64,000 nt of DNA from a bacterium (GTDB taxonomy: Bacteria; Bacillota; Clostridia; Lachnospirales; Lachnospiraceae): NCBI GenBank assembly GCA_023664305.1, contig JAMPFT010000001.1, forward strand, positions 383,609-447,608. Direction: 5' to 3'. The notes under the pieces were generated by a model. It was not told the origin of the DNA. It saw only the letters and a program-made list of their open reading frames with translations, and ran no database searches. Made by a program: the position numbers and the translations under genes. The first letter of the stretch is position 1; every line of letters starts with the position of its first letter. Positions 1 to 64,000 of this stretch are shown piece after piece.

Positions 1-83
1 ATTGTCTCATATATCGTTGCATCAGTCGAGGTACGGACTATCTACCGTTTACGATAATCATGCTTATGGAAACTTAGATCCAA

Positions 84-209
84 TCATTTCACCACACCAG
101 TCAAGGAATATACTTCATTATATCTCTGAGCCGTTGTTGAATTCATCTGCTTTATGAGCTTCGCCACCAACACACCCCGGAAATCCTCGATGCCATAACC
201 TTTTCCTTT
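84..209 (-). pseudogene. Short open frame, possible gene remnant
   Basis: Downstream of dndA there is a 41-residue stop-free stretch with protein-like composition (it includes GYGIEDFRGVLVAKLIKQMN). It ends in TGA and is preceded directly by an in-frame TGA, so it has no start codon and no ribosome binding site. It may be the C-terminal scrap of a displaced gene at the edge of the island. I do not recognise the family. The rest of bases 1-247 shows nothing else that I can name. Confidence 0.2.
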
Positions 210-247
210 TCATCCGCCCAAAGGCACTTCGAATATCTGTCTTCCAG

Positions 248-1396
248 TTATTTCATTTGCCTTGCCACATCAAGCAAAGCCTGAAAATTGCTAAACACTT
301 CCTCTTTCCTTGTGCCAGGCCCCCAGCTAATCCTTACAGAACATTCAATCTGATCTATCGGGACCCCCATCTCCAGTAAAACATAACTTGGAGAATAACT
401 TTTCGATGTGCAGGCCGATCCATTAGATATACCGCAAAACTGCTTTGTAGATATCATAAGTGCTTCCGATGAAACACCATCTAAACATATATTTAGAGTG
501 CTTGAAATGCAATAATCCTGATCTCCGTTCATATGGTAAGATAATCCGGAATGCTCCAACATCGATAGCAAGCCTTCCCTGATCTGGTGAGACCGTTCGT
601 TATTGGATCGATATTCGGCTTCGGCTAATTCACATGCTTTACCGCATCCCGCAACAAGTGCAACAGGAATTGTGCCAGGTCGAATTCCACGTTCCTGCTG
701 TCCCCCATATATAATGGCCCTCACAGGTGGAAACCTATAAGATTTCTTTCTTAAAACAATAACGCCAACTCCCTGTGGTCCCATAAGCTTATGTGCGCTG
801 AAAGATAACATGTCGTATTTCGCAACTCTTAGTTCTTCAACTAATTTCCCACAGCTTTGAGTAGCATCCACATGAAAAAGTCTCCCTCTCCTCGATAACT
901 CGTCGCCTATTTCGTTCACCGGTTGGATTATACCTGTCTCATTGTTTACATGCATAACACTAACAAGAAGTGTCTGTTCCGTGACCTTGTTCAATATATC
1001 TTCTGCCTTCACTCTGCCGGAAAGATCTGGAGAAACAATGTCAACTGTAAAGCTTTCTTTTTCCATATGCTTTACCGTTTCCAAGACTGCCTTATGCTCA
1101 ATCGAAGTAGTAATAATTTGTTTTCTACCGCTCTCTTTTGCATAATCTCTAAGTCCCTGAATCGCGATATTATTGCTTTCGGTGGCTCCACTGGTAAAAA
1201 AAATCTCATCAGAATTTACTCCTAACAGGCTTGCAACCTGCTTTCTGGCGTTCTCTACTATCTGGCGCGTATCCTCACCATAAATATGAGTGCGACTATC
1301 TGCATTTCCAATATGATTTTTATACACGTCAACCATGTAATCAAGAACTCTCTCGTCAATAGGAGCCGACGCATTGTAATCCAAATACACACTCAT
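248..1396 (-). CDS. dndA: Cysteine desulfurase DndA (NifS/IscS family)
   Basis: This PLP-dependent enzyme takes sulfur from cysteine and hands it to DndC for DNA phosphorothioation. The 382 residues match the usual family length. Visible motifs are the class V aminotransferase start YLDYNASAP, the cofactor-binding TSGATESNN near residue 70, the PLP lysine in SFSAHKLMGP near residue 200, and the catalytic cysteine in GSACTSKSYSP near residue 325. The start codon overlaps the dndE stop in an ATGA arrangement, so translation is probably coupled. It is the last gene of dndCDEA. A housekeeping IscS could look similar, but the position directly after dndE makes the Dnd role very likely. Confidence 0.93.
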   Translation of the reverse strand: MSVYLDYNASAPIDERVLDYMVDVYKNHIGNADSRTHIYGEDTRQIVENARKQVASLLGVNSDEIFFTSGATESNNIAIQGLRDYAKESGRKQIITTSIEHKAVLETVKHMEKESFTVDIVSPDLSGRVKAEDILNKVTEQTLLVSVMHVNNETGIIQPVNEIGDELSRRGRLFHVDATQSCGKLVEELRVAKYDMLSFSAHKLMGPQGVGVIVLRKKSYRFPPVRAIIYGGQQERGIRPGTIPVALVAGCGKACELAEAEYRSNNERSHQIREGLLSMLEHSGLSYHMNGDQDYCISSTLNICLDGVSSEALMISTKQFCGISNGSACTSKSYSPSYVLLEMGVPIDQIECSVRISWGPGTRKEEVFSNFQALLDVARQMK

Positions 1397-1782
1397 GTTT
1401 TTTTCCCTTTAACCACAAGACCCGTTAGATCATCGATGTTCTTTATAAATCCCGTTCCGCTCAAGTGTGCTATACCTCTTTCGAGATTTAACCGAAAATA
1501 CTTAGCAACCGTCTCGTCATCAACAGGAAGAGACATTTTGATACACCATGCTTTTACCAGTGCTTCATATATTTCATAATACTCTCCGCCGAAGGTGAAC
1601 CAAGACATCTCCAGATTACTATCCTCAGCAACTATTATATCCGTAGGAATTGTTTGTTCACTAAGAGAGTAACAAAGCGCCCAGCGACACAAAATATTCC
1701 AATTTTTTATTCCTGTCTTGCCTTTCAGCCGTGAAAGCTGTTCTTTTGCCTTTTGCGACAGATGTATCTGCTTTACAATCAT
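1393..1782 (-). CDS. dndE: DNA phosphorothioation protein DndE
   Basis: A small basic protein of 129 residues, the usual DndE length. It begins with the family-like stretch IHLSQKAKEQLSRLKGKTGI, followed by NWNILCRWALCYSL, and has an SWFTFGGEYYEIYEALV segment in the middle. DndE is known to bind nicked DNA and is needed for sulfur insertion by the DndCDE complex. The gene overlaps both neighbours by four bases (ATGA at each end), a strong sign of coupled translation in dndD-dndE-dndA. The alternative of an unrelated DNA-binding protein is unlikely given this order. Confidence 0.92.
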   Translation of the reverse strand: MIVKQIHLSQKAKEQLSRLKGKTGIKNWNILCRWALCYSLSEQTIPTDIIVAEDSNLEMSWFTFGGEYYEIYEALVKAWCIKMSLPVDDETVAKYFRLNLERGIAHLSGTGFIKNIDDLTGLVVKGKKT

Positions 1783-3731
1783 GACTTAACTCCAATCAAG
1801 TATCCTTTTTGTATAGATGTGCTCTTGGATGCCTCATCGTAATTTAAAGTATATTCATCACCTATGTTCTTCTTCATTAACCTATAAGCTTCTTCACCAA
1901 TCTCCGAGTCTGTGGATAAAATAATAGTCTGCTCGCCCGCATTCGGAAAATATGTTGTAATCAAAGCTGTACGATGCAAAGAATCCATTCTGGATAGTGG
2001 AGTGTCAATTATCACCGGAAGTTTTTGTTTTGAGCATATAGTTAAAGCCCACAAAATCGAGATCACCAACAATTGTTTTTCTCCTGCGGACAAGGAATCT
2101 CTCGGAATCTCTTCGCCTTCATCAGATATACACTTCCAGTCAAGTGTTTCCGGATCCATTACAATTTTTTGAATTAATGACTTTTTATTCGCCAGCTTCA
2201 AATAGCAATCTGTAATCGCTAAAGCCAGTAGATCAACCTTTCTCCTTTGGAGTTCTACTTGATATCTACTTATGATATTCAATGCAATATTTGAATATTT
2301 TTCAATTCGATTAGTGCTGTCTCTAACCTCCACCATTGCTAAATAAGATTCAACCCGTTTATTGAGTTCTGACGATACTGCAATTAATTTTGCGTTTATA
2401 GTGCTTCTTTTTTGCTCCAGTTCCGCAATTATGACCTGATCATCAATGATTGCCTGCTCCACTTTTTTTATCTTTCTATAGACATTTTGCAGTTCCTGAT
2501 CATTTATGTCCAACCTCAGATAACTATCCATCTCATTAATCTGTTCCTTCAGCTTTGTTTTCTTCTCAAGCAATTTTTGAGCATCATTAAAAGTTTTTTC
2601 CAAAATCTCTTCTACAAGATTATTAACTTGAAACAAAGCCTGCTCAGACAATCCGTAAATCACCTCAGTCTGATTATTCTCCGTCTGCTTTTTTATATAC
2701 TCAATAAAATCTTTTCCTGCAATTTTGTCACCAGCATATTGTGAAACAAAACCTGCGAAAATATTGTCTAACTGTTGCATTGACTCGCGCATAATTGTAC
2801 TGATATGCTCATCTGTAGCCTGTACTTTTATTTCTGAAATAAAATTACTGACCAAAAGAAGCGGCATTTCTTCTGAAACCAGTGCATATAAAGTATCTTC
2901 AGTTTTAGACAACTCAACAGCCAAAGTACCTCTTTCCTTTAGTATCTCTTGCTGCTTGTTTACAATGTCCCCTCCCTTTGCTGTATACAGTTGATGCAGC
3001 GCATTTAAAGAATTACTGTTTCTGGCTGATTTTTTGTTGGCTTTTTCTAATGCAACATCAATTTCTTCCAATTCTTTTCCCGCAAGCTCTTTTTCTTCTC
3101 TTAATTGTTGAATTTCTTCAAATGTTTGATCCGGTTTTATTTTCCTGCTTAATCTTTTCAAATTACGCGCGATATCATTACTCAACATATCTAAAACAGA
3201 TATTCCCAGCATTGATCGAATCGAATTTTTTAACTGCATGTTTGTGCTGTCAACAGCCAGTTCTGCTATCTTTTCTCCATCAAAGAAGAAAAAGCTCGAC
3301 AATGCACTTGGGAGAATATTTTCAATAAAAAACGGCCAGTTGTTCGTAAGGAACTCATTGGATTCTCCGTCTTTGGTTACTGAAATCTGTTCCTTAGAGC
3401 GTTTATGGTCAGCATCCCAAGATCTTTTGATTATATAGTTTTCAGAGATTTCGTTATTTATTTCAAACTCAAGCGTTACACTGCATGTCTGATCTTGTGC
3501 TCCCCGATTGATAAAAGATCTTAAATAACCGGAATAAGTTTTTTGACCACTTTCAAAGTACGCAAAAGAGCTCGGTCCGTATAACGCCAACAAAACTGCT
3601 TCCAGGAAAGTCGTCTTGCCCCTGCCATTCATTCCACCAATCAGCACAATCGGCTTATTTCCCTCGAAGACAAACTCATTGTCTCCCGCATATACTCCAA
3701 AATTATGAAGCTGAAGTTTTCTGATTTTCAT
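1779..3731 (-). CDS. dndD: DNA phosphorothioation ATPase DndD (SMC/Rad50-like)
   Basis: An ABC-type ATPase of 650 residues with SMC/Rad50 architecture. The N-terminal head has a Walker A, GGMNGRGKTTF, near residue 33. Long charged coiled-coil segments fill about residues 190-480. The C-terminal head has the signature LSAGEKQLLVIS and a Walker B, LPVIIDTPLSRMDS. DndD is known to power or shape DNA during phosphorothioate incorporation together with DndC and DndE. It starts six bases after the dndC stop and its end overlaps the dndE start. Length, motifs and neighbours agree. Confidence 0.94.
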   Translation of the reverse strand: MKIRKLQLHNFGVYAGDNEFVFEGNKPIVLIGGMNGRGKTTFLEAVLLALYGPSSFAYFESGQKTYSGYLRSFINRGAQDQTCSVTLEFEINNEISENYIIKRSWDADHKRSKEQISVTKDGESNEFLTNNWPFFIENILPSALSSFFFFDGEKIAELAVDSTNMQLKNSIRSMLGISVLDMLSNDIARNLKRLSRKIKPDQTFEEIQQLREEKELAGKELEEIDVALEKANKKSARNSNSLNALHQLYTAKGGDIVNKQQEILKERGTLAVELSKTEDTLYALVSEEMPLLLVSNFISEIKVQATDEHISTIMRESMQQLDNIFAGFVSQYAGDKIAGKDFIEYIKKQTENNQTEVIYGLSEQALFQVNNLVEEILEKTFNDAQKLLEKKTKLKEQINEMDSYLRLDINDQELQNVYRKIKKVEQAIIDDQVIIAELEQKRSTINAKLIAVSSELNKRVESYLAMVEVRDSTNRIEKYSNIALNIISRYQVELQRRKVDLLALAITDCYLKLANKKSLIQKIVMDPETLDWKCISDEGEEIPRDSLSAGEKQLLVISILWALTICSKQKLPVIIDTPLSRMDSLHRTALITTYFPNAGEQTIILSTDSEIGEEAYRLMKKNIGDEYTLNYDEASKSTSIQKGYLIGVKS

Positions 3732-3737
3732 ATGTTG

Positions 3738-5234
3738 CTATTCCTCGTCATCCTCATCCTCAAACTCTGCCGTTTGAAAGTCTAAGAATTTTTCATTATA
3801 TTTACCGCCATGCTCTTTCTTTCTGATCATCAGATCAGAATAAAATTTTGTAGCATCGTCTTCATCTTTATAAAAGTTTCTGCTGATTGTATCATTAATG
3901 CTGTTAAGTATATCTTTCCTTTGACTTACTCCAACTGCCTGATTCTCCAGGTCAATCAATGTAAACATCATCTCAAAGGCCAACTCTTCATCTGGATACA
4001 TTTCATGGCAAATATTTTCTAATATCCTCCACTCCGCCTCACCAAAATTGTCGTTATGTATCCATTCTGGATCGTCGAAAGATTTCTCAAACACCCTTTC
4101 ATATATCTTCGGCAGCGAATCGTCAAACTCATGCTTATCATATACCCAGATCCGGCGAATCGCACGAAGCTCCGGAATTTGGATAAGCTCCAAATCCCGG
4201 AACTCATCCGGGCCATTTATATTTATATCATTCTGAATCCTCAACAACCTTTCAAGCCATTGTTCTCTGACATCCTTTCTATATGGACCATGAAAAAGTT
4301 TTCCATAATTCCCTTGTAAATTGCCTTTCATACGTCGGAAGCTTCTTCGTTCACGGTCTCCATCCTCATTCCCAAATTCGTTTCTGAATTCCAGAAGGGG
4401 AGTCATCCATTCCTTTTCCTGATCATTAGCAATCATTGCTTCCATCGACTTATCTTTTTCAACCATAGTGCAGACCCAGCACCCGAACCTACTCTTACCA
4501 CAAGATGGAGCGTTTTTTTCGATCTGTAAAGGGCATTCGTTATCTGCGGTAGCACCTCTGTACATCGTTAATAAATCCATGTTAGAATACCCCCATGGAT
4601 TTTTGTACTGCATTAGAAATGCCCACACATCATCATCAGACCAATCCTCCATCGGGGAAAAGACCAGTTCATTCGCAAGTGTAGGATTCGGGCTCAAAAG
4701 CTCCCTTACGCGTCTTTTTTCAAGATTAGTCATTGTACGGTTTCTTCTTAAACTTTCCTGCTTTCTGGTTCCCAGTACAAGTATGATCTCTCCGTGTTCG
4801 GCAATCTTACTTCGAATAAAGCTATTAACCGGTTGTATTTTTAATCTGTCGGTACACCAGCGATATTTCATCCTCGGAAAAGGATATCCCCTTCCAAGAA
4901 GATTTACCCAGAATGTATTATTATAATCCGGGAGCAGTCGCACTGGAACAAACGGAAGCTTTTTATAGTCTGCCTCAGTCTTCATCTTCTCAATGGATTT
5001 CTCTACCCATTTCGAGACAACAGGAGATTCCACTAAGGTATCCGTGTTCATTACATGTATTACTTTGTTTCTCTCGTTCTCAGACAACTTTTCAATCGCC
5101 ATCCACACCAGCTGAACAGCCGCCGTACTGTCCTTTCCTCCAGAATATCCTATCATCCATGGAATGTCATCCGCCAAGTACAGATTTTGTATTGTCACAA
5201 TTAAGCCGTCTATCAATTCTTTTGACAAAGCCAT
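3738..5234 (-). CDS. dndC: DNA phosphorothioation sulfurtransferase DndC
   Basis: An adenine nucleotide alpha-hydrolase/PAPS-reductase-like enzyme of 498 residues. The P-loop-like PP motif SGGKDSTAAVQ lies near residue 29. Cysteines likely to bind the 4Fe-4S cluster or carry sulfur sit in YRWCTDRLK, DNECPLQIEKNAPSCGKS and FGCWVCTMVEK. DndC is known to activate the DNA backbone with ATP and insert the sulfur delivered by DndA. The C-terminus is very acidic (EFEDEDDEE). The start is preceded by a GAGGAG ribosome site at a rather long spacing. dndC opens the modification operon behind a dedicated promoter; dndB, which normally sits in front of it, is absent. Confidence 0.94.
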   Translation of the reverse strand: MALSKELIDGLIVTIQNLYLADDIPWMIGYSGGKDSTAAVQLVWMAIEKLSENERNKVIHVMNTDTLVESPVVSKWVEKSIEKMKTEADYKKLPFVPVRLLPDYNNTFWVNLLGRGYPFPRMKYRWCTDRLKIQPVNSFIRSKIAEHGEIILVLGTRKQESLRRNRTMTNLEKRRVRELLSPNPTLANELVFSPMEDWSDDDVWAFLMQYKNPWGYSNMDLLTMYRGATADNECPLQIEKNAPSCGKSRFGCWVCTMVEKDKSMEAMIANDQEKEWMTPLLEFRNEFGNEDGDRERRSFRRMKGNLQGNYGKLFHGPYRKDVREQWLERLLRIQNDININGPDEFRDLELIQIPELRAIRRIWVYDKHEFDDSLPKIYERVFEKSFDDPEWIHNDNFGEAEWRILENICHEMYPDEELAFEMMFTLIDLENQAVGVSQRKDILNSINDTISRNFYKDEDDATKFYSDLMIRKKEHGGKYNEKFLDFQTAEFEDEDDEE

Positions 5235-5243
5235 TTTATAATC

Positions 5244-5396
5244 TCACTCCTCAACAACTTCCCGTAACATCTCTTCAGCATATTGCTTTTCCTGCGTAGC
5301 GGCATTCCCGTCTGCTGTTTTATAATATTAGCAATAAGCGTTGCCACTTCCTTCTTCGTTATAATCCATCAGCACGCATATACCACTGTTTTTCAT
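5244..5396 (-). pseudogene. Decayed short reading frame in the dndC leader
   Basis: The long leader between the dndC promoter and its start codon holds a frame beginning MKNSGICVLMDYNEEG. It is broken by an in-frame TAA at 5330-5328 and then continues for 27 codons of plausible protein (ending YAEEMLREVVEE) to a TGA nine bases before the dndC ATG. The fragment before the TAA could also act as a 22-residue leader peptide. No homologue is recognised, and a lost upstream gene is only one explanation. Confidence 0.3.
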
Positions 5397-5494
5397 TTCT
5401 GCCCCATCAATCTACTCTGTTTTTCCAAACAAGTTTCCATGTCAAATTAATTTGAGTGCAAATGATATGCTTAATTCATTATTTGTCTCCAAAA

Positions 5495-5526
5495 CGCTAT
5501 ACTCAAATATATACTTAAGTGTAGCG
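5495..5526. promoter_or_regulatory. 32-bp palindromic operator at the dndC promoter
   Basis: Starting CGCTATACTC and ending TTAAGTGTAGCG, this stretch matches its own reverse complement at 26 of 32 positions, and all mismatches are transitions. It covers the -10 box and the predicted transcription start of dndC. A related half site plus a perfect 12-base palindrome, CAAATTAATTTG, lies in the leader at 5443-5454. This is what a binding site for a dimeric repressor would look like. The cognate regulator is not encoded in this window. Confidence 0.6.
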
Positions 5527-5546
5527 TCTTTTCCCGTTTCTGTCAA
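5518..5546 (-). promoter_or_regulatory. SigA-type promoter of dndCDEA
   Basis: Read on the minus strand, a perfect -35 TTGACA (5546-5541) is followed after 17 bases by TACACT (5523-5518). The start would be near 5511, giving a leader of about 275 bases before dndC. It lies just past the stop of the upstream 226-residue gene, so the modification genes can be transcribed independently of the helicase genes. Confidence 0.6.
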
Positions 5547-5561
5547 TATACCCAAAACAGT

Positions 5562-6242
5562 CTAACCCCTGAAACTGATCACAAATTTATCATCTAAGCT
5601 TTCCTTCTTAATCCATTCTATGATGGCGGGGGTCACGTCAGTTACTCTTGCTTTTCCTAATGTTACCTTAACGATAAACCCCTTGATCTCATCGCTTAAA
5701 TTCAAACTCTCCTCCAATTCGTCGATTCTTTCTATAGCTGATTTAAAAAGAGCCAGCCTTGTATGTATGCCATCATCAGATAAAGATAAGCCTGACCACT
5801 CGCCTCCATTTGAGATGTTCTCCCTAAGTGCTGAGATTATTTCCTTATCACTCACCAGATTCCCTAACGTATTCAACTTCGATATGCTGCTTTGGGTCTT
5901 TTTTCGATAGTACTCCCTCCATTCCTTTGTAAGATTAGAATTAATCTTTCTGATCTGCTGACGGGCACCTGAAAGAGCCTCGGCATCCACCACTCCCGAA
6001 GAAACAATATTATCCAACTTATCAATACATTCCTCCAAGTTCTGAACCGTTTCTCTGGACACCGCATAGTCAAACACGCTTACGGTTTGCTGCAGCTTAT
6101 AAACAGTATTTGAAAAATCACCTACCACCGTTTTATAATCAGTATCATTCTTTGCTTTTTTTTCAGCGTCCAGAGCCGCATTTTCCAATATGGCCATCTG
6201 TTTCATTTTCTTAACAGACCGGTTAAGGTTAGCCAATAACAT
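5562..6242 (-). CDS. Uncharacterised coiled-coil-rich protein of the defence operon
   Basis: This gene encodes 226 residues and I do not recognise the family. The sequence is mostly charged helix with likely coiled coils (about residues 5-110 and 130-180), without signal peptide, membrane segment or visible catalytic motif. It ends in a mixed segment, VTPAIIEWIKKESLDDKF. Its start overlaps the end of the large ATPase gene by 14 bases, so it is probably co-translated and may be a subunit or regulator of that ATPase. It is the last gene before the separate dndC promoter. Confidence 0.75.
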   Translation of the reverse strand: MLLANLNRSVKKMKQMAILENAALDAEKKAKNDTDYKTVVGDFSNTVYKLQQTVSVFDYAVSRETVQNLEECIDKLDNIVSSGVVDAEALSGARQQIRKINSNLTKEWREYYRKKTQSSISKLNTLGNLVSDKEIISALRENISNGGEWSGLSLSDDGIHTRLALFKSAIERIDELEESLNLSDEIKGFIVKVTLGKARVTDVTPAIIEWIKKESLDDKFVISFRG

Positions 6243-9200
6243 GATTCTTCTTTACCTCCTCAATAACACTCCGGCATAAATTTAATTTCTCCTTCTCGTT
6301 CTTAAATTGATCTTCAGACTCTTCCCCTAAACCCGTACCCAAATCAGCCATACGTTTATCTGCCTCAAGGTCAACTGTCTCTACATCCGTGCTAACCACC
6401 TTCAGCAATTCCACAAATATCTTTATCCACCGCATGGGATCCCTACTCAACCTAATCAGCGATTCAACAGAGTCCTGTGTTTTAAGAATCTCCTGGGCAT
6501 TCTTTATAGCACTCAGAATCTGCGTGGCGCTTTTCTTACAGGCATTGATCTTGCCAAGGTCATAATGTACCGCAACACTTACATGACTAGTCTGCGCTTG
6601 TGAATAGAATTGCCCTATTTTCTTTATTATATCTTCAATGTCACCTGTTGTTTCCAGACCTTCCAGCTCTATAAGCGTTGATAAGAACTGAATCTGTGAA
6701 GATAATGCCTCTTTTTCGCCCTCAACAACTACATCGACTCGTTCAAGGATCTTCTTTAAATGCTCACTGTACATCCTCCTTTTCCTGACAGAATCATCCA
6801 ATTGCAATTCTTCGTCTGTAAAGTGCAGGCCAGATCTTATGACTTTATGTACAGCCTTGTTGTATGAAACATAGTCATACTCATAGTTCGTTGAGTTACT
6901 TGCATTACCCTGTGGAAGGTTATAATATTGCAAAACACAATTATGTGCTTCCATTCCGTCAGAACCATTCAAAATCTTCAATAAATCATTCCAATTTTTT
7001 GTATGGAAGTTCTCTTCCGTATTTGCCGGATTTTTAGCAAGCAACATTTCTGCCGTAAAGTTTTGCGGACTCTGATAATTCTTACAGTATCCGTTAAAGA
7101 TCAGTCTGTAATATTCCGCTGCAGCTGCGTAAGTAAAATAGTCCGTTTTCTTATCGTCATAGCTGATAACCGCTTTTACGATGAATGGCTTTATGCTCTC
7201 GCTCCATCTCTGCACCCGGTATAGGTAATCTGTAGAACCCTTAAAATTCCAAGATTTCTTTCCTACTTCACTCCAACGAACAAACGCCTCTATAATCTTT
7301 CTCGACTCAATCGAGGCAGGCAGGGTAATCACAGCGTCACTTTTCATTGTCTGACGCTCGAATGCCACAAGAAACTTATTGGTATCCTTGACCTTCACCA
7401 TGGCATCAATAGAAACACCTTCCGAAAGCCAGTCAATGGTATCAAAAAGATATCCGTTAATATTCTTTCTTACATCGTTTAGGGCTCGTACATTTTTTGT
7501 TGTCGCACCTATATTTAGCTTGTAATCTTTTTGCTCTATCCAGCGGTCTGCTTCAGCCAACGCTATCAGTACCTGCTCATTTTCTTTCTCAGGCGTTTCC
7601 TCAACCGTAGGTCCTTTTCCGTCCCATCCGCCGACTTTGCTATTATCCTGTTGACTTTCCTGCAGCCCGCTGTCATCGCTGACCTGCACCCCGTCAATAA
7701 TCGGCAAGCCAAGTTGCCGATACACACTTGATGGAATGCCCGCTACAATCTTCTCTCCATTCCTTTCTGATAACCGCAAGGTGCCGTCTCCCCATATATA
7801 CATGAAGAATGACAACCTGATTTTTGTAGCGTCATCTAACGTGTTGTTATTATATATCGAATTCTGTAACTCTGTATTTGACGCCTGAAATGATGGTCTA
7901 CGCAACGGAAATTCGTCCAGATGTTCCATTGCATCCTTGATATAGGGCTCAATAATCTCCCTCATCAATGCTCTGGGATTTCTCTTATTGGTCTCCTGCT
8001 TTTCGTATAGGAATACGATAGCATTTTTTGTAAACGGAAACAAATTGATCGCCTGTCCATTATATTTATACTCTCCCCATCCTTTGCCAATTGTGTCCGT
8101 ATGGATCGGATAGTTATTCAGATCCGCCTTTCCGTCCTGAACCCATTTACTTATATCTTCCGTAGAAAGAGAGATTGTATTCAGATATTTTGCAAAGAAC
8201 TCGATCAAACCGCTCTGATTCCCTGAAAACAGATCGTCAGGAACATATACAAAATTATGTATCCTCCCTTTGGTATTACTTCTGAATTTCTCTCTATAAT
8301 AACCACCCGTTGAACCCACCACCGCATTGAGTCTGCACATGTTCTTATCCGGATACTCTATTTTATCCGTCAGCAGGGCATCAAGCAGAGAATCATCAAC
8401 TCCGGATGCTGCAGTAATATCTTCAATCAGTATGGTTAATGTTTTTCCTTGTTTAAGCAGTTCCCGTCTTATTTCTTCGATCACACTGGCCAGATCACCC
8501 GGTTCTAATCCCGCACAACGCTGTATAACCTTGTCTACAAAAAGATTCATGTATTCTTTTACAGAGTCCACAAAATCCGGTTTCCCAAGCAGTTTATCCG
8601 CAATCTTTCTTGCTTTATCATCTGCGCCCAAATACAGCTGGTTACGAAATTCTGCATCTATCTCGAAATCTTCTCTGACGAACTCGGGCGCTTTGTCATT
8701 GATCTCATTTGTTCTATTTTCGGCAAACTTCCCATATATACGGTCTATAGGGCCATCATCATCCATGAGCCTCGTTTTGAACAAAGAATTCTGTAGTAAA
8801 GCGATTAGATGCTTTCTGTCAACATTATTGACTTTTCTCTCCCCCTCTTCATCTCCCGCTTTCCCATCATCATTAGTGACCTGAATGATAAACTGATAAT
8901 AAATCGTTTCCTTCAGTTCTTTTTCAGAAACCGCTGCCGCCGCTGATGCAAGCTTTTTGTACAATTCCCTGTTAGGAAGATCTCTGACTTCCGGAAGCTC
9001 AATCAGCTGTCTGATCGTTCCTTTAAGAGTATTATCAGCCCTCCTGATCGGAAGGACAATTTCGTCCTCAGATTTTCTTATCTCAAGCACAGAGTTAATC
9101 CATCTGATCAGATGAGACTTTCCCGCACCGCTGTCACCTATTACCAGAACGAACTGATCCTCTTCCTTTTCACCCATAAATTGTTCGTACACATCTTCTT

Positions 9201-9375
9201 CCGTTTTCGGATGTTTTTTATCCTGCTCCGGCACTTCAGCATGATCTGTCAGCTGCTCCGTTACATAAAGCCTCTTCATTGGAACATGCGTAGCAAGGAA
9301 ATCCCCTTGCGAGTTATGCATAACATCTGGTCGAATAACATCCATGTATCTTCTTCTCGCTATATCTATATTCAT
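6229..9375 (-). CDS. Large P-loop ATPase, DpdH-like
   Basis: A protein of 1048 residues. After a short N-terminus comes a Walker A, VIGDSGAGKSHLIRW, near residue 80, and a Walker-B-like strand, KTLTILIEDITAASG, near residue 315. The rest is helical with no recognised nuclease motif. Size, motif layout and order next to the two helicases and the small protein resemble DpdH of deazaguanine DNA-modification islands; this assignment is from memory of the family, not a search. It overlaps the preceding gene by four bases (ATGA) and the following gene by 14. It probably acts in recognising or restricting DNA that lacks the phosphorothioate mark. Confidence 0.7.
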   Translation of the reverse strand: MNIDIARRRYMDVIRPDVMHNSQGDFLATHVPMKRLYVTEQLTDHAEVPEQDKKHPKTEEDVYEQFMGEKEEDQFVLVIGDSGAGKSHLIRWINSVLEIRKSEDEIVLPIRRADNTLKGTIRQLIELPEVRDLPNRELYKKLASAAAAVSEKELKETIYYQFIIQVTNDDGKAGDEEGERKVNNVDRKHLIALLQNSLFKTRLMDDDGPIDRIYGKFAENRTNEINDKAPEFVREDFEIDAEFRNQLYLGADDKARKIADKLLGKPDFVDSVKEYMNLFVDKVIQRCAGLEPGDLASVIEEIRRELLKQGKTLTILIEDITAASGVDDSLLDALLTDKIEYPDKNMCRLNAVVGSTGGYYREKFRSNTKGRIHNFVYVPDDLFSGNQSGLIEFFAKYLNTISLSTEDISKWVQDGKADLNNYPIHTDTIGKGWGEYKYNGQAINLFPFTKNAIVFLYEKQETNKRNPRALMREIIEPYIKDAMEHLDEFPLRRPSFQASNTELQNSIYNNNTLDDATKIRLSFFMYIWGDGTLRLSERNGEKIVAGIPSSVYRQLGLPIIDGVQVSDDSGLQESQQDNSKVGGWDGKGPTVEETPEKENEQVLIALAEADRWIEQKDYKLNIGATTKNVRALNDVRKNINGYLFDTIDWLSEGVSIDAMVKVKDTNKFLVAFERQTMKSDAVITLPASIESRKIIEAFVRWSEVGKKSWNFKGSTDYLYRVQRWSESIKPFIVKAVISYDDKKTDYFTYAAAAEYYRLIFNGYCKNYQSPQNFTAEMLLAKNPANTEENFHTKNWNDLLKILNGSDGMEAHNCVLQYYNLPQGNASNSTNYEYDYVSYNKAVHKVIRSGLHFTDEELQLDDSVRKRRMYSEHLKKILERVDVVVEGEKEALSSQIQFLSTLIELEGLETTGDIEDIIKKIGQFYSQAQTSHVSVAVHYDLGKINACKKSATQILSAIKNAQEILKTQDSVESLIRLSRDPMRWIKIFVELLKVVSTDVETVDLEADKRMADLGTGLGEESEDQFKNEKEKLNLCRSVIEEVKKNHVIG

Positions 9376-10163
9376 GACTTTACTCCCTTATACAAAACCG
9401 AGGATATCGGCTGATTAAATAATTCTCTTGATTGATATAAGAACCATTTTAAATCCTGATCACTTCCGGATTTCAAGGTAATCTCTCCGTTATCATGCAA
9501 TTGCCTTAATGCGCTGGACATAGCAATGCTCAGATTTTTCTCAGATGTCGATGGTGAAAGCATCATTCTACCGTACTGCATAAACCTTCCCATAAAATCA
9601 GACATTGCATATTCCTGTTTCTTTTCCAGATTCATCAGGCGAAGCACATCTTTAACATACACATAAGCATTGGGCAAAAAAGCCATTTCATTTATAGTCC
9701 CGAATCCCAAAAACTGTGCCCAGAACCTCCATCCCCTCATCATCGGCGGCGTGATCGTTTCTCCCAGCCGGTCTGTCAGATAGTTAAGCATACTTAAATC
9801 AGCAATAGAGCGGTATTCATATATTTTTTCGTTCATATTAACGATGACATTTGTACATTTCCAGAACTGCCCGTCCGCCAGATCCGGCAAAATTGAAATA
9901 ACATATTTTCTGAAATCCGCTATCGTTTTTAGTTTTTCCTTATCCTCCGATATACTTATTACATTATCCTTATTCTCAATAACTTTCAGTTCTTCCGCCG
10001 TCTTAAATATCGTCGAAAAATACGACGTTCCCTCATAAATCTCCTTTGGCTCCATAAGTTTCTGTAATTCATTTCGAGAAATCCCCTTCTTAAAATCCAC
10101 AATCTTATACAATGCAAACACTCTCGCGGGTATTGCCTCTGTCACCATATTTCCAATAAACAT
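9372..10163 (-). CDS. Small defence-island protein, DpdG-like
   Basis: A protein of 263 residues without membrane segments or catalytic motifs. The N-terminal 80 residues (PARVFALYKIVDFKKGISRNELQKLM) read like a winged helix. The middle has aromatic stretches such as MMRGWRFWAQFLGFG. It sits between the RecQ-like helicase and the large ATPase, matching the position and size of DpdG in Dpd clusters. The start follows an AAGGG ribosome site. Its role is unknown; a DNA-binding or adaptor part for the ATPase is an inference from position. It overlaps the ATPase gene by four bases. Confidence 0.6.
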   Translation of the reverse strand: MFIGNMVTEAIPARVFALYKIVDFKKGISRNELQKLMEPKEIYEGTSYFSTIFKTAEELKVIENKDNVISISEDKEKLKTIADFRKYVISILPDLADGQFWKCTNVIVNMNEKIYEYRSIADLSMLNYLTDRLGETITPPMMRGWRFWAQFLGFGTINEMAFLPNAYVYVKDVLRLMNLEKKQEYAMSDFMGRFMQYGRMMLSPSTSEKNLSIAMSSALRQLHDNGEITLKSGSDQDLKWFLYQSRELFNQPISSVLYKGVKS

Positions 10164-10185
10164 AATTTTATCCCTTCTCGGCTTC

Positions 10186-12603
10186 CTATCTGATTACCTT
10201 TCCATCTACATCAAGAGAAATTGTTTTCTCTGATGCTTTCGATATAACGAAATCATTGTTTGCAACATGTATAACAGTATTCCCCTGTTTCACACATTTT
10301 CGAATTATATTGTATTCCTGCATAGCTTTCTCCGGGTCATCACTATATATTGACATGATCAGCCCAGCAGAAAAAAAACTGTTGTCATATTTAAGCAATG
10401 TTCGCAATTCCTTATAATTAATATAGATCAGACCCGGATTAACTTCTTCATCATATCCGGTTGCACTTTCACTGACGATGATATTCGGTTTGTAATAATC
10501 TATAATACTTTTCCGCTCCTCCTTTGTAATCAGCAATGCTTCTTTTGTATCCGAGAAAAAATCAGCCATATCTGAGAACTGCTTCCTTCCTAAGTCTTTA
10601 ACCTCAACCAATAAAGGAAAACGGTCAACCTCATCGCAAACGATTTCTTCATGCTGCCCGCATCCAGGGCAGTATTCCGAAACAAGCGGATATGTGTCAT
10701 AAAACATAGATGACCAACAAAGCTGGGACTCTCTCTCGATCGAATTTCTCATCAACGAAAATGCCGCCAAAGATTTGGCCGCTTCTTTTTCTCTGACTGA
10801 ATCAAATAATTGGTATGCACGATCAGACTCCTCCGTTATAATTTCATTCAATATTCGTATGGTAAAAATGTACTTATTATTGCTGTCTAATTCGATTGAC
10901 AAGATGCTAATCATGTCATATCTACTTAGCAGCAACAAAACATTGATATTCCATTTTTCATCACTGTCGTTTCCTTCCTCAAAGTAATTAATCCGACTGT
11001 AATTAGGTTTGGTAGAAGCAAAAACTGCAATTTCTCCGCCTTTCCACATATTTTCGGGATACCTGTACATACTCCACCAACGCCCCCATAGTTTCTGTGT
11101 TGTTAAAACTTTACTCACATGGTTAATCGCTTTTGACACATCATCGTTTTCAATGCACATAATGCTTAAAGAGGGGAGACCATCACGTCCTCCACGCCCT
11201 AATTCCTGATAATAAGAATCCGGACTTTCAGGTACATACAGATGAACAACGCTTCTTACATCTGGTTTATCTACTCCTACGCCAAAGGCTGATGTGGCAA
11301 TCATGATCTCATATTGGTTATCAGACCATTGGTCAATCAACTCCAAACGCTCATCTGATTTTGTTTCGCCAGTAAATATTCTTATATTGGAATACCCATA
11401 GCCATTAAGATATTCCTTCCATTTTTCGGCTTCATAGGGAGCATTCACATACAGAATCATAGGCTTGGGCATCACATTGACAAGGTTCAACACTTTCTTT
11501 CTCTTATCCCTATATCCGTCTGCCATTACCATTATAAAACGCGGTTCTTTTCTTAATGAATCACATCTGAGCTCGATCCATTTGTCCTCCGTAGAAAATA
11601 TCTTTTTTAAAGTTTTGACCGTATCATCTTTAAAAGTAGCAGACAGGAGGAATGTTTTGATATTTGGATTAATCCTCATCAATTCTCTTCTCCATGGACC
11701 GAGGCATTGATAATCAACCCTGAAGAAGTCGCCCCACGCTACTACAATATGAGCTTCATCAATAATAATATTTTTTAAATACCATCTTGCGTTCGCTTCA
11801 TTAACAAGTTCCTGGAACTTTTCGTTTTTGATCAATGCCTCAGGTGAAATAAACAATAATCTGGCTGTTTTATTTTTTATGGCCTCGGATATTTCACCGA
11901 GCTTTTTGCATCCACTATAATAATAGAAAATCTCATTATCGGCTGATGATTTAATATTTTCCCTCGCAACTCTCTCCTGATCTATTGCCAGAGAAACTGT
12001 AGGCACGACCACTATAGACAATCCATTTTCCATGTAACTGACAGCCTGCGTTACCAGACTTTTCCCTCCGCCTGTCGGCATCGAAACCAGTGTCGTATAA
12101 CTGGCTGGTGTGTTAAGCGCACCATATACGCAGAGTTTTTGTTCGATTGACTTGAAACGCTTAAACCCTGTTAATTCTGATATATACCTGTTTGTAAGCA
12201 AACAGTATGAAGAATTACTTTCCGGAACAGTTGAACTCATGTTAACAAAAGTGTTTTCCACAAAGCTCTTATGCTTGATATAATCAGGAATCTCGTATGT
12301 TGCATAGTATTTTTGAACGGATGGGTTGAAGTGTATTCCGAAATTATTGTTATCCAGAAGGTCATGCTCATCTATACGCAGTTCCGTTTGGAATGAAAGC
12401 ATAATACTTCTGAGCGTGCTAAGGTAATCCGAAAGTCCTGCCCTTCCGGCACGGTATTTTTTTAACGTATGCACAAGTCGGATTACAACATTCTCCAGAG
12501 CAAAATCAACTGCATTACCCTCACTACAATATTCCGGAATATAGTCATCCGCATCTCCGTTAATTAGTTTTTCAATATTTTCTATGATCTGTTCTTTATC
12601 CAT
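10186..12603 (-). CDS. RecQ-like DEAD/DEAH helicase, DpdF-like
   Basis: A superfamily 2 helicase of 805 residues. Walker A MPTGGGKSLVTQ lies near residue 180 and the DEAH box IIIDEAHIVVAWGDFF near residue 280. The C-terminal RecA domain has ATSAFGVGVDKPDVRS and YYQELGRGGRDG, all classic RecQ motifs. A cysteine group in YCPGCGQHEEIVC near residue 645 could bind zinc. The start overlaps the end of the SNF2-type gene by eight bases. The family resembles DpdF. RecQ-type helicases unwind DNA 3' to 5'; here it probably serves the restriction branch of the system. A plain housekeeping RecQ is unlikely because of the operon and the long N-terminal extension. Confidence 0.75.
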   Translation of the reverse strand: MDKEQIIENIEKLINGDADDYIPEYCSEGNAVDFALENVVIRLVHTLKKYRAGRAGLSDYLSTLRSIMLSFQTELRIDEHDLLDNNNFGIHFNPSVQKYYATYEIPDYIKHKSFVENTFVNMSSTVPESNSSYCLLTNRYISELTGFKRFKSIEQKLCVYGALNTPASYTTLVSMPTGGGKSLVTQAVSYMENGLSIVVVPTVSLAIDQERVARENIKSSADNEIFYYYSGCKKLGEISEAIKNKTARLLFISPEALIKNEKFQELVNEANARWYLKNIIIDEAHIVVAWGDFFRVDYQCLGPWRRELMRINPNIKTFLLSATFKDDTVKTLKKIFSTEDKWIELRCDSLRKEPRFIMVMADGYRDKRKKVLNLVNVMPKPMILYVNAPYEAEKWKEYLNGYGYSNIRIFTGETKSDERLELIDQWSDNQYEIMIATSAFGVGVDKPDVRSVVHLYVPESPDSYYQELGRGGRDGLPSLSIMCIENDDVSKAINHVSKVLTTQKLWGRWWSMYRYPENMWKGGEIAVFASTKPNYSRINYFEEGNDSDEKWNINVLLLLSRYDMISILSIELDSNNKYIFTIRILNEIITEESDRAYQLFDSVREKEAAKSLAAFSLMRNSIERESQLCWSSMFYDTYPLVSEYCPGCGQHEEIVCDEVDRFPLLVEVKDLGRKQFSDMADFFSDTKEALLITKEERKSIIDYYKPNIIVSESATGYDEEVNPGLIYINYKELRTLLKYDNSFFSAGLIMSIYSDDPEKAMQEYNIIRKCVKQGNTVIHVANNDFVISKASEKTISLDVDGKVIR

Positions 12604-15600
12604 TGTCTTTCACCAGCCACATAAAACAAGCAGATTCCATTCTGATAATGGGTTTGCGTAAACTGTCATATATTATCTCATACTGCTTTTTTATCAAATC
12701 CAAAGATTCTGTTACTTTTATGCCATAGTAATTAGACTTTGCTTCATGCGTTGATAAAATCTGCTCTATCATTTCCCTCGCACCTGTTAAGTTCGATTCA
12801 GCCTTAAATTTATCGCCAGCCTCTTTCCTTGCAATCCTGCCTCCCTGAACAACGAGTTTCTCCCATTTTTCTTCGGGATAGTACGATTTAAACCAGTCAA
12901 GAATGGAACATCTATAACGTTTCGGAACTCTCAGGAATCCATTTTCAAACCCACGTCTTCCTAAATGCTCAATCTGATCACTCTGGTTAAAATACCCAGT
13001 CCGGGCAATTCTTCCGTGCTCACTTAATACAATTTTTAAGGGCACGTCATCATATGCAGGAAAGGCAATTGGAATAACCTGTATCGAGGTAGACAAATAT
13101 TGTCTGAACAATCCTAATGAGTAAAGAGAGATGCCCTCATCCAACAGTATCCTCTCATTCGGCTCTACTGAAAATGTAAAAACAAATCCTTTCCACTCGA
13201 CAGAAGACAACGCGGCAAAAGCAGCGGCCATTCCTTTGTAGGAATGCATCGCGTTCTCCGTTATGCAGTCAAATATTTCATCTCCTGGGGCATAGAAATG
13301 AATATAGTCATTTTTTATTGCCACTTCTCTGTCAAAAGAACCCTGGATTATCCTATTATTCTTAAATATTTTTTTCTGTTTTTCTTCCTCCACTCCTCTC
13401 TGTACTCTGATGGCAATCTCATTTTGCTTCTTGATTAGATAGCTATCCCAACTTGGCGGTATTAAAAACGAATTTTGCGCCGATCTGATAGAAAAATTAT
13501 TCTCATCAAACGCCACAAGACCGCTATCCTTATTCTGATGCACCACACCAAAGCCTGCCAGAGACGCCCAACTCATCATAGTTTGGGCAAACAAATCATT
13601 CTCGTTAAACTGGTAGTTGGAGAGCAAACGCTCAAGCTGATTATATAACGGTCTATATCTCAAGGCTGCCGTATCAAAGATCTGCTCTCTTCGCACGGTC
13701 TCTCGCATCTGTCCGGCTTCTTTTATCAGTTCCGGGACAAGCCTGTACAAACCAAATTCAAAGTCAGTACAGATTGAATCAGCAATCTTATGATTTATAT
13801 CATTCATAATTATCTCAAGTCCGCTTAAAGACTGCCCGAAAACATTCAAACCCTGATTCCACAGGTTAAACAATTGCTCTTCATAACTCTCCGTAGTGTG
13901 TATAACTACTGATGTAACGGGGATCTGAACATTTCTTCCCATACGGTCAAGCCGTCCGATTCGCTGTTCAATCGTATTAATATTCCAAGGCAAATCTATA
14001 TGGATCACATAATCAGCAATCTGAAGGTTTCTTCCTTCACCCCCCGATTTATCGCAGATTAGTATTGTACATTTTGGATCAGACTGGAAACGGTAAATGT
14101 TGATTTCAGCCTCATCTTTATCCATTTCAATAGAAAAGCCCACCACCTCCTCCCCAAAAGCCTCATAAAGTACCCTGTAATACACATCGAAAGTCTCTAT
14201 ATGGTCTGTAAATACAACTGTTTTTTTATTATAAAGATTCGTTTCAATATAACTGACTATATTCACAAGACGAGACGGATGAGACTCCACGTCATCCAGA
14301 ATCTCTGTCATCTTCTGTAATATGTCATCTTCGTCCTCCACCCATCTGTCTGCGCTTTTCCTTACATTCTCCGGAACAGATGCATTTTTTCCGTTTACTT
14401 CTTTTAATCTTGCCCTATATGCCCATGGCGAACTGAAAAAGGCCTCCAGCACTGGTTGAATCTCGCTTCCCACCCGTGCCGCGTCAATATTCTCCTGATT
14501 TTTAACAATCCATTCCTTTAGCGTTCTGTATGCCTCAAACTCGTAATAATTAACACTGTCTCCAAGCGGGTATGTAATTTCTTCTAAGTGTCTTTCGGCA
14601 AACTCCCCGTCTTCATCCTTAGGATAAACTCCAAGAATGGCTCTCCTTCCCCTTATGATGCTTCTTTCAATCTGGTAATTATCACAAATATAAGAAATGA
14701 CCACCTGCATATCATACAGACCAAAGTCCTCTTTTCCCGTGTCTATAGAGGAAACCATTTTTTTCAAGGTATCATCCCCAATCAAGGACGAGAGATCATT
14801 CAGGACTTCTTCTAATTCCGTCAACTGATCCTGCACATCCTCATTCTCATGAGGATCCGCTTCATCTACCTCTGGAAGCACTTCGTTTTTGAAACTGTCA
14901 ATATCATCAAGTAATGCATGTGTCAGCTGGGAAATTTGATTCTGTTTATCCACCAATCCCGTAAATTCATCTATATTAATCACGTCATAGATGGCTGGCT
15001 GAATCAATCTCAATAGTTTAAGATACTCTTCCCTGCGCTGCTGGATGGGAGTAGCGCTAAGCAGGATGATATTTTCTGCATTTATGCTTAAAGTATGTAT
15101 CTTCTCATAGATCACCAAATTACTTATACAATTATGCACCTCGTCTACAATCACAAAATCCCATTTGGTTTTACAACCTGCGTCTTTTAAATCCTCCATG
15201 GTTTCGATCAAAAGGAAGTGACCGTTTTCATTCTCTCCTTCAAGGATTCCGAATTTAAATAATAGTTCCGTTTTCCATTGAGCCCTTAGCACTCTGGGAA
15301 CTACAATCAATATATTCTTCCCTGCTTTATTGCTGAGAAAGATCTTTAATATGGAACACGCTTCTATCGTTTTGCCAAGACCGACTTCATCCGCAAGCAT
15401 GTATCTGCATTTCTCAGACTGTAAGCATCGCATGATCGTATTAACCTGAAATGCCTTCAGATAAATCTTACAACCAGCCAATTCCTTAAAACCAAAGATT
15501 GAGTTGTCAAGTATATTCATTATATCCTTGACAATTTGCCTTCCAAGATACCAACATGGATTATGAAATTCGTATTTTGCAAGTTGATGAACAGGATTCG

Positions 15601-15982
15601 CTGCTCCGGAAAAAAAGGAAGCATTAAGTTTTTCCTCATTCACGCATAAATATTCCTTGCTGTCATCATCTTGAACATAATAGTCAAAGCTCTCATCTTC
15701 CCTGACTTTATATTCAACTATGGTAGCTGAATGAGATTCATATTTGACCTTTGAGCCCTTAAATAGACGACAATGATCTAACACCGCCAAAGGCGCCTCT
15801 TTTACCTCTTCAGGTATATATTCAAAAAACTTCTTATAGCCAAACGGGTCGGCAAACATTATGTGTGCCGTCTCATTAAACTCATTTACACTGACCACCT
15901 TCCCTGTTGCAAATATCCTTGGATTCTGTGGGTACTCACGGTCAACCGGACACCTGACAAAGACTCCTTTTTTTATCATCAT
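12596..15982 (-). CDS. SNF2-family helicase/translocase, DpdE-like
   Basis: A protein of 1128 residues. The N-terminal 130 residues resemble a beta-rich DNA-binding region. The SNF2 core has Walker A ADEVGLGKTIEACSIL near residue 195, the DEVH box VIVDEVHN, and a second RecA domain with CDKSGGEGRNLQ and QRIGRLDRMGRNVQIPV. An acidic insert (VDEADPHENEDVQDQ) lies between the lobes. It starts 13 bases after the AddB-like gene and overlaps the RecQ-like gene. SNF2 ATPases of this kind translocate on duplex DNA and are common in restriction and DISARM-like systems; size and neighbours fit DpdE best. Confidence 0.78.
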   Translation of the reverse strand: MMIKKGVFVRCPVDREYPQNPRIFATGKVVSVNEFNETAHIMFADPFGYKKFFEYIPEEVKEAPLAVLDHCRLFKGSKVKYESHSATIVEYKVREDESFDYYVQDDDSKEYLCVNEEKLNASFFSGAANPVHQLAKYEFHNPCWYLGRQIVKDIMNILDNSIFGFKELAGCKIYLKAFQVNTIMRCLQSEKCRYMLADEVGLGKTIEACSILKIFLSNKAGKNILIVVPRVLRAQWKTELLFKFGILEGENENGHFLLIETMEDLKDAGCKTKWDFVIVDEVHNCISNLVIYEKIHTLSINAENIILLSATPIQQRREEYLKLLRLIQPAIYDVINIDEFTGLVDKQNQISQLTHALLDDIDSFKNEVLPEVDEADPHENEDVQDQLTELEEVLNDLSSLIGDDTLKKMVSSIDTGKEDFGLYDMQVVISYICDNYQIERSIIRGRRAILGVYPKDEDGEFAERHLEEITYPLGDSVNYYEFEAYRTLKEWIVKNQENIDAARVGSEIQPVLEAFFSSPWAYRARLKEVNGKNASVPENVRKSADRWVEDEDDILQKMTEILDDVESHPSRLVNIVSYIETNLYNKKTVVFTDHIETFDVYYRVLYEAFGEEVVGFSIEMDKDEAEINIYRFQSDPKCTILICDKSGGEGRNLQIADYVIHIDLPWNINTIEQRIGRLDRMGRNVQIPVTSVVIHTTESYEEQLFNLWNQGLNVFGQSLSGLEIIMNDINHKIADSICTDFEFGLYRLVPELIKEAGQMRETVRREQIFDTAALRYRPLYNQLERLLSNYQFNENDLFAQTMMSWASLAGFGVVHQNKDSGLVAFDENNFSIRSAQNSFLIPPSWDSYLIKKQNEIAIRVQRGVEEEKQKKIFKNNRIIQGSFDREVAIKNDYIHFYAPGDEIFDCITENAMHSYKGMAAAFAALSSVEWKGFVFTFSVEPNERILLDEGISLYSLGLFRQYLSTSIQVIPIAFPAYDDVPLKIVLSEHGRIARTGYFNQSDQIEHLGRRGFENGFLRVPKRYRCSILDWFKSYYPEEKWEKLVVQGGRIARKEAGDKFKAESNLTGAREMIEQILSTHEAKSNYYGIKVTESLDLIKKQYEIIYDSLRKPIIRMESACFMWLVKDNG

Positions 15983-15995
15983 AGTACCTCATCGT

Positions 15996-18665
15996 TTATT
16001 TTCGAATGCTTCTGAATACTTCCAGACAGATATCTTTGTCTGCACATTTATCGCATAAACTATTGCGCGATCTCCTATATTTATCCTGTTCCAAATTTTC
16101 TTCGCTCAATACACTGTCTACTTCTGCCTGTGTTGCATTTTTAAACACTTCTCTAAATGCTATATCAGCTGTTTTGCTATTTGGCAGGGAAAGAAAATTT
16201 TCACGTTTGACCATATAGTCAACTTCCCCGGCTTTAATATTTGTAAATTTTCCACAAAATACCGCATGCTGCTCAATATAATTCTCTGCCATATTTATCA
16301 CATCTACCTTTTCAGACCGATTAAGGAAAGGAAAGTCATATGCCAACTCATCCATCTGTTCAATCAGATAATTTCGCACCATACTCTTTACATAAGTTTT
16401 CCCGGAAAACTCTTTCCGTGTTCTGTGTTCCAGCAAGACTATCAGATACCTCTTTAGCAGGAAGTCGTCTTTATATACTGACTTCCCTTCAATAATTGTT
16501 TCCAACAGAAAACGATATCTGCATAACCTGTATTTCATCAGATCATACTGTGAAAACTTCCTGTATATCGAATCTTTTACCTTGATATATCGGTCATTTT
16601 TCTTCCATGTATTTGGATCATCTAAACTGTACGGCACCGGATTAGCATTCAACACTTTGAGTAGATAGTACATTTCGTTTTCATGATCCGGAGCATTTTT
16701 TATGTAACTCAGTTTTATCTTGCATTTACTAAAAGCAAGCCCGTAGACCAGCGCATATCTTCTGAAATTCTTATACTCCATGCGTGATGTGACATAGACC
16801 TGATACTTCCAATCTACCGGAGCCTGCGCCACTTCAAAAAAATCCATATCAAGGGGCCACGAAAATTCATCTCCATGCGTGATACTCATATCGCAGTCGG
16901 ACAGGCACGCAAAATGATAAACCACATCCTGCTCCTTATAGTTCTTTCTTAGAATATCTCCATCAATCTGTTCAAAATTCCTTGCGATCCAGTATGCACC
17001 TTTTCCCTCTGCCGGCACCTGCTGAAGATAGATCTGCATCGTCTCACGCAGACAATCAAAAGATGCCTTGGCCTCAACACCCTGAACCTCTTTCAAACGC
17101 TCCAGCACCCTCTGGACAATTTCCCTGAACTCAGAATCTATATCTTCTTTAGACAGCACCTCTTTAACCAATACATCTGAGACTTTATCATAAAACACTT
17201 TAAAGTCATTCTTCTGATCACTAAAATCCATGAAGAAAGTCTCTGCGATCTCATTTAATGCTGTTAAAGCTGTTATCAGTTCATCAATTTCATCAGGAGC
17301 AACATCAAAATATTCAATGCGGGAAAGTTCCTCCATTTCCGCAGAACCTGAATCCAGTTCTTCGATTCTTTCCTTTAACTCTTTAAGCTTTCTATTTATT
17401 CTTTTTATCGTTTTCTCATCTTGAAAATATAATTTGCATTTATCAAATATCGAGACAGCCTGTCCTATATTTGCTTCCGCAATAATACCGCAGGAAAGAC
17501 ACTCGTATATATCCTCGATATTCTTTATATTCATGCCTTTCGTTTCGTCATCCCATAAGTTAGTTATCGCAATAAAAAAATGTCCAATCGGATAATCGAG
17601 AAAGTTTCTTTCTCCAAACTGCTCTGGAAAGTAAATTTTCAAAATATCATTTACATTGCTGTTTGCTGCATAGATTTGCTCATCCATGTAATAAAGGGAC
17701 GAACCCGCATAATTATGCTTCGCCCGCTCCACCTCAGCCTTTTCAAACTTTTTGGCAATATATCCCGCGAATTCCGTTTGATTATCAAACTCAGTTACCT
17801 CAATCCGCTCAGAATAATCAATTGTCGCCGTACTCCCGGCTATCATTGCCGCAATATTATCAGCGATACGGCTACCTTCAAACTCCTTACTATGATCATA
17901 GAAATTATGAGGCGATAAAATTATCTTACTCTCAAACCACGAGTACACATTCAGCCATGTTTGATATACATTTTTATAGTCCGGGACATAATTGAACAAG
18001 ATGAATACATTTTTATATTTACTCAGAAGTTCTATGGTTTTCAGCATAATTGGAGAAAACTGATGTATTCCGTGAATTACAATAATGTCCCTTTTTACTC
18101 CTTCAAGTTTATCCCTGTAAATCTCTTTGCGCAACGCTTCCTCCATTGTCTCTGAAATGGCGGAATTAATTTCTTCATTGGTAAAATCGTTTTTAATCAG
18201 GAAATGCTTATTTCCATTTTTTCTCAATTCCCTGTAAATTTCAACCACACATTTTTGTTCATAGGTTAACGCAGCGTCCTGTATATGATCCGGATTCATA
18301 TCAAGTTCAAACATGATCCTGATACTCTTTACAACATATGCACGGTTCCGCTTGAGAGATAATCTGACATCATCAATATCAATAGATTCATCAAGAATCT
18401 CATTAAAACTTATATATTCAATGAGGTTATCAACTGTAGCCCTCTGATTGATCTCCGTCACAGGACTTTCCCATTGATCATGCAGTTTATTAACAAACCG
18501 CGTAATCGTTGTGAGTTTTCCCTCAAAAAAGTCGCTGTATTGGTCACACAAACCACTTGCCAAAGTCTGCGATGCGCACAAATGGAAACCGTTTTTAATT
18601 AACGCCCAATACGGTTCCTTATGTAATCTATAAGGATTGCTATATGTGTAAATGACTATTGCCAT
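15996..18665 (-). CDS. AddB-like protein with iron-sulfur cysteine pattern
   Basis: A protein of 889 residues with no intact Walker motif. It reads like a degenerate UvrD-type scaffold followed by an AddB/RecB-like C-terminal nuclease fold. One cysteine in KYRLCRYRFLLE near residue 710 and a C-x2-C-x5-C group at the very end (CDKCADKDIC) reproduce the four-cysteine layout of the AddB iron-sulfur domain. I cannot see a clean PD-(D/E)XK catalytic motif between them; the matching stretch reads FTNIKAGEVDYMVKRENF. The gene overlaps the NERD-UvrD helicase gene by ten bases, so the two products probably form an AddAB-like complex. Nuclease activity is uncertain. Confidence 0.65.
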   Translation of the reverse strand: MAIVIYTYSNPYRLHKEPYWALIKNGFHLCASQTLASGLCDQYSDFFEGKLTTITRFVNKLHDQWESPVTEINQRATVDNLIEYISFNEILDESIDIDDVRLSLKRNRAYVVKSIRIMFELDMNPDHIQDAALTYEQKCVVEIYRELRKNGNKHFLIKNDFTNEEINSAISETMEEALRKEIYRDKLEGVKRDIIVIHGIHQFSPIMLKTIELLSKYKNVFILFNYVPDYKNVYQTWLNVYSWFESKIILSPHNFYDHSKEFEGSRIADNIAAMIAGSTATIDYSERIEVTEFDNQTEFAGYIAKKFEKAEVERAKHNYAGSSLYYMDEQIYAANSNVNDILKIYFPEQFGERNFLDYPIGHFFIAITNLWDDETKGMNIKNIEDIYECLSCGIIAEANIGQAVSIFDKCKLYFQDEKTIKRINRKLKELKERIEELDSGSAEMEELSRIEYFDVAPDEIDELITALTALNEIAETFFMDFSDQKNDFKVFYDKVSDVLVKEVLSKEDIDSEFREIVQRVLERLKEVQGVEAKASFDCLRETMQIYLQQVPAEGKGAYWIARNFEQIDGDILRKNYKEQDVVYHFACLSDCDMSITHGDEFSWPLDMDFFEVAQAPVDWKYQVYVTSRMEYKNFRRYALVYGLAFSKCKIKLSYIKNAPDHENEMYYLLKVLNANPVPYSLDDPNTWKKNDRYIKVKDSIYRKFSQYDLMKYRLCRYRFLLETIIEGKSVYKDDFLLKRYLIVLLEHRTRKEFSGKTYVKSMVRNYLIEQMDELAYDFPFLNRSEKVDVINMAENYIEQHAVFCGKFTNIKAGEVDYMVKRENFLSLPNSKTADIAFREVFKNATQAEVDSVLSEENLEQDKYRRSRNSLCDKCADKDICLEVFRSIRK

Positions 18666-21600
18666 GAGTCACTCACCTCCAGATACCGGCCCCAACTGTT
18701 TTCAATATCATTATCAACATCCCTAAACCACACAACATTCCGGATTGCTCTGGTTAACGCGACATACAGGACTCTTGATTCTTCCCGCATCTTCTCGCTG
18801 ACTTCCGTTTTTTCATCAAATCCACTGCTATAATCAAATCCTGTTTTATCAAAAGAAAGTCCATAAAAAACCTTACCATCAACAATGTTTACATTTAAGT
18901 CACCGATCCTGATATTGGAGATATCTTCACCGGTAAACGGAATAATCACCGTACCGTATTCAAGCCCTTTTGATTTATGGATCGTCGTACATATTACTTG
19001 TATCTCATCAGATTGAACCGTCCTATTGCGTGAGGCTTCTTCCTGATAGGTCGTAATATTGATTTTAAGGAACTTGTATATTTTATTGATAGTAAGATAT
19101 TCCCGAGAATACCTTCTGGTAATCTTCTCAATCAGACATTCGTAGTTTTCCCTGTATTCCCTTCTTTCGATTTCTCCACAGCAATGTGTCCAAGGCTTTG
19201 TCGCCTCATAAATATCGCGCAGAATCACCAATACAGGTCTTGACTCAAAGTCTGATACAATCTGTTTCCAAGCCTTTCCTGTATGCAACATAAAATACTC
19301 ATCCAACAGCCTGATTAATTCTTTCGTTTTATTTACTTCTGTATATCCTGATATTTTAGCAAGGTTGACACCCAGATCCACATAATTTGACCTTAAAAGA
19401 CTGGTTAAATAAATCTTATTGCGTGGATGAGTAATTGCCATAACAAGCTTATACAAATCCATAGTGGACGGCAATCTGTATAAATCTCCACCTTCAGTAA
19501 CCTTAACAGTGACCCCGGCTTTTTCAGCTTCCTCCAAAATTTTATTGATCTGCCAGTTATAACGAACGAGAATTGCAACCTTCTTTTCTTCCGCTGAAAG
19601 TCCATTGGATTTACTGATAACTTCAAGCTTACTAAGTTGATTGTTTATCTCTTTAAAGAGAGCATCAAACATGCCTTCTTTATTCTTGCCATGCACATCA
19701 ACTTTCTTAATCAAATGCCCCTCATCGTATTCCTTTATAACTCTGCTTTTGAGTCTATCCCGTGTTTCCTCATACGGGAGAAGCCCATCACTGCCCAGAC
19801 CGGCAAATATATAATGGAACCTGTCCAGCAATCTTCCATCTGTACGATAGTTGTGATTAAGTGTATACTCTTTCCAACTACCAATACCAACTGTTCCTAA
19901 AACTTTGTCAAAGGCACTCAGTGTAGCACCTCTAAACCGATAAATACTCTGCTTAAGGTCTCCAACTACAAACAGCCTACAATTGTCCAGGAATAATTTT
20001 TGTAAGCCTGTTATAGTTTCAATCTGCACATCGTCCGTGTCCTGAAACTCATCCACAAAAACATACTTATATCTGGTTCCCTGACTCATCAACATGCCGG
20101 AACCAACAAGATCATGAATCTGAATCATACATTCCTTAAGACTCATCAGGTTATTCTGTTTAAGCTGCAGAGCGTACTGCATTTCCGCCCTCATAATCAC
20201 TCGTTCAATCAACTCGTTGAAATAGGGCATACTCGCAGGCGGGTTACCGAAATCATTGATGGAAAGGTTCTTTATATCAACGCTACGATCATACAGTTTA
20301 TCACAAAAAGAAATCAGTAATTCTTCAAGTTTATATGTCGGCATAATAAGCTGACGTACAAAATCAGGATTCTCTTCATCCTTGTCCAGAAGATACTCAT
20401 TCAAATACTGATGATAAAGCTGCTGCCTGTTATATGTTTCATTTGTAATCTGACTATCATAGCCCAACCCTATTCTCATGCAGTCTTTCTGGAGCAAAGA
20501 AATCGAAAACTTATGGATTGTGGAAATCTGGATTTGACTCATTTCTTCGATCAGATGCATAAATTTCTCATTTGAAGTGAGAATAAAATAGTTCATAAAC
20601 ATATTCTTCAATCTGCTTTTCATGTTCACTGCAGCATCTTTGGTAAACGTTATCATCGCGATCTCACCTGAGATATCCACAACCGCATCCGCAATTTTAT
20701 TACATAGGTATGCCACGCGGGACACCATTGAGTATGTCTTTCCGGTGCCTGCACCCGCCGTAATCAATATATTCTCATTTGTCGGCGCGTGTTCTATCTC
20801 ATATTGTTGGAAATTAAAGCCCGTTTTTTCAGAAAGCTTTTTAAGTATTTCTCCTTCTTCTTTGGAAAAAATGCCCTCCTCAATTAACAGATCGTCCTGC
20901 ACATATGTCCCCAAATCAGAAACCGCTTCTATTTCACAATTAAAGATACTATATCTATCCTTAATTTTACTTCTCGCCACAATTTGATCATTTTCGGATC
21001 TCAAAGCGCCGATAACAAGATTGCTTTTATCCGGCCAGATCCCTCTCCTTATAAAGCCCGCTTCAAGTTCTTCCACTATTTTCAAAAGAGCCTCTCTTGA
21101 CGAAACGAAAACTATCTCTTTTATGCCTCTGAAATATTCCTCCGCAATTTTCTCAGCGTATTCATCATGAAAATCTCCCTTGTATATTCTGAGCCTTGAA
21201 TATCCGGGATTTAGCAATTGCCGTTCTTCCTTCAGGTCATAGTTAGGCTCAAAATGATGACGTATTAAAGCAAACTTTTTAGCATCAAGGTCATCATGCT
21301 TTGCCCCTTTATCAATGGTATACCTTTCATTAATCTTCTGAAATAACTGTAACGGATCCGACAGTTCCTCCTCAAAAAATGTTTCATTTACTTCCGATAC
21401 CACATTGAGGCCTTTCGAAAAGTATTCATCTTCAGATATAAACGGATAACAGACAAAGCTCATTACTAAAGGATCCATTCCCAGTTCCCGCTGGATTTTC
21501 TTCCGCAAATCAAAGCGATATCCCCTGGCCTGTCCTCGCGGACTATCTTCTGGATTCTCTACTCCAGCCAAAATAATTGTATTGGAATCTATCACAGTCA

Positions 21601-21799
21601 ATATACCGTCAGGATTCCACCCTTTTACTTCAACAATAAATAGCCCCATATTAGGTACCATAACGCAAAAGTCATATTCACGCCCGTTCACACTTCTTGT
21701 GTTATAGACAACCCAATCAGATGGAAGATTCTTGGAAAAGGCGTGCCAAACTTTCCTTTCACCTTCATATTGGGGTTCTTTGTCAACCATCTTTGCCAT
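18656..21799 (-). CDS. NERD-nuclease/UvrD-family helicase
   Basis: A protein of 1047 residues. The N-terminal NERD domain shows GREYDF and FIVEVKGW (the E-x-K pair near residue 56). A superfamily 1 helicase follows, with Walker A TAGAGTGKTYSMVSRVAYL near residue 350, Walker B FVDEFQDTDDVQ near residue 600, and motif VI VLYVALTRAIRN near the end. I start at ATG 21799, eight bases after GAGGTG; a GTG three codons earlier is also open. UvrD/RecB-type helicases move 3' to 5' on DNA. It is the first intact gene of the island operon and pairs with the AddB-like gene that overlaps it. Confidence 0.85.
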   Translation of the reverse strand: MAKMVDKEPQYEGERKVWHAFSKNLPSDWVVYNTRSVNGREYDFCVMVPNMGLFIVEVKGWNPDGILTVIDSNTIILAGVENPEDSPRGQARGYRFDLRKKIQRELGMDPLVMSFVCYPFISEDEYFSKGLNVVSEVNETFFEEELSDPLQLFQKINERYTIDKGAKHDDLDAKKFALIRHHFEPNYDLKEERQLLNPGYSRLRIYKGDFHDEYAEKIAEEYFRGIKEIVFVSSREALLKIVEELEAGFIRRGIWPDKSNLVIGALRSENDQIVARSKIKDRYSIFNCEIEAVSDLGTYVQDDLLIEEGIFSKEEGEILKKLSEKTGFNFQQYEIEHAPTNENILITAGAGTGKTYSMVSRVAYLCNKIADAVVDISGEIAMITFTKDAAVNMKSRLKNMFMNYFILTSNEKFMHLIEEMSQIQISTIHKFSISLLQKDCMRIGLGYDSQITNETYNRQQLYHQYLNEYLLDKDEENPDFVRQLIMPTYKLEELLISFCDKLYDRSVDIKNLSINDFGNPPASMPYFNELIERVIMRAEMQYALQLKQNNLMSLKECMIQIHDLVGSGMLMSQGTRYKYVFVDEFQDTDDVQIETITGLQKLFLDNCRLFVVGDLKQSIYRFRGATLSAFDKVLGTVGIGSWKEYTLNHNYRTDGRLLDRFHYIFAGLGSDGLLPYEETRDRLKSRVIKEYDEGHLIKKVDVHGKNKEGMFDALFKEINNQLSKLEVISKSNGLSAEEKKVAILVRYNWQINKILEEAEKAGVTVKVTEGGDLYRLPSTMDLYKLVMAITHPRNKIYLTSLLRSNYVDLGVNLAKISGYTEVNKTKELIRLLDEYFMLHTGKAWKQIVSDFESRPVLVILRDIYEATKPWTHCCGEIERREYRENYECLIEKITRRYSREYLTINKIYKFLKINITTYQEEASRNRTVQSDEIQVICTTIHKSKGLEYGTVIIPFTGEDISNIRIGDLNVNIVDGKVFYGLSFDKTGFDYSSGFDEKTEVSEKMREESRVLYVALTRAIRNVVWFRDVDNDIENSWGRYLEVSDSWQ

Positions 21800-21814
21800 A
21801 AAGTACACCTCATC

Positions 21815-22012
21815 TTAATCACTGATAGCACTTTCCCACTATTCACCCGCGCATCTAACCCATGGCATTGAAAAAAATCCCACATTCTTCCAATCTTTAT
21901 GAGCAACGATAACATTCTCAGGATTCTTTATCCAACTCTACAGAGTCATTGTCCTGACTCCCAGATAAATAGCAGTTTCATCCAGACTAATATAGCTTTC
22001 CCGATTATTCAT
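21815..22012 (-). pseudogene. Decayed excisionase-like HTH_17 regulator gene
   Basis: From ATG 22012 the frame reads MNNRESYISLDETAIYLGVR, a typical MerR/excisionase HTH start. It is broken by a TAG in the middle of the helix-turn-helix. The text continues as SWIKNPENV..AHK, and after an extra A in AAAG the next frame gives IKIGRMWDFFQCHGLDARV, the expected second half. A one-base loss in the GGGAAA run would restore an end at TAA 21815. Three lesions make it clearly non-functional. Such small HTH genes often precede restriction or defence operons, so this is probably the lost regulator or accessory gene of the island. Confidence 0.7.
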
Positions 22013-22111
22013 ACATGCGTTGTTTCTCTTTGCACGAAATACAAACAGACCGTTCTTACTTTATATCATCATGATAGCATAGAAACCGGGTTTCCACAAT
22101 TAGCTTATTAA

Positions 22112-22170
22112 CAAAAAAACAGGACAAATCATTGCAAGCCCTGATTTTGCTTGTCTTAACTGACTTGTCC
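22112..22170 (-). terminator. Terminator after the VanZ-like gene
   Basis: On the minus strand, GGACAAGTCA near 22170 pairs with TGATTTGTCC near 22122, with an inner CAAG/CTTG pairing, and is followed by TGTTTTTTTG. It closes the core-genome transcript and marks the sharp base-composition boundary with the island. Bases 22013-22111 between it and the HTH remnant contain nothing else that I can identify. Confidence 0.55.
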
Positions 22171-22205
22171 CTACTTAAATGTCATTATTAACGGATGTAC
22201 GGAAA

Positions 22206-22754
22206 CTACCCGTCCTTCCCGTCTTCCTGCAGCAATCTTCCCAGCCCCCGCAGCCCCACAAAAAGCAGCCCGCCCAGAAGCGCTCCCAGCGTATTCGTGA
22301 CGATATCGTCCAGCTGAAAAAAACCTCTGCCCGTCAAAAGCTGCACGGTTTCGATCCCCAGGCTGGTTGCCGCCCCCAAAAGCGCTGCCCTGCGGATTCC
22401 CCCCGTCCGGGGAAAATTCCAACAATAAAGAAAGCCATAAGGAATGAACAGCAGGACATTCTCTATGACAAAAGCATTGTTCCGGTTATTGATTCCCCAG
22501 GTAGAAAATAATCTCAGATCGATCCTTCCCGATCCGCTCCCGTTCTCCCTGGAGAGGAAAGTGATGACTCCCAGCACCGCGAGATAGATCCCGAAAATCA
22601 CCGCCGGAGGCCAGGGCAGAGGCTCTTTTCCCTCTTTCCTGCGCCGCCGGTTTAAAAGCCCTGTCGCGGCGCAGGCCCCGGGGACCCCGATCGCCAGTCC
22701 CGCCGGAAGATAGCGCAGCGACAGCGACAGATCACGATAGATATATTCCAGCAT
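22206..22754 (-). CDS. VanZ-family membrane protein
   Basis: An integral membrane protein of 182 residues with about five hydrophobic segments. The VanZ signature is clear: NAFVIENVLLFIPYGFLY, then SLGIETVQLLTGRGFFQLDDIVTNTLGALLG. VanZ proteins are linked to teicoplanin tolerance in enterococci, but most chromosomal copies have no proven role. The AGGAG ribosome site lies inside the last codons of the upstream small gene, with start 22754 right after its stop, so the two are co-translated. It ends at the terminator bordering the defence island. Confidence 0.8.
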   Translation of the reverse strand: MLEYIYRDLSLSLRYLPAGLAIGVPGACAATGLLNRRRRKEGKEPLPWPPAVIFGIYLAVLGVITFLSRENGSGSGRIDLRLFSTWGINNRNNAFVIENVLLFIPYGFLYCWNFPRTGGIRRAALLGAATSLGIETVQLLTGRGFFQLDDIVTNTLGALLGGLLFVGLRGLGRLLQEDGKDG

Positions 22755-22757
22755 TCA

Positions 22758-23099
22758 TTACTCCTGTATTTCTTTTTCCGTCTGCAGAGTCTTTTCCCGA
22801 TAGCTGTCCCAGCGCTGTCCGGCGTACTCCCATCTGTCTTTTTCCGCAAACAGTCTGTCGTTCATCCATGCGACAGCGTCCGTCACTCCGTCCTCATCGA
22901 AGGAAAACTCCCGGCTTTCCTTTTCCTCGTCGGGTGTGGTCACAAAGTTAAAGGGTTCCGGCCACACAGTACAGCGGAGTACCTTTTCGCCCTCCGCTCC
23001 CTGCGCGCCCTCCAGGCGGTATCGCATCCCTTCATGGCAGCCTGTAAATTCCGTTTTTTTCAAATATTCCATAGAAAGAATATCTTCTCTGTTGATCAT
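22758..23099 (-). CDS. Hypothetical protein
   Basis: A soluble protein of 113 residues that I do not recognise. I start at ATG 23099 (MINREDILSMEYLKKTEFTG), six bases after GGAG; longer starts lack a ribosome site and would reach into the promoter region. The protein is acidic with several tryptophans and tyrosines, for example VWPEPFNFVTTPDEEKES and DRWEYAGQRWDSYREK, and has no signal peptide. It is co-transcribed with the VanZ-like gene. Confidence 0.65.
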   Translation of the reverse strand: MINREDILSMEYLKKTEFTGCHEGMRYRLEGAQGAEGEKVLRCTVWPEPFNFVTTPDEEKESREFSFDEDGVTDAVAWMNDRLFAEKDRWEYAGQRWDSYREKTLQTEKEIQE

Positions 23100-23147
23100 A
23101 CTATACTCCAACCGCAGGCGCTTTTCCAAATGCGTCCTGTTCTTTTC

Positions 23148-23176
23148 AGTATATACTAATATTCTGTCCCTTTCAA
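23148..23176 (-). promoter_or_regulatory. SigA-type promoter for the small gene and VanZ
   Basis: On the minus strand TTGAAA (23176-23171), 17 bases, then TATACT (23153-23148). It sits 49 bases upstream of the ATG at 23099 and downstream of sigE, so the VanZ pair has its own promoter. Confidence 0.55.
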
Positions 23177-23221
23177 GGAAATTTCATGTGGATTTTACAA
23201 AACCGCGCTTCAGGCTATGTC

Positions 23222-23959
23222 TTAAATATGCATGCTCATTTCCTTTTTCAGCTGTCTCATGATCTTCTTCTCCAGTCTGGAAATATAGGACTGGGAAATT
23301 CCCAGCAGGGAAGCCACTTCCTTCTGCGTCATTTCCCGCCCTTCTCTGTTCCCGAGGCCGAATCTCATATTGATAATCATCCGCTCTCTGTCGGAGAGCT
23401 TGCTGATCGCTCCAAGCAAAAGCTTGCGTTCCACCTCATTCTCGATATCCCGGTAAATCACGTCCTCGTCCGTCCCCAGAATATCCGAAAGCAGAAGTTC
23501 GTTTCCGTCCCAGTCCACATTCAGAGGCTCATCCAGCGAAACCTCCTGTTTATGTCTGCTGTTTCGCCGCAGATACATCAATATCTCGTTTTCAATGCAT
23601 CGGGACGCATAAGTGGCAAGCTTGATGTTTCTCTCTGGTTTGAAGGTGTTGATGGATTTTATCAGCCCGATGGTTCCGATGGAGATCAGATCCTCCACTC
23701 CCACGCCGGTATTGTCAAACTTCTTCGCTATGTAGACCACCAGCCGCAGATTGTGTTCGATCAGGATTGCCTTTGCCTCCGCGTCGTCCTCTGTCCCCAG
23801 ATCGTTTATCACCTGGCTTTCCTGCTCCATCTCCAGCGGCGGCGGCAGCACCTCCGCCCCGCCGATATAGTGAATCTCTCCCTTTTTGCGCAGGAAAATG
23901 CTTTCCCTGCGGATAATCTTAAACTGCATCTTTCCCGGTATTGCTATTTTCAGAATCAT
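23222..23959 (-). CDS. sigE: Mother-cell sporulation sigma factor SigE precursor
   Basis: A sigma-70 family factor of 245 residues. A hydrophobic/basic pro-sequence precedes [18 protein letters not shown], the conserved start of clostridial SigE. Region 2 has [30 protein letters not shown] and region 4 ends with [20 protein letters not shown]. After processing by SpoIIGA it directs early mother-cell transcription. I keep the 23959 start because GAGG lies five bases upstream, which makes it overlap spoIIGA by 41 bases. A start ten codons later would have a poorer ribosome site. sigG, which commonly follows, is absent. Confidence 0.93.
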
Positions 23960-24806
23960 ACATCCTCACATTCTGCCCTTTTTCGGACTTTCCCCGTTTT
24001 TTCTCCTGCAGGAGACAGGGGTTAATAATCATTTTTACGGAATCATTCCCGGCGTCATCGGCGTTTGAAATGCGCTCGGGGCTTGCCGCGACATAGATGT
24101 CACGGAACACCTTGCGCATACCGTCTATCTCCAGCGAAAGCTCCGGCAGCAGATATCCTGCGAGAATCCCTCTTTTCTTTCCGATGCTGTGGTAGGGGAT
24201 CGCCCTGAATCCCTGCCTTTCCTTCCCCAACAGGCTGCAGAGGATCTCCTGCTCCACGACAGACACGGGCCTGCCGCTGACCGGCTCCGTAAGACTGTTG
24301 CCGGAATCGATCAGCGCGCATACCGTCATTTCCTCCTCCCCGCATCGCAGCGTGGCCCTGCAGATACATTCGCCGCCTTCCCGCCGCCGGAAGCACCGTC
24401 CCAAGAACAGGAACAGTACGCCTCCCAGCCCCAGGATACCAAACACGCCTGTCAGCATTCCCCCCGCGGCCTTCAGGCGGCGGGTCAGAAAAAGCAATGC
24501 TCCGCCAAAGCAGAAGGAATAAAACAGCATCTTTTCCAGGATCTTAAGAAAGTTTCTCAACCCCCTGACAGGAAAAGTGATAAGAAGCATTCCCAACGCG
24601 CCGCCGGCTCCGAGCAGCAGCTTGAAAACGACAGGGCCGCCGATCAGAAAGAGAAGCAGATAACCTCCGCTGCCGAGGGCAGCTCCCATTAACAAACGTC
24701 CCGGCGTGGCAGTGCCGAGCGTGCTCCGGTTCACCAACATCAGTATGTAGAGGTTCATCACAAAGTTGACCAGAAACAGACTGTCAACATACAACTCATA
24801 ACGCAT
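23919..24806 (-). CDS. spoIIGA: Sigma-E processing peptidase SpoIIGA
   Basis: A membrane aspartic protease of 295 residues. Five hydrophobic segments fill the N-terminal half. The cytoplasmic domain has the catalytic [15 protein letters not shown] near residue 165 and [13 protein letters not shown] downstream, as in known SpoIIGA proteins. It cleaves the pro-sequence of SigE in the mother cell. I choose ATG 24806 ([12 protein letters not shown]): the longer in-frame start at 24830 overlaps the promoter -10 box, while AGGAAAAGG lies properly in front of 24806. It overlaps sigE, ensuring coordinated synthesis of protease and substrate. Confidence 0.9.
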
Positions 24807-24828
24807 GGGCATCATCCTTTTCCTGTTC

Positions 24829-24894
24829 ATTATAAAGGGAATGCGCCATGGAATTTGTCAAAAGGGGGAGGAAAAAGAAGTGATTTATTCGACA
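24829..24894 (-). promoter_or_regulatory. spoIIG-type promoter with Spo0A box
   Basis: On the minus strand a perfect 0A box TGTCGAA (24894-24888) precedes TTGACA (24861-24856) and TATAAT (24834-24829). The two hexamers are separated by 21 bases instead of 17. The Bacillus subtilis spoIIG promoter is known for the same unusual wide spacing and Spo0A dependence, so spoIIGA-sigE is probably switched on by phosphorylated Spo0A. Confidence 0.75.
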
Positions 24895-24921
24895 AAAAAA
24901 GCGCCTGACAGCGCTTTTTTT
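24894..24921 (-). terminator. Rho-independent terminator after ftsZ
   Basis: AAAAAAAGCGC and GCGCTTTTTTT form a stem with a TGTCAG loop on the minus strand, just past the ftsZ stop. The run of T continues into the 0A box of the next promoter, so division and sporulation transcripts are separated within a few bases. Confidence 0.8.
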
Positions 24922-24930
24922 AAATCGTTT

Positions 24931-26124
24931 TCATTTTTTCAGAAGGAAATCCGGAATCTTTAACGTCTTTTCCTCAACGGAGCTTCTGATATCCACCGGC
25001 TTCTGGATTCCCATTCCCTGAACGGGCCTTGTACCCGGCTGTGCGGTTCCGGGCTGTAATCCCGCTCCCGTCTGATAACCCATTCCCTTCATGGAATTAG
25101 GCGTGATGTGGGATGTCGGCTGTCTGTAAGCCGATCCTGCTCCCAGTCTGGTCTGAACAGGCGCGGTAGCCGCCGCATCCTCCAGCCCTGTGGCGATCAC
25201 CGTGATGGAGCAGCTGTCTGACTTTGTCGCATCGTACATAGCGCCGAAAATAATGTTTACATCCTCGCCGGCCAGATTCTGCACATAGCTCGCCGCATCG
25301 CTGGCATCCGCCAATGTAATGTCGCCAGACACGTTGATAATGACGTGTGACGCGCCGGTGATCGTAGTCTCAAGCAGGGGACTCTCCACGGCCATCTTCA
25401 CCGCCTCAAGAGCCTTGTCGTCTCCCTTTCCTTCGCCGATTCCGATATGTGCGATACCCTTGTCCTTCATGACGGTCTGTACATCCGCAAAGTCAAGGTT
25501 AATCACGGCGGGCACATTGATCAGATCCGTAATTCCCTGTACGGCCTGCTGAAGCACCTCATCCGCTTTCTTAAGCGCCTCAGGCATCGTCGTACGCCTG
25601 TCCACAATCTCAAGAAGCTTGTCGTTGGGGATCACGATCAGGGTATCTACATTTTCCTTGATGCGCTCGATCCCGCTGATCGCATTGATCATACGCGCCT
25701 TCGCCTCAAACCGAAAAGGCTTCGTCACAACGCCGACCGTCAGGATCCCCATCTCCTTGGCCAGTCTGGCCACCACCGGGGCCGCGCCGGTTCCCGTTCC
25801 GCCGCCCATCCCGCAGGTGACAAAAACCATATCCGCGCCTTTTAACGCCGTGGAAATCTCTTCCGCGCTTTCCTCCGCGGCCTTTTCGCCCACCTCCGGC
25901 TTTGCTCCCGCTCCCAGTCCTTTCGTCAGCTTTTCACCGATCTGAAGAAGTCTGGGCGCCTTGCAGAGCTGCAGAGCCTGTTTATCGGTATTGACGCCGA
26001 TAAAGTCCACTCCGTCAATCTGTTCGTCAACCATTCTATTTACAGCGTTATTACCTGCGCCGCCCACACCGACCACAATGATCTTGGCCGCAGATTCAGC
26101 GTTGTTCGTCTTAATCTCAAGCAA
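24931..26124 (-). CDS. ftsZ: Cell division GTPase FtsZ
   Basis: A tubulin-like division protein of 397 residues that forms the cytokinetic ring. It has [17 protein letters not shown] near the start, the GTP-binding [11 protein letters not shown] near residue 105, and the T7 loop [11 protein letters not shown] near residue 205. The C-terminal tail ends [14 protein letters not shown], the peptide that binds FtsA/SepF-type partners. I start at TTG 26124 (MLEIKTNN), eight bases after GGAGG; upstream ATG and GTG codons are too close to that site. It has its own promoter and terminator. Confidence 0.97.
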
Positions 26125-26175
26125 GGCCACATCCTCCTTTAACCACACCTTTTCAATCTAAACTCCATATAGTCT

Positions 26176-26204
26176 ATCATATAATTATTTTTTGAATTTA
26201 GCAA
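26176..26204 (-). promoter_or_regulatory. Promoter of ftsZ
   Basis: On the minus strand TTGCTA (26204-26199), 17 AT-rich bases, then TATGAT (26181-26176). It lies in the 97-base gap between ftsQ/divIB and ftsZ, allowing ftsZ expression independent of the long dcw transcript. Confidence 0.5.
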
Positions 26205-26221
26205 CTGTTTTCTGAAAAACT

Positions 26222-26941
26222 TTAGTCAGGCTTAAACGTATATTTTTCATCCAGACTCAGCATCTGAATCGTCCCGCTTCTTCCCTCCAGCGACGCAAGC
26301 AGCTCCGGCAGGACCATCAGCTTGTCCTCCAGCGCGGACGAATCGCTCCCCAGCGCAGCCCTGACCTGTCCGAAATAGACGGTAATCTCGCCGCTGCCGC
26401 TGAAGTGGATCTTTTCCGCATTCAACTCATACTTGCCCAAAAGCTTCGTGATATTCAAAATACTGTTGAAGATTCCCGCATCCTGCACCGGCAGCTGTTC
26501 TCCCACCACCACATGATCGAACACAAGCCCCGTAATCTGCGGCACTCCCATCGTCCGGATACCGGAATTTTCCACCACATAACCGTCCTTGTCAAAATAC
26601 AGATAGGTATCCATATACTTGATATATCCCGTCAGTACCTTCTCATAGACGATAATTTTGATCGTATCCGGCGCGAGGATATTCACATCCATCACATCCA
26701 CAAACGGAACGTTTTCCACCCCCTTGTTCCTGTATTTCAGGGAAAGATACAGGGAATTGTCCCCCAGCACGCCGTCCATAACGATATCCTTTATCTCTTC
26801 CTCCGAATAATGTACATTACCTTCCACATACACGGTTTTTACCGTGTATGTGGTTCTGATATAGGTATATCCCCCCAGCGCCGCTGCCGCCAGAACGGCG
26901 AACGTCAGAAAAAGGATGCCTGCTTTTTTTCTTCTAAACAC
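26222..26941 (-). CDS. ftsQ: Cell division protein FtsQ/DivIB
   Basis: A bitopic division protein of 239 residues with a short basic tail (MFRRKKAG) and one membrane helix at about residues 8-28. A POTRA-like domain follows (TYTVKTVYVEGNVHYSEEEIKD) and then the FtsQ/DivIB beta domain with VYEKVLTGYIKYMDTYLYFDKDGYVV. It works outside the membrane with FtsL and the class B PBP at the septum. It overlaps the murA end by eight bases. FtsQ proteins are poorly conserved, but the order murA-divIB-ftsZ supports the call. Confidence 0.88.
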   Translation of the reverse strand: MFRRKKAGILFLTFAVLAAAALGGYTYIRTTYTVKTVYVEGNVHYSEEEIKDIVMDGVLGDNSLYLSLKYRNKGVENVPFVDVMDVNILAPDTIKIIVYEKVLTGYIKYMDTYLYFDKDGYVVENSGIRTMGVPQITGLVFDHVVVGEQLPVQDAGIFNSILNITKLLGKYELNAEKIHFSGSGEITVYFGQVRAALGSDSSALEDKLMVLPELLASLEGRSGTIQMLSLDEKYTFKPD

Positions 26942-28187
26942 TTATGATCCTCGCTCCCAGTTCTCTGAAATCCCTGCAGATATTTTCATATCCGCGGTAG
27001 ATATAGGGACATCCCGTCACGGTTGTCTTCCCCCGCGCCATCAGCCCTGCCGTCACCAGCGCAGCGCCGCCCCTGAGCTCCTTTGCCTCCACTCTGCTTC
27101 CGTGCAGGGCGTCAACCCCTCTCACCAGGACATGCCGCACGTCCGTCTGCTCGATGTCCGCTCCCATCCGGCGCAGCTCCTCCACAATCCGAAACCTGTC
27201 CTCGAATATCGTTTCCTCTATCTGCGTGACGCCGTCCCCGACCGTCTCCACCGCCAATGCCATGGACTGAAGATCCGTGGGAAACCCCGGGTACGGCGCA
27301 GTCCGGATGCATCCCGCAGCGCTTGGCCTGGCCGGCCCCTGCACATAGATTCCCTGCTCCGAAAAACAGAAATGCGCTCCCATGCGCCCGGCCGTCTCCA
27401 TCACCGCGGTCATCTCCTCCCGCGGCGCTCTTTCCAGAAGCACGCTTCCTCCCGTCCCCACACAGGCCAGCAGATATGTCCCCGCCACAATCCTGTCCGC
27501 GGGAACCGTATACTCCGTGCCGCAAAGCCTCTTTCCTCCCCGCACCGAGATCCTTCCGGTTCCTTCTCCTTCGATCTCCGCCCCGCAGTTTTTCAGGTAT
27601 CCGCACAGCGCCGTAATCTCCGGCTCCCTTGCCGCGCCCTCTAAAAGCGTGTCTCCCTCCGCCATGACCGCCGCAAGAATCACATTTTCCGTGACCCCTA
27701 CGCTGGGCACGGGCAGCGCAATCGACGCGCCGTGAAGCCCGTCCGCAGCGGCCTTAAGCATTCCGCCGTCCCGGCCAAACCTGGCTCCCATCTGTTCCAA
27801 CGCAGCCAGGTGCAGATCGATAGGGCGGGCCCCGATAACGCAGCCGCCCGGATGCTCCATCACAACCTCGCCGCAGCGTCCCAGCATAGCGCCCAGCAGG
27901 TACATGGAAGAGCGCATTCCCCGCACAGCCTCCGAACGCATCTTCTCTCTTCTCACATGAGAGGAATCCACCGTTATCCCGTTATCCTGCCAGCTTACGG
28001 TACAGCCCAGACTCTGCAGCAGGCTGACCATAGCATAGACATCCGCGATCCTGGGACAATTCCGCAAAAGAGAGGTTTCACCCGTGAGCAGGGCCGCTGC
28101 CAATATCGGAAGGGCCGCATTTTTCGACCCCTGAATACAAACCTTTCCCTGCAGGGCGACTCCGCCCTGTATACTGATTGAATCCAT
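26934..28187 (-). CDS. murA: UDP-GlcNAc 1-carboxyvinyltransferase MurA
   Basis: This enzyme performs the first committed step of peptidoglycan synthesis, adding enolpyruvate from PEP to UDP-GlcNAc in the cytoplasm. The 417 residues match the family. KNAALPILAA is near residue 22, and the catalytic loop cysteine targeted by fosfomycin is visible in PGGCVIGARPIDLH near residue 117. The C-terminus has RGGAALVTAGLMARG. It sits where murG would be expected between spoVE and divIB in many clostridial dcw clusters. The ATG follows AGAGG. Confidence 0.95.
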   Translation of the reverse strand: MDSISIQGGVALQGKVCIQGSKNAALPILAAALLTGETSLLRNCPRIADVYAMVSLLQSLGCTVSWQDNGITVDSSHVRREKMRSEAVRGMRSSMYLLGAMLGRCGEVVMEHPGGCVIGARPIDLHLAALEQMGARFGRDGGMLKAAADGLHGASIALPVPSVGVTENVILAAVMAEGDTLLEGAAREPEITALCGYLKNCGAEIEGEGTGRISVRGGKRLCGTEYTVPADRIVAGTYLLACVGTGGSVLLERAPREEMTAVMETAGRMGAHFCFSEQGIYVQGPARPSAAGCIRTAPYPGFPTDLQSMALAVETVGDGVTQIEETIFEDRFRIVEELRRMGADIEQTDVRHVLVRGVDALHGSRVEAKELRGGAALVTAGLMARGKTTVTGCPYIYRGYENICRDFRELGARIISV

Positions 28188-28251
28188 ATGCCTCTGCCTG
28201 GAATAAGATTACTATATCCTATGAAACAGAGCTTTTCCGCGTACCTTGTTT

Positions 28252-29421
28252 TTACAATTCCTTCAGCTGGATCCGTTTGGCTACGCTTAAGACCAGACCG
28301 ATCTCTATCAGCAGAAACATGACCGACGACCCTCCGTAACTGATAAACGGGAGCGATATCCCGGTGTTCGGTATCGTGTTCGTCACGACGGCGATATTCA
28401 GAATCGCCTGGATGGCGATGTGTCCCATCACTCCCACCACCAGCATGGCCCCGAACAGATCCGGCGCGTTGTTGGCAATCACCATCATTCTCCAGAGAAG
28501 CATGATAAACATGAGAATGATGGCTACGGCGCCAAACAGACCCAGCTCCTCGCAGATAATGGAAAAAATCATATCGTTCTGGGCCTCCGGCAGAAAGCTG
28601 AGCTTCTGCATGCTGCGGCCCAGCCCCTTGCCCCACACTCCTCCGCTGGCGATGGCGTACAGAGCCTGCAGGGTCTGGAAGCCCTTATCCTGCGCCTGGC
28701 TCTCCGGATCCAGCCAGGCAGCGATGCGTTCGCTTCGGAATCCGCCCAGCTCTCCCCCGGAGGATACGATCAGAAAGACCAGAACCGACACCGCCGCCAC
28801 GCCGCAAAGTCCCATAATCACGAATTTTTTGTAATCGGGACTTGCCACGAACACCATTAAAACCGAAATCCCCAGAATGATGATGGCGGAGCTCAAATTC
28901 TTTGTAATCAGGTATACCTCCAAAACGATCGGCATGGGAAGCAGCACCATAAACAGAAAGCCCTTCATGGTACGGACGCCTTTGCCGATCTTACAGACCA
29001 TCACCGCCAAAAACAGGATCATCCCCAGCTTCGCCACCTCCGCCGGCTGCAGGTTTAAACCGAGAACCGGAATCTTGATCCAGCGATAGGCCCCGTGGGA
29101 TTTGACCCCCAAAGACGTCTTCACCAGCGGGATCAATGCCGCGGATATAATATAGCCCAGCACATAAAACCGCTCCCAGAAATGGTAGGGGATGTTCGCC
29201 ACAAAAATCATAAGCACAAGTCCTATGACGATGGCGATCAGCTGCTTTCTCAGGTAATACGCCGCATCCTTGAAGTCCTGAAACGCCTCGTAGGAGCTGG
29301 CCGAATAAATCATGATCAGGCCGAACCCCAGCAGAAACAGCACGATAAACAGAAGACTATAGTCAAAGAAGTATTCTGATTGTTCTTTTCTTTTCCGCCT
29401 TGTAGCTCTCTGTGTCGCCAT
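28252..29421 (-). CDS. ftsW: FtsW/SpoVE-type SEDS glycosyltransferase
   Basis: A SEDS-family polytopic membrane protein of 389 residues with about ten membrane helices, after a basic cytoplasmic tail. Family motifs are KSHGAYRWIKIPVLGLNLQPAEVAKLG, FLPEAQNDMIFSIICEELG and TGISLPFISYGGSSVM. These enzymes polymerise lipid II together with a class B PBP. By position in the dcw cluster it is FtsW or its sporulation paralogue SpoVE, which sequence alone does not separate. It starts eight bases after murD. Confidence 0.92.
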   Translation of the reverse strand: MATQRATRRKRKEQSEYFFDYSLLFIVLFLLGFGLIMIYSASSYEAFQDFKDAAYYLRKQLIAIVIGLVLMIFVANIPYHFWERFYVLGYIISAALIPLVKTSLGVKSHGAYRWIKIPVLGLNLQPAEVAKLGMILFLAVMVCKIGKGVRTMKGFLFMVLLPMPIVLEVYLITKNLSSAIIILGISVLMVFVASPDYKKFVIMGLCGVAAVSVLVFLIVSSGGELGGFRSERIAAWLDPESQAQDKGFQTLQALYAIASGGVWGKGLGRSMQKLSFLPEAQNDMIFSIICEELGLFGAVAIILMFIMLLWRMMVIANNAPDLFGAMLVVGVMGHIAIQAILNIAVVTNTIPNTGISLPFISYGGSSVMFLLIEIGLVLSVAKRIQLKEL

Positions 29422-29429
29422 AATACTCC

Positions 29430-30818
29430 TTAATCTTCCAGACTCCTGACATATTCCTTAAAAAGCTGCCCCCGCACCTCATAGTTCGGAAACATTCCCC
29501 AGCTGGCGCAGGCCGGGGATAGCAGCACCGCGTCCCCGGGCTCCGCCAGCTTTGTACAAAGCTTCAGGCACTCCTCATAAGTATCCGCGAAACGGATCCG
29601 GTCAAAGCCGTGTTTTCTGGCGCATTCCGCGATCTTTTCCCTGGTCTGCCCGATCAGCACCAGCCACTTCACTTTGCCGTCAAAGCTCTCGATCCACCCG
29701 TCGTATTCGCTCTGCTTATCGTACCCGCCCCCGATGAGGACCGTCGGTTTGCTCATGGCGCGTATTCCCTGGATCGCCGCATCCGGGTTGGTTCCCTTGG
29801 AATCGTTGTAATAATCCACGCCCGCCTTTGTATCCACATATTCAATCCTGTGCTCCACCGCGCGGAACTCGCGGATTACGGAGCATATCGTATCCGTCGG
29901 CACCCCCATGGCTTCCGCCACCGCCACGGCGGCCATCACGTTTTCCACATTGCACATGCCCACAAGTCTCATGTCCTTCCGGATATCCAGTATCTCCTCC
30001 GTCCGCCCGGCCGTGCTTCTGACAATTTTTTCCCCCCGCAGCCAATAGCCCGTCTTCAGCTCGCAGGCGGTCGAAAAAAACACTACCCTGGCAGGGCATC
30101 TTTCTGCGAAAGCTCTCGTATATCCGTTGTCGTAATTCAGGACGCACACGTCATCCTTCGTCTGGTTTTTCGCGATAGCTTCCTTGGCCACCACATAGGC
30201 CTCCATCGTGTGATGCCTGTTCAGATGGTCTGGCGTAATGTTTAAGATCGCCGACACTGCCGGGTGGAAATCCCGTATGGTCTCCAGCTGGAAGGAACTG
30301 ATTTCTCCGACCGTCACTGTCTCCGAATCCGTCTTCAGACATTCTGAGGTATAGGGATCTCCGATATTTCCCACCACATACACGTTTTCTTCCCCTAAGT
30401 GGGCTTTCATGATCTCGCCCACAAGAGTGGTCGTGGTCGTCTTTCCGTTGGTGCCGGTGATCGCCGCCACCCGGCCCTTTTCCTCCCTGTAGCCCAGCTC
30501 GATCTCGCCTATGATCTCTACTCCCTTTTCCCGAAGCATATTCACGAGCGGAATATCCACCGGCACCCCGGGGCTTAAGACCGCCGTCCCCACACTGTCT
30601 GCAACGTCCTGCGGAAGCTCTCCCGCAATACAGTACACGGCGCTGTCCGGCGCAAGCTTTGCCCTTATTTTATCCGCCGACATGTTTTTGTCGCTGTCAT
30701 ACAGCACGACATTCTTTCCCAGATACTCCAACAGGGCCGCCGAACCGATTCCGCTGATCCCCGAACCTACCACAAGATAATTTTCTGACAATCCCGTTTC
30801 CTTCTTTCTTCTATTCAT
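29430..30818 (-). CDS. murD: UDP-N-acetylmuramoylalanine-D-glutamate ligase MurD
   Basis: A cytoplasmic Mur ligase of 462 residues adding D-glutamate to UDP-MurNAc-L-Ala. It has the N-terminal Rossmann motif YLVVGSGISGIG, the ATP loop AAITGTNGKTTTTTLVGEI near residue 115, INITPDHLNRHHTMEAYV, and DYYNDSKGTNPDAAIQGI, all typical. I place the start at ATG 30818 (MNRRKKETG), 12 bases after mraY; a longer frame would run into mraY. Its ribosome site is weak, so translation may depend on coupling to mraY. Confidence 0.95.
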   Translation of the reverse strand: MNRRKKETGLSENYLVVGSGISGIGSAALLEYLGKNVVLYDSDKNMSADKIRAKLAPDSAVYCIAGELPQDVADSVGTAVLSPGVPVDIPLVNMLREKGVEIIGEIELGYREEKGRVAAITGTNGKTTTTTLVGEIMKAHLGEENVYVVGNIGDPYTSECLKTDSETVTVGEISSFQLETIRDFHPAVSAILNITPDHLNRHHTMEAYVVAKEAIAKNQTKDDVCVLNYDNGYTRAFAERCPARVVFFSTACELKTGYWLRGEKIVRSTAGRTEEILDIRKDMRLVGMCNVENVMAAVAVAEAMGVPTDTICSVIREFRAVEHRIEYVDTKAGVDYYNDSKGTNPDAAIQGIRAMSKPTVLIGGGYDKQSEYDGWIESFDGKVKWLVLIGQTREKIAECARKHGFDRIRFADTYEECLKLCTKLAEPGDAVLLSPACASWGMFPNYEVRGQLFKEYVRSLED

Positions 30819-30829
30819 GATGCGTCCGT

Positions 30830-31786
30830 TCACAGAGCCAGAAGCCCCACCAGGCACATGACCGCCGTAACGATTGTAAACAGCGCCGTTATCCTGGTCT
30901 CGGACCAGCCGCACAACTCAAAGTGATGATGCAGAGGCGCCATTCGAAACAGCCGCTTTCCGCCGGTCGCCTTAAAATACGCTACCTGCAGAATCACGGA
31001 TAACACCTCCGCCAGATAAATAATTCCTACAATGGCGATGAAAAGCGGCATCTGGAGCACATAACCGCACGCCGCCACGAATCCGCCCAGCGCAAGCGAT
31101 CCCGTATCTCCCATAAATACAGCCGCAGGATATACATTAAAGAGAAGGAATCCCAAAAGAGCGCCCGCCGCCGCGCAGGCTGCCGGTTCTATCCCGCTTC
31201 CCTCGCCGATCGCCACCGCGGCAAAAAAGACCGCGACCATCAGGGTGACGCTTCCCGCCAGTCCGTCCAGACCGTCCGTAAAATTCACGCCGTTTACCGT
31301 CCCCAGCACGACAAAGAAAAGGAAGGGCAGATTCCAGATCCCGAAATCCAGAAAAAAGTTTTCCGTAAAGGGCACCCGCATGGCCAAAGACACATCCGTA
31401 AAACGGAGCAGATACCAGACGAAAACTCCCGTGACGGCAATCTGCCCGATAAGCTTCTGAAACGGCGTCAGGCCCATGGAGCGCCTGCAGACCACCTTTA
31501 TGTAATCGTCCAGAAAGCCGATCAGCCCAAAGCCCGCCGTAAGAAGCAGGATCGGCGCGGTTTTGGGATAATCCTTTAAGAAAATAACCGTCGTTGCCAC
31601 AATCCCCAGCAGGATCAGCACTCCTCCCATGGTGGGCGTCCCGTTCTTTTTCAGGTGCGCCGCCGGGCCGTCCTCTCTCACCGTCTGGCCGAATTTCAGC
31701 CTTTTAAGCCACGGAATTACCACGGGACCGAGAAGCGAGCTTATGCCGAAAGAAATCAGCGCCGCCAAAATACATACCTTACTCAT
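30830..31786 (-). CDS. mraY: Phospho-MurNAc-pentapeptide transferase MraY
   Basis: An integral membrane enzyme of 318 residues making lipid I from UDP-MurNAc-pentapeptide and undecaprenyl phosphate. Motifs include HLKKNGTPTMGGVLIL near residue 45, FGLIGFLDDYIKV with the DD pair, NFTDGLDGLAG, FMGDTGSLALGG and APLHHHFELCGWSETRI. Its start overlaps the upstream PBP gene by four bases, indicating coupling. Slightly shorter than enterobacterial MraY, as usual in Firmicutes. Confidence 0.96.
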   Translation of the reverse strand: MSKVCILAALISFGISSLLGPVVIPWLKRLKFGQTVREDGPAAHLKKNGTPTMGGVLILLGIVATTVIFLKDYPKTAPILLLTAGFGLIGFLDDYIKVVCRRSMGLTPFQKLIGQIAVTGVFVWYLLRFTDVSLAMRVPFTENFFLDFGIWNLPFLFFVVLGTVNGVNFTDGLDGLAGSVTLMVAVFFAAVAIGEGSGIEPAACAAAGALLGFLLFNVYPAAVFMGDTGSLALGGFVAACGYVLQMPLFIAIVGIIYLAEVLSVILQVAYFKATGGKRLFRMAPLHHHFELCGWSETRITALFTIVTAVMCLVGLLAL

Positions 31787-33534
31787 TCCTGCTCCTCTCC
31801 TTGATTATACCCCATTATCCCCAAATACGGAAGAATATTTTCAAAAAGCTGTCGGACGATGGGAGCCGCCACCTGTCCGCCGTAATAGACTCCCTGAGGA
31901 TTGTGTACAATGGCAAGAGCGATCACCTGAGGATCGTCTGCGGGCGCAAACCCTATATAGGAGGCGATATATCTGCCGCTTCCCCTGGGCAGCGTCTGGC
32001 TGGTCGCTGTCTTCCCGCCGATTCGGAAGCCTGCGATACTGCCGTTTTTCCCGGTTCCCTCCGACACCACCATCTCCAGGATCTCCCGCATCTTCCCGCT
32101 GGTCTCCTCCGACACGATTCCCTCTCTCACCGGATACTCAAACACCTCCAGGACATTTCCGTCGGCGTCGAGCGTCTTCACGCCAAAGTGCGGCGTAATC
32201 CGGTTTCCCCCGTTTACGATGGAGGACGCCGTAGTGATCAGCTGAATCGGCGTAATCTGGAAAGACTGTCCGAACGCCACCGTGGCCAACTCCACATTCC
32301 CCATATTCTCCTTTTTATGCATAATGGTTCCCGCCTCGCCGGGCAGATCGATCCCCGTCTTTTCCTTCAGGCCAAAATGCTCAAAATACTCGTAATAGCT
32401 GTCGATTCCCAGCCGCAGGCCCACGGAAATCAGCGCCGGATTGCAGGAGTTCATCATACAGTGCGTGAAATCCTGCGTCCCGTGTCCCGCCGTCTTGTGA
32501 CAGCGGATTTTCCTGTCGTCCACCACGATAAAGCCCGGACAGTTAAAGGTGCTCTGAGGCGTGATTGCTCCCTCCTCCAGTCCTGCCGCCGCGGTGATGA
32601 TCTTAAAGGTGGAGCCCGGCTCATAGGTATCGTTGATACAGCCGTTTCTCCAGATACTGTTTAAAAGGTTCTGCTTTTCCTCCTCGGAAAGTTCGTCCGG
32701 CGTCCCCTCCGGCAGCTCATAGGGGTTGTTCAGGTCAAATTCCGGCACATCCACCATGGCGTAAATCTCGCCGTTTTGAGGGTTCATCACCAGAATGGAA
32801 ACACTGTCCGCTTCCTTTGTGGCCATGGCCTGGCCTGCCAGCTGTGTGGCATAGGACTGGATATTCATGTCGATGCTGATGCTCAGATCGCTGCCGCTCA
32901 CCGGCTCAAGCCTTCGCTCCCCGGCGGCTTCCACCTCGATCCCCTTCGCGTCCGTCACCGTGAGGATCTTTCCGTCAACTCCCTTCAGATACTCTTCGTA
33001 TATAACCTCCAAGCCCAGGATCCCCTGATTGTCTCCCCCGGTAAATCCCAACACCTTGCTTGCCAGATCGCCGTAGGGGTAATAGCGCTTATAGTCTTCG
33101 TCCACCTTTACTCCCGCCAGGTCATACTCCCGGATCCTGTCTCCCACCGCCTTATCCACATTGCTTCGGATCCGTTCCATGGACGAGTACTTTTCCACCC
33201 GCTTTCTCACATATTCCTCGGACAGGGAAAGCTCTCTGCACAAAACCTCCACCACCTGATCCGGATTTTCAATCTGATTATGTATCACGGACACGGTACA
33301 GACCGACTTGTTGTCGGCCAGTACGACGCCGTTGCGGTCTGTTATCTTCCCTCTCGCCGCCTTAATGTTCCTTTCCCTCTCATGAAGATCGGTGGCCTGG
33401 GCGGAATAATGATCGGCTTCCCATATGTAAAGGTAGATCAGTCTTCCGAACAGAAAGACCAAAATCCCCGCGCATCCGAGAAAAATCGTCAGGATCTTCT
33501 TCCTGTGAAAAAGCTTATTGTTGTCCGTCAACAT
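31783..33534 (-). CDS. Class B penicillin-binding protein, SpoVD/FtsI-like, with KTAT motif
   Basis: A transpeptidase of 583 residues with one N-terminal membrane helix (about 14-34), a dimerisation domain with KAARGKITDRNGVVLA, and a transpeptidase domain. The catalytic SxxK is GSTFKIITAAAG near residue 305 and the SxN is MMNSCNPALI. The third motif reads GGKTATSQ, so KTA replaces the usual KTG; I checked the codons (AAG ACA GCG ACC). There is no PASTA domain. It is the second of two adjacent class B PBPs and overlaps mraY by four bases. By order it is probably the SpoVD-type cortex/septum enzyme, but either PBP could be the division one. Confidence 0.9.
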   Translation of the reverse strand: MLTDNNKLFHRKKILTIFLGCAGILVFLFGRLIYLYIWEADHYSAQATDLHERERNIKAARGKITDRNGVVLADNKSVCTVSVIHNQIENPDQVVEVLCRELSLSEEYVRKRVEKYSSMERIRSNVDKAVGDRIREYDLAGVKVDEDYKRYYPYGDLASKVLGFTGGDNQGILGLEVIYEEYLKGVDGKILTVTDAKGIEVEAAGERRLEPVSGSDLSISIDMNIQSYATQLAGQAMATKEADSVSILVMNPQNGEIYAMVDVPEFDLNNPYELPEGTPDELSEEEKQNLLNSIWRNGCINDTYEPGSTFKIITAAAGLEEGAITPQSTFNCPGFIVVDDRKIRCHKTAGHGTQDFTHCMMNSCNPALISVGLRLGIDSYYEYFEHFGLKEKTGIDLPGEAGTIMHKKENMGNVELATVAFGQSFQITPIQLITTASSIVNGGNRITPHFGVKTLDADGNVLEVFEYPVREGIVSEETSGKMREILEMVVSEGTGKNGSIAGFRIGGKTATSQTLPRGSGRYIASYIGFAPADDPQVIALAIVHNPQGVYYGGQVAAPIVRQLFENILPYLGIMGYNQGEEQE

Positions 33535-33537
33535 AAA

Positions 33538-33587
33538 AACCTCATAAAAAAGGTGTTTCTATACTTTATTCCCCTTTTTATGAGGTT
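33538..33587 (-). promoter_or_regulatory. Hairpin masking the ribosome site of the second PBP gene
   Basis: A perfect 13-base inverted repeat (AACCTCATAAAAA and its complement, 24-base loop) fills the gap between the two PBP genes. On the minus strand the second arm contains the GAGG that serves as ribosome site for the ATG at 33534. The hairpin could hide that site or act as a processing or attenuation element. A classic terminator is possible but the T run is short and leads straight into the start codon. Confidence 0.5.
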
Positions 33588-33597
33588 ATGAGTTTCT

Positions 33598-35775
33598 TTA
33601 GTTTATGTTGGGATTCACCGGCCCGTTTACGCCCAACACCGTTTCCTCTCCCTCGATCAGAGCTCCGTCCTGAGGGTCGTATCGGTCCCCGGTCTCCGGG
33701 TTCACCCGGTAACCGGTCTCCGGATCCACCGGATAACTCATCCAGGCCGTCGGACTCCCTTCCGTCCCGGCCGCCCCCTGCTCCGTCCCGGTTCCGGACT
33801 GTGCCGCATACTGGCTTGTAATCGCCAGCTGCCGCTCCTCCAGCTCCGCGACCTCCGCCTCGCTTAACGGCTCCGTCATGAAGATATTCAGGTACGGCAG
33901 AAGCTCCGTCAGAATATTGCGCACAATGCCTGTGGCAAACCTGGCGTTGCCCTGCTTTTCCGCGTTGGGCCGATCCACCACCACATAGATGGCAATCTGC
34001 GGATCGTCCGCAGGCGCATAACCCATAAAGGAGACCACATGCTCCGTCTCGGATCTCTTGTGTGTGTTCTGGTCAATGGTCTCAGCCGTCCCTGTCTTCC
34101 CGCCGATCATGTATCCCGCGGGTCTCGCGGTGGTTCCCGTCCCGTACTCCACTACCGCCCTGCAATACTGTCTGATGTACTCGGAGGTCGTCTCGGAGAC
34201 CGTCTGCTTCAGCAGTCTGGGCTCGATGCTCTCCACCACGGCGCCGTTTGCGTTCGTCACCTTATCCACCATGTGCGGCTCATAATAGTATCCTCCGTTG
34301 ATCAACGAGCTGAAAGCCGTGATCATCTGGATCATGGTGGAGTTAAAGTTTTGCCCGAAGCTGTTGGTGGCAAGATCCGTAGGCCCCATGCTCTGCGCGC
34401 TGTAGATCAAAGACGCCGTTCTTGCCTCCCCCGCCAGATCCACGTTTGTCTTAAGGCCGAAATTGAAAATATTCTGGTATTCGCAGAAATCGTCCGCCCC
34501 CAAAAGAGCGGCGATCCGCATCATGGACACATTACAGGACTTTGCCACCGCGCGCTCCAGCGTAAGGGTTCCCCTTGTCGAATCGTGGCACTTGATTTCG
34601 TAACCGCCGATTTCCAGCATTCCGTTACACTCAAAGGTGCTTCCCGGCGCAATGGCCCCCTTCTCCAGCGCAGCCGCCACGGTGAAGGGCTTTGCCACGG
34701 AGCCGGGCTCATAGGTGCCGGTGATACAGTAGTTCTTCCACAGGTTGTTCAGATTCAGATACAGCTGCTCCTCGTCCATAGCGTCCAGCGCCGCCTGATC
34801 GATCGTCTTTCCGGTTTTCCGGACTTCAAAATAGCCGTTGGCGTTGGTAATCTGCTCCACCATCATGGAGCCGATCAGGCTCTGGGGATTCCGCACATCG
34901 TTCAGATCGTATCCGGGCGCGCTGGCCATGGCAAGGATTTCTCCCGTGTCTATCCACTGAATGATACATCCCACATTTTCCGCACCGTTCCCGGTATGCG
35001 CTTCGTTCCTGTGCTCCTCCATAAACCGGTTCAGATATTTTTCCACGATCATCTGAGCGTTCAGATCGATCGTGCTGTGGATGCTGTAACCGTCCACGGC
35101 GGACTTTATCGTTCTCTCCAGCTCCAGGTCGTCGTTCAGATAACCGTACTCCCTGCCGTTGATCCCGTTTAACACGTCATTGTAATATTCTTCCAGCCCG
35201 TAGGCTCCCTGTCCGTCCGAGCTGGTAAACCCTATCGCATCCGCCGCCAGAGAACCGTACGGATAAACTCTCTTGTATTCCTCCTCAAACCATACGCCCT
35301 GAATGTTCTTATCTTCCTGCTGAGCGGCAAGGAACCCGCTGATCTGCTCGTAACTGAGCCGCTTCAACGGCACATACCAGGAAGACGTCTTGTGAGATGC
35401 CACATACTGCCGTATCGCGGACATATCCAGATCAAAATTCTGTCCCAGGGCCGCAAGCGTCGGCTCCAGATAAGGCGTTTTTCCGCTCAGCTCCGCGTTC
35501 ATAACCTTGGCGTCGATCACCAGATTATAGACCTTTTCGCTGGTCGCAATCCTCGTTCCCTTCGCGTCTACGATGTCGCCGCGCCGAAAGGGGATCGTGG
35601 TAGAGGAATAATGCTGTTGAATCAGAACCTGCTTTTGATACTGATCCTTGCTCTCTCTGACCAGCCGCAGCATCTGCACGCTCAGCCCCGCGAAAGCCAT
35701 CAGAATAAAAAAGTACAGCACCACCAGCTTTTTCTGCATTTTAATGGAAAATTTTCTGTTTTTCTGTCCGCTCAC
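33598..35775 (-). CDS. Class B penicillin-binding protein, FtsI/PbpB-like
   Basis: A division-type transpeptidase of 725 residues with one membrane helix at about 17-38, a pedestal domain (IPFRRGDIVDAKGTRIA), and a transpeptidase domain with GSVAKPFTVAAAL (active serine near residue 370), AKSCNVSMM and GGKTGTAET. All three catalytic motifs are intact. The last 60 residues are a low-complexity tail rich in Gly, Thr, Asp and Pro (DPETGYRVNPETGDRYDPQDG in part) instead of PASTA domains. It starts 12 bases after ftsL and is the more likely septal FtsI. Confidence 0.9.
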   Translation of the reverse strand: MSGQKNRKFSIKMQKKLVVLYFFILMAFAGLSVQMLRLVRESKDQYQKQVLIQQHYSSTTIPFRRGDIVDAKGTRIATSEKVYNLVIDAKVMNAELSGKTPYLEPTLAALGQNFDLDMSAIRQYVASHKTSSWYVPLKRLSYEQISGFLAAQQEDKNIQGVWFEEEYKRVYPYGSLAADAIGFTSSDGQGAYGLEEYYNDVLNGINGREYGYLNDDLELERTIKSAVDGYSIHSTIDLNAQMIVEKYLNRFMEEHRNEAHTGNGAENVGCIIQWIDTGEILAMASAPGYDLNDVRNPQSLIGSMMVEQITNANGYFEVRKTGKTIDQAALDAMDEEQLYLNLNNLWKNYCITGTYEPGSVAKPFTVAAALEKGAIAPGSTFECNGMLEIGGYEIKCHDSTRGTLTLERAVAKSCNVSMMRIAALLGADDFCEYQNIFNFGLKTNVDLAGEARTASLIYSAQSMGPTDLATNSFGQNFNSTMIQMITAFSSLINGGYYYEPHMVDKVTNANGAVVESIEPRLLKQTVSETTSEYIRQYCRAVVEYGTGTTARPAGYMIGGKTGTAETIDQNTHKRSETEHVVSFMGYAPADDPQIAIYVVVDRPNAEKQGNARFATGIVRNILTELLPYLNIFMTEPLSEAEVAELEERQLAITSQYAAQSGTGTEQGAAGTEGSPTAWMSYPVDPETGYRVNPETGDRYDPQDGALIEGEETVLGVNGPVNPNIN

Positions 35776-35787
35776 ACCGCACTCCCG

Positions 35788-36285
35788 TCAATTATTCTCA
35801 GACACCGGACGCATATACTCGGTTCCCTCGTTGGTATAAAAAATAATCTGATCCTCCTTCGCGTAGGTCATGCCCAGCTCGCCGATGGCAATCCTCTTGA
35901 TCTCCTCCAGATTGATGCTGCTGATAATCCTGTTATACTCCTCGTCATTGGCGGTTTTCAGACTGTTCAGCTCGCTCTCCTTGGACGCGACGCTTCTGGT
36001 CCGGCTGGTCAGCTCCGCCTGAAGCTGAATATAGTTGACCAGAATCAGGGTCGCCGCGCACAGAGCCGCCGCCAGGAAAAAAACATACCCGGCGCTCATA
36101 TACCGCGCCCTGTCCCTGTTTTTCCGCACGGCCGTGTCTACACGCCTTTCAGGCTCCGGCCGGCTGTATACCTCCAATTTGGGCGCAGTATTCCCGTAAA
36201 CGTAAGCCTGACGGGTTCTTTCGTCTCTCCGCATCCTGTCTTTCTCATATGCAGTTTTTCTGACATTCCTTCTGCTCTGCCCCAT
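35788..36285 (-). CDS. ftsL: Cell division protein FtsL-like
   Basis: A bitopic protein of 165 residues with a long, very basic cytoplasmic N-terminus (to about residue 62), one membrane helix (YVFFLAAALCAATLILVNYI), and an extracellular coiled coil ending in ELGMTYAKEDQIIFY, a typical FtsL ending. It would join FtsQ/DivIB and the septal PBP. Identification rests on topology and position between rsmH and the first PBP, since FtsL sequences diverge strongly. Confidence 0.85.
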   Translation of the reverse strand: MGQSRRNVRKTAYEKDRMRRDERTRQAYVYGNTAPKLEVYSRPEPERRVDTAVRKNRDRARYMSAGYVFFLAAALCAATLILVNYIQLQAELTSRTRSVASKESELNSLKTANDEEYNRIISSINLEEIKRIAIGELGMTYAKEDQIIFYTNEGTEYMRPVSENN

Positions 36286-36291
36286 ACTCTT

Positions 36292-37230
36292 CTATTCCTG
36301 ACTTCTTTTTTCAAAAACTCTCAGCTTTGCGCTCTTGGAACGGCTGTTTTCCGCCAGCTCCGCCTCGGACGGCAGGATAGCCTTCCTCGTGATCACGCTT
36401 CCTCTGGATACCCTTCCGCAGGTACACACCGGGAAGTCCGGCGGACATATGCAGGGGTTTTCGTTCTTTTTAAAGGCCGTCTTTACGATCCGATCCTCCA
36501 GCGAGTGGAAGGTGATGATACAAAGCCTTCCTCCCGGATTCAACATCTCGATAAAATCATCCAGCGAGCTTTTGAGCGCCTCCAGTTCGCTGTTACATTC
36601 GATCCGGATCGCCTGGAAGGTCTGCCTGGAGGGGTGGCCGTTCTGCCGCATTTTTGCGGGGATAGCCGCCTTGATGGCCTCATTCAGCTCAAAAGTAGTT
36701 TCAATGGGTTTTATCCCCCGCCTTATCACAATGTGCTTTGCAATATTTTTTGCAAATCTGTCCTCTCCGTAATCCCGGATGACACGGTACAGCTCTTCCT
36801 CGGAATAACCGTTGACAATCCGATAGGCGGTCAACGTCTGACGCCTGTCCATCCGCATATCCAACGGCGCGTCGTAGCGGTAGGAAAATCCCCTCTCCTC
36901 CGTATCCAGCTGATAAGAGGATACTCCCAGATCCAACACGATTCCGTCTACTCTCTCCACGCCCTGCCCGGCAAGCGCGCCCCGCATATTACAGTAATTG
37001 TCGCGCAGGACCGTCACCTTGTCCCCGAAGGGTGCAAGCCTTGTCTTTGCCGCGGCTATGGCCGCGTCGTCCCGGTCGATCCCGTAGAGATGACCTGTGG
37101 AGAGCCTGCTTAAGACTGCGGCGGCATGTCCGCCCCCGCCCAGCGTTCCGTCCACATAGACGCCGTCCGGTTTTACCTGCAATTGTTCCACGGTTTCCGC
37201 AAGCAGCACGGAATAATGATTAAACTCCAT
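36292..37230 (-). CDS. rsmH: 16S rRNA m4C1402 methyltransferase RsmH (MraW)
   Basis: An SAM-dependent methyltransferase of 312 residues acting on the ribosomal decoding site. The start [17 protein letters not shown] and the SAM loop [15 protein letters not shown] are diagnostic. So are [30 protein letters not shown] and the late [18 protein letters not shown]. It lies ten bases after mraZ and six before ftsL in the standard dcw order. Confidence 0.97.
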
Positions 37231-37240
37231 ATGACGGCTC

Positions 37241-37672
37241 CTAAATGGTGAGTCCCAGACTGATCATTCCCTCCGAGATTCTGTTAATGTCTACCTGTTC
37301 GCTGTTTGTATTCCACTTGTCGAGACTCCAGATTTCAATACGGCCTCCCATTCCGGCCAATACCACATCCTTCTCCAGCCCCGCAAATTCCCTCAGATCC
37401 TGCGGCATCAGGATACGTCCCTGCTTGTCCACCGTCACATACTGTGCGCCCGAAAGGAAAAATCTTGCGAACTGTCTCGCCTCCACATTGATCAACGGCA
37501 GTGACGCCAGCTTTTCCTCAAAGACCTTCCAGTCGTCGATCGCGTACACGAATAAGCAGCCATCCATCCCCTTGGAAACCACAAACTCGTCGCCGAGTAT
37601 CTCGCGGTATTTTGAGGGAATGCTCAACCTGCCCTTTGGGTCGATCGTATGATTGAATCTGCCCATGAACAT
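37241..37672 (-). CDS. mraZ: Transcriptional regulator MraZ
   Basis: A duplicated AbrB-fold protein of 143 residues, the exact usual length when started at ATG 37672 ([19 protein letters not shown]) after GGTGGTGATC. The second half repeats the fold as [19 protein letters not shown]. MraZ proteins form ring-shaped oligomers and control their own dcw operon by binding repeated GTGGG-type boxes in the promoter region, and such boxes lie upstream here. First gene of the dcw cluster. Confidence 0.95.
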
Positions 37673-37741
37673 CGCGATCACCACCAGTCAAAAATGGGTC
37701 TGCCACTCAAATCGGCATCGAAATCGCTCCTTTTTTGGATT

Positions 37742-37785
37742 TTTATCCCACTTTATGGGATTTGATGCCATATTTATCCCACTTT
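37742..37785 (-). promoter_or_regulatory. Putative MraZ operator repeats
   Basis: A 13-base sequence, AAAGTGGGATAAA on the minus strand, occurs perfectly at 37785-37773 and 37754-37742, 31 bases apart, with an inverted TGGGAT between them at 37756-37761. The GTGGGA core agrees with known MraZ boxes. The repeats lie just downstream of the predicted mraZ start site, suitable for autorepression. Confidence 0.6.
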
Positions 37786-37792
37786 TAAATAG

Positions 37793-37821
37793 ATTCTAAA
37801 CTATTATTAAGAATTTGACAA
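37793..37821 (-). promoter_or_regulatory. Promoter of the dcw operon (mraZ)
   Basis: On the minus strand TTGTCA (37821-37816), 17 bases, then TAGAAT (37798-37793). Transcription would begin near 37786, directly before the mraZ operator repeats. Confidence 0.6.
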
Positions 37822-37848
37822 GCAAAATATTTTCGGTCGGGACGCAAA

Positions 37849-37887
37849 ACGGGAGCATCCCGCAGCCGATCTGCAGGGTGCTCCCGT
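37849..37887 (-). terminator. Terminator upstream of the mraZ promoter
   Basis: ACGGGAGCA and TGCTCCCGT form a perfect nine-base outer stem, with further pairing inside, followed by TTTTGCG on the minus strand. A second, imperfect hairpin lies at 37913-37957 (GGCCGT and ACGGCC arms, then TTTCT). Together they probably end the lgt transcript before the dcw promoter. Confidence 0.6.
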
Positions 37888-37973
37888 CAAAAAACACAAG
37901 ATATAGTAGAAAGGCCGTCTCCCTCGCCGCACATCTATGTACGGGAGAGAAACGGCCCTCTTTAAAAATTTTT

Positions 37974-38852
37974 TTAAATTTTTTCCGCCTTCTGCCTGTT
38001 TTTCAGCCGGATCCGCACCGCGATATCCGTGATCAACGCAAAAAGAAGCATAACAAGCGCCAGCACCTGGGATACCGGCAGAGCCGTGCCGGGGATGAAC
38101 AGGGTGTCCGTCCGAATCCCCTCGATAAAGAAACGTCCCAGCCCGTAACCGCCGAGATACAAAAGACAAAGCTCTCCGTCAAACCTTTTATGCTTCCTGT
38201 AGATCAAAAGCAGGGCGAGAACCAGCAGATTCCACACACTCTCATACAGGAAGGTGGGATGCACATTGATATAATTTGCCCCCTCAGGTATATGAGACGC
38301 TATCTTCTCGGTAATATCGCTCCGATCCCGCACATCCGACACCGGAATCTGCATGGAGAGCAGACCGTTGTAATAATCGCCGAAGACCTCTCTGTTCATG
38401 AAATTGCCCCAGCGGCCGATGGCCTGTCCCAAAATCAGCCCCGGCATACAGGTGTCCCCCACCAGAAACGGATTTTTCTTCTTGATCCTGCACCAGATAA
38501 ACAGCGTGATAAACGCGGCGATCACGCCGCCGTAGATCGCCATCCCGCCGTTTCGCAGCTTAAAAATATCCAACAGATTGTCCCTGTAATCCTCCCAGGA
38601 AAACAATACATAATAAATTCTGGCCCCGATCACGGAAAACAGGACGGCCCAGATGGCAAAATCCCAGTAATCGTCCGGATTCTGATTCGTCTTTTTCGCG
38701 ACATGGGCCGCCATCAACAGCCCCGCCATCACTCCGATGCCGATAATCAGGCCGTAAAAGGCAATCCGAAAGCCGAATACGCTGAACGATTCGGGCACAT
38801 TCTTCAGATAAATTCCCAGATTCGGGAAAGCAATATCGCCGCTGTTCATCAT
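37974..38852 (-). CDS. lgt: Prolipoprotein diacylglyceryl transferase Lgt
   Basis: A polytopic membrane enzyme of 292 residues transferring diacylglycerol from phosphatidylglycerol to the lipobox cysteine of prelipoproteins. Visible are IAFYGLIIGIGVMAG and the Lgt signature GQAIGRWGNFMNREVFGD near residue 140, containing the essential Arg and Asn, plus HPTFLYESVWNLL and LGGYGLGRFFIEGIRTD. The basic C-terminus ends RLKNRQKAEKI. The start follows GAGGAA; a second ATG one codon later is equally possible. Confidence 0.95.
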   Translation of the reverse strand: MMNSGDIAFPNLGIYLKNVPESFSVFGFRIAFYGLIIGIGVMAGLLMAAHVAKKTNQNPDDYWDFAIWAVLFSVIGARIYYVLFSWEDYRDNLLDIFKLRNGGMAIYGGVIAAFITLFIWCRIKKKNPFLVGDTCMPGLILGQAIGRWGNFMNREVFGDYYNGLLSMQIPVSDVRDRSDITEKIASHIPEGANYINVHPTFLYESVWNLLVLALLLIYRKHKRFDGELCLLYLGGYGLGRFFIEGIRTDTLFIPGTALPVSQVLALVMLLFALITDIAVRIRLKNRQKAEKI

Positions 38853-38939
38853 TTCCTCGTTTCCTTTCTCCTACCGCCAAACTCTGCGGGCTTCGCCCGA
38901 CCGACGCCTCGCGGCTCCTGATTTTGGCGACATATGCCG

Positions 38940-40037
38940 CTATACATTAAACCGAAAGAGAATAACGTCTCCGTCCTTTACGACATAATCCTTTCCTTCC
39001 ATGCCTACCAGACCTTTCTCGCGGGCCGCCGCCAGCGACCCCTGCTCCAGAAGATCCTTATAGTTGACCACCTCAGCCTTGATAAATCCTCTCTCAAAAT
39101 CAGAATGGATCTTCCCCGCGGCCTGCGGCGCTTTGGTTCCGATCCTGATCGTCCACGCCCTTGTCTCGTCCTCTCCCGCCGTCAAAAAGCTCATCAGCCC
39201 CAAAATCCGATAGCTTGCCCGGATCAGCTTTTCCAGACCGGATTCCTTAAGCCCCAGATCCTCCAAAAACATTGCCCTCTCGTCATCCTCAAGCTCCGAA
39301 ATTTCCTGTTCGATCTGAGCGCAGATCACAAAGACCTCGCTGTTTTCACGCTCCGCAAGCTCTTTTACCTTCGCAACCGTCTCGTTGGAAGCGCCGTCGT
39401 CCGCAAGCTCCTCCTCCGATACGTTTGCCGCGTAGATCACAGGCTTATAGGTCAGCAGATTATAGTCCCCAATCAGCGCCAGCTCCTCCTCGTCGGTAAC
39501 CTCCAGCGTCTTGGCCGGCTTTCCGCTCTCCAGATGCTCCCTGATCCGCTCCAGCAGCGCCAGCTCCTTCGCGCAGCTCTTATCCATCCGGGCCGCCTTC
39601 GCCACCTTTGACAGCCGCCTTTCCAGCACCTCCAGGTCGGAAAAGATCAGTTCCAGATTGATCGTCTCAATATCCCGGAGCGGATTTACGCTTCCGTCCA
39701 CATGAATCACATTGGAATCCTCAAAGCATCTTACCACATGAACAATGGCGTCTACCTCCCGGATATTGCCCAGAAACTGGTTCCCCAGTCCCTCGCCCTT
39801 TGAGGCTCCCTTTACCAGACCGGCGATATCCACAAACTCGATGACCGCAGGCGTAACTTTTTTAGAATGATACATATCCCCCAGCAGCTTCAGTCTTTCG
39901 TCCGGCACCGCAACGATTCCCACGTTAGGATCGATGGTGCAAAAGGGATAATTTGCCGACTCGGCTCCCGCCCTGGTCAGCGAATTAAATAGAGTACTCT
40001 TGCCCACGTTGGGCAGACCGACAATTCCGAGTTTCAT
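38940..40037 (-). CDS. ychF: Universally conserved ribosome-associated ATPase YchF
   Basis: An Obg-family P-loop protein of 365 residues, the normal YchF length. Start ATG 40037 gives [20 protein letters not shown]. It has G3 [22 protein letters not shown], and the relaxed G4-like site [10 protein letters not shown] typical of the ATP-preferring subfamily, then a TGS domain ending [18 protein letters not shown]. YchF associates with ribosomes and stress responses. Upstream in-frame codons are ignored because they precede the AGGAG site. A small cggg-cttcg-cccg-type hairpin lies in the gap toward lgt (38887-38899). Confidence 0.95.
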
Positions 40038-40097
40038 TTCTATCTGCATCTCCTTTGAATTTACTCTAAACAGGTAAAAAAACCTGACAACGATGCA

Positions 40098-40126
40098 AGT
40101 ATAGCATATCAGGGCGTAAAAGTAAA
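40098..40126 (-). promoter_or_regulatory. Promoter of ychF
   Basis: On the minus strand TTTACT (40126-40121), 17 bases, TATACT (40103-40098). It lies about 60 bases upstream of the chosen ychF start. Confidence 0.45.
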
Positions 40127-40148
40127 TCGTGGGATATTGCAAAAAACA

Positions 40149-40176
40149 TTGATTTTTCCGTCCCTCTCCTTATAAT
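40149..40176 (+). promoter_or_regulatory. Promoter of the AraC-family gene
   Basis: TTGATT (40149-40154), 16 bases, then a perfect TATAAT (40171-40176). An AAAGGAG ribosome site follows at 40201, 11 bases before the ATG at 40219. It is divergent from the ychF promoter. Confidence 0.55.
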
Positions 40177-40218
40177 AGGAATCAACAGAGTATTTTCTCA
40201 AAAGGAGTAATTTCCCAT

Positions 40219-41427
40219 ATGAATTATATCACATTCTGTAAAAAATATTTTGCCGCCACAAACCTTCCCGTCTGTCTGATGAAGGGAAGGGACGCGGTTT
40301 ACTCTTCCGGCGAAGAAATCCTGCCTGTGGAATATGCCCATTTTCAGGAGGTGTTCTGGGATGTGCCGGACTCCAGCCCGAACCCCACCTTCTGCCGCTT
40401 TTCGCCCGAGCTTGAGTACGGGTGCGTGCATATCGAGGGAACCGACTATCGGATCATCATCGGTCCGTCCTTCAGCATCCCTGTCACGGAGGAAATTATC
40501 CGGGCCTACATGTCCGAGAACGCAATGCCGTTAGAGCACAGGGAAGCCATCGCGGAATTTCTTTTTTCCATCCCTCTTATCAGCCACTCGCAGTTTTCGG
40601 ATCACCTTGCCCTGCTCCACTTAATCCTGAACCAAAAGGAAATGGGACTGGACGACTTCTTTCCGCAGGATGAGCAGCATGCGCAGGAACGCGAAGAGCA
40701 GCATCAGTCCCGGATCACAGACCGGGAGGAGCCTGTCAACGCTCACAATACCTACTATTTTGAACAGGAATTATATCAGCATATCAAAAACGGCGACACC
40801 CAAAAGCTGGATCGGTTTCTTTCCTCCTGCCCGGCTTCCCTGAGCGAGGGAAAGCTTGCACGCACCCCACTGCGCCATGCGAAAAATCTTTTTATCCTGA
40901 CTGCCGCAAAGGCGGGTATGCTGGGTGCGATTCCAGGCGGGGCCGATATCGAAAAAACCTACTGTCTGATCGATCTGTATATACAGGAATGCGAGCAGCT
41001 GCTCACCATAGAATCCGTCAAGTCCCTGCAGTATGCCATGTTGAAGGATTTCTGCCGCAGAACCGGAGAAACGCATCTTCCGGAAGGAATCTCCTCGGAG
41101 GTCTGGCGCTGCATCAACTACATTCGCAGCCATACCAACGAATCCATCAGCATCAACGATGTGGCGGATCAGATTCATCGGAGCAGCTCCTACACCGCAA
41201 AGCTTTTCAAGGAGGAATTGGGAATCAACATGGGCGCATTCATTACCCGATGTAAATTGGAGGAAGCCAGAAGTCTGCTTTCCTACAGCAAAAAAAGTCT
41301 GGCTGAAATCAGCAGCTACCTCTGTTTTTCCAGCCAGTCCTATTTTCAGAACGTATTCAAAAAGAAGTACGGCGTCACTCCGATGCAATACCGGAGGGAA
41401 GCGCGGAAAAATAATTCAGGCGTCTAA
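40219..41427 (+). CDS. AraC-family transcriptional regulator
   Basis: A protein of 402 residues. The first roughly 200 residues are an uncharacterised sensor region with no clear cupin and an acidic/glutamine-rich linker (DEQHAQEREEQHQSR in part). The C-terminal hundred form the double helix-turn-helix: SISINDVADQIHRSSSYTAKLFKEELG and the AraC signature KKSLAEISSYLCFSSQSYFQNVFKKKYGVTPMQYR. It faces the GH51 gene tail to tail and their ends overlap by four bases, so it may control that locus. The effector is unknown. Confidence 0.85.
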   Translation: MNYITFCKKYFAATNLPVCLMKGRDAVYSSGEEILPVEYAHFQEVFWDVPDSSPNPTFCRFSPELEYGCVHIEGTDYRIIIGPSFSIPVTEEIIRAYMSENAMPLEHREAIAEFLFSIPLISHSQFSDHLALLHLILNQKEMGLDDFFPQDEQHAQEREEQHQSRITDREEPVNAHNTYYFEQELYQHIKNGDTQKLDRFLSSCPASLSEGKLARTPLRHAKNLFILTAAKAGMLGAIPGGADIEKTYCLIDLYIQECEQLLTIESVKSLQYAMLKDFCRRTGETHLPEGISSEVWRCINYIRSHTNESISINDVADQIHRSSSYTAKLFKEELGINMGAFITRCKLEEARSLLSYSKKSLAEISSYLCFSSQSYFQNVFKKKYGVTPMQYRREARKNNSGV

Positions 41428-43745
41428 TTTCCAAAGGAAAATACCGTCACCGAATGCGGCGCAAAGTCATATACCAGCTCATTCCCCTCTAAGGACAGCT
41501 CTTCCTCCACAGGCCGGATGCGCTCCGGCTCCTCAAAGGTGTTGGTATCCCCCAGACCGTGCCCCTTCAGGCAGGAAGCTTTCGCGCTTTTTCTCTCTTT
41601 TCCTTTCAGGACAATCCGCACCTTCTTTTCCTCCCCGGTCAGGTTCACCGCCTTCAGGACGGTTCTGTCCTCCCCGCCCTCTTCCCCGGATTCCGCGCTG
41701 GCGGTCACATACAGCTCCTCCAGCTCCGGCAGGCGGTCCTTCACATCATTGTAGAGCTCGCCGTTGATCCGGGTCCTTATCCTCCTGTCCTCAACCTCCA
41801 GCTCCAGCCGGTATTCCCCGTCCCCCACATGGAAAATCCTGTGGGAAAGGGTCGCTCCCTTTCCGCCGTACATTGAGGTCAGGTTGCAGTCCCAGTTGTC
41901 CCATCCGCCAAACTCCCACTGGAATTTATTCTTATCGTCCTTTTCCCCGAAGTTGATTTTCAGACCCTTTCTCCCGGCCGTCCGCAGAAAACGGAAGGAA
42001 AGCCTGTAATGGCGGCTGTTCGTCTCCCTCAGCGGATTCTCCCGGTTGTCCTTTTCGATCCTGATTTCGGGCAGCATTACAACCTCCCCGGTCTCGCAGT
42101 CCTCCAGCCTGACGTCCCAGATCCTGCCCTCGATATCGTTTCCGGTTACGGACAGCCCTCCCGTAATCGCCGGAGCGTCCGCCAGCGGAATAATTTCATC
42201 CAGCCCTTCCGTCTCAAAACGTACCGCCCGGCTGCCCTGATTTTCCATAAAAAGCTTCTGCACATAATAGTTGGGCGTCTTCAAAACGGCATGATTGTTA
42301 AACCAGAGCAAATCCGGCTTCCAGTTCACATAATCCGCATTGCAGAGCATGGGCGCATAACAGGCCATAGCCACCGCTTTCGACCGCTCCAGATGAGTCA
42401 TATAGGCGGCCTCCACCAAGGCGTTATAGTAAGTGTTGTCCCAGGAGCCGTACTCTCCCAGGAATACCTTCGGCCCCTCCGCGTCGTAATCCTCGTAATG
42501 ATGCATGTTCGCCAGGAACCATTCGGGAGACGAATAATAATGCTCGTCCACCAGGTCGGAGCCCCACCGCTTCGCGGAGCTCCAGCCCGCCTCATAGCTT
42601 TCTCCCGCCGCAAACGGGCCCGCGGTATTGATAATCTGAATTTCCGGATACTTCTCACGGATTGCCCGATGAAAATAAGGATACCGCTCAAAAAACCCCT
42701 CTCCTACCTCCTCGTTGCCGATACCGATGTATTTCAGATGAAAAGGCGCCTCATGGCCCAACTCGGCCCGAATCCTTCCCCAGGGAGTATCCGTATCCCC
42801 GTTGGCAAATTCAATCAAATCCAGAGCGTCATCCACCCACTCGCCCAATTCCTCCAAAGGCGCGCCCACGCCCTTATGAGGGTTAAAGCCGCCGGGCAGG
42901 ACGGGCACCGGCTCCGCGCCGATTTCCTCACAAAAACAGAAATATTCAAAATACCCCAGCCCCAAAGACTGGTTATAGCCCCAGTTGTTGCGCCGGCTGG
43001 GACGCTCCTCCGCCTTTCCGATTGTCCGCTTCCAGCGGTACATGGAGTCCCGATCCCGGTGGTTCAGGCTGCCGTCATGCACCAGACAGCCTCCCGGGAA
43101 ACGCATGAATTTCGGATGCATCTCCTGCAGCGCCTCGGCGATGTCCTTCCGAAGCCCGCCCTTTTTCCCCAGAAAAGTATCCTGAGGGAAAAGCGAAATC
43201 ATATCCAGATCGCAGCTTCCGCCTTCCTCCCAGACAAGGGCCAGCCTGCCGCGGGTCGTCGTCTCCGCCGCCGTCAGCTGCAGCTCATACTTTTCCCAGT
43301 CCCGGCCGCTTAAAGTCAAGGTTCCCTCCGCACAGACGGCTCCCGCCTCCGACTCCACCTTTATCTGCAGAGCGACGTCCTTCTCCAGCCCTCTCGCAAA
43401 CAGGGAAAAATCGTAGCGCTTCCCCGCTTCCAGGAAAAACCCGGTGTTGTACCCCTCGTTGTAAACCGCGCCCCCGGGGCCTGCCTCCACATGCAGGTAA
43501 TGGGGATTCTCCTCATGCAGCGGCTTATCTGTCCGAACCTCCCAGGCGAGCTCCCCCGCCTTTTCCCAGGCCGTCAGGGCATGATACCCCTTCCGGTCCG
43601 TCTCACAGTATTCAAAGGAACGGTTCCGCACCAGCTCCGCATACAGCCCACCGTCCGCGGCATGGTTGATATCCTCAAAGAACAGGCCGTATAAAATTCC
43701 CAGCTCCTTATAAGCCTGGTCCTGATAAATGGTAATCTGCTTCAT
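41424..43745 (-). CDS. Alpha-L-arabinofuranosidase, GH51-like
   Basis: An intracellular (no signal peptide) glycosidase of 773 residues. The N-terminal beta/CBM-like part starts MKQITIYQDQAYKELGILYG. The catalytic barrel follows, with the acid/base glutamate in YIGIGNEEVGEGFF near residue 345 and the nucleophile in FLGEYGSWDN near residue 420. The C-terminus is the arabinofuranosidase beta domain. It releases terminal arabinose from arabinan or arabinoxylan oligomers. The size fits the larger GH51 subgroup. Start 43745 is chosen because upstream residues overlap the cupin gene and have no homology look. Confidence 0.88.
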   Translation of the reverse strand: MKQITIYQDQAYKELGILYGLFFEDINHAADGGLYAELVRNRSFEYCETDRKGYHALTAWEKAGELAWEVRTDKPLHEENPHYLHVEAGPGGAVYNEGYNTGFFLEAGKRYDFSLFARGLEKDVALQIKVESEAGAVCAEGTLTLSGRDWEKYELQLTAAETTTRGRLALVWEEGGSCDLDMISLFPQDTFLGKKGGLRKDIAEALQEMHPKFMRFPGGCLVHDGSLNHRDRDSMYRWKRTIGKAEERPSRRNNWGYNQSLGLGYFEYFCFCEEIGAEPVPVLPGGFNPHKGVGAPLEELGEWVDDALDLIEFANGDTDTPWGRIRAELGHEAPFHLKYIGIGNEEVGEGFFERYPYFHRAIREKYPEIQIINTAGPFAAGESYEAGWSSAKRWGSDLVDEHYYSSPEWFLANMHHYEDYDAEGPKVFLGEYGSWDNTYYNALVEAAYMTHLERSKAVAMACYAPMLCNADYVNWKPDLLWFNNHAVLKTPNYYVQKLFMENQGSRAVRFETEGLDEIIPLADAPAITGGLSVTGNDIEGRIWDVRLEDCETGEVVMLPEIRIEKDNRENPLRETNSRHYRLSFRFLRTAGRKGLKINFGEKDDKNKFQWEFGGWDNWDCNLTSMYGGKGATLSHRIFHVGDGEYRLELEVEDRRIRTRINGELYNDVKDRLPELEELYVTASAESGEEGGEDRTVLKAVNLTGEEKKVRIVLKGKERKSAKASCLKGHGLGDTNTFEEPERIRPVEEELSLEGNELVYDFAPHSVTVFSFGN

Positions 43746-43776
43746 CTTAAGCGCCCTCTCGAAATATAAAATAATA

Positions 43777-44100
43777 TCAATAAGATACAATAAGCTGCAT
43801 CTTAAAGGCCTCCTCGCCGTATACGGCATGGGGAATATCCTTCGGCATAATCAAGGTGTCCCCCTCTTTCAAGAGAAACACCTCCCCGCCTACGGTAAAG
43901 CGGCCCGTACCCTCCAGCACGGTCACCATGGCGTCCCCGCCCGCCGCGTGGGTGGAAATTTCCTCTCCCTTGTCAAAGGAAAAAATCGTCATGCTGACCT
44001 GATCATTCTGCACCAGGGTCTTACTGACCACCTGTCCCTTCTGATACTCGACCAGATCCTTCAGCTTCAGACACACCTGTTTTTCGATATTTTTGTACAT
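43777..44100 (-). CDS. Cupin-domain protein
   Basis: A single-domain cupin of 107 residues. EEISTHAAGGDAMVTVLEGTGRFTVGGEVFLLKEGDTLIMPKDIPHAV contains the two cupin motifs; the usual metal histidine pair in the first motif is reduced to one. Small cupins like this may bind a sugar or metal, or sense a metabolite; no reaction can be assigned. It lies 31 bases before the GH51 gene and 19 after the AlbA_2 gene in the same direction. Confidence 0.8.
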   Translation of the reverse strand: MYKNIEKQVCLKLKDLVEYQKGQVVSKTLVQNDQVSMTIFSFDKGEEISTHAAGGDAMVTVLEGTGRFTVGGEVFLLKEGDTLIMPKDIPHAVYGEEAFKMQLIVSY

Positions 44101-44119
44101 GGGAATTGCTCCTTTCAGT

Positions 44120-45601
44120 TTACCTTATTTCTCGTATGTATTTTTGCTTACTGCTCTTTGGCTTGTCAGGAATTGTCTGCCTTATGAGTCCCGCATCAAG
44201 CATTGGTTTTATAATATGCTTTCTGAAATATTCCGCGGTTTTTATCTCGCAAAATTCCTGCATCTGCTTCCTGCTTTTTGCTTCGCTGCAAAAAAGCAGA
44301 AGCGCGTTCAATTTATCAGGACTCAGCTTGACTTCCGTAGTAACTTCCGTAGTGACTTCCGTAGTGACTTCCGTAGTGACTTCCGCACTTGATTTGCCGA
44401 AAATCGGTCCAACACTTGCAGTTGACGCTTCCAATAATGGAATGACAATTCTGAAAACATCACCTTCTGTAAATACAGGTTCTGCACCGGAATATAATTT
44501 TGTGTATTTATAGCTGTTTCTCATGCCGCTCCCCAGTTCATCAGCCAGTCCAATCTCTCGAAACAGTTTGGCTATCGGCGGGTTTTTAGCAAAAGGTTTG
44601 AATGTTTTCAAGTTCAGATTCCCGTGTCCGTGCGAGAGATTTGCGTTTTCCGTTGTTATCTGTTTTTGCTCAATCAGCAATTTGGAAACATAACCGCTGG
44701 AAAAATCCCGATGCATCAACAGATTGGAAACAATCTCCCGAAGAATTTTATCCCTTGCACTGATTCGCTGGACGCCTTCCATCGTAAACACGTCATTGAG
44801 ATGCTTTTGCCCAAAAGCAATCAATCTGTCATAACTTTCAAGCAGATTTGTAATAACCACATCCCTGTCATCATATCGGTCAACGTTATACACTCTGAAA
44901 ATCGCATCTGTCTTATGTTGCGGAAGTACCGACATGATCATGCTGTCCGTTCCAAACAGCAAAATAGCAGCCAGGGTAATCCCTGTTTGATTCGTCTGCG
45001 GGTCTTCCAAAAGCAAACCGCAGCTTCTAAGCATTTCTTCATCTGTCATATCAGACCACGGATGATAATCTGTCCCTGCGTGAGCCATACGTCTCGCCCG
45101 TTCTATTAAATCATGACGCAGGGAAGAAACAGAAAATGCCGGATAAACCTTGTTCACAAAATAAGTATTCTGTTTTCTGGCATAAAGATTGAATACCATG
45201 TCTGCATTATCCGTAATATCAATATCTGATTCATTACTCCGGTCAAAAATTCTGCCTGCATTTCTACACACTGTTTTTCCAACCGGAACATAGATATGCA
45301 GGATAATCTTACCATCTGCTTCATACTGTTCCGGCATCAGATAAAGCGGCGGGTATATTTTGCTGCCGTTGTTAATCGTCGTAATAAAGTCCTTCTTTAT
45401 CTGTTCCACGCAGTCCGCATTAATTCCGCAAATTATTCCATTATCCTTTACACCCAGAAAAATATGCCCGCCGTCTCGATTTGAAAACGAACAAACAGTG
45501 TCATATACATCTTTTGTCATTTTTGCAGTGGATTTTTTAAATTCCACCGTCAACCCTTCGCCCTGTTTTATCAATTTCATAAGTTCTGACGGAATTGTCA
45601 T
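44120..45601 (-). CDS. AlbA_2/RecG-like N-terminal domain DNA-binding protein
   Basis: A protein of 493 residues with the AlbA_2 (schlafen-like) domain near the start (EGLTVEFKKSTAKMTKDVYDTVCSFSNRDGG, FLGVKDNGIICGI). A GHKL-like C-terminal ATPase region follows, with LREIVSNLLMHRDFS and ADELGSGMRN, and then a winged helix. It is probably a transcription regulator. Start ATG 45601 (MTIPSELMKLIKQG) is supported by family starts; upstream codons run through a repeat element. Before the winged helix sits a Thr-Thr-Glu-Val tandem repeat. The gene is visibly more AT-rich than the carbohydrate genes around it, suggesting recent insertion. Confidence 0.82.
   Translation of the reverse strand: MTIPSELMKLIKQGEGLTVEFKKSTAKMTKDVYDTVCSFSNRDGGHIFLGVKDNGIICGINADCVEQIKKDFITTINNGSKIYPPLYLMPEQYEADGKIILHIYVPVGKTVCRNAGRIFDRSNESDIDITDNADMVFNLYARKQNTYFVNKVYPAFSVSSLRHDLIERARRMAHAGTDYHPWSDMTDEEMLRSCGLLLEDPQTNQTGITLAAILLFGTDSMIMSVLPQHKTDAIFRVYNVDRYDDRDVVITNLLESYDRLIAFGQKHLNDVFTMEGVQRISARDKILREIVSNLLMHRDFSSGYVSKLLIEQKQITTENANLSHGHGNLNLKTFKPFAKNPPIAKLFREIGLADELGSGMRNSYKYTKLYSGAEPVFTEGDVFRIVIPLLEASTASVGPIFGKSSAEVTTEVTTEVTTEVTTEVKLSPDKLNALLLFCSEAKSRKQMQEFCEIKTAEYFRKHIIKPMLDAGLIRQTIPDKPKSSKQKYIREIR
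44330..44389. repeat. 12-bp tandem repeat inside the AlbA_2 gene
   Basis: Five units of GACTTCCGTAGT, the second with one change and the last degenerate, encode TTEV repeats on the minus strand. Copy number changes would keep the frame, altering only the linker between ATPase-like and winged-helix parts. Confidence 0.9.
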
Positions 45602-45660
45602 AAATATTATTTTCCCTTCCTGCCGGATATTCAGCGACGCACAGTTTTTTCTTATACCCC

Positions 45661-45709
45661 TTGCGCGCTCCATAAGAGGGTGTGCAAACACCCCTCTTTG
45701 CGCATACCA
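45661..45709. repeat. Dispersed hairpin repeat, copy A
   Basis: TTGCGCGCTCCATAAGAGGG, a short variable loop, CCCTCTTTG and CGCATACCA. The AAGAGGG and CCCTCTT parts pair. A close copy occurs at 47758-47799, also just in front of a gene start on the minus strand. Confidence 0.75.
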
Positions 45710-45724
45710 ATCAATAGTGCCTGA

Positions 45725-45771
45725 CAATAGAATCATCTTTTGATTCTATTGTATGAAAGGAACTTTCATAC
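45725..45771. repeat. Twin inverted repeats between GH120 and AlbA_2 genes
   Basis: Two perfect adjacent hairpins share one base. CAATAGAATCA with TGATTCTATTG sits at 45725-45751, and GTATGAAAG with CTTTCATAC at 45751-45771. There is no T run, so a standard terminator is unlikely; a palindromic element or RNA processing site fits better. Confidence 0.7.
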
Positions 45772-45789
45772 ACGGTCGAATATAACGCT

Positions 45790-47745
45790 TCATCCCCTGC
45801 CGCGCCCGAACCGTCCCAGGCTCACCCGGTTTCTGCCCGGCTTCAATCCCTGCAGCGGCCCCGGCAGCGGTCTGCCGCCTCTCTCGCCGCCCGTCAGATC
45901 CCGGTCGATGACGATGGGGCTTCCGTCCGGATTCTCATATTGACACTCGGTAATCCGAGGCGCGCCCAACAGATCCGTGGTCACAGAGACCGTATCCATC
46001 CCGAAGACCTCCTCCGGCAGGGTGATATTCAAAAAGACCTCCTGCCCGCAGCTCTCTACGCTGACCTCCGGATCCCAATCCGGAAGACAGACCGCGCCCT
46101 CTTCCCGGTCAAAGGACTCTGCGCCGCGCAGATAGACATTGTTCCGGATATAGACGGGCTGCCTGATTTCCCGGCAGCCCCGCAGGGGATCCGGGTCGTA
46201 CTCCGCCATCTTTTCCAGATATTCCTCCAGGGAAACCGGAGCGCCGTTATACCGTCCCGTGCCGTAAAATTTGTCCTCCTCGGTTCCGCCCGCGAACAGG
46301 TTCTGATACCATCTGTCGTCAAAGCCGTAAACCCAGACCGAGCCCATCACCTGTGTCGAATGAGGCATGTGGTAGGGCGTAGGCCGATCCAACACCGGGT
46401 ACTGGTTTAACAGCCCGCAGCAGAGATTATGTACATAAGCGCCTCCCTGGGCCGCATTGTCGAAATTGTATTCCGAGGCAAAAATATTGTTGTCCGCCAG
46501 ATACGGGCCGTGGGTCACCTCCACCATAAAATCCCGGTTGTTGTGGTCGTACACATTGCCGCTGACCCGCACACCCTGCGCCTCCCAGTCCAGCCAGGTT
46601 CCCAGGCTGCAGTGATGGATGTGGTTATTGTAAATCCGCGCGTCCACCGCCGCGTGGAACTTGATGCCGGCGATCTCATGCCCCCAAAACTCGTGGCGGG
46701 TAGCGATATAGGAGATGTCGTTGCCGTAAATTTCGGAAAAAGCGCAACCCATATGCCCTACGACGCCGGTCTGCCCGCAGTCGTAAATCGTGTTGTTCCG
46801 CACAATATGAGAGCCCACCTGTTCCTTTGACCAGCCCTTTCCCAGCCCCCGGAACATGGCCTCCATCTGATACTGATAGTCCGGCTTCTTCAGGGTGCGG
46901 GTATACTCGTTATCCCCTGTTTCGCCGTTTTTCCCCAGGCTGACCGCGCTGCACTTGGAGTCATGGAGCAGATTTTCCTCGATGATCCAGCCCTTCGCCC
47001 AGTTCGGACCTACCATGCCGACCTGATCCGCCGTGGGAGGCGCCCAGTTCGTCGCCGCCTGGGCAATCTCAAAGCCCCGGAGGGTAATGAAATTTACGCC
47101 GCTTTTGTCCGGGTAAAAACAGGCCCGGCGCACATTGATCTCGACCAGATGTTCATTGGGATCCGCGCCGCCAAAGTTCGCGGTGATCACCGTGTTCTCT
47201 TTCCCCACCTCCGCGCGCCACACCAGCAGGCTCTGCTCCGGCTTCCGGATTGCTTCCTTCCGGTTTCCCCAGGTGGCAAGCTCGGAATACTCCCTCTGCA
47301 CGGGCTTTTCCACCTCCTCCGGACAGCGGGCCTCATAGAGCATCACTCCGTCCAGATACACCGCGCCGCAGTGAACGTCATACTTTCTGGGATCCACCAG
47401 CCAATCCCCCTGAATTTTTTCGGCGAAGGGGTTAAAGTCCCCGAACAGCCGGTTGGGAACCTCCGCCTGCCAGACGCCGTTTCCCAACCTTTTCCAATTC
47501 TTTACCTCCTCGGAGCCCCTGATCGCCACATGCTCCCCTTCCGCCGCCTGATAGGTCACCCGGCAGTTGTCGTTGATGCCGCCGTACAGAGGTCTGACCC
47601 ATTCCCGGTATACGCCCTCGTGTACCAGGACGGTGTCCCCGGCCTTCGCCTCCCTTGCCGCCCGCTGGATCGTCAGGAAAGGAGCTTCCTCCGTTCCCCT
47701 GTTGTAATCAAAGCCTGTTTTTGCCACATGATAAATCTGATTCAT
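45790..47745 (-). CDS. Beta-xylosidase, GH120-like right-handed beta-helix
   Basis: An intracellular glycosidase of 651 residues, start ATG 47745 (MNQIYHVAKTGFDYNRGT) after AAAGGAGG. The sequence follows the GH120 xylosidase pattern known from Thermoanaerobacterium: GDTVLVHEGVYREWVRP, AATNWAPPTADQVGMVGPNWAKGW, HEIAGIKFHAAVDARIYNNHIH. The catalytic pair is visible as Asp in TWLDWEAQG and Glu 23 residues later in DFMVEVTHGPY. It removes xylose from the ends of xylo-oligosaccharides. Annotation as a generic beta-helix or DUF1565 protein would miss this. It fits with the neighbouring GH51 arabinofuranosidase. Confidence 0.85.
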   Translation of the reverse strand: MNQIYHVAKTGFDYNRGTEEAPFLTIQRAAREAKAGDTVLVHEGVYREWVRPLYGGINDNCRVTYQAAEGEHVAIRGSEEVKNWKRLGNGVWQAEVPNRLFGDFNPFAEKIQGDWLVDPRKYDVHCGAVYLDGVMLYEARCPEEVEKPVQREYSELATWGNRKEAIRKPEQSLLVWRAEVGKENTVITANFGGADPNEHLVEINVRRACFYPDKSGVNFITLRGFEIAQAATNWAPPTADQVGMVGPNWAKGWIIEENLLHDSKCSAVSLGKNGETGDNEYTRTLKKPDYQYQMEAMFRGLGKGWSKEQVGSHIVRNNTIYDCGQTGVVGHMGCAFSEIYGNDISYIATRHEFWGHEIAGIKFHAAVDARIYNNHIHHCSLGTWLDWEAQGVRVSGNVYDHNNRDFMVEVTHGPYLADNNIFASEYNFDNAAQGGAYVHNLCCGLLNQYPVLDRPTPYHMPHSTQVMGSVWVYGFDDRWYQNLFAGGTEEDKFYGTGRYNGAPVSLEEYLEKMAEYDPDPLRGCREIRQPVYIRNNVYLRGAESFDREEGAVCLPDWDPEVSVESCGQEVFLNITLPEEVFGMDTVSVTTDLLGAPRITECQYENPDGSPIVIDRDLTGGERGGRPLPGPLQGLKPGRNRVSLGRFGRGRG

Positions 47746-47757
47746 TTTTTGCCTCCT

Positions 47758-47799
47758 TTGCGCGCTCCATAAGAGGGTGCGCCCTCTCTGTGCATACCA
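47758..47799. repeat. Dispersed hairpin repeat, copy B
   Basis: TTGCGCGCTCCATAAGAGGG followed by TGCGCCCTCT and GTGCATACCA. It shares the outer sequence with copy A at 45661-45709 but has a shorter loop. It ends 13 bases before the GH120 start codon, inside the gap to the GH112 gene. Confidence 0.75.
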
Positions 47800-47828
47800 T
47801 AAACCGCCTCTTCCGTCCTTGCCGCTTT

Positions 47829-50144
47829 CTACCCCTGCTGCAGCTCCACAAAAGCGGTGTCGTAAGGCGCTATCGTCAGCGTCTTCTCCCCTGCCTCGGT
47901 GGGAACCGTCGTCGTCTGCTCTCTGTCGCTGTTGTTGATGACGACCAGCTTTCCGCTCTCCGGATAGTACGCGCATTCCGTGTACAGATTGTCCGTCATA
48001 TACAGGCCGCTTAAGCCCTCGCCCCCCGCATAGCGGATCAGGTGATACAGAAGTCTTGTATTCTCCAGGCTCATCTGGAAGGAGGCCAGATAGATCCCCT
48101 TGCCCCGGCCAAAGTCATTTACGGTGATCACAGGCCGCGTCTCTCCGTCCGCGTCCTCCGCCAGCAGCACCTTCGCCCTGCCGTCAGTGAGATACAGATT
48201 CTCCCGCGAACGGACGCCCGCTCCCGCGGGCAGAAGCCCTGCAAGGCAGCTTCCGGAGGTCTTCCCGCCGAACTGACCTTCCCAGCTGCTTCCGGAAATC
48301 TTCCCGTCGGACTGACCTTCCCGGGCGTCCTGCGCCCTGCTCAATCCGTTCTCCGACTGCTTCCCGTCCATTCTCTCTCCGGCCATGTTTTCCGCCTCAA
48401 AGCTCCATCTTCCGTGACAGACTCTCGCCCCCGTGTCCTCGTCAATGCCCAGAACATGGGCCATACGGAAGTAACTGTCATACCCTTCTACGGCGGAAGG
48501 CTCGTTGACGCCCAGGAATGCGCCGCCCTGATGCACCCATTCCGTCAGAACCGTTACCAGCTCGTCGTCCTTCCAGCTGTCGCCGCCGCTCCAGGCGCTT
48601 CCCGCGCTGCCCGCGTTGATCACGACATCCACATCCTTCAGCGCGCCCTGCTTCACATCCTCAAAGGAGATAAATTTCACCTCCACCGGCAGTCCCGAAA
48701 GCGCTTCGTTGATATGGATCAGGTCGTGCATATAAGTCTCATGGAAATGCCCCGACAAAGTCCAGGAGCGCAGCGTCCCCCAGCTGTGGAGAACCGCCAC
48801 CCGGGTTTTGACCGTATAGGGTTTTCCCGCGTCGTGGAAGGAACGGATCAGCCGAAACTCGTCGGACACCTTCTCGATATAGTCGCAGAAATCCGGGAAA
48901 TCCTCGACAAGATGAAGATAGCCGCCCAGCCCGATGCGGTCGATCTTTGCCCGCAGCAGCGCCCGTCTTACGCTGTTCCAGTACTTTTTTGCGTCCAGAG
49001 TCGGATCCCCGCCCTCAGCAAAGGTAGGCGCGCCGCCCAGGCCCACCGGGAACAGATAAGGATGCAGACGGAGCTCGTGGGTCGGCACATCCACCCCTGC
49101 ACAGAGCCTTGCCTCATACCCGGAGAAGACGCACTTGATCAGCCCATCGAAGCCAAACTCCCCGAACCGGCCGTTATAGGGCTCTATTCCCACCCAGCTG
49201 TCGTCGTAGAAGACATAGGCCTTCTTGCCGTAGTCGTGAACCGTATCGATGAGCTTCTTCCCGAAGGAAATCACAAAATCATTGACAAAGGCCATCCAGT
49301 CCGCCTTGCGCGGGTTGCCCGGCCTGTGGGTCACATGAAGCTTGCCCTGATTGATGAAGTCCTCCGCGGTCATGCAATAACCGTATTTTTCCGCAAATTC
49401 ATCTAAAGCCAGATCGCTGACCGTATAATCGTAGGAGCCCCAGTCGGTAAACAAATTGCGGTTTTTCTCGCTGCTCCCCCAGATCCAGACAAAATTGTAA
49501 AACATGGAGGTAAAGCGCACTACCGTCGTGTCGGGATGGGTCTCGCACCAGTTTTTCATCCAGCCCAGCATATACTCCTGCGTCTCCGGATACCTGGGAT
49601 CGATCTGCATCAGGTGCTCTTTCTCCCAGTGGTTGGTGGTGTGGTTGTACATGGAGATCTCTTCCCAGATCCGGTAGGCCAGGAAGCTTACGGTGTACTT
49701 ATGAAAAGGGATACAGTCCCGAACGGTGACGCTTCCGCGCTCCTTTTCGTACTCCCAGCTGCCCGCCTCCAGCTTCCGGTTGGAGGTCCTATCGTAAACC
49801 TCCCAGTATTTCATGGCTCTTTCGCTGTCGTTGATCGCAAACTGCTCCTCAAAAAAGCTGTCCAGCAGGCCGACCGTGACTTCCTTGCTCTCCGCCACCG
49901 CCGCCGGGGTACAGAGAAAGGTCTGCTGCAGCTTATCCCTGTTCTTCTTCGCCCATTCGTTGTGATCCCGGATAATACAGATCGTGGAATAAATCCCGTA
50001 GCCCGCGTGTACAATCTCATCCGAAAGCACCGTTCCGTCGCTGTCCCGGATCACATCGGCCCCCCACTTCTCCGCCATCCTCAGCGTAAGCTCTTCGTAA
50101 CCGGATTCCCCCGGCAGCGTAAAACCCCCTCTTTGTCTTGCCAT
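47829..50144 (-). CDS. GH112 phosphorylase, probably D-galactosyl-1,4-L-rhamnose type
   Basis: A cytoplasmic phosphorylase of about 771 residues. GFTLPGESGYEELTLRMAEKWGADVIRDSDGTVL and the catalytic-acid region YVFYDDSWVGIEPYNG are typical of GH112. The family cleaves galacto-N-biose/lacto-N-biose, or galactosyl-rhamnose, with phosphate to give galactose 1-phosphate. Neighbours for rhamnogalacturonan point to the galactosyl-rhamnose activity; this is inference from context. About 60 extra residues with a 13-residue repeat interrupt the C-terminal domain. The start is uncertain (50144 or 50156) because neither has a good ribosome site. Confidence 0.85.
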   Translation of the reverse strand: MARQRGGFTLPGESGYEELTLRMAEKWGADVIRDSDGTVLSDEIVHAGYGIYSTICIIRDHNEWAKKNRDKLQQTFLCTPAAVAESKEVTVGLLDSFFEEQFAINDSERAMKYWEVYDRTSNRKLEAGSWEYEKERGSVTVRDCIPFHKYTVSFLAYRIWEEISMYNHTTNHWEKEHLMQIDPRYPETQEYMLGWMKNWCETHPDTTVVRFTSMFYNFVWIWGSSEKNRNLFTDWGSYDYTVSDLALDEFAEKYGYCMTAEDFINQGKLHVTHRPGNPRKADWMAFVNDFVISFGKKLIDTVHDYGKKAYVFYDDSWVGIEPYNGRFGEFGFDGLIKCVFSGYEARLCAGVDVPTHELRLHPYLFPVGLGGAPTFAEGGDPTLDAKKYWNSVRRALLRAKIDRIGLGGYLHLVEDFPDFCDYIEKVSDEFRLIRSFHDAGKPYTVKTRVAVLHSWGTLRSWTLSGHFHETYMHDLIHINEALSGLPVEVKFISFEDVKQGALKDVDVVINAGSAGSAWSGGDSWKDDELVTVLTEWVHQGGAFLGVNEPSAVEGYDSYFRMAHVLGIDEDTGARVCHGRWSFEAENMAGERMDGKQSENGLSRAQDAREGQSDGKISGSSWEGQFGGKTSGSCLAGLLPAGAGVRSRENLYLTDGRAKVLLAEDADGETRPVITVNDFGRGKGIYLASFQMSLENTRLLYHLIRYAGGEGLSGLYMTDNLYTECAYYPESGKLVVINNSDREQTTTVPTEAGEKTLTIAPYDTAFVELQQG
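48246..48322. repeat. 39-bp tandem repeat within the GH112 gene
   Basis: Two 38-base units, GCAGCTTCCGGAGGTCTTCC.. and GCTGCTTCCGGAAATCTTCC.., are spaced 39 bases apart. They encode the in-frame repeat (GQSDGKISGSSWE / GQFGGKTSGSCLA) in the C-terminal insert. Confidence 0.85.
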
Positions 50145-50171
50145 TTCAGTAACCATGCCTTTCCGTAACCT

Positions 50172-50224
50172 GCGAATTTGAGCCGCAGGCACAAATTTGC
50201 GTGTGAAAAATGAATTTTTCACAC
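50172..50224. repeat. Twin inverted repeats between the esterase and GH112 genes
   Basis: GTGTGAAAAA with TTTTTCACAC (50201-50224, four-base loop) abuts a second hairpin with GCGAATTTG and CAAATTTGC arms (50172-50200, one mismatch). The layout resembles the twin hairpins at 45725-45771. Confidence 0.65.
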
Positions 50225-50245
50225 TGATACCTTCCTACATCAAAT

Positions 50246-52405
50246 TCATAATTTCATCTTTGCACACTTCTCCGCCGCCTCTCCCCGGGAAATCACGCGG
50301 CTTAAATCCTCACTGCCGTCGCCGTCGATCAGCCCCAGAGCGCAGGCCGCCCTGACATAGCTGCGGGCAAAGTCCCGGCAGCTACCGTCATAGGCGCAGG
50401 GGACTTCCTCCGGCAGGCTTTTCCTGCTCCGATACGCGTTCACCGCCAGCACCAGGAACTCCTCCAGCGTAACCGCCCGCTCCGGGAAAAAGCAGCCGTC
50501 CTCGACCAGATGCTCCTCGATCATACCGTTCTGGTAAGCGCACTCCACCGCGCCCGCGTACCACTCATGTCCCACCACGTCCCGGAACATGTCGTTGTAA
50601 ACGTTGGTGGGGAAAAAGTGGGCCGCCTGAATCAAAAGATCCAGAACCGTCGCCCTGTCCGCCGCTTGCTCCGGGTTCTCCAAACCTGAGAAGAGAAGCT
50701 CTCCCTCAAAGGGATTTCTTCTGTCCTCATAAATCTTTGGCTTTTCGGGCATCGTCGGTCTCTCCTTCGGCTCCCAGGGGCCAAAGCCTTCCGTCACGCA
50801 CTCTGCCAGAAAGCGGTACGCGTCCTGCGGGCTGTTGCTTTCTCCAATACGGACACCTTGCGGACAGCACTCCTGACCGCTATCCTGCGGAGTGCCGCCC
50901 TGCAGACAGCCATCCTGCGGATAACTTTCCTGCGGACGGCTCCCCCGACCGTCGTCCTGCGGTTCGCCGCCCCGCAGACAGCCATCCTTCTCCCAACTCC
51001 CGCAGACCCTGCGGATTTCCTCCGCCACCATCCCCGCGAAGCGGTAAGCGCCGTAATCGTTGCTGTGGGTGTAATCGCCGGGATGGAAGGAGTCCTTCGC
51101 CGCCTCCAGACCCTCCCGGAGAATGTATTCCACCGACCGGGCGTGGAGATCCAGCACGGGAACGCCCTCCTGTTCTCCCGTCCTCCGGCAGACCGCCGCG
51201 TATTCCGCCAGCAGATCGTTATAGGTTCCGTCGTTTCCCTTCCAGGAATTGCGGGCCAGGGGCGTAACGATCACCGGATAAACGCCCGCCTGACGGCACT
51301 CCCCGATATAGCAGAGAAGATTTTCCCGATAGCCGCCCTCCGCCAGAAGCTCCTGCAGCTTCTGATCGTTATGGCCGAACTGTAGGAAGAAATAATCCCC
51401 GGGCCGCAAAAAACGCCGCACAATATCGTAGTGTCCCTCGCTGCGGAAGCTGTCCGTCGTCAGGCCGGAGTGGGCATGGTTGGAGACCGCAATCCGCCCG
51501 TCCAGAAAGGCGGGCAGCATCTGTCCCCAGCCGGAGTAGCAGACCCCGGGCTCATAAGGGTACTCCGCGCTCTGATCCGTCACGGTAGAGTCCCCCGCGA
51601 TATACAGGGTAGGACAGAAAAGCTCCTCGATCCGAAGACTGCTGATCTTCGGCCTGTCCGCCAGAATCGCGATGTTAATGCTTTTGTTTTCAAAGCAGGC
51701 AGTCTGCCCGCGGGGCACGATATCGCAGACATTTACGGTGAAGCTCCGGGCAAACGCAGCACTCTGCGAAATTCCACCGTCTCTCTCGAAAAGCGCACTC
51801 TCCGACGTATCCGACGAGGCATATTGCTCCTCGACGCACAGACTGTTTTCCGCCTCACAAATCGACATACGGCTTTCCGGTTCCGGCGCAGCAGCTTCTT
51901 CCGTACCCCGCAGGATCCCCACTGTCTTGTCAGACGGTTTACAGCCCGCTCCGCCCAGATACCCCAGCCTCCGGCACCCGATAAAAATCAAAAGCTCCTC
52001 CGCGGGCTCCATCCCCCGAATCGTCACCGTCACCCGGTAATTTCCGGCGTGCGGCACGTCCGCCTTGAAAATCAGGGGAATCCTTCTTCTCTCTCCGACA
52101 GCCTTTTCTCCCTCCTCCGCCTCCAGACGCTCCACAATTCCCCGGGAGTCCAGAAAACAGCCGTCCTCTTCCTCCCGAAGCTCCGTCAAGTTCTCGTCCT
52201 GATACCAGTACCAGGTTCCAAAGCCCGCGTTCAGCTCATGGAGCTGCAGGCCCGCCTGCTCCCGCCGGTTTTTTTCCGTCACAAAGCCGAAGCCCTTTCC
52301 CGGATTGTAGAAGTCTTCGGCGGTCACACGGACGCGCTCTGCCGGGCAGCTGCCCAGCGTTTTCTTTCTGTTTTTCTCACCGAATACAAATTCCCTGCAG
52401 AACAT
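50246..52405 (-). CDS. SGNH/GDSL esterase, rhamnogalacturonan acetylesterase-like, with SLH-like C-terminus
   Basis: A protein of 719 residues. After an N-terminal beta domain comes the CE12/SGNH esterase: block I LYIAGDSTVTDQ near residue 268, block III FLQFGHNDQ, and the catalytic Asp-His in DSFHPGDYTHSNDYGAYRFAG near residue 435. Its likely substrate is acetylated rhamnogalacturonan. A Cys/Gln-rich 24-residue repeat follows, then two S-layer-homology-like units (FRDVVGHEWYAGAVECAYQN; FARSYVRAACALGLIDGDG). There is no signal peptide, which is odd for SLH domains. It starts at the GH105 stop, so the two are one operon. Confidence 0.82.
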   Translation of the reverse strand: MFCREFVFGEKNRKKTLGSCPAERVRVTAEDFYNPGKGFGFVTEKNRREQAGLQLHELNAGFGTWYWYQDENLTELREEEDGCFLDSRGIVERLEAEEGEKAVGERRRIPLIFKADVPHAGNYRVTVTIRGMEPAEELLIFIGCRRLGYLGGAGCKPSDKTVGILRGTEEAAAPEPESRMSICEAENSLCVEEQYASSDTSESALFERDGGISQSAAFARSFTVNVCDIVPRGQTACFENKSINIAILADRPKISSLRIEELFCPTLYIAGDSTVTDQSAEYPYEPGVCYSGWGQMLPAFLDGRIAVSNHAHSGLTTDSFRSEGHYDIVRRFLRPGDYFFLQFGHNDQKLQELLAEGGYRENLLCYIGECRQAGVYPVIVTPLARNSWKGNDGTYNDLLAEYAAVCRRTGEQEGVPVLDLHARSVEYILREGLEAAKDSFHPGDYTHSNDYGAYRFAGMVAEEIRRVCGSWEKDGCLRGGEPQDDGRGSRPQESYPQDGCLQGGTPQDSGQECCPQGVRIGESNSPQDAYRFLAECVTEGFGPWEPKERPTMPEKPKIYEDRRNPFEGELLFSGLENPEQAADRATVLDLLIQAAHFFPTNVYNDMFRDVVGHEWYAGAVECAYQNGMIEEHLVEDGCFFPERAVTLEEFLVLAVNAYRSRKSLPEEVPCAYDGSCRDFARSYVRAACALGLIDGDGSEDLSRVISRGEAAEKCAKMKL
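50902..50987. repeat. 72-bp imperfect repeat within the esterase gene
   Basis: GCAGACAGCCATCC occurs at 50902 and 50974, marking two imperfect 72-base units. They encode DGCLRGGEPQDDG.. and DGCLQGGTPQDSG.. in the linker between esterase and SLH-like parts. The period is a multiple of three. Confidence 0.75.
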
Positions 52406-53458
52406 TTACAGCGCACCGCCCTTCGCAACGCCGCCCGAGGCGTAAAGTCCCGCAAAGAAGGACAGCGCAAGCCCCTGTCCCCAGCCCTGAATCCAGGCTC
52501 TGGGAATCTCCCGATAGCCTTCCACATCCCGCATCACCGCAGTGCCGCCGGACACGTTCATGACCTTGCCGTCCGGGCCGACGTTTGCTAACAGTCCCTT
52601 GATGGACTTGTTGATATACTTGATATGAAGGGGATTTCCCCTCTCCAGCATAGCCGCCGCAATCCCCGCGGAGGCGGAAATTTCCTCGTAGGAGCCCTCG
52701 TCGTTCAACACGGTTCTCCAAAGCCCGCTGGCCGTCTGCACGGTCTTCAGCGCCGCCAGCTGCTCGTTCAGGGAACCGACGATGTCGATGTACTTGGGAT
52801 ACAGATAGGCTTGGCGAAGCTGCCCGCCTACCCGCGACATGGTGAAGGCCGCCCAGGCGTTGGCCCGTCCCCAGTAAATGCCGGACATATGATCCTTCGC
52901 GATATTGTCATAGCCGTGGTAATAAAAGCCTGTGTTCGGATCCTGCAGATACTTGATATGCCAGTACCACTGATTCAGCGCGTCGTCGATCAACTCCTGA
53001 TCCTGATTCAGCGCGCCGACCCGCAGCATCAGAAGAGCCGCCATAAACAGGGTATCCGCCCAGGCCTGCTCCGGAAAATCATTGTTGGCGGAAACCGTGT
53101 GCTGCAGCACATTGTCCCCGAAACGGAGAGCGTCCTTTCTCAGATACGCGATCTTGCTCATCAGAATATCGTAATATTTCTGCTCTCCCGTCGCCTGATA
53201 CAGGGTCACAAGGCAGTGTCCCATGGCGCAGGCGTTCACCGTCCAGACCGGCGGAAGCCCGATCTCGATCAGCTCGTCTACCCTGTCCTTTAAGAGCTTC
53301 AGGTACTCTTCCTTCCCGGTCTTTTCGTAAGCGTCCCCGACGCCGTAGTAAGCCACCCCGCAGGGCCACTCCCATGTCAGATCCATGTTCATGGTCTTTT
53401 TTACAATCCGGTCGATGACCTCCTCAATCTGCTTTTTATCATACTCCAGCTGTACCAT
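52406..53458 (-). CDS. Unsaturated rhamnogalacturonyl hydrolase, GH105
   Basis: A cytoplasmic (alpha/alpha)6-barrel enzyme of 350 residues, like YteR/YesR. It removes the 4,5-unsaturated galacturonic acid left by rhamnogalacturonan lyases. TWEWPCGVAYYGVGDAY, PEQAWADTLFMAALLMLR with the catalytic Asp, and GIYWGRANAWAAFTM are typical. Start ATG 53458 is fixed by AGAAGGAGGCAGT; the frame upstream runs through a repeat element and is not coding. It is the first gene of the enzyme run that continues with the esterase. Confidence 0.9.
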   Translation of the reverse strand: MVQLEYDKKQIEEVIDRIVKKTMNMDLTWEWPCGVAYYGVGDAYEKTGKEEYLKLLKDRVDELIEIGLPPVWTVNACAMGHCLVTLYQATGEQKYYDILMSKIAYLRKDALRFGDNVLQHTVSANNDFPEQAWADTLFMAALLMLRVGALNQDQELIDDALNQWYWHIKYLQDPNTGFYYHGYDNIAKDHMSGIYWGRANAWAAFTMSRVGGQLRQAYLYPKYIDIVGSLNEQLAALKTVQTASGLWRTVLNDEGSYEEISASAGIAAAMLERGNPLHIKYINKSIKGLLANVGPDGKVMNVSGGTAVMRDVEGYREIPRAWIQGWGQGLALSFFAGLYASGGVAKGGAL

Positions 53459-53474
53459 ACTGCCTCCTTCTACC

Positions 53475-53620
53475 GCTTCGCAGCCGCTTGTTTTTCCTCG
53501 GCTCCTGCTAAACTCGCAAGCTCGCGCTTCGCGCTCCCTGTCCTGCTTCGCAGGACGCTTGCTCGTTAGTCGCGCCGGAAAAACAAATGTCTGCTTCGCA
53601 GCCGCTTGTTTTTCCTCGGC
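53475..53620. repeat. REP-like direct and inverted repeats before GH105
   Basis: A perfect 28-base direct repeat beginning GCTTCGCAGCCGCTTG lies at 53475-53502 and 53593-53620. Between the copies is the hairpin GTCCTGCTTCGCAGGAC and further CGCTTCGCG palindromes. The cluster lies in the 600-base gap between the ABC operon and GH105 and resembles extragenic palindromic repeats. Confidence 0.75.
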
Positions 53621-53730
53621 GCTGACTACATTATACCTCAAAACCTGTGAAACGCCTACCGAAATCTTGCCAAATCCGGCGTCTCTTTCTGAAAATCTTG
53701 CCGTACCCGGTATTTCTTTCTAAAAATTCA

Positions 53731-53753
53731 GCCCACCGGCGGAACCGGTGGGC
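53731..53753. terminator. Terminator after the ABC transporter operon
   Basis: GCCCACCGG and CCGGTGGGC form a perfect nine-base stem with a five-base loop. On the minus strand it is followed by TGAATTTTTAG. It probably ends the transporter transcript. A degenerate 31-base tandem pair lies beside it (AAATCTTGCC at 53662 and 53693). Confidence 0.6.
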
Positions 53754-54061
53754 CGTTTTCTCTGTGCTATTTCCGGAAGTGAACGAACCGCCGCGCGTCA
53801 TCACACGCCTGCGCCGACTCGCTGACCGGCCTCTATACATCCCGGATTCGTCTCCTGTCCGGTATCTGCGCGCCGCGTTTGCTTACATTTCGGCATCCTG
53901 ACCCTATACGCTTCCGCAGCCTGCCGCCGTTTCTCCGGCGTCCGCCTCCCAAAATTAACACATTGTTCCGTCCTGCCTGCCGCGCCTCCCGTTTCCGCCG
54001 GCCGAAGCCGACGGAAATTATTCGGAAAGCGCAAAGCTTGCTTTATAAGGATGAAAAACGA
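53754..54061. other. Intergenic stretch, no gene seen
   Basis: About 300 GC-rich bases between the terminator and the substrate-binding protein gene. Frames through it on both strands have biased composition (Arg, Pro, Ser) and no ribosome site. Apart from a small CCGTCGG/CCGGCGG-type hairpin near 54000, I see nothing in it. Confidence 0.5.
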
Positions 54062-55840
54062 TTAGTTTGCCTTCTGGTTGTCGGGAAGCTTTGTGGTCTT
54101 GCCGTCCTGGTAAGCTTCCTGTCTCTGATCCAGGATCTCCTGGTAACCCATATTCAGGTATTCCTGAGCGTACTGGTCATACAGAGCGTCGAACTCCTCG
54201 GGCTTGCACATTACCAGCGCTTCCTTGAACTCTGCATACTTCATCTGCAGGTCGCCGCGGTACTCGTCCACAGCGGGGATGGATACTGCAAACAGCGCGT
54301 CACTGATGGGATAGCCCAGCTCAGCTCTCTTCACATTCAGGTCATAAGAAGCGATGATCTCATCCGTGAAGTCCTGAGGATAGCCTTTCGGGGAGTTGAT
54401 GCGGATATTGTCGTACATATCGCCGACGTTTCTCGCCTCGATGACAACACACCAGTAGTCCTTGTTGCCGTTGTAACCCAACTTATACTCGCCCTCGTAG
54501 TCGTTTACCGCCGACTCAAAGCCGTTCTCGTCCAGGACATAAGTCTCGCCCTCGATACCCCACTGGATAGTGTGCAGATTATCCGGCTGAATCATCCACT
54601 CCATGTACATCCAGGCAGCCTTGATCTGGTCGTCCGATGCAAAGGAGGAGAAGCCGATGGTCATACCGAACGGGTTGTCTGCACGGGAAAGAGGATAGTC
54701 GCCGGTCAGAGGATCCGCCGCGATCTTCCTTGCCTCGTCCTCCGCGCTGCCTACGGTGTAAATCGCCAGCTCCGCATCCGGGTTCTGCGCATAGAAGTTA
54801 TCCAGCAGGGCCATGGTAGGAGCCATGTAAGCGCCGTAGGAATAGGTCTTGCCCGCGTAGAAGTTTGCTTCCGCGGTTGCAGCGTCGATGGTGTAGAACT
54901 CGGGGTTGGTGATCCCCAGGTTATAATCCTCGTTCTGATACTTCAGCGCTTTCTTATGAGGCTCCCAGCTGAAGGAAGGGATGTTGAAGTCGCCGTACAT
55001 TGCCCACTCTTCCTCATCCATAGGGAAGGTTCTGGTGCCGTAAACCTGCTCGCCGCCCTGGGAAGCGAACATAGCGCCTCCGCCGGGATGCTCCGCGATA
55101 CCGGCGTCCATAATCTTCTGCATCGCGTCCAGATACTCCTCACGGCCGATGGGAATATGGTCGTATCCTACCTGGCGCAGCCAGTCCATACGGACGAAGG
55201 TGATAAAGTTCGGCGTGGTGTTGTAATAAGGTCTCTCCGCCAGAACGAAATAGGTCTCGTCGTTCATCTCGGTGTAAACCAGCTGGTTGTTTCTTACCAT
55301 GGCGTCATAATAGGTCGGCGCCACCTGCTTGAACTCGTCCAAGTCGATGGCCTGCAGATAGCCGTCCTCGGACCAAGTCGCCAGCTTGTCGTAGTCGTAC
55401 TCCATCAGGATGGTGGGCAGGTTCTGGCTGGACGCCAACAGGGCGTAGTCCTGCATCACCTGGCTTCTGCCGATGGGGATGTACTGCACGGTGATATTGT
55501 ACTTGTCGCCGAAGTTCTCCTGTACCCACTTGGTCCAGTAGTTGTCCTTTACGTCCGGAACGCCCGCCTGGCCTCTGTCGTAGACCGGGATGTTCAGGGT
55601 TACGTTGTCCGCAAAGGCCGTCCAGCCCTCCATGCCCGCCGCAGTGGAGTCACCGCTGTTGTCGGGAGTCTGGCTCTCCTGGCCTCCTGTGCTCTCCTGA
55701 CCGCCGGTGCTCTCCTGCTGCTGGGAATCGCCGGATTCGTCGTTTGTGCCGGCCTGGTTGCCGCAGCCTGCCATAGCGCTGATCGCCATAGCTGTGGTGA
55801 GCGTCAGAGTCAGGAATTTCTGAATTGCTTTCTTCTTCAT
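54062..55840 (-). CDS. Oligosaccharide ABC transporter substrate-binding lipoprotein
   Basis: A family 1 extracellular binding protein of 592 residues, LplA/YtcQ-like. It has a signal peptide with lipobox AISAMAGC (Cys near residue 26), then a Ser/Gly/Gln linker with ESTGGQ repeats, then the binding domain starting GWTAFADNVTLNIPVYDRG. Large binding proteins of this type take up pectin-derived or complex glycan oligomers. It is the third gene of a permease-permease-binding protein operon. The likely ligand is an unsaturated rhamnogalacturonan oligosaccharide, inferred from GH105 and the esterase downstream. Confidence 0.9.
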   Translation of the reverse strand: MKKKAIQKFLTLTLTTAMAISAMAGCGNQAGTNDESGDSQQQESTGGQESTGGQESQTPDNSGDSTAAGMEGWTAFADNVTLNIPVYDRGQAGVPDVKDNYWTKWVQENFGDKYNITVQYIPIGRSQVMQDYALLASSQNLPTILMEYDYDKLATWSEDGYLQAIDLDEFKQVAPTYYDAMVRNNQLVYTEMNDETYFVLAERPYYNTTPNFITFVRMDWLRQVGYDHIPIGREEYLDAMQKIMDAGIAEHPGGGAMFASQGGEQVYGTRTFPMDEEEWAMYGDFNIPSFSWEPHKKALKYQNEDYNLGITNPEFYTIDAATAEANFYAGKTYSYGAYMAPTMALLDNFYAQNPDAELAIYTVGSAEDEARKIAADPLTGDYPLSRADNPFGMTIGFSSFASDDQIKAAWMYMEWMIQPDNLHTIQWGIEGETYVLDENGFESAVNDYEGEYKLGYNGNKDYWCVVIEARNVGDMYDNIRINSPKGYPQDFTDEIIASYDLNVKRAELGYPISDALFAVSIPAVDEYRGDLQMKYAEFKEALVMCKPEEFDALYDQYAQEYLNMGYQEILDQRQEAYQDGKTTKLPDNQKAN

Positions 55841-55927
55841 ACTCTGTTCCTCCTTAAAAAATGTTGATAAGTAACCGCAGTTTCCTGCAACATCTATAGC
55901 CGCCCTTTCGGGGAACTACCTTTAAAA

Positions 55928-56854
55928 TCAACCCTTCACGGAACCGATCATGGCTCCCTTTACGAAATACTTCTGTAAGAAGGGGTAGACGATGATAATG
56001 GGCACTGTCGCGAACATGATGGTCGCCGCCTGCAATACCTCCGGGGTCGTCGGAACCGCGGAGCCCTCCTGGGCCGCCGTGGAAAGAGCCTCCTGGGCCG
56101 TGGATACCAGCAGATAAAGCTTATACTGGAGCATCCGCAGATCGGTACGCATTCTTAAATAGTACAGGTTGTCGCCGTAGCTGTTCCATCTTCCCACCGC
56201 GTAGAACAGTCCCAGAGTTGCAAGGATGGGCTTGCTCAACGGTAAGATGATATAGCGGATAATCTGGAAATAGCTGGCTCCGTCCAGGAAGGCGGATTCC
56301 TCCAGACTGTCCGGGATACTGGAGTGGAAGTAGGTCTTCATGACCAGCATATTGTAAGCGGAATAGATTCCCGGCAGAATCAGCACCCAGAAGTTGTCGA
56401 TCAGGTGCAGATCGTTAAACAGCAGGTAGGTCGGGATCAGGCCGGCCCCGAAGTACATGGGGAACACCAGAAGAAAGGTGATCGTCCGCTTAAAGGGAAG
56501 CTCCTTCTTGGAGAGAGGGTAGGCCGCGCAGAGGCAGGTCACCAGTCCCAGGAAGGTAAAGAGCACGGTGACGATAATACTGAAAATCATGGAATAGATC
56601 ATACTGTCGTCCGAAAACACCTGACGGTAGGCCTCTGTGGTAAAGCCCATAGGCCACAGGGTAACCTTCTGGGCGGACACATAGCTGTTGCCGGATAAAG
56701 ACTTCGCCGTCACATGGATAAAGGGCAGGATACAGGTCATACAGACCAGTACGATGATAATCATCATAATCGCATCGCCAATACGGAATTTATTGATGGC
56801 CCTGCTGCCGTCTCCGGCAGTGCTTTCCTCTTTGTCTTTTATTCTCTTGCTCAT
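55928..56854 (-). CDS. Carbohydrate ABC transporter permease (LplC/YtcP type)
   Basis: A membrane permease of 308 residues with six predicted helices. The cytoplasmic EAA loop reads SIPDSLEESAFLDGASYFQIIRYIILPLSKP near residue 190. The C-terminus YFVKGAMIGSVKG is the typical ending of this subfamily. It forms the channel with the gene 12 bases upstream. No ATPase gene is in the operon, so the pair probably shares a genome-wide MsmX-type ATPase. Confidence 0.92.
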   Translation of the reverse strand: MSKRIKDKEESTAGDGSRAINKFRIGDAIMMIIIVLVCMTCILPFIHVTAKSLSGNSYVSAQKVTLWPMGFTTEAYRQVFSDDSMIYSMIFSIIVTVLFTFLGLVTCLCAAYPLSKKELPFKRTITFLLVFPMYFGAGLIPTYLLFNDLHLIDNFWVLILPGIYSAYNMLVMKTYFHSSIPDSLEESAFLDGASYFQIIRYIILPLSKPILATLGLFYAVGRWNSYGDNLYYLRMRTDLRMLQYKLYLLVSTAQEALSTAAQEGSAVPTTPEVLQAATIMFATVPIIIVYPFLQKYFVKGAMIGSVKG

Positions 56855-56866
56855 TCTTCCACCCCC

Positions 56867-57817
56867 TTAGAATAATCCTTCCTCGCCGAGCCTCTTGGCG
56901 ATCCAGTCCGCTAAGAGCACCAGCCCCAATCCTACCAGGGACTGGAACAGGCCCACCGCCGTGGACATACTGAAACGGTTGCCGTTGAGACCCTTTTGGT
57001 AGATGTAAATTGCCAGCTGATACTGGAACTCTCTGACCTGGCTGTTGTCGAATACCTGCAGGGCCTCGAAGTTGCTGCCCATGAGACGTCCCATATTCAT
57101 GATCAGCAGGGTGACGATGGTTCCCTTGATGCCGGGAAGGGTAATGTGCCAGAGCCGCTTCCAACGGCCCGCGCCGTCGATCATGGCCGCCTCGTACAGC
57201 TCCCCGTTGATCCCGGTGATGGCCGCCAGATAGATGATCGTGCCCCAGCCCATGCCGGCCCAAACGCCGATGAGCAGGTAGGTCACCGCCCAGTGATACT
57301 TCTCCGTCAAAAACGGGATACCCTGTTGGATCAGGCCCATGTTCCGCAACACCACGTTGACCAGACCGGTGGTCGGACGGAACAGCGTCCAGGCCACGCT
57401 GGCGATGATGGGCCAGGAGAGGAAGTGGGGCAGATACAGGATGGTCTGCGTCACTTTCTTAAACTTCGGATAGCGCAGCTCGTTTAAGATCAGCGCCAGG
57501 ATAATCGGCGCCGGGAAGCTGACCAGCATTCCCAACACGTTGAATACGATGGAGTTTCTCAGAGCCCGGTGGAAATCCTTGTCCTTAAAGATCTTGGCAA
57601 ACATCTGCATTCCCACCCACTCGCTGCCGTCATATCCCTTGGCCGGCTTGTAATCCATAAAGACCATTCTCAGGCCCGGATACGCCGCGTAGTTTAAGAT
57701 AAACACCAGCAGAAGCGGAATCGATACCAGCAGCAGAAGCTGCCAGGTGTGGCGGAAGTTCTTTAGAAAAAGCTTCTGCCGTTGTGCGAGACTCATTCTT
57801 TTCGTTTTTTTCTCCAC
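56867..57817 (-). CDS. Carbohydrate ABC transporter permease (LplB/YteP type)
   Basis: A membrane permease of 316 residues with six helices, the EAA loop INGELYEAAMIDGAGRWKRLWHITLPGIKG near residue 205, and the subfamily signature YPGLRMVFMDYKPAKG near residue 50. First gene of the transporter operon, behind a promoter at 57868-57896. YteP/YtcP/YtcQ homologues in Bacillus import rhamnogalacturonan products, matching the enzymes encoded next door. Confidence 0.92.
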   Translation of the reverse strand: MEKKTKRMSLAQRQKLFLKNFRHTWQLLLLVSIPLLLVFILNYAAYPGLRMVFMDYKPAKGYDGSEWVGMQMFAKIFKDKDFHRALRNSIVFNVLGMLVSFPAPIILALILNELRYPKFKKVTQTILYLPHFLSWPIIASVAWTLFRPTTGLVNVVLRNMGLIQQGIPFLTEKYHWAVTYLLIGVWAGMGWGTIIYLAAITGINGELYEAAMIDGAGRWKRLWHITLPGIKGTIVTLLIMNMGRLMGSNFEALQVFDNSQVREFQYQLAIYIYQKGLNGNRFSMSTAVGLFQSLVGLGLVLLADWIAKRLGEEGLF

Positions 57818-57867
57818 TTACTTTCACCCCCTGATTTGATTCGTTGTCATTTCTTACAACTACCTTT

Positions 57868-57896
57868 ATTATGAAACAGGCTCAACCCTCTGTCTA
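57868..57896 (-). promoter_or_regulatory. Promoter of the ABC transporter operon
   Basis: On the minus strand TAGACA (57896-57891), 17 bases, CATAAT (57873-57868). The 310-base divergent region to the AraC gene also has long A/T tracts around 57980-58070; I could not define a convincing plus-strand promoter there. Confidence 0.5.
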
Positions 57897-58128
57897 ATCA
57901 ACAAACGACTAATACTGTGCAAAAACGACCATTTAAAAAGGACCGGTCTCTCAGAAAACCGATCTTTTATCTAAAAAGCTTTAATTTTTTTTAATTTTTT
58001 GCGCATTTTGACGAAAACGATTTTTTCTTTTTCTGGACGCGGGGAACTTTTTTTGATAAAATAAAGGCAGTTCCCAATTCCTTTTGACACTGATATGTTT
58101 GATTTTCCTTGAAAGGCGCGGTGATTTT

Positions 58129-59173
58129 ATGGCAAAACCCAGGCAGACCGTAATCGAATGCAGAAGCTACAACCTCCCCTTACAGTTTCCTCTGCTGCTT
58201 TTGTCCGGAGACCACTGGAAGATTTCGGACATTCCCAGCGACCGCCTGCATTTCCACAACTGCATGGAGATCGGTCTCTGCCGCTCCGACAGCGGGAGTC
58301 TTGTCGTGTACGACGAGCCCGTACCCTTCCGGGCGGGGGATGTGACCGTGATTCCAAAAAATGTTCCCCATACCACCTACAGCACCCCCGGGACGGAAAG
58401 TCTTTGGTCCTATATCTTTTTTGATCCCAAAATCATGTTCCACAATATGGTTCCCGTCTCCTGGAAAAATTACGATTTATCCCTGCGCGCCGGGCGGGAT
58501 CTGCAGATCGTCTTCGGGCAGAACGACTATCCCGGGATTTATCAGATGGTCACTGCCGTGATCCGGGAACTGGAGGAAGAGAAACCTAATTACCAGATCA
58601 ATGTGAGGTGCTTTCTGCTGTCCCTCTGTATTGAATTGGGACGGATTTTCACCTCAGGCGAATTGGGGGGGGGCAAATTCGAATCCGGGGAGCGCCGAAG
58701 GCGCTCCCGCAGGGCTGGTTTTGAGCGCCCCGCAGGGTTCCGGTAAACAGAAGCAGAAACAGGAAAAGGGAAATGCCCTGATTATCGCTCCCGCCCTGGA
58801 CTACGTCGAGCAAAATTACAGCCAGCAGTTCTCCATCGAATATCTGGCGGATCTCTGCCGCTTCAGCCCTACCCATTTCCGCAGGGTGTTCCGGGACATT
58901 ATGCATGTCTCGCCCCTGGACTATGTAAACCATACCCGGATCGCCAACGCGTGCAACCTGCTGCAGAGCACGGAGGACTCGATCCTGGATATCTCGGAAT
59001 CCGTAGGCTTTCATTCCGTCTCCAGCTTTAACCGCTGCTTTATCAAAACCATGCAGATGTCCCCACGGGAGTACCGCAGGATCAATCAGCGCCTGGACGA
59101 CGGTTCGGACTCTCCGTCCATCGTGGGCCGCTCCGGATGGATGCAGCCGGAGAAACCGCAGAAGCATTTTTGA
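58129..59173 (+). pseudogene. AraC-family regulator, frameshifted at a G9 tract
   Basis: The first part, from ATG 58129 (MAKPRQTVIECRSYN), is a cupin sensor domain with DRLHFHNCMEIGLC and PFRAGDVTVIPKNVPHTTYS. The second part is the AraC helix-turn-helix: FSIEYLADLCRFSPTHFRRVFRDIM and ILDISESVGFHSVSSFNRCFIKTM. They lie in different frames, and the switch maps to nine consecutive G at 58665-58673. Eight G (or eleven) would join them into one protein of about 348 residues. It may be phase-variable, a true loss, or a sequencing error. Divergent to the transporter operon, it is the natural candidate for its regulator. Confidence 0.85.
58665..58708. repeat. G9 tract and intragenic palindrome in the AraC linker
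   Basis: Nine G at 58665-58673 are followed by a perfect hairpin GGGAGCGCC-GAA-GGCGCTCCC at 58688-58708. The segment encodes a Gly/Ser/Ala/Pro-rich linker between sensor and DNA-binding domains in the restored frame, and looks like an inserted palindromic element. Confidence 0.8.
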
Positions 59174-59200
59174 GAAAGCCTCCGCGTCAGGATACTTTCT

Positions 59201-59218
59201 GAAATCCTTTCGGATTTC
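59201..59218 (+). terminator. Weak terminator after the AraC gene
   Basis: GAAATCC and GGATTTC form a seven-base stem with a TTTC loop, followed by TTTAAC, 28 bases after the AraC stop. The stem is AT-rich and the T run short. Confidence 0.35.
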
Positions 59219-59346
59219 TTTAACTGTACTATACCACAGATTGGAACGAATCAAAAATCTGTACACCAACGGTATCCCACAGTGCATGAATTGCAACCGA
59301 AAGCGGGCGGATACCGTTTCGCCCGCGGAAAGGCACGGTTCCTAAA

Positions 59347-60765
59347 ATGGAAAATTCGGAAAAAACGGAATTATTTGAGAAGACCCCCGTCCCCCGGGCG
59401 GTCATGACGCTGGCAGTCCCCACGATCTTAAGCTCTCTGGTCATGGTAATCTATAATCTGGCGGATACTTACTTTGTGGGGATGCTGAACGACCCCGTAC
59501 AAAACGCCGCCGTCACCCTCGCCGCTCCGGTGCTTCTGGCCTTCAACGCCATCAATAACCTGTTCGGCGTGGGCTCCTCCAGCATGATGAGCAGAGGACT
59601 GGGTGCCAAAGATTATGACACGGTCTACCGCAGCAGCGCCATCGGTTTCTACTGTGCGCTGCTCTCCGGCGTCCTGTTTTCCGCCCTGTATACGGCCTTC
59701 CGCACTCCCCTGCTCTCCATGCTGGGGGCCGATTCCGTGACCTCTGCCGCCACCGGCAGCTATCTGCTCTGGACGGTGAGCTGCGGCGCGGCCCCCGCCA
59801 TCCTGAATGTGGTCATGGCCTATCTTGTGCGGGCGGAGGGCTCCTCCCTCCACGCCAGCCTCGGCACCATGAGCGGCTGTCTTCTGAATATTATTCTGGA
59901 TCCCGTTTTCATCCTGCCCCGGGGATTAAACATGGGTGCCGCGGGAGCGGGTCTCGCCACCTTTTTATCCAACTGCGCCGCCTGCGTCTATTTCTTTGTC
60001 CTGCTCTTCGTAAAGCGGGGCCGCACCTATGTTTCGGTACGCCCTTCCCTGTTCCGTTTTCGGAAGCCGATCGTGTTCGGCATTCTGGCCGTGGGAATCC
60101 CTGCCTCCATCCAGAACCTTTTGAATGTGACCGGCATGACCGTCTTAAACAACTTTACGGCGGCCTTCGGCGCGGACGCCGTGGCTGCCATGGGGATCTC
60201 CCAGAAGATCAACATGGTTCCCATGCAGATAGCCTTCGGCCTTTCCCAGGGCATCATGCCGCTCATCAGCTACAACTATGCCAGCGGCAATATTCCACGC
60301 ATGAAAAAGACGCTCACCTTCACCGCCAAAATCAATCTCACCTTTATGGCCTCCCTCGCGGCGCTCTATTTTCTGGGCGCGGACTTCCTCATCTCGCTTT
60401 TCATGAAGAATCCCTCCATCATCGCGTACGGCACGCGGTTCCTGCGGGGGCTTTGTCTCGGGATGCCCTTCCTCTGCATGGATTTCCTGGCCGTGGGCGT
60501 CTTCCAAGCCTGCGGTCTCGGCAGGAAGTCCTTAATCTTTGCCCTGCTGCGCAAGATCGTCCTGGAAATCCCGGCGCTTTTTATCCTGAACGCTCTCTTC
60601 CCCCTGTACGGGCTGGCCTACGCCCAGCTTACGGCGGAATCCATCCTTGCCGCCGCGGCGGTTATCGTGCTGATCCGGCTGTTCCGAAAGCTGGAGCGGA
60701 GCAGGAAAGCGGAAGATGCGAGACGAAATTTTCTGCAGAATAAAACGACGCCTGCCCGAAGATAG
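59347..60765 (+). CDS. MATE-family multidrug/cation exporter
   Basis: A polytopic membrane protein of 472 residues with twelve predicted helices. The N-terminus AVMTLAVPTILSSLVMVIYNLADTYFVG and PQNAAVTLAAPVLLAFNAI-type repeats are typical of MATE exporters, with the related stretch FGILAVGIPASIQNLLNVTGMTVLNN in the second half. It exports drugs or cationic metabolites using an ion gradient. The substrate cannot be told from sequence. It is convergent with rsgA with only 49 bases between them. Confidence 0.9.
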   Translation: MENSEKTELFEKTPVPRAVMTLAVPTILSSLVMVIYNLADTYFVGMLNDPVQNAAVTLAAPVLLAFNAINNLFGVGSSSMMSRGLGAKDYDTVYRSSAIGFYCALLSGVLFSALYTAFRTPLLSMLGADSVTSAATGSYLLWTVSCGAAPAILNVVMAYLVRAEGSSLHASLGTMSGCLLNIILDPVFILPRGLNMGAAGAGLATFLSNCAACVYFFVLLFVKRGRTYVSVRPSLFRFRKPIVFGILAVGIPASIQNLLNVTGMTVLNNFTAAFGADAVAAMGISQKINMVPMQIAFGLSQGIMPLISYNYASGNIPRMKKTLTFTAKINLTFMASLAALYFLGADFLISLFMKNPSIIAYGTRFLRGLCLGMPFLCMDFLAVGVFQACGLGRKSLIFALLRKIVLEIPALFILNALFPLYGLAYAQLTAESILAAAAVIVLIRLFRKLERSRKAEDARRNFLQNKTTPARR

Positions 60766-60814
60766 ACGCCGTTTGCTTCCGCGGCTCGTGCCGCAATCCG
60801 TAAAATATTTTCTG

Positions 60815-61711
60815 TCAGGGTCTGCCCTGTCTGTCCGCCCCCCATTTTCTGTTTTTCAGTTCCTCATAAAGCAGGCGGTAATTTTCGTACCGCACCCGGC
60901 TGATCCGCCCTTCTTCCACGGCGGCTCTGACCCCGCAGACCGGCTCCGCCAGATGGGCGCAGCCTCTGAAGCGGCAGTCCTTTTCATATTCCGCAAACTC
61001 CGGGTAATACCGCGCAAGCTGCTCCTTCTCCAGACCAAACAGTCCCAGGGAGCTGAATCCCGGCGTATCCAGAATAAAGGTGTCCTCCCCCGCCGAGAGA
61101 AGCTCCGTATGCCGCGTAGTGTGTCTCCCGCGCTCAATCTTTTCGCTGATCTGTCCCGTCTCCATAACGGTCCCGGACTGAAGACAGTTTACAAGAGAGG
61201 ACTTTCCCACGCCGCTGGGCCCCGCCACCGTCGTGGTTTTTCCCGCGAGCAGACTTTTCAGCCTGTCTATGCCGCTCCCCTGCGCCGCGCTGGTTAAGAC
61301 GGTCTCATAGCCGCAGTCTGCGTAGATGCGCCGGTATTCCTCCCCGACGCCCTCCTCGTCGATATCCTGCTTGTTAAAGCAGATCACGCACGGGATATCC
61401 TGCCGTCCCATCATAATCAGGAACCGGTCCAGCAGATTAAAGTTCGGAGCCGGCTTCACCGCGGAAAAGATCACGAGAGCCTGATCGATATTCGCCACGG
61501 CAGGACGGATCAGCTCGCTGCGCCTGACGAGAAGGACGTCGATATTGCCCAGTCCCTTCTCCCGGTCCAAAACGGTAAACTCCACATCGTCTCCCACCAG
61601 CGGCTTCCTGCCGTCTTTGCGGAACACGCCCTTTGCCTTGCACTCATACACGCGGCCCCGGGCATATACATAGTAAAAGCCTGCAATTCCTTTGACAATC
61701 TTCCCCTGCAT
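60815..61711 (-). CDS. rsgA: Ribosome small subunit-dependent GTPase RsgA
   Basis: A circularly permuted GTPase of 298 residues assisting late 30S maturation. An N-terminal OB fold is followed by G4 VICFNKQDID, then G1 AGPSGVGKSSLVNCL near residue 170, and G3 DTPGFSSLGL. The C-terminal zinc site is visible as CRFRGCAHLAEPVC. The order RsgA-PASTA kinase-PP2C is the usual Firmicutes cluster. It starts eight bases after the kinase gene. Confidence 0.96.
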   Translation of the reverse strand: MQGKIVKGIAGFYYVYARGRVYECKAKGVFRKDGRKPLVGDDVEFTVLDREKGLGNIDVLLVRRSELIRPAVANIDQALVIFSAVKPAPNFNLLDRFLIMMGRQDIPCVICFNKQDIDEEGVGEEYRRIYADCGYETVLTSAAQGSGIDRLKSLLAGKTTTVAGPSGVGKSSLVNCLQSGTVMETGQISEKIERGRHTTRHTELLSAGEDTFILDTPGFSSLGLFGLEKEQLARYYPEFAEYEKDCRFRGCAHLAEPVCGVRAAVEEGRISRVRYENYRLLYEELKNRKWGADRQGRP

Positions 61712-61719
61712 TCCGCACT

Positions 61720-63867
61720 CTACTCCGCCGTAAACTCAATTCTTCTGGTAAAGGATTTGGACTCCGTAGTACCCGGAACGGTCACGGTATTTCCGTTTTC
61801 ATCCGTCTCCGTAGTGGCCGGCGTGGTCACCGTATAAGTCACGGTCAGCGTTCCGCCCGAGGAGGTCAGCCCGTAATAATTCGTGGAATACGGAAAGCTG
61901 GAGGTCGCAGTTTCCAAAAGCACCATGCCGTCGTCCGCCACCAGCTTCAGCGATACGGAGGTATTCGACACATAGTCCGGGGCCTCCGTTACACTGGGCG
62001 CCTCGATGCTCGCGTTGCACTTATAGGTCGTCGGCCTGGGCTCCGGCCCCTTGCTCACGTTGATGTCGATGATGGTGCCCTCGTTCACCCTCGTCCCGTG
62101 GGAATAGCTCTGATAACAGATCAGCCCTTCCGCATACTCGGCGCTGAACACATAGGAAACCGTCCCGATCTGCAGCTTTGCCTCCGTGGCCTCCACCGTG
62201 CCGTCCATCTCGGACAGCCCCATCAGATTGGGCACCCGCACCGTGAGATCCTCCTTGCCCAGACTCACCGTCAGAGTAATCGTTGCTTCCTCCGGCGCTT
62301 TCCCGCCCGAAACGGGCGACTGCGCCGCCACAAGCCCTGCCTCCACCGTATCCGAATACGCATCCAGCCGCGCGACCTTAAAGCCCCGCCCGGTCAGCGC
62401 AGCGCTCGCCGCTTCATAAGTGCTTCCCACAACGTTCGGCACATCCACGCCCTTAGCGCCAAGGCTTGCCGTGAGAGAAACCGTACTGCCGACGGCGATC
62501 TCGGACCCCTGTGTCACATCGGCGCTGATGACAAGTCCCGCTTCCACCGCGTCCGATTCCCTGTAATCCACCTCCGTCTTCAGCCCCAGCTCCGCCAGTT
62601 CGTTTCTGGCGTCCTCCACAAGCTTGCCTGCCACACCCGGCATCCTCACATATTCCGGCTCCTCCGGCTCGGAAGAGCTTTCGGACTCTTCGGATTCGTC
62701 GCCCGTCAGAACCGGTCCGCTGCTCTCTCCGCCGTTCTCCCCGATTCTGCCGAAAACCCTGACCGCAAGAATGACCACGATCACAAGGATGACCACGCCC
62801 GCGGCCACCGCCAGAAAAGTCGTCACTCTCTCCATTCCGGGATTGTAATCATATTCTTCTCCGTCTTCCTCCCCGTCCTCCGGGTCAGGCGCTTCCTCCG
62901 CGTCAGGGCGCAGGCGCATGGCATCCTCCCGCTCCTGATACTCTTCCTGATAGACGGTTCTTCTCTTGATCTGGGCAATCTCCTCCCCGGTAAACTTCCG
63001 GGTGCGCTGCTCCGTGTCGGGATCGCTCTGGACGACAAAGTCTTCATCCGGATTCATCAGCGACTGCTTCAGATCGGCGATCAACTCCTGCATACTCTGG
63101 TATCTGCGGTCCGCGGACTTCTGACAGCATTTCAGCACGATGCTTTCCACCGCGTTCGGGATCTCCGGCACAAACTCCTTCGGCGAGGGCATCTCCTCCT
63201 GAATATGCTTGATCGCGATGGCCACCGTCGTCTCGCCGTTAAACGGAACCCTTCCCGTCAGCATCTCAAACAGGGTGACCCCCAGAGAATAAATATCGCT
63301 CTTCTCATCGCTGTATCCGCCCCGCGCCTGCTCCGGCGAAGTGTAATGGACGGAACCCATGACGTTGGAGGTGATGGTATTGCTGGTAGCCGCCTTTGCG
63401 ATGCCGAAATCCGTCACCTTTACCTTTCCGTCCCTGGAAATAATGATATTCTGAGGCTTGATATCCCGGTGGATAATGTGATTGTTGTGCGCCGCCTCGA
63501 TACCCATACTGACCTGTATGGCAATGCTGACCGCCTCCTTATAGGACAGTCTCGCCTTTTTTTCGATATACTTCTTGAGCGTGATCCCCTCCACAAGCTC
63601 CATGACGATATAATAGATACCGTTTTCTTCTCCTACATCGTACACGTTCACAATGTTCGGATGCATCAGGCCCGCCGCGGCCTGCGCCTCGATTCTGAAT
63701 TTTGACACGAAATTAGCGTTTTCGCTGAACTCCTGCTTCAAAACCTTGACCGCCACAAAGCGGTTCAGCTTATGACATTTTGCTTTATATACATCTGACA
63801 TACCGCCGGTTCCGATTTTCTCTAAAATCTCGTACCGCTCGCCTATCATCATACCAATCTTAATCAT
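61720..63867 (-). CDS. prkC: PASTA-domain Ser/Thr protein kinase (PrkC/Stk1)
   Basis: A membrane kinase of 715 residues. The kinase domain (about 10-270) has GTGGMSDVYKAKC, VAVKVL, HRDIKPQNIII, TDFGIAKA and YTSPEQARGG. After an acidic juxtamembrane region comes one helix near residue 350 (FLAVAAGVVILVIVVILAV). Three PASTA domains follow outside the cell (VRMPGVAGKLVEDARNEL; VDVPNVVGSTYEAASAAL; VRVPNLMGLSEMDGTV), then a Thr-rich C-terminal domain. It senses muropeptides or lipid II and controls growth, division and germination; the partner phosphatase lies upstream. Confidence 0.96.
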   Translation of the reverse strand: MIKIGMMIGERYEILEKIGTGGMSDVYKAKCHKLNRFVAVKVLKQEFSENANFVSKFRIEAQAAAGLMHPNIVNVYDVGEENGIYYIVMELVEGITLKKYIEKKARLSYKEAVSIAIQVSMGIEAAHNNHIIHRDIKPQNIIISRDGKVKVTDFGIAKAATSNTITSNVMGSVHYTSPEQARGGYSDEKSDIYSLGVTLFEMLTGRVPFNGETTVAIAIKHIQEEMPSPKEFVPEIPNAVESIVLKCCQKSADRRYQSMQELIADLKQSLMNPDEDFVVQSDPDTEQRTRKFTGEEIAQIKRRTVYQEEYQEREDAMRLRPDAEEAPDPEDGEEDGEEYDYNPGMERVTTFLAVAAGVVILVIVVILAVRVFGRIGENGGESSGPVLTGDESEESESSSEPEEPEYVRMPGVAGKLVEDARNELAELGLKTEVDYRESDAVEAGLVISADVTQGSEIAVGSTVSLTASLGAKGVDVPNVVGSTYEAASAALTGRGFKVARLDAYSDTVEAGLVAAQSPVSGGKAPEEATITLTVSLGKEDLTVRVPNLMGLSEMDGTVEATEAKLQIGTVSYVFSAEYAEGLICYQSYSHGTRVNEGTIIDINVSKGPEPRPTTYKCNASIEAPSVTEAPDYVSNTSVSLKLVADDGMVLLETATSSFPYSTNYYGLTSSGGTLTVTYTVTTPATTETDENGNTVTVPGTTESKSFTRRIEFTAE

Positions 63868-63909
63868 GCCTGCTCTCCATATCTACCAAAATGAATGTCC
63901 GGACCTTTG

Positions 63910-64000
63910 TCACAGAGACTCGATCAATATTACGCTGATATTGTCCTGTCCGCCGTTTTCGTTAGCCCTTCGAACAAGCTCCTGCGCTTTCTCCACAATA
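63910..64000 (-). CDS. PP2C-type Ser/Thr phosphatase, C-terminal fragment
   Basis: Only the last 29 codons are in the window, ending with RANENGGQDNISVILIESL, the conserved PP2C ending with the metal-binding GG-x-DN. It is the Stp/PrpC partner of the PASTA kinase and is cut by the window edge. Confidence 0.88.
   Translation of the reverse strand, partial: IVEKAQELVRRANENGGQDNISVILIESL

Follow-up and report, generated by a model that had tools for sequence, protein, structure and literature searches.

What kind of system is encoded where a complete set of DNA phosphorothioation (Dnd) genes adjoins relatives of the helicases and ATPases of Dpd islands, and can one effector family serve two DNA-modification chemistries? 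The stretch of DNA analysed here, referred to as the window, is 64 kb long, and its assembly (G000) is 94.64% complete. ORF calling delineates a 21.6-kb island of 11 genes, all on the minus strand, running from 21808 to 248 as follows:

18656..21808, minus: NERD-UvrD, 1050 aa, first gene; N-terminal NERD (PD-(D/E)XK) nuclease and UvrD-type SF1 helicase
15996..18665, minus: u889, 889 aa; candidate AddB/RecC-like partner (AlphaFold model, fold match)
12596..15982, minus: DpdE-like SNF2 helicase, 1128 aa (NCBIfam DpdE, 2.5e-108)
10186..12603, minus: DpdF-like RecQ-type helicase, 805 aa (NCBIfam DpdF, 2e-139)
9372..10163, minus: DpdG-like protein, 263 aa (NCBIfam DpdG, 5e-10, residues 11-241)
6229..9375, minus: DpdH-like P-loop ATPase, 1048 aa (NCBIfam DpdH, 5.5e-89, residues 12-996)
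5562..6242, minus: DpdI-like small protein, 226 aa (position, size, C-terminal similarity); overlaps the end of dpdH
5235..5561, no strand: 327-bp gap in the usual place of dndB, which is present there in most related loci
3738..5234, minus: DndC, PAPS-reductase-like sulfurtransferase, 498 aa (TIGR03183, 603.2 bits; cut-off 290.4)
1779..3731, minus: DndD, SMC/Rad50-like ATPase, 650 aa (TIGR03185, 439 bits; cut-off 245.85)
1393..1782, minus: DndE, 129 aa (Pfam DndE, 3.5e-38; TIGR03184, 113.2 bits; cut-off 71.85)
248..1396, minus: DndA-type cysteine desulfurase, 382 aa (Pfam Aminotran_5, 5.4e-68)

The gap before dndC is the sole interruption, neighbouring genes elsewhere in the island overlapping or lying no more than 22 bases apart. 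The island is low in GC (0.36-0.41) compared with the remainder of the window (0.44-0.59), the 6 kb measured on the left flank having values of 0.47-0.56. A consensus scan places a promoter-like TTGACA-17-TACACT at 5546-5518, directed toward dndC; the same scan returns five sites in 5100-5700 against 1.7 expected. Rfam gave no matches in positions 1-26000.

The Dnd writer genes

The writer gene set is complete, as a preliminary description of this DNA had stated: DndC, DndD and DndE score above their NCBIfam cut-offs, and a DndA-type gene is adjacent. The Cys residues of DndC are conserved across 32 aligned rows, and PADLOC scores DndD at 6e-248 as DndD versus 1e-149 as PbeC. The DndA-type protein matches TIGR03235 with 415.8 bits (1.6e-124), under the equivalog cut-off of 480, and in PADLOC it matches both SspA (6e-126) and DndA (3e-121). 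The reported absence of dndB, dpdA and dptH was borne out in the window's assembly, in which PF14072 (DndB), NF041059 (DpdA) and TIGR03237 (DptH) have no match; DptH likewise has no match in 16 of 17 other genomes tested. Since 26 of 31 Dnd-linked loci retain a dndB ORF adjoining dndC, the lack of dndB is a local trait of this locus.

A divergent Dpd-like core

Profile searches matched the four proteins encoded upstream of the DpdI-like gene to DpdE, DpdF, DpdG and DpdH, in agreement with the earlier assignment, and not solely to unrelated families or DptFGH; DptFGH and PbeABCD were rejected as the effector on profile evidence. The matches span most of each NCBIfam model and all fall under the curated equivalog cut-offs, which points to a divergent branch of the Dpd families. 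PADLOC concurs for DpdE, DpdF and DpdH, and weakly (0.002) for DpdG. In alignments, the helicase motifs of the DpdE-like protein are conserved in 31 Dnd-linked rows, and the GKSHLI motif of DpdH is invariant in 29 rows, Dnd- and Dpd-linked together. No profile named DpdI was matched by the 226-aa protein; its place and size correspond to those of the gene following dpdH (217-234 aa) in the Dpd-type loci L005 and L007-L010, and it matches its Paenibacillus counterpart over the C-terminal 47 aa (BLASTP, 3e-7) and proteins of the Dpd-type loci L047, L048, L049 and L058 at E<=1e-5.

The island thus has the dpdE-F-G-H-I order and families in common with Dpd islands and differs from them in its mark genes, which are Dnd, and in its nuclease part. 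The 64-kb window holds no match to DpdJ or DpdK at E<=1e-3, none to QueC/E, and none to the DpdB and DpdD queries at 1e-6. BRIGADE (PMC12458937), reported from halophilic archaea, where it goes with a 7-deazaguanine gene cluster and YprA-type helicases, is also a hybrid built with Dpd-like parts; the window differs from it in having phosphorothioate (PT) genes and no DpdJ match.

An AddAB-like nuclease part

The effector gene list of the preliminary description, sound for DpdE-H, had missed DpdI, the NERD-UvrD protein and its 889-aa partner. Pfam identifies NERD (1.2e-8), UvrD-helicase (1.4e-43) and UvrD_C (2.6e-20) domains in the NERD-UvrD protein, the last extending to residue 1024 of 1050. 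Among 11 full-length proteins, including that of the window, the nuclease residues E17, D46 and E60-x-K62 and the helicase motifs AGAGTGKT (351-358) and DEFQD (586-590) are invariant.

The partner, u889, has no family match in Pfam, PADLOC or NCBIfam. A search for a PDB relative by sequence produced a single chance match, and its identification as DpdD was rejected, there being no profile match and a BLASTP E of 0.47 against a 935-aa DpdD-like protein of Paenibacillus. An AlphaFold model of u889 (pLDDT 82.4) retrieved AddB (4cei_B, E 2e-13), other AddAB B chains and then RecBCD (1w36_F) in a fold search. By hhalign, u889 resembles AddB only weakly (probability 19%, reversed control 0.5%; DpdH against AddB gives 37%, via the P-loop), so that the proposed kinship with AddB rests on the fold model. 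Four Cys residues of u889 (715, 871, 874 and 880) are invariant in 22 sequences, reproducing the C-x2-C-x5-C plus one upstream Cys of AddB, where this pattern has an iron-sulfur role. The alignment shows neither an N-terminal Walker A nor an invariant D/E-x-K, and u889 is on this account probably catalytically silent. The UvrD-type motor and the AddB-fold partner together suggest an AddAB-like helicase-nuclease. It would differ from AddAB and RecBCD in carrying its nuclease as an N-terminal NERD domain and in having no invariant D/E-x-K in the AddB-like part; AddAB-type C-terminal nuclease domains were found neither in NERD-UvrD (Pfam) nor in u889 (alignment). Elsewhere, the same genome also encodes an ordinary AddB.

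Recurrence of the pairing

Similarity to the window's DpdH was used to fetch 78 loci (80 relatives kept, with 88 more outside the sample). In 31 of the 78, dndC lies beside DpdEFGHI within the fetched flanks, and extension along the DNA added four more; in L020, L028 and L034, which initially looked Dnd-free, the Dnd genes sit 5' beyond the flank first fetched. Chance or misannotation was rejected as the source of the pairing, the gene neighbourhood being repeated in 31 of the 78. The carriers are chiefly Bacillota with some Actinomycetota, and include Schaedlerella arabinosiphila, Eubacterium ramulus, Pectinatus frisingensis and Brevibacillus dissolubilis. No description of a Dnd set paired with a Dpd-type effector was found in the literature searched. 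Among 398 genomes of a phylum sample, DpdH matched only the window's own and one at chance level (9.9e-4), and 93 pattern matches in viral contigs yielded no relatives.

DpdA, QueC/E, DpdJ and DpdK are absent from the flanks of all 31 Dnd-linked loci, and in the sequence fetched Dnd accompanies none of the 28 loci having any of these genes; neither kind of partner is visible in 20 of the 78. DndC is present in all 14 Dnd-linked genomes, and DpdA scores above cut-off in none of these versus seven of nine Dpd-type genomes. Four of those nine carry DndC above cut-off on other contigs, and the marks are therefore not mutually exclusive per genome.

The Dnd module takes three arrangements relative to the effector genes: downstream on the same strand; downstream and convergent (L045, L050, L053, L109); and, as a divergent DndCDEA, upstream (L098-L100). 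In the last group DndC is above cut-off in all three genomes scored, and in the one genome tested further DndD is above and DndE and DndA under theirs. Brevibacillus (L054/L108) has a single dndBCDEA, flanked by the Dpd-type effector on one side and DptFGH on the other. The nuclease part varies also: beside the Dnd-DpdEFGHI core of L030 and L042, a NERD-SF1 helicase together with a DrmB-like protein takes the place of NERD-UvrD and u889. Relatives of DpdF-I are found with 7-deazaguanine genes as well, and L057 has DpdEFGHI near a cytosine-5 methylase gene.

Effector ancestry and module exchange

Trees of DpdE, DpdF and DpdH, which were quick, made without bootstrap and accompanied by long-branch warnings, show one Dnd/Dpd switch each; if rows with no visible partner are given a state of their own, the number of changes in the Dnd label becomes four for DpdF (before relabelling), five for DpdH and two for DpdE. 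The effector branch is Dnd-paired in 36 of 38 rows of the DpdF tree, the window and follow-ups counted. Within it, L037 has DpdEFGHI in a MAG with neither DndC nor DndD, and L033 stands on a cut contig in a MAG with no Dnd partner. The nuclease parts differ too, being mostly NERD-UvrD/AddB-like in Dnd-linked loci versus DpdJ/DpdK in Dpd-linked ones. The preliminary description was right that two DNA-modification chemistries make use of the DpdE-H family. Its suggestion of a single effector family able to read either mark is not supported in that form: the one-change trees and differing nuclease parts point to a family that apparently serves the two chemistries by dedicated branches, not as one promiscuous reader. 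Its observation is confirmed and its interpretation partly supported.

Identity correlations are 0.65-0.77 between modules versus 0.93-0.99 within them, and in the L016/L041 swap DndD is 91% identical and DpdE 45%. The lower cross-module correlations and the swaps indicate that partners change while the pairing stays, the Dnd module having been exchanged between effector lineages. Such exchange could reflect loose functional coupling. It could also be read as two separate systems, a Dnd writer whose own partner is lost or distant and mark-independent Dpd-like helicases, adjoining and co-travelling in a defence island. The three positions of the Dnd module, the Dnd-free L037 and the common reports of Dnd modification genes without DndFGH (PMC10853773) accord with this; we nevertheless consider it quite improbable, given the near-constant presence of Dnd along one effector branch, its absence from the 28 loci with Dpd partners in the sequence fetched, and the divergent DndCDEA joined anew at the cluster's other end.

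A second alternative has the effector recognising damaged DNA or DNA ends in the manner of AddAB, with PT merely shielding host DNA or blocking nuclease progress and with no dedicated PT reader in DpdE-I. The AddB fold with its UvrD partner favours this, and a mark-specific reader would not be expected from the occurrence of DpdF-I relatives beside 7-deazaguanine genes or of the L057 core near a cytosine-5 methylase. The one-switch trees suggest mark-dedicated branches instead, and we regard end or damage sensing as unlikely.

A proposed PT-based restriction system

The same pairing in dozens of other genomes makes the locus look like one real anti-virus system. We think it likely that it is a PT-based restriction system with writer and effector modules, the effector being a branch of the Dpd core that is dedicated to PT and joined to an AddAB-like NERD nuclease. 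The proposal draws directly on gene content, conserved motifs, recurrence, one-branch effector ancestry and module exchange. From their families, DndC, D, E and A would place PT in host DNA at a short motif and PT would protect it. The motor helicases DpdE and DpdF, with DpdG, the P-loop ATPase DpdH and DpdI, would make up a sensing and motor core in complex with NERD-UvrD and u889, where NERD is the only intact nuclease seen. The target would most likely be PT-free DNA, as in restriction: the effector may load on, or travel along, unmarked incoming DNA, which NERD would cleave while the UvrD motor processes it.

The opposite polarity, in which PT activates rather than protects and the effector binds PT DNA and switches on like SspE, has precedents in the PT-stimulated SspE and the PT-stimulated ATPase of DndI (PMC11662687). 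We judge it very improbable, since the Pfam and PADLOC scans of the 11 genes revealed neither DUF262 nor HNH nor any other domain known to sense PT, and the Brevibacillus writer is common to DptFGH, a PT-dependent restriction set reported to spare PT DNA (PMC11662687). DndABCDE-DndFGH (DptFGH) systems have a like DndC, D, E and A writer; the window's effector belongs to other families. PbeABCD, cited in the preliminary description as a precedent, is one in kind, a DndCDEA writer without DndB being likewise coupled to a non-DndFGH effector and weak co-variation of writer and effector being reported (PMC6459918). The parallel stops there: PbeA-D are other families, the DpdF-like protein has only helicase-level similarity to PbeA (6.5e-10), and PADLOC finds a single DndD-DndE pair among the 11 genes, with neither a PbeA ortholog nor a further PbeC-DndE pair.

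PT modification would thereby acquire another large type of effector, next to DndFGH, PbeABCD, DndI and the Ssp effectors; the Dnd-DpdEFGHI pairing may explain some dnd loci without DndFGH. Backbone modification is also found here next to a restriction core that was known from base modification. More tentatively, and with somewhat less than even confidence, we suggest that the DpdE-F-G-H-I restriction core is general and exchangeable. Swaps of the writer and nuclease modules around it would have linked it to a minimum of two and perhaps three self-marks unrelated to one another: 7-deazaguanine, PT and possibly, in Selenomonas, 5-methylcytosine together with DISARM-type DrmA/DrmB. One branch would have become dedicated to PT and gained the AddAB-like NERD nuclease. 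With relatives of one core present in two chemistries, exchange experiments offer a direct way to ask how it distinguishes marked from unmarked DNA.

A block joining dnd genes to DpdEFGHI relatives

A low-GC block at the start of the window, ending near 22,000, has a GC content of 0.36–0.41 as against 0.44–0.59 elsewhere in the window; over the 6 kb of left-hand flank measured outside the window it is 0.47–0.56. ORF calling placed 11 genes in this block, all on the minus strand.

Minus strand: NERD-UvrD, a NERD nuclease domain fused to a UvrD helicase (profile match)
Minus strand: u889, an 889-residue protein without any family in profile searches
Minus strand: relatives of DpdE, DpdF, DpdG and DpdH (profile matches, all four below the curated NCBIfam equivalog cut-offs)
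Minus strand: a 226-residue protein with no profile name
Minus strand: DndC, DndD and DndE (profile matches, each above cut-off)
Minus strand: DndA (profile match, below cut-off)

These assignments bear out the preliminary description, which had placed dpdE–H-like genes beside dndCDEA and had reported dpdA and dndB to be absent; neither DpdA (NF041059) nor DndB (PF14072) is matched in the window's genome (assembly G000). Because their four scores fall below the equivalog cut-offs, DpdE, DpdF, DpdG and DpdH of the window fit a separate branch of these families.

The 226-residue protein occupies the position of a 217–234-residue gene 3′ of dpdH in Dpd-type loci, that is, those with DpdA, QueC or QueE, DpdJ or DpdK. 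Counterparts are present at E ≤ 1e-5 in the Dpd-type loci L047, L048, L049 and L058, and a C-terminal motif is common to this protein and its Paenibacillus counterpart (BLASTP 3e-7). We take it to be DpdI, a name assumed from position, which no profile supplied.

Recurrence of the pairing

Comparison of a DpdH alignment with genome_contigs (84,980 species genomes) by tblastn gave 168 relatives, the best 80 of which were kept and represent 78 distinct loci (L-numbers); since these were chosen by likeness to the window's DpdH, the locus counts are not frequencies in nature. Neighbours were sought by tblastn at 1e-3 in at most 10 kb either side of each locus. DndC and DndD are present in 31 of the 78 loci from the best 80 of 168 relatives, NERD-UvrD and u889 accompany them in 29 of the 31, and DpdA, QueC, QueE, DpdJ and DpdK were found within these flanks in none. 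At least one of the latter five occurs in 23 of the 78 loci and in five of six plasmid loci, and within the same flanks none of these 28 has DndC or DndD. Neither partner was visible at first in the remaining 24 loci. Three of them, L020, L028 and L034, when followed beyond the first flank, have DndC-D-E-A 5′ of NERD-UvrD; in the genome of L028, DndC (409.8 bits) and DndD (353.5 bits) are over cut-off and DndE (46.5 bits) and DndA (353 bits) below it. In L035, DpdI is followed by convergent DndA-E-D-C, found on another contig of the same metagenome-assembled genome (MAG). For the other 20, many of them cyanobacterial or on short contigs, no partner was seen within the flanks of at most 10 kb. 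Among the carriers are Lachnospiraceae, Eubacteriaceae, Erysipelotrichaceae, Selenomonadaceae (Pectinatus), Sedimentibacter, Moorella, Desulfosporosinus and Brevibacillus, together with MAGs of Actinomycetota and one that bears Alphaproteobacteria in its title.

In whole-genome profile searches, DndC (TIGR03183) exceeds its cut-off in all 14 Dnd-linked genomes, and DpdA (NF041059) is matched in none of these 14, the window's included, nor in two Selenomonas MAGs. DpdA is over cut-off in seven of nine Dpd-type genomes. DndC is also over cut-off on other contigs of four of these nine (cyanobacteria L064, L069 and L077; Chloroflexota L059), so that one genome can hold both; it does not reach the cut-off in the genomes of L033, L037, L046 and L057.

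DndB (PF14072) is matched in 12 of 18 genomes. A DndB ORF, identified by tblastn, lies beside dndC in 26 of the 31 Dnd-linked loci from the best 80 of 168 relatives, and its absence from the window is therefore a local trait, seen also in L014, L026, L029, L036 and L039. The ORF sits between DpdI and DndC in downstream same-strand loci; in L020 a DndB-family protein (14064-15383; 6.6e-41) follows DpdI, with dndCDEA at the opposite end. DptH (TIGR03237) is found in one of 18 genomes, that of Brevibacillus L054, where DptF, DptG and DptH come after dndA. In this organism, Brevibacillus dissolubilis (L054, L108), the DpdEFGHI/NERD-UvrD module stands on one side of a single dndBCDEA and DptFGH on the other, so that one writer has two effector sets.

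Rakesh et al. 2024 (PMC10853773) treat Dnd neighbourhoods in depth and mention NERD nucleases at their borders; Dpd and 7-deaza have no occurrence in the main text, and the supplement may hold such loci. PMC12458937, whose subject is YprA-type systems, has no occurrence of phosphorothio, and the survey in PMC11888242 required dpdA and dpdB and would thus miss Dnd-linked loci. The search gave no paper with both phosphorothio and DpdF, and in the text covered, none of the papers treating Dnd, Dpd and phosphorothioate, PMC12839542 included, joins Dnd to Dpd. The Dnd–DpdEFGHI pairing was accordingly not found in print in this literature, and we do not claim it to be unpublished.

Evolution of the writer and effector modules

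Quick maximum-likelihood trees were built for DpdF (78 rows), DpdH (81) and DpdE (63), with SH-aLRT support, no bootstrap and long-branch warnings printed. With rows lacking a visible partner omitted, Dnd linkage versus Dpd linkage is a single change in each tree; if those rows are instead counted as a separate, third state, four (DpdF), five (DpdH) and two (DpdE) changes are required for the Dnd label. The Dnd branch of the DpdF tree (38 rows, support 100) comprises 32 Dnd-linked rows and six without a visible partner, of which L020, L028, L034 and L035 later proved to be Dnd-linked and L033 and L037 did not.

Pairwise identities in 30 of 32 loci, the window included, in which six proteins are long enough (L013 and L022 were dropped), correlate at 0.93–0.96 among DndA, DndC and DndD and at 0.96–0.99 among DpdE, DpdF and DpdH, but at only 0.65–0.77 across the two modules. 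At the extremes are L016/L041 (DndD 91%, DpdE 45% identity) and the window/L029 (77% and 42%) and, in the opposite sense, L053/L054 (31% and 60%). These lower correlations and extreme pairs lead us to conclude from sequence comparison that the writer and effector modules have recombined, their pairing nonetheless being kept. The genomes of L024 and L043, of L027 and L044, and of L013 and L016 carry different family labels yet near-identical DpdF proteins, suggesting that horizontal transfer was recent.

DISARM-type neighbours

In L030, DpdEFGHI and DndBCDEA are preceded by DrmA-like (8.5e-94) and DrmB-like (7.9e-21) proteins, both below cut-off, and by a NERD-SF1 helicase; L042 has matches to the latter two, DrmB-like and NERD-SF1. 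In the Dnd–DpdEFGHI loci L119, L030 and L042 the place of NERD-UvrD/u889 is taken by a NERD-SF1 helicase together with a DrmB-like protein, and L119 has a DrmA-like protein and an additional helicase as well. In the Selenomonas MAGs L037 and L057, DpdEFGHI is joined to a near-canonical DISARM DrmA (882 and 939 bits against a cut-off of 950); DrmB of L057 is over cut-off. DpdEFGHI of L057 (with L125) and L037 is followed by genes for DrmA, for DrmB or a protein with an MZB domain, and for a helicase of UvrD type, which in L057 has NERD. Whole-MAG profile searches gave no DpdA match and no DndC in either. A cytosine-5 methylase gene lies nearby in L057 (1.9e-65; L125 3567-4763), and none was recognised in the stretches listed for L037. 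Possibly the same core serves a third mark in Selenomonas. Because the DrmA/DrmB, NERD-SF1 and Dnd neighbours vary around L030, L042, L037 and L057, DpdEFGHI looks like a core that has recombined with several writers and nucleases.

Possible action of the effector, NERD-UvrD and u889

From what is known of the families, phosphorothioate (PT) is written by DndCDEA. The name Dpd restriction operon has been given to dpdD to dpdK (PMC11888242), and DndFGH spares PT DNA (PMC11662687); with DndFGH as the analogue, restriction of unmarked DNA would be the likeliest action of the effector. Alternatively, PT may activate the effector, as is reported of SspE, or it may be only a shield, with DNA ends being what the effector senses. 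If unmarked DNA is restricted, NERD would be the nuclease that cuts it and the UvrD/AddB-like pair an end-processing motor; the proteins may form a complex, and the PT mark would be read by the effector.

All 11 full-length NERD-UvrD proteins in the alignment keep residues E17, D46 and E60-x-K62, the Walker A motif and DEFQD; a twelfth protein, that of L022, which is split across two frames, was omitted. Its locus (L022/L118, Eubacterium plexicaudatum), in which dndB is likewise split in two frames, looks decayed. In u889, Cys 715, 871, 874 and 880 are invariant in 22 aligned rows. The top fold match of its AlphaFold model (pLDDT 82.4) is AddB of AddAB (4cei_B, E 2e-13, TM-score by query 0.52), with further matches to RecBCD chain 1w36_F and then to UvrD-like helicases. 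Since the aligned rows have no invariant D/E-x-K C-terminal to Cys715, u889 is probably not a nuclease.

Relatives of u889 occur on two plasmids. Downstream of a Dpd locus with two DpdJ genes on pART37 of Paenibacillus sp. 37 (L005) are a distant u889-like protein (2e-11) and then a UvrD helicase. Geobacillus zalihae plasmid pJS1-2 (L006 15981-22954) encodes a UvrD-type helicase without the NERD region in alignment and a u889-like protein (profile 1.3e-66), adjoined by a 472-residue UvrD-like helicase; these genes may make up a small AddAB-like defence set that stands on its own.
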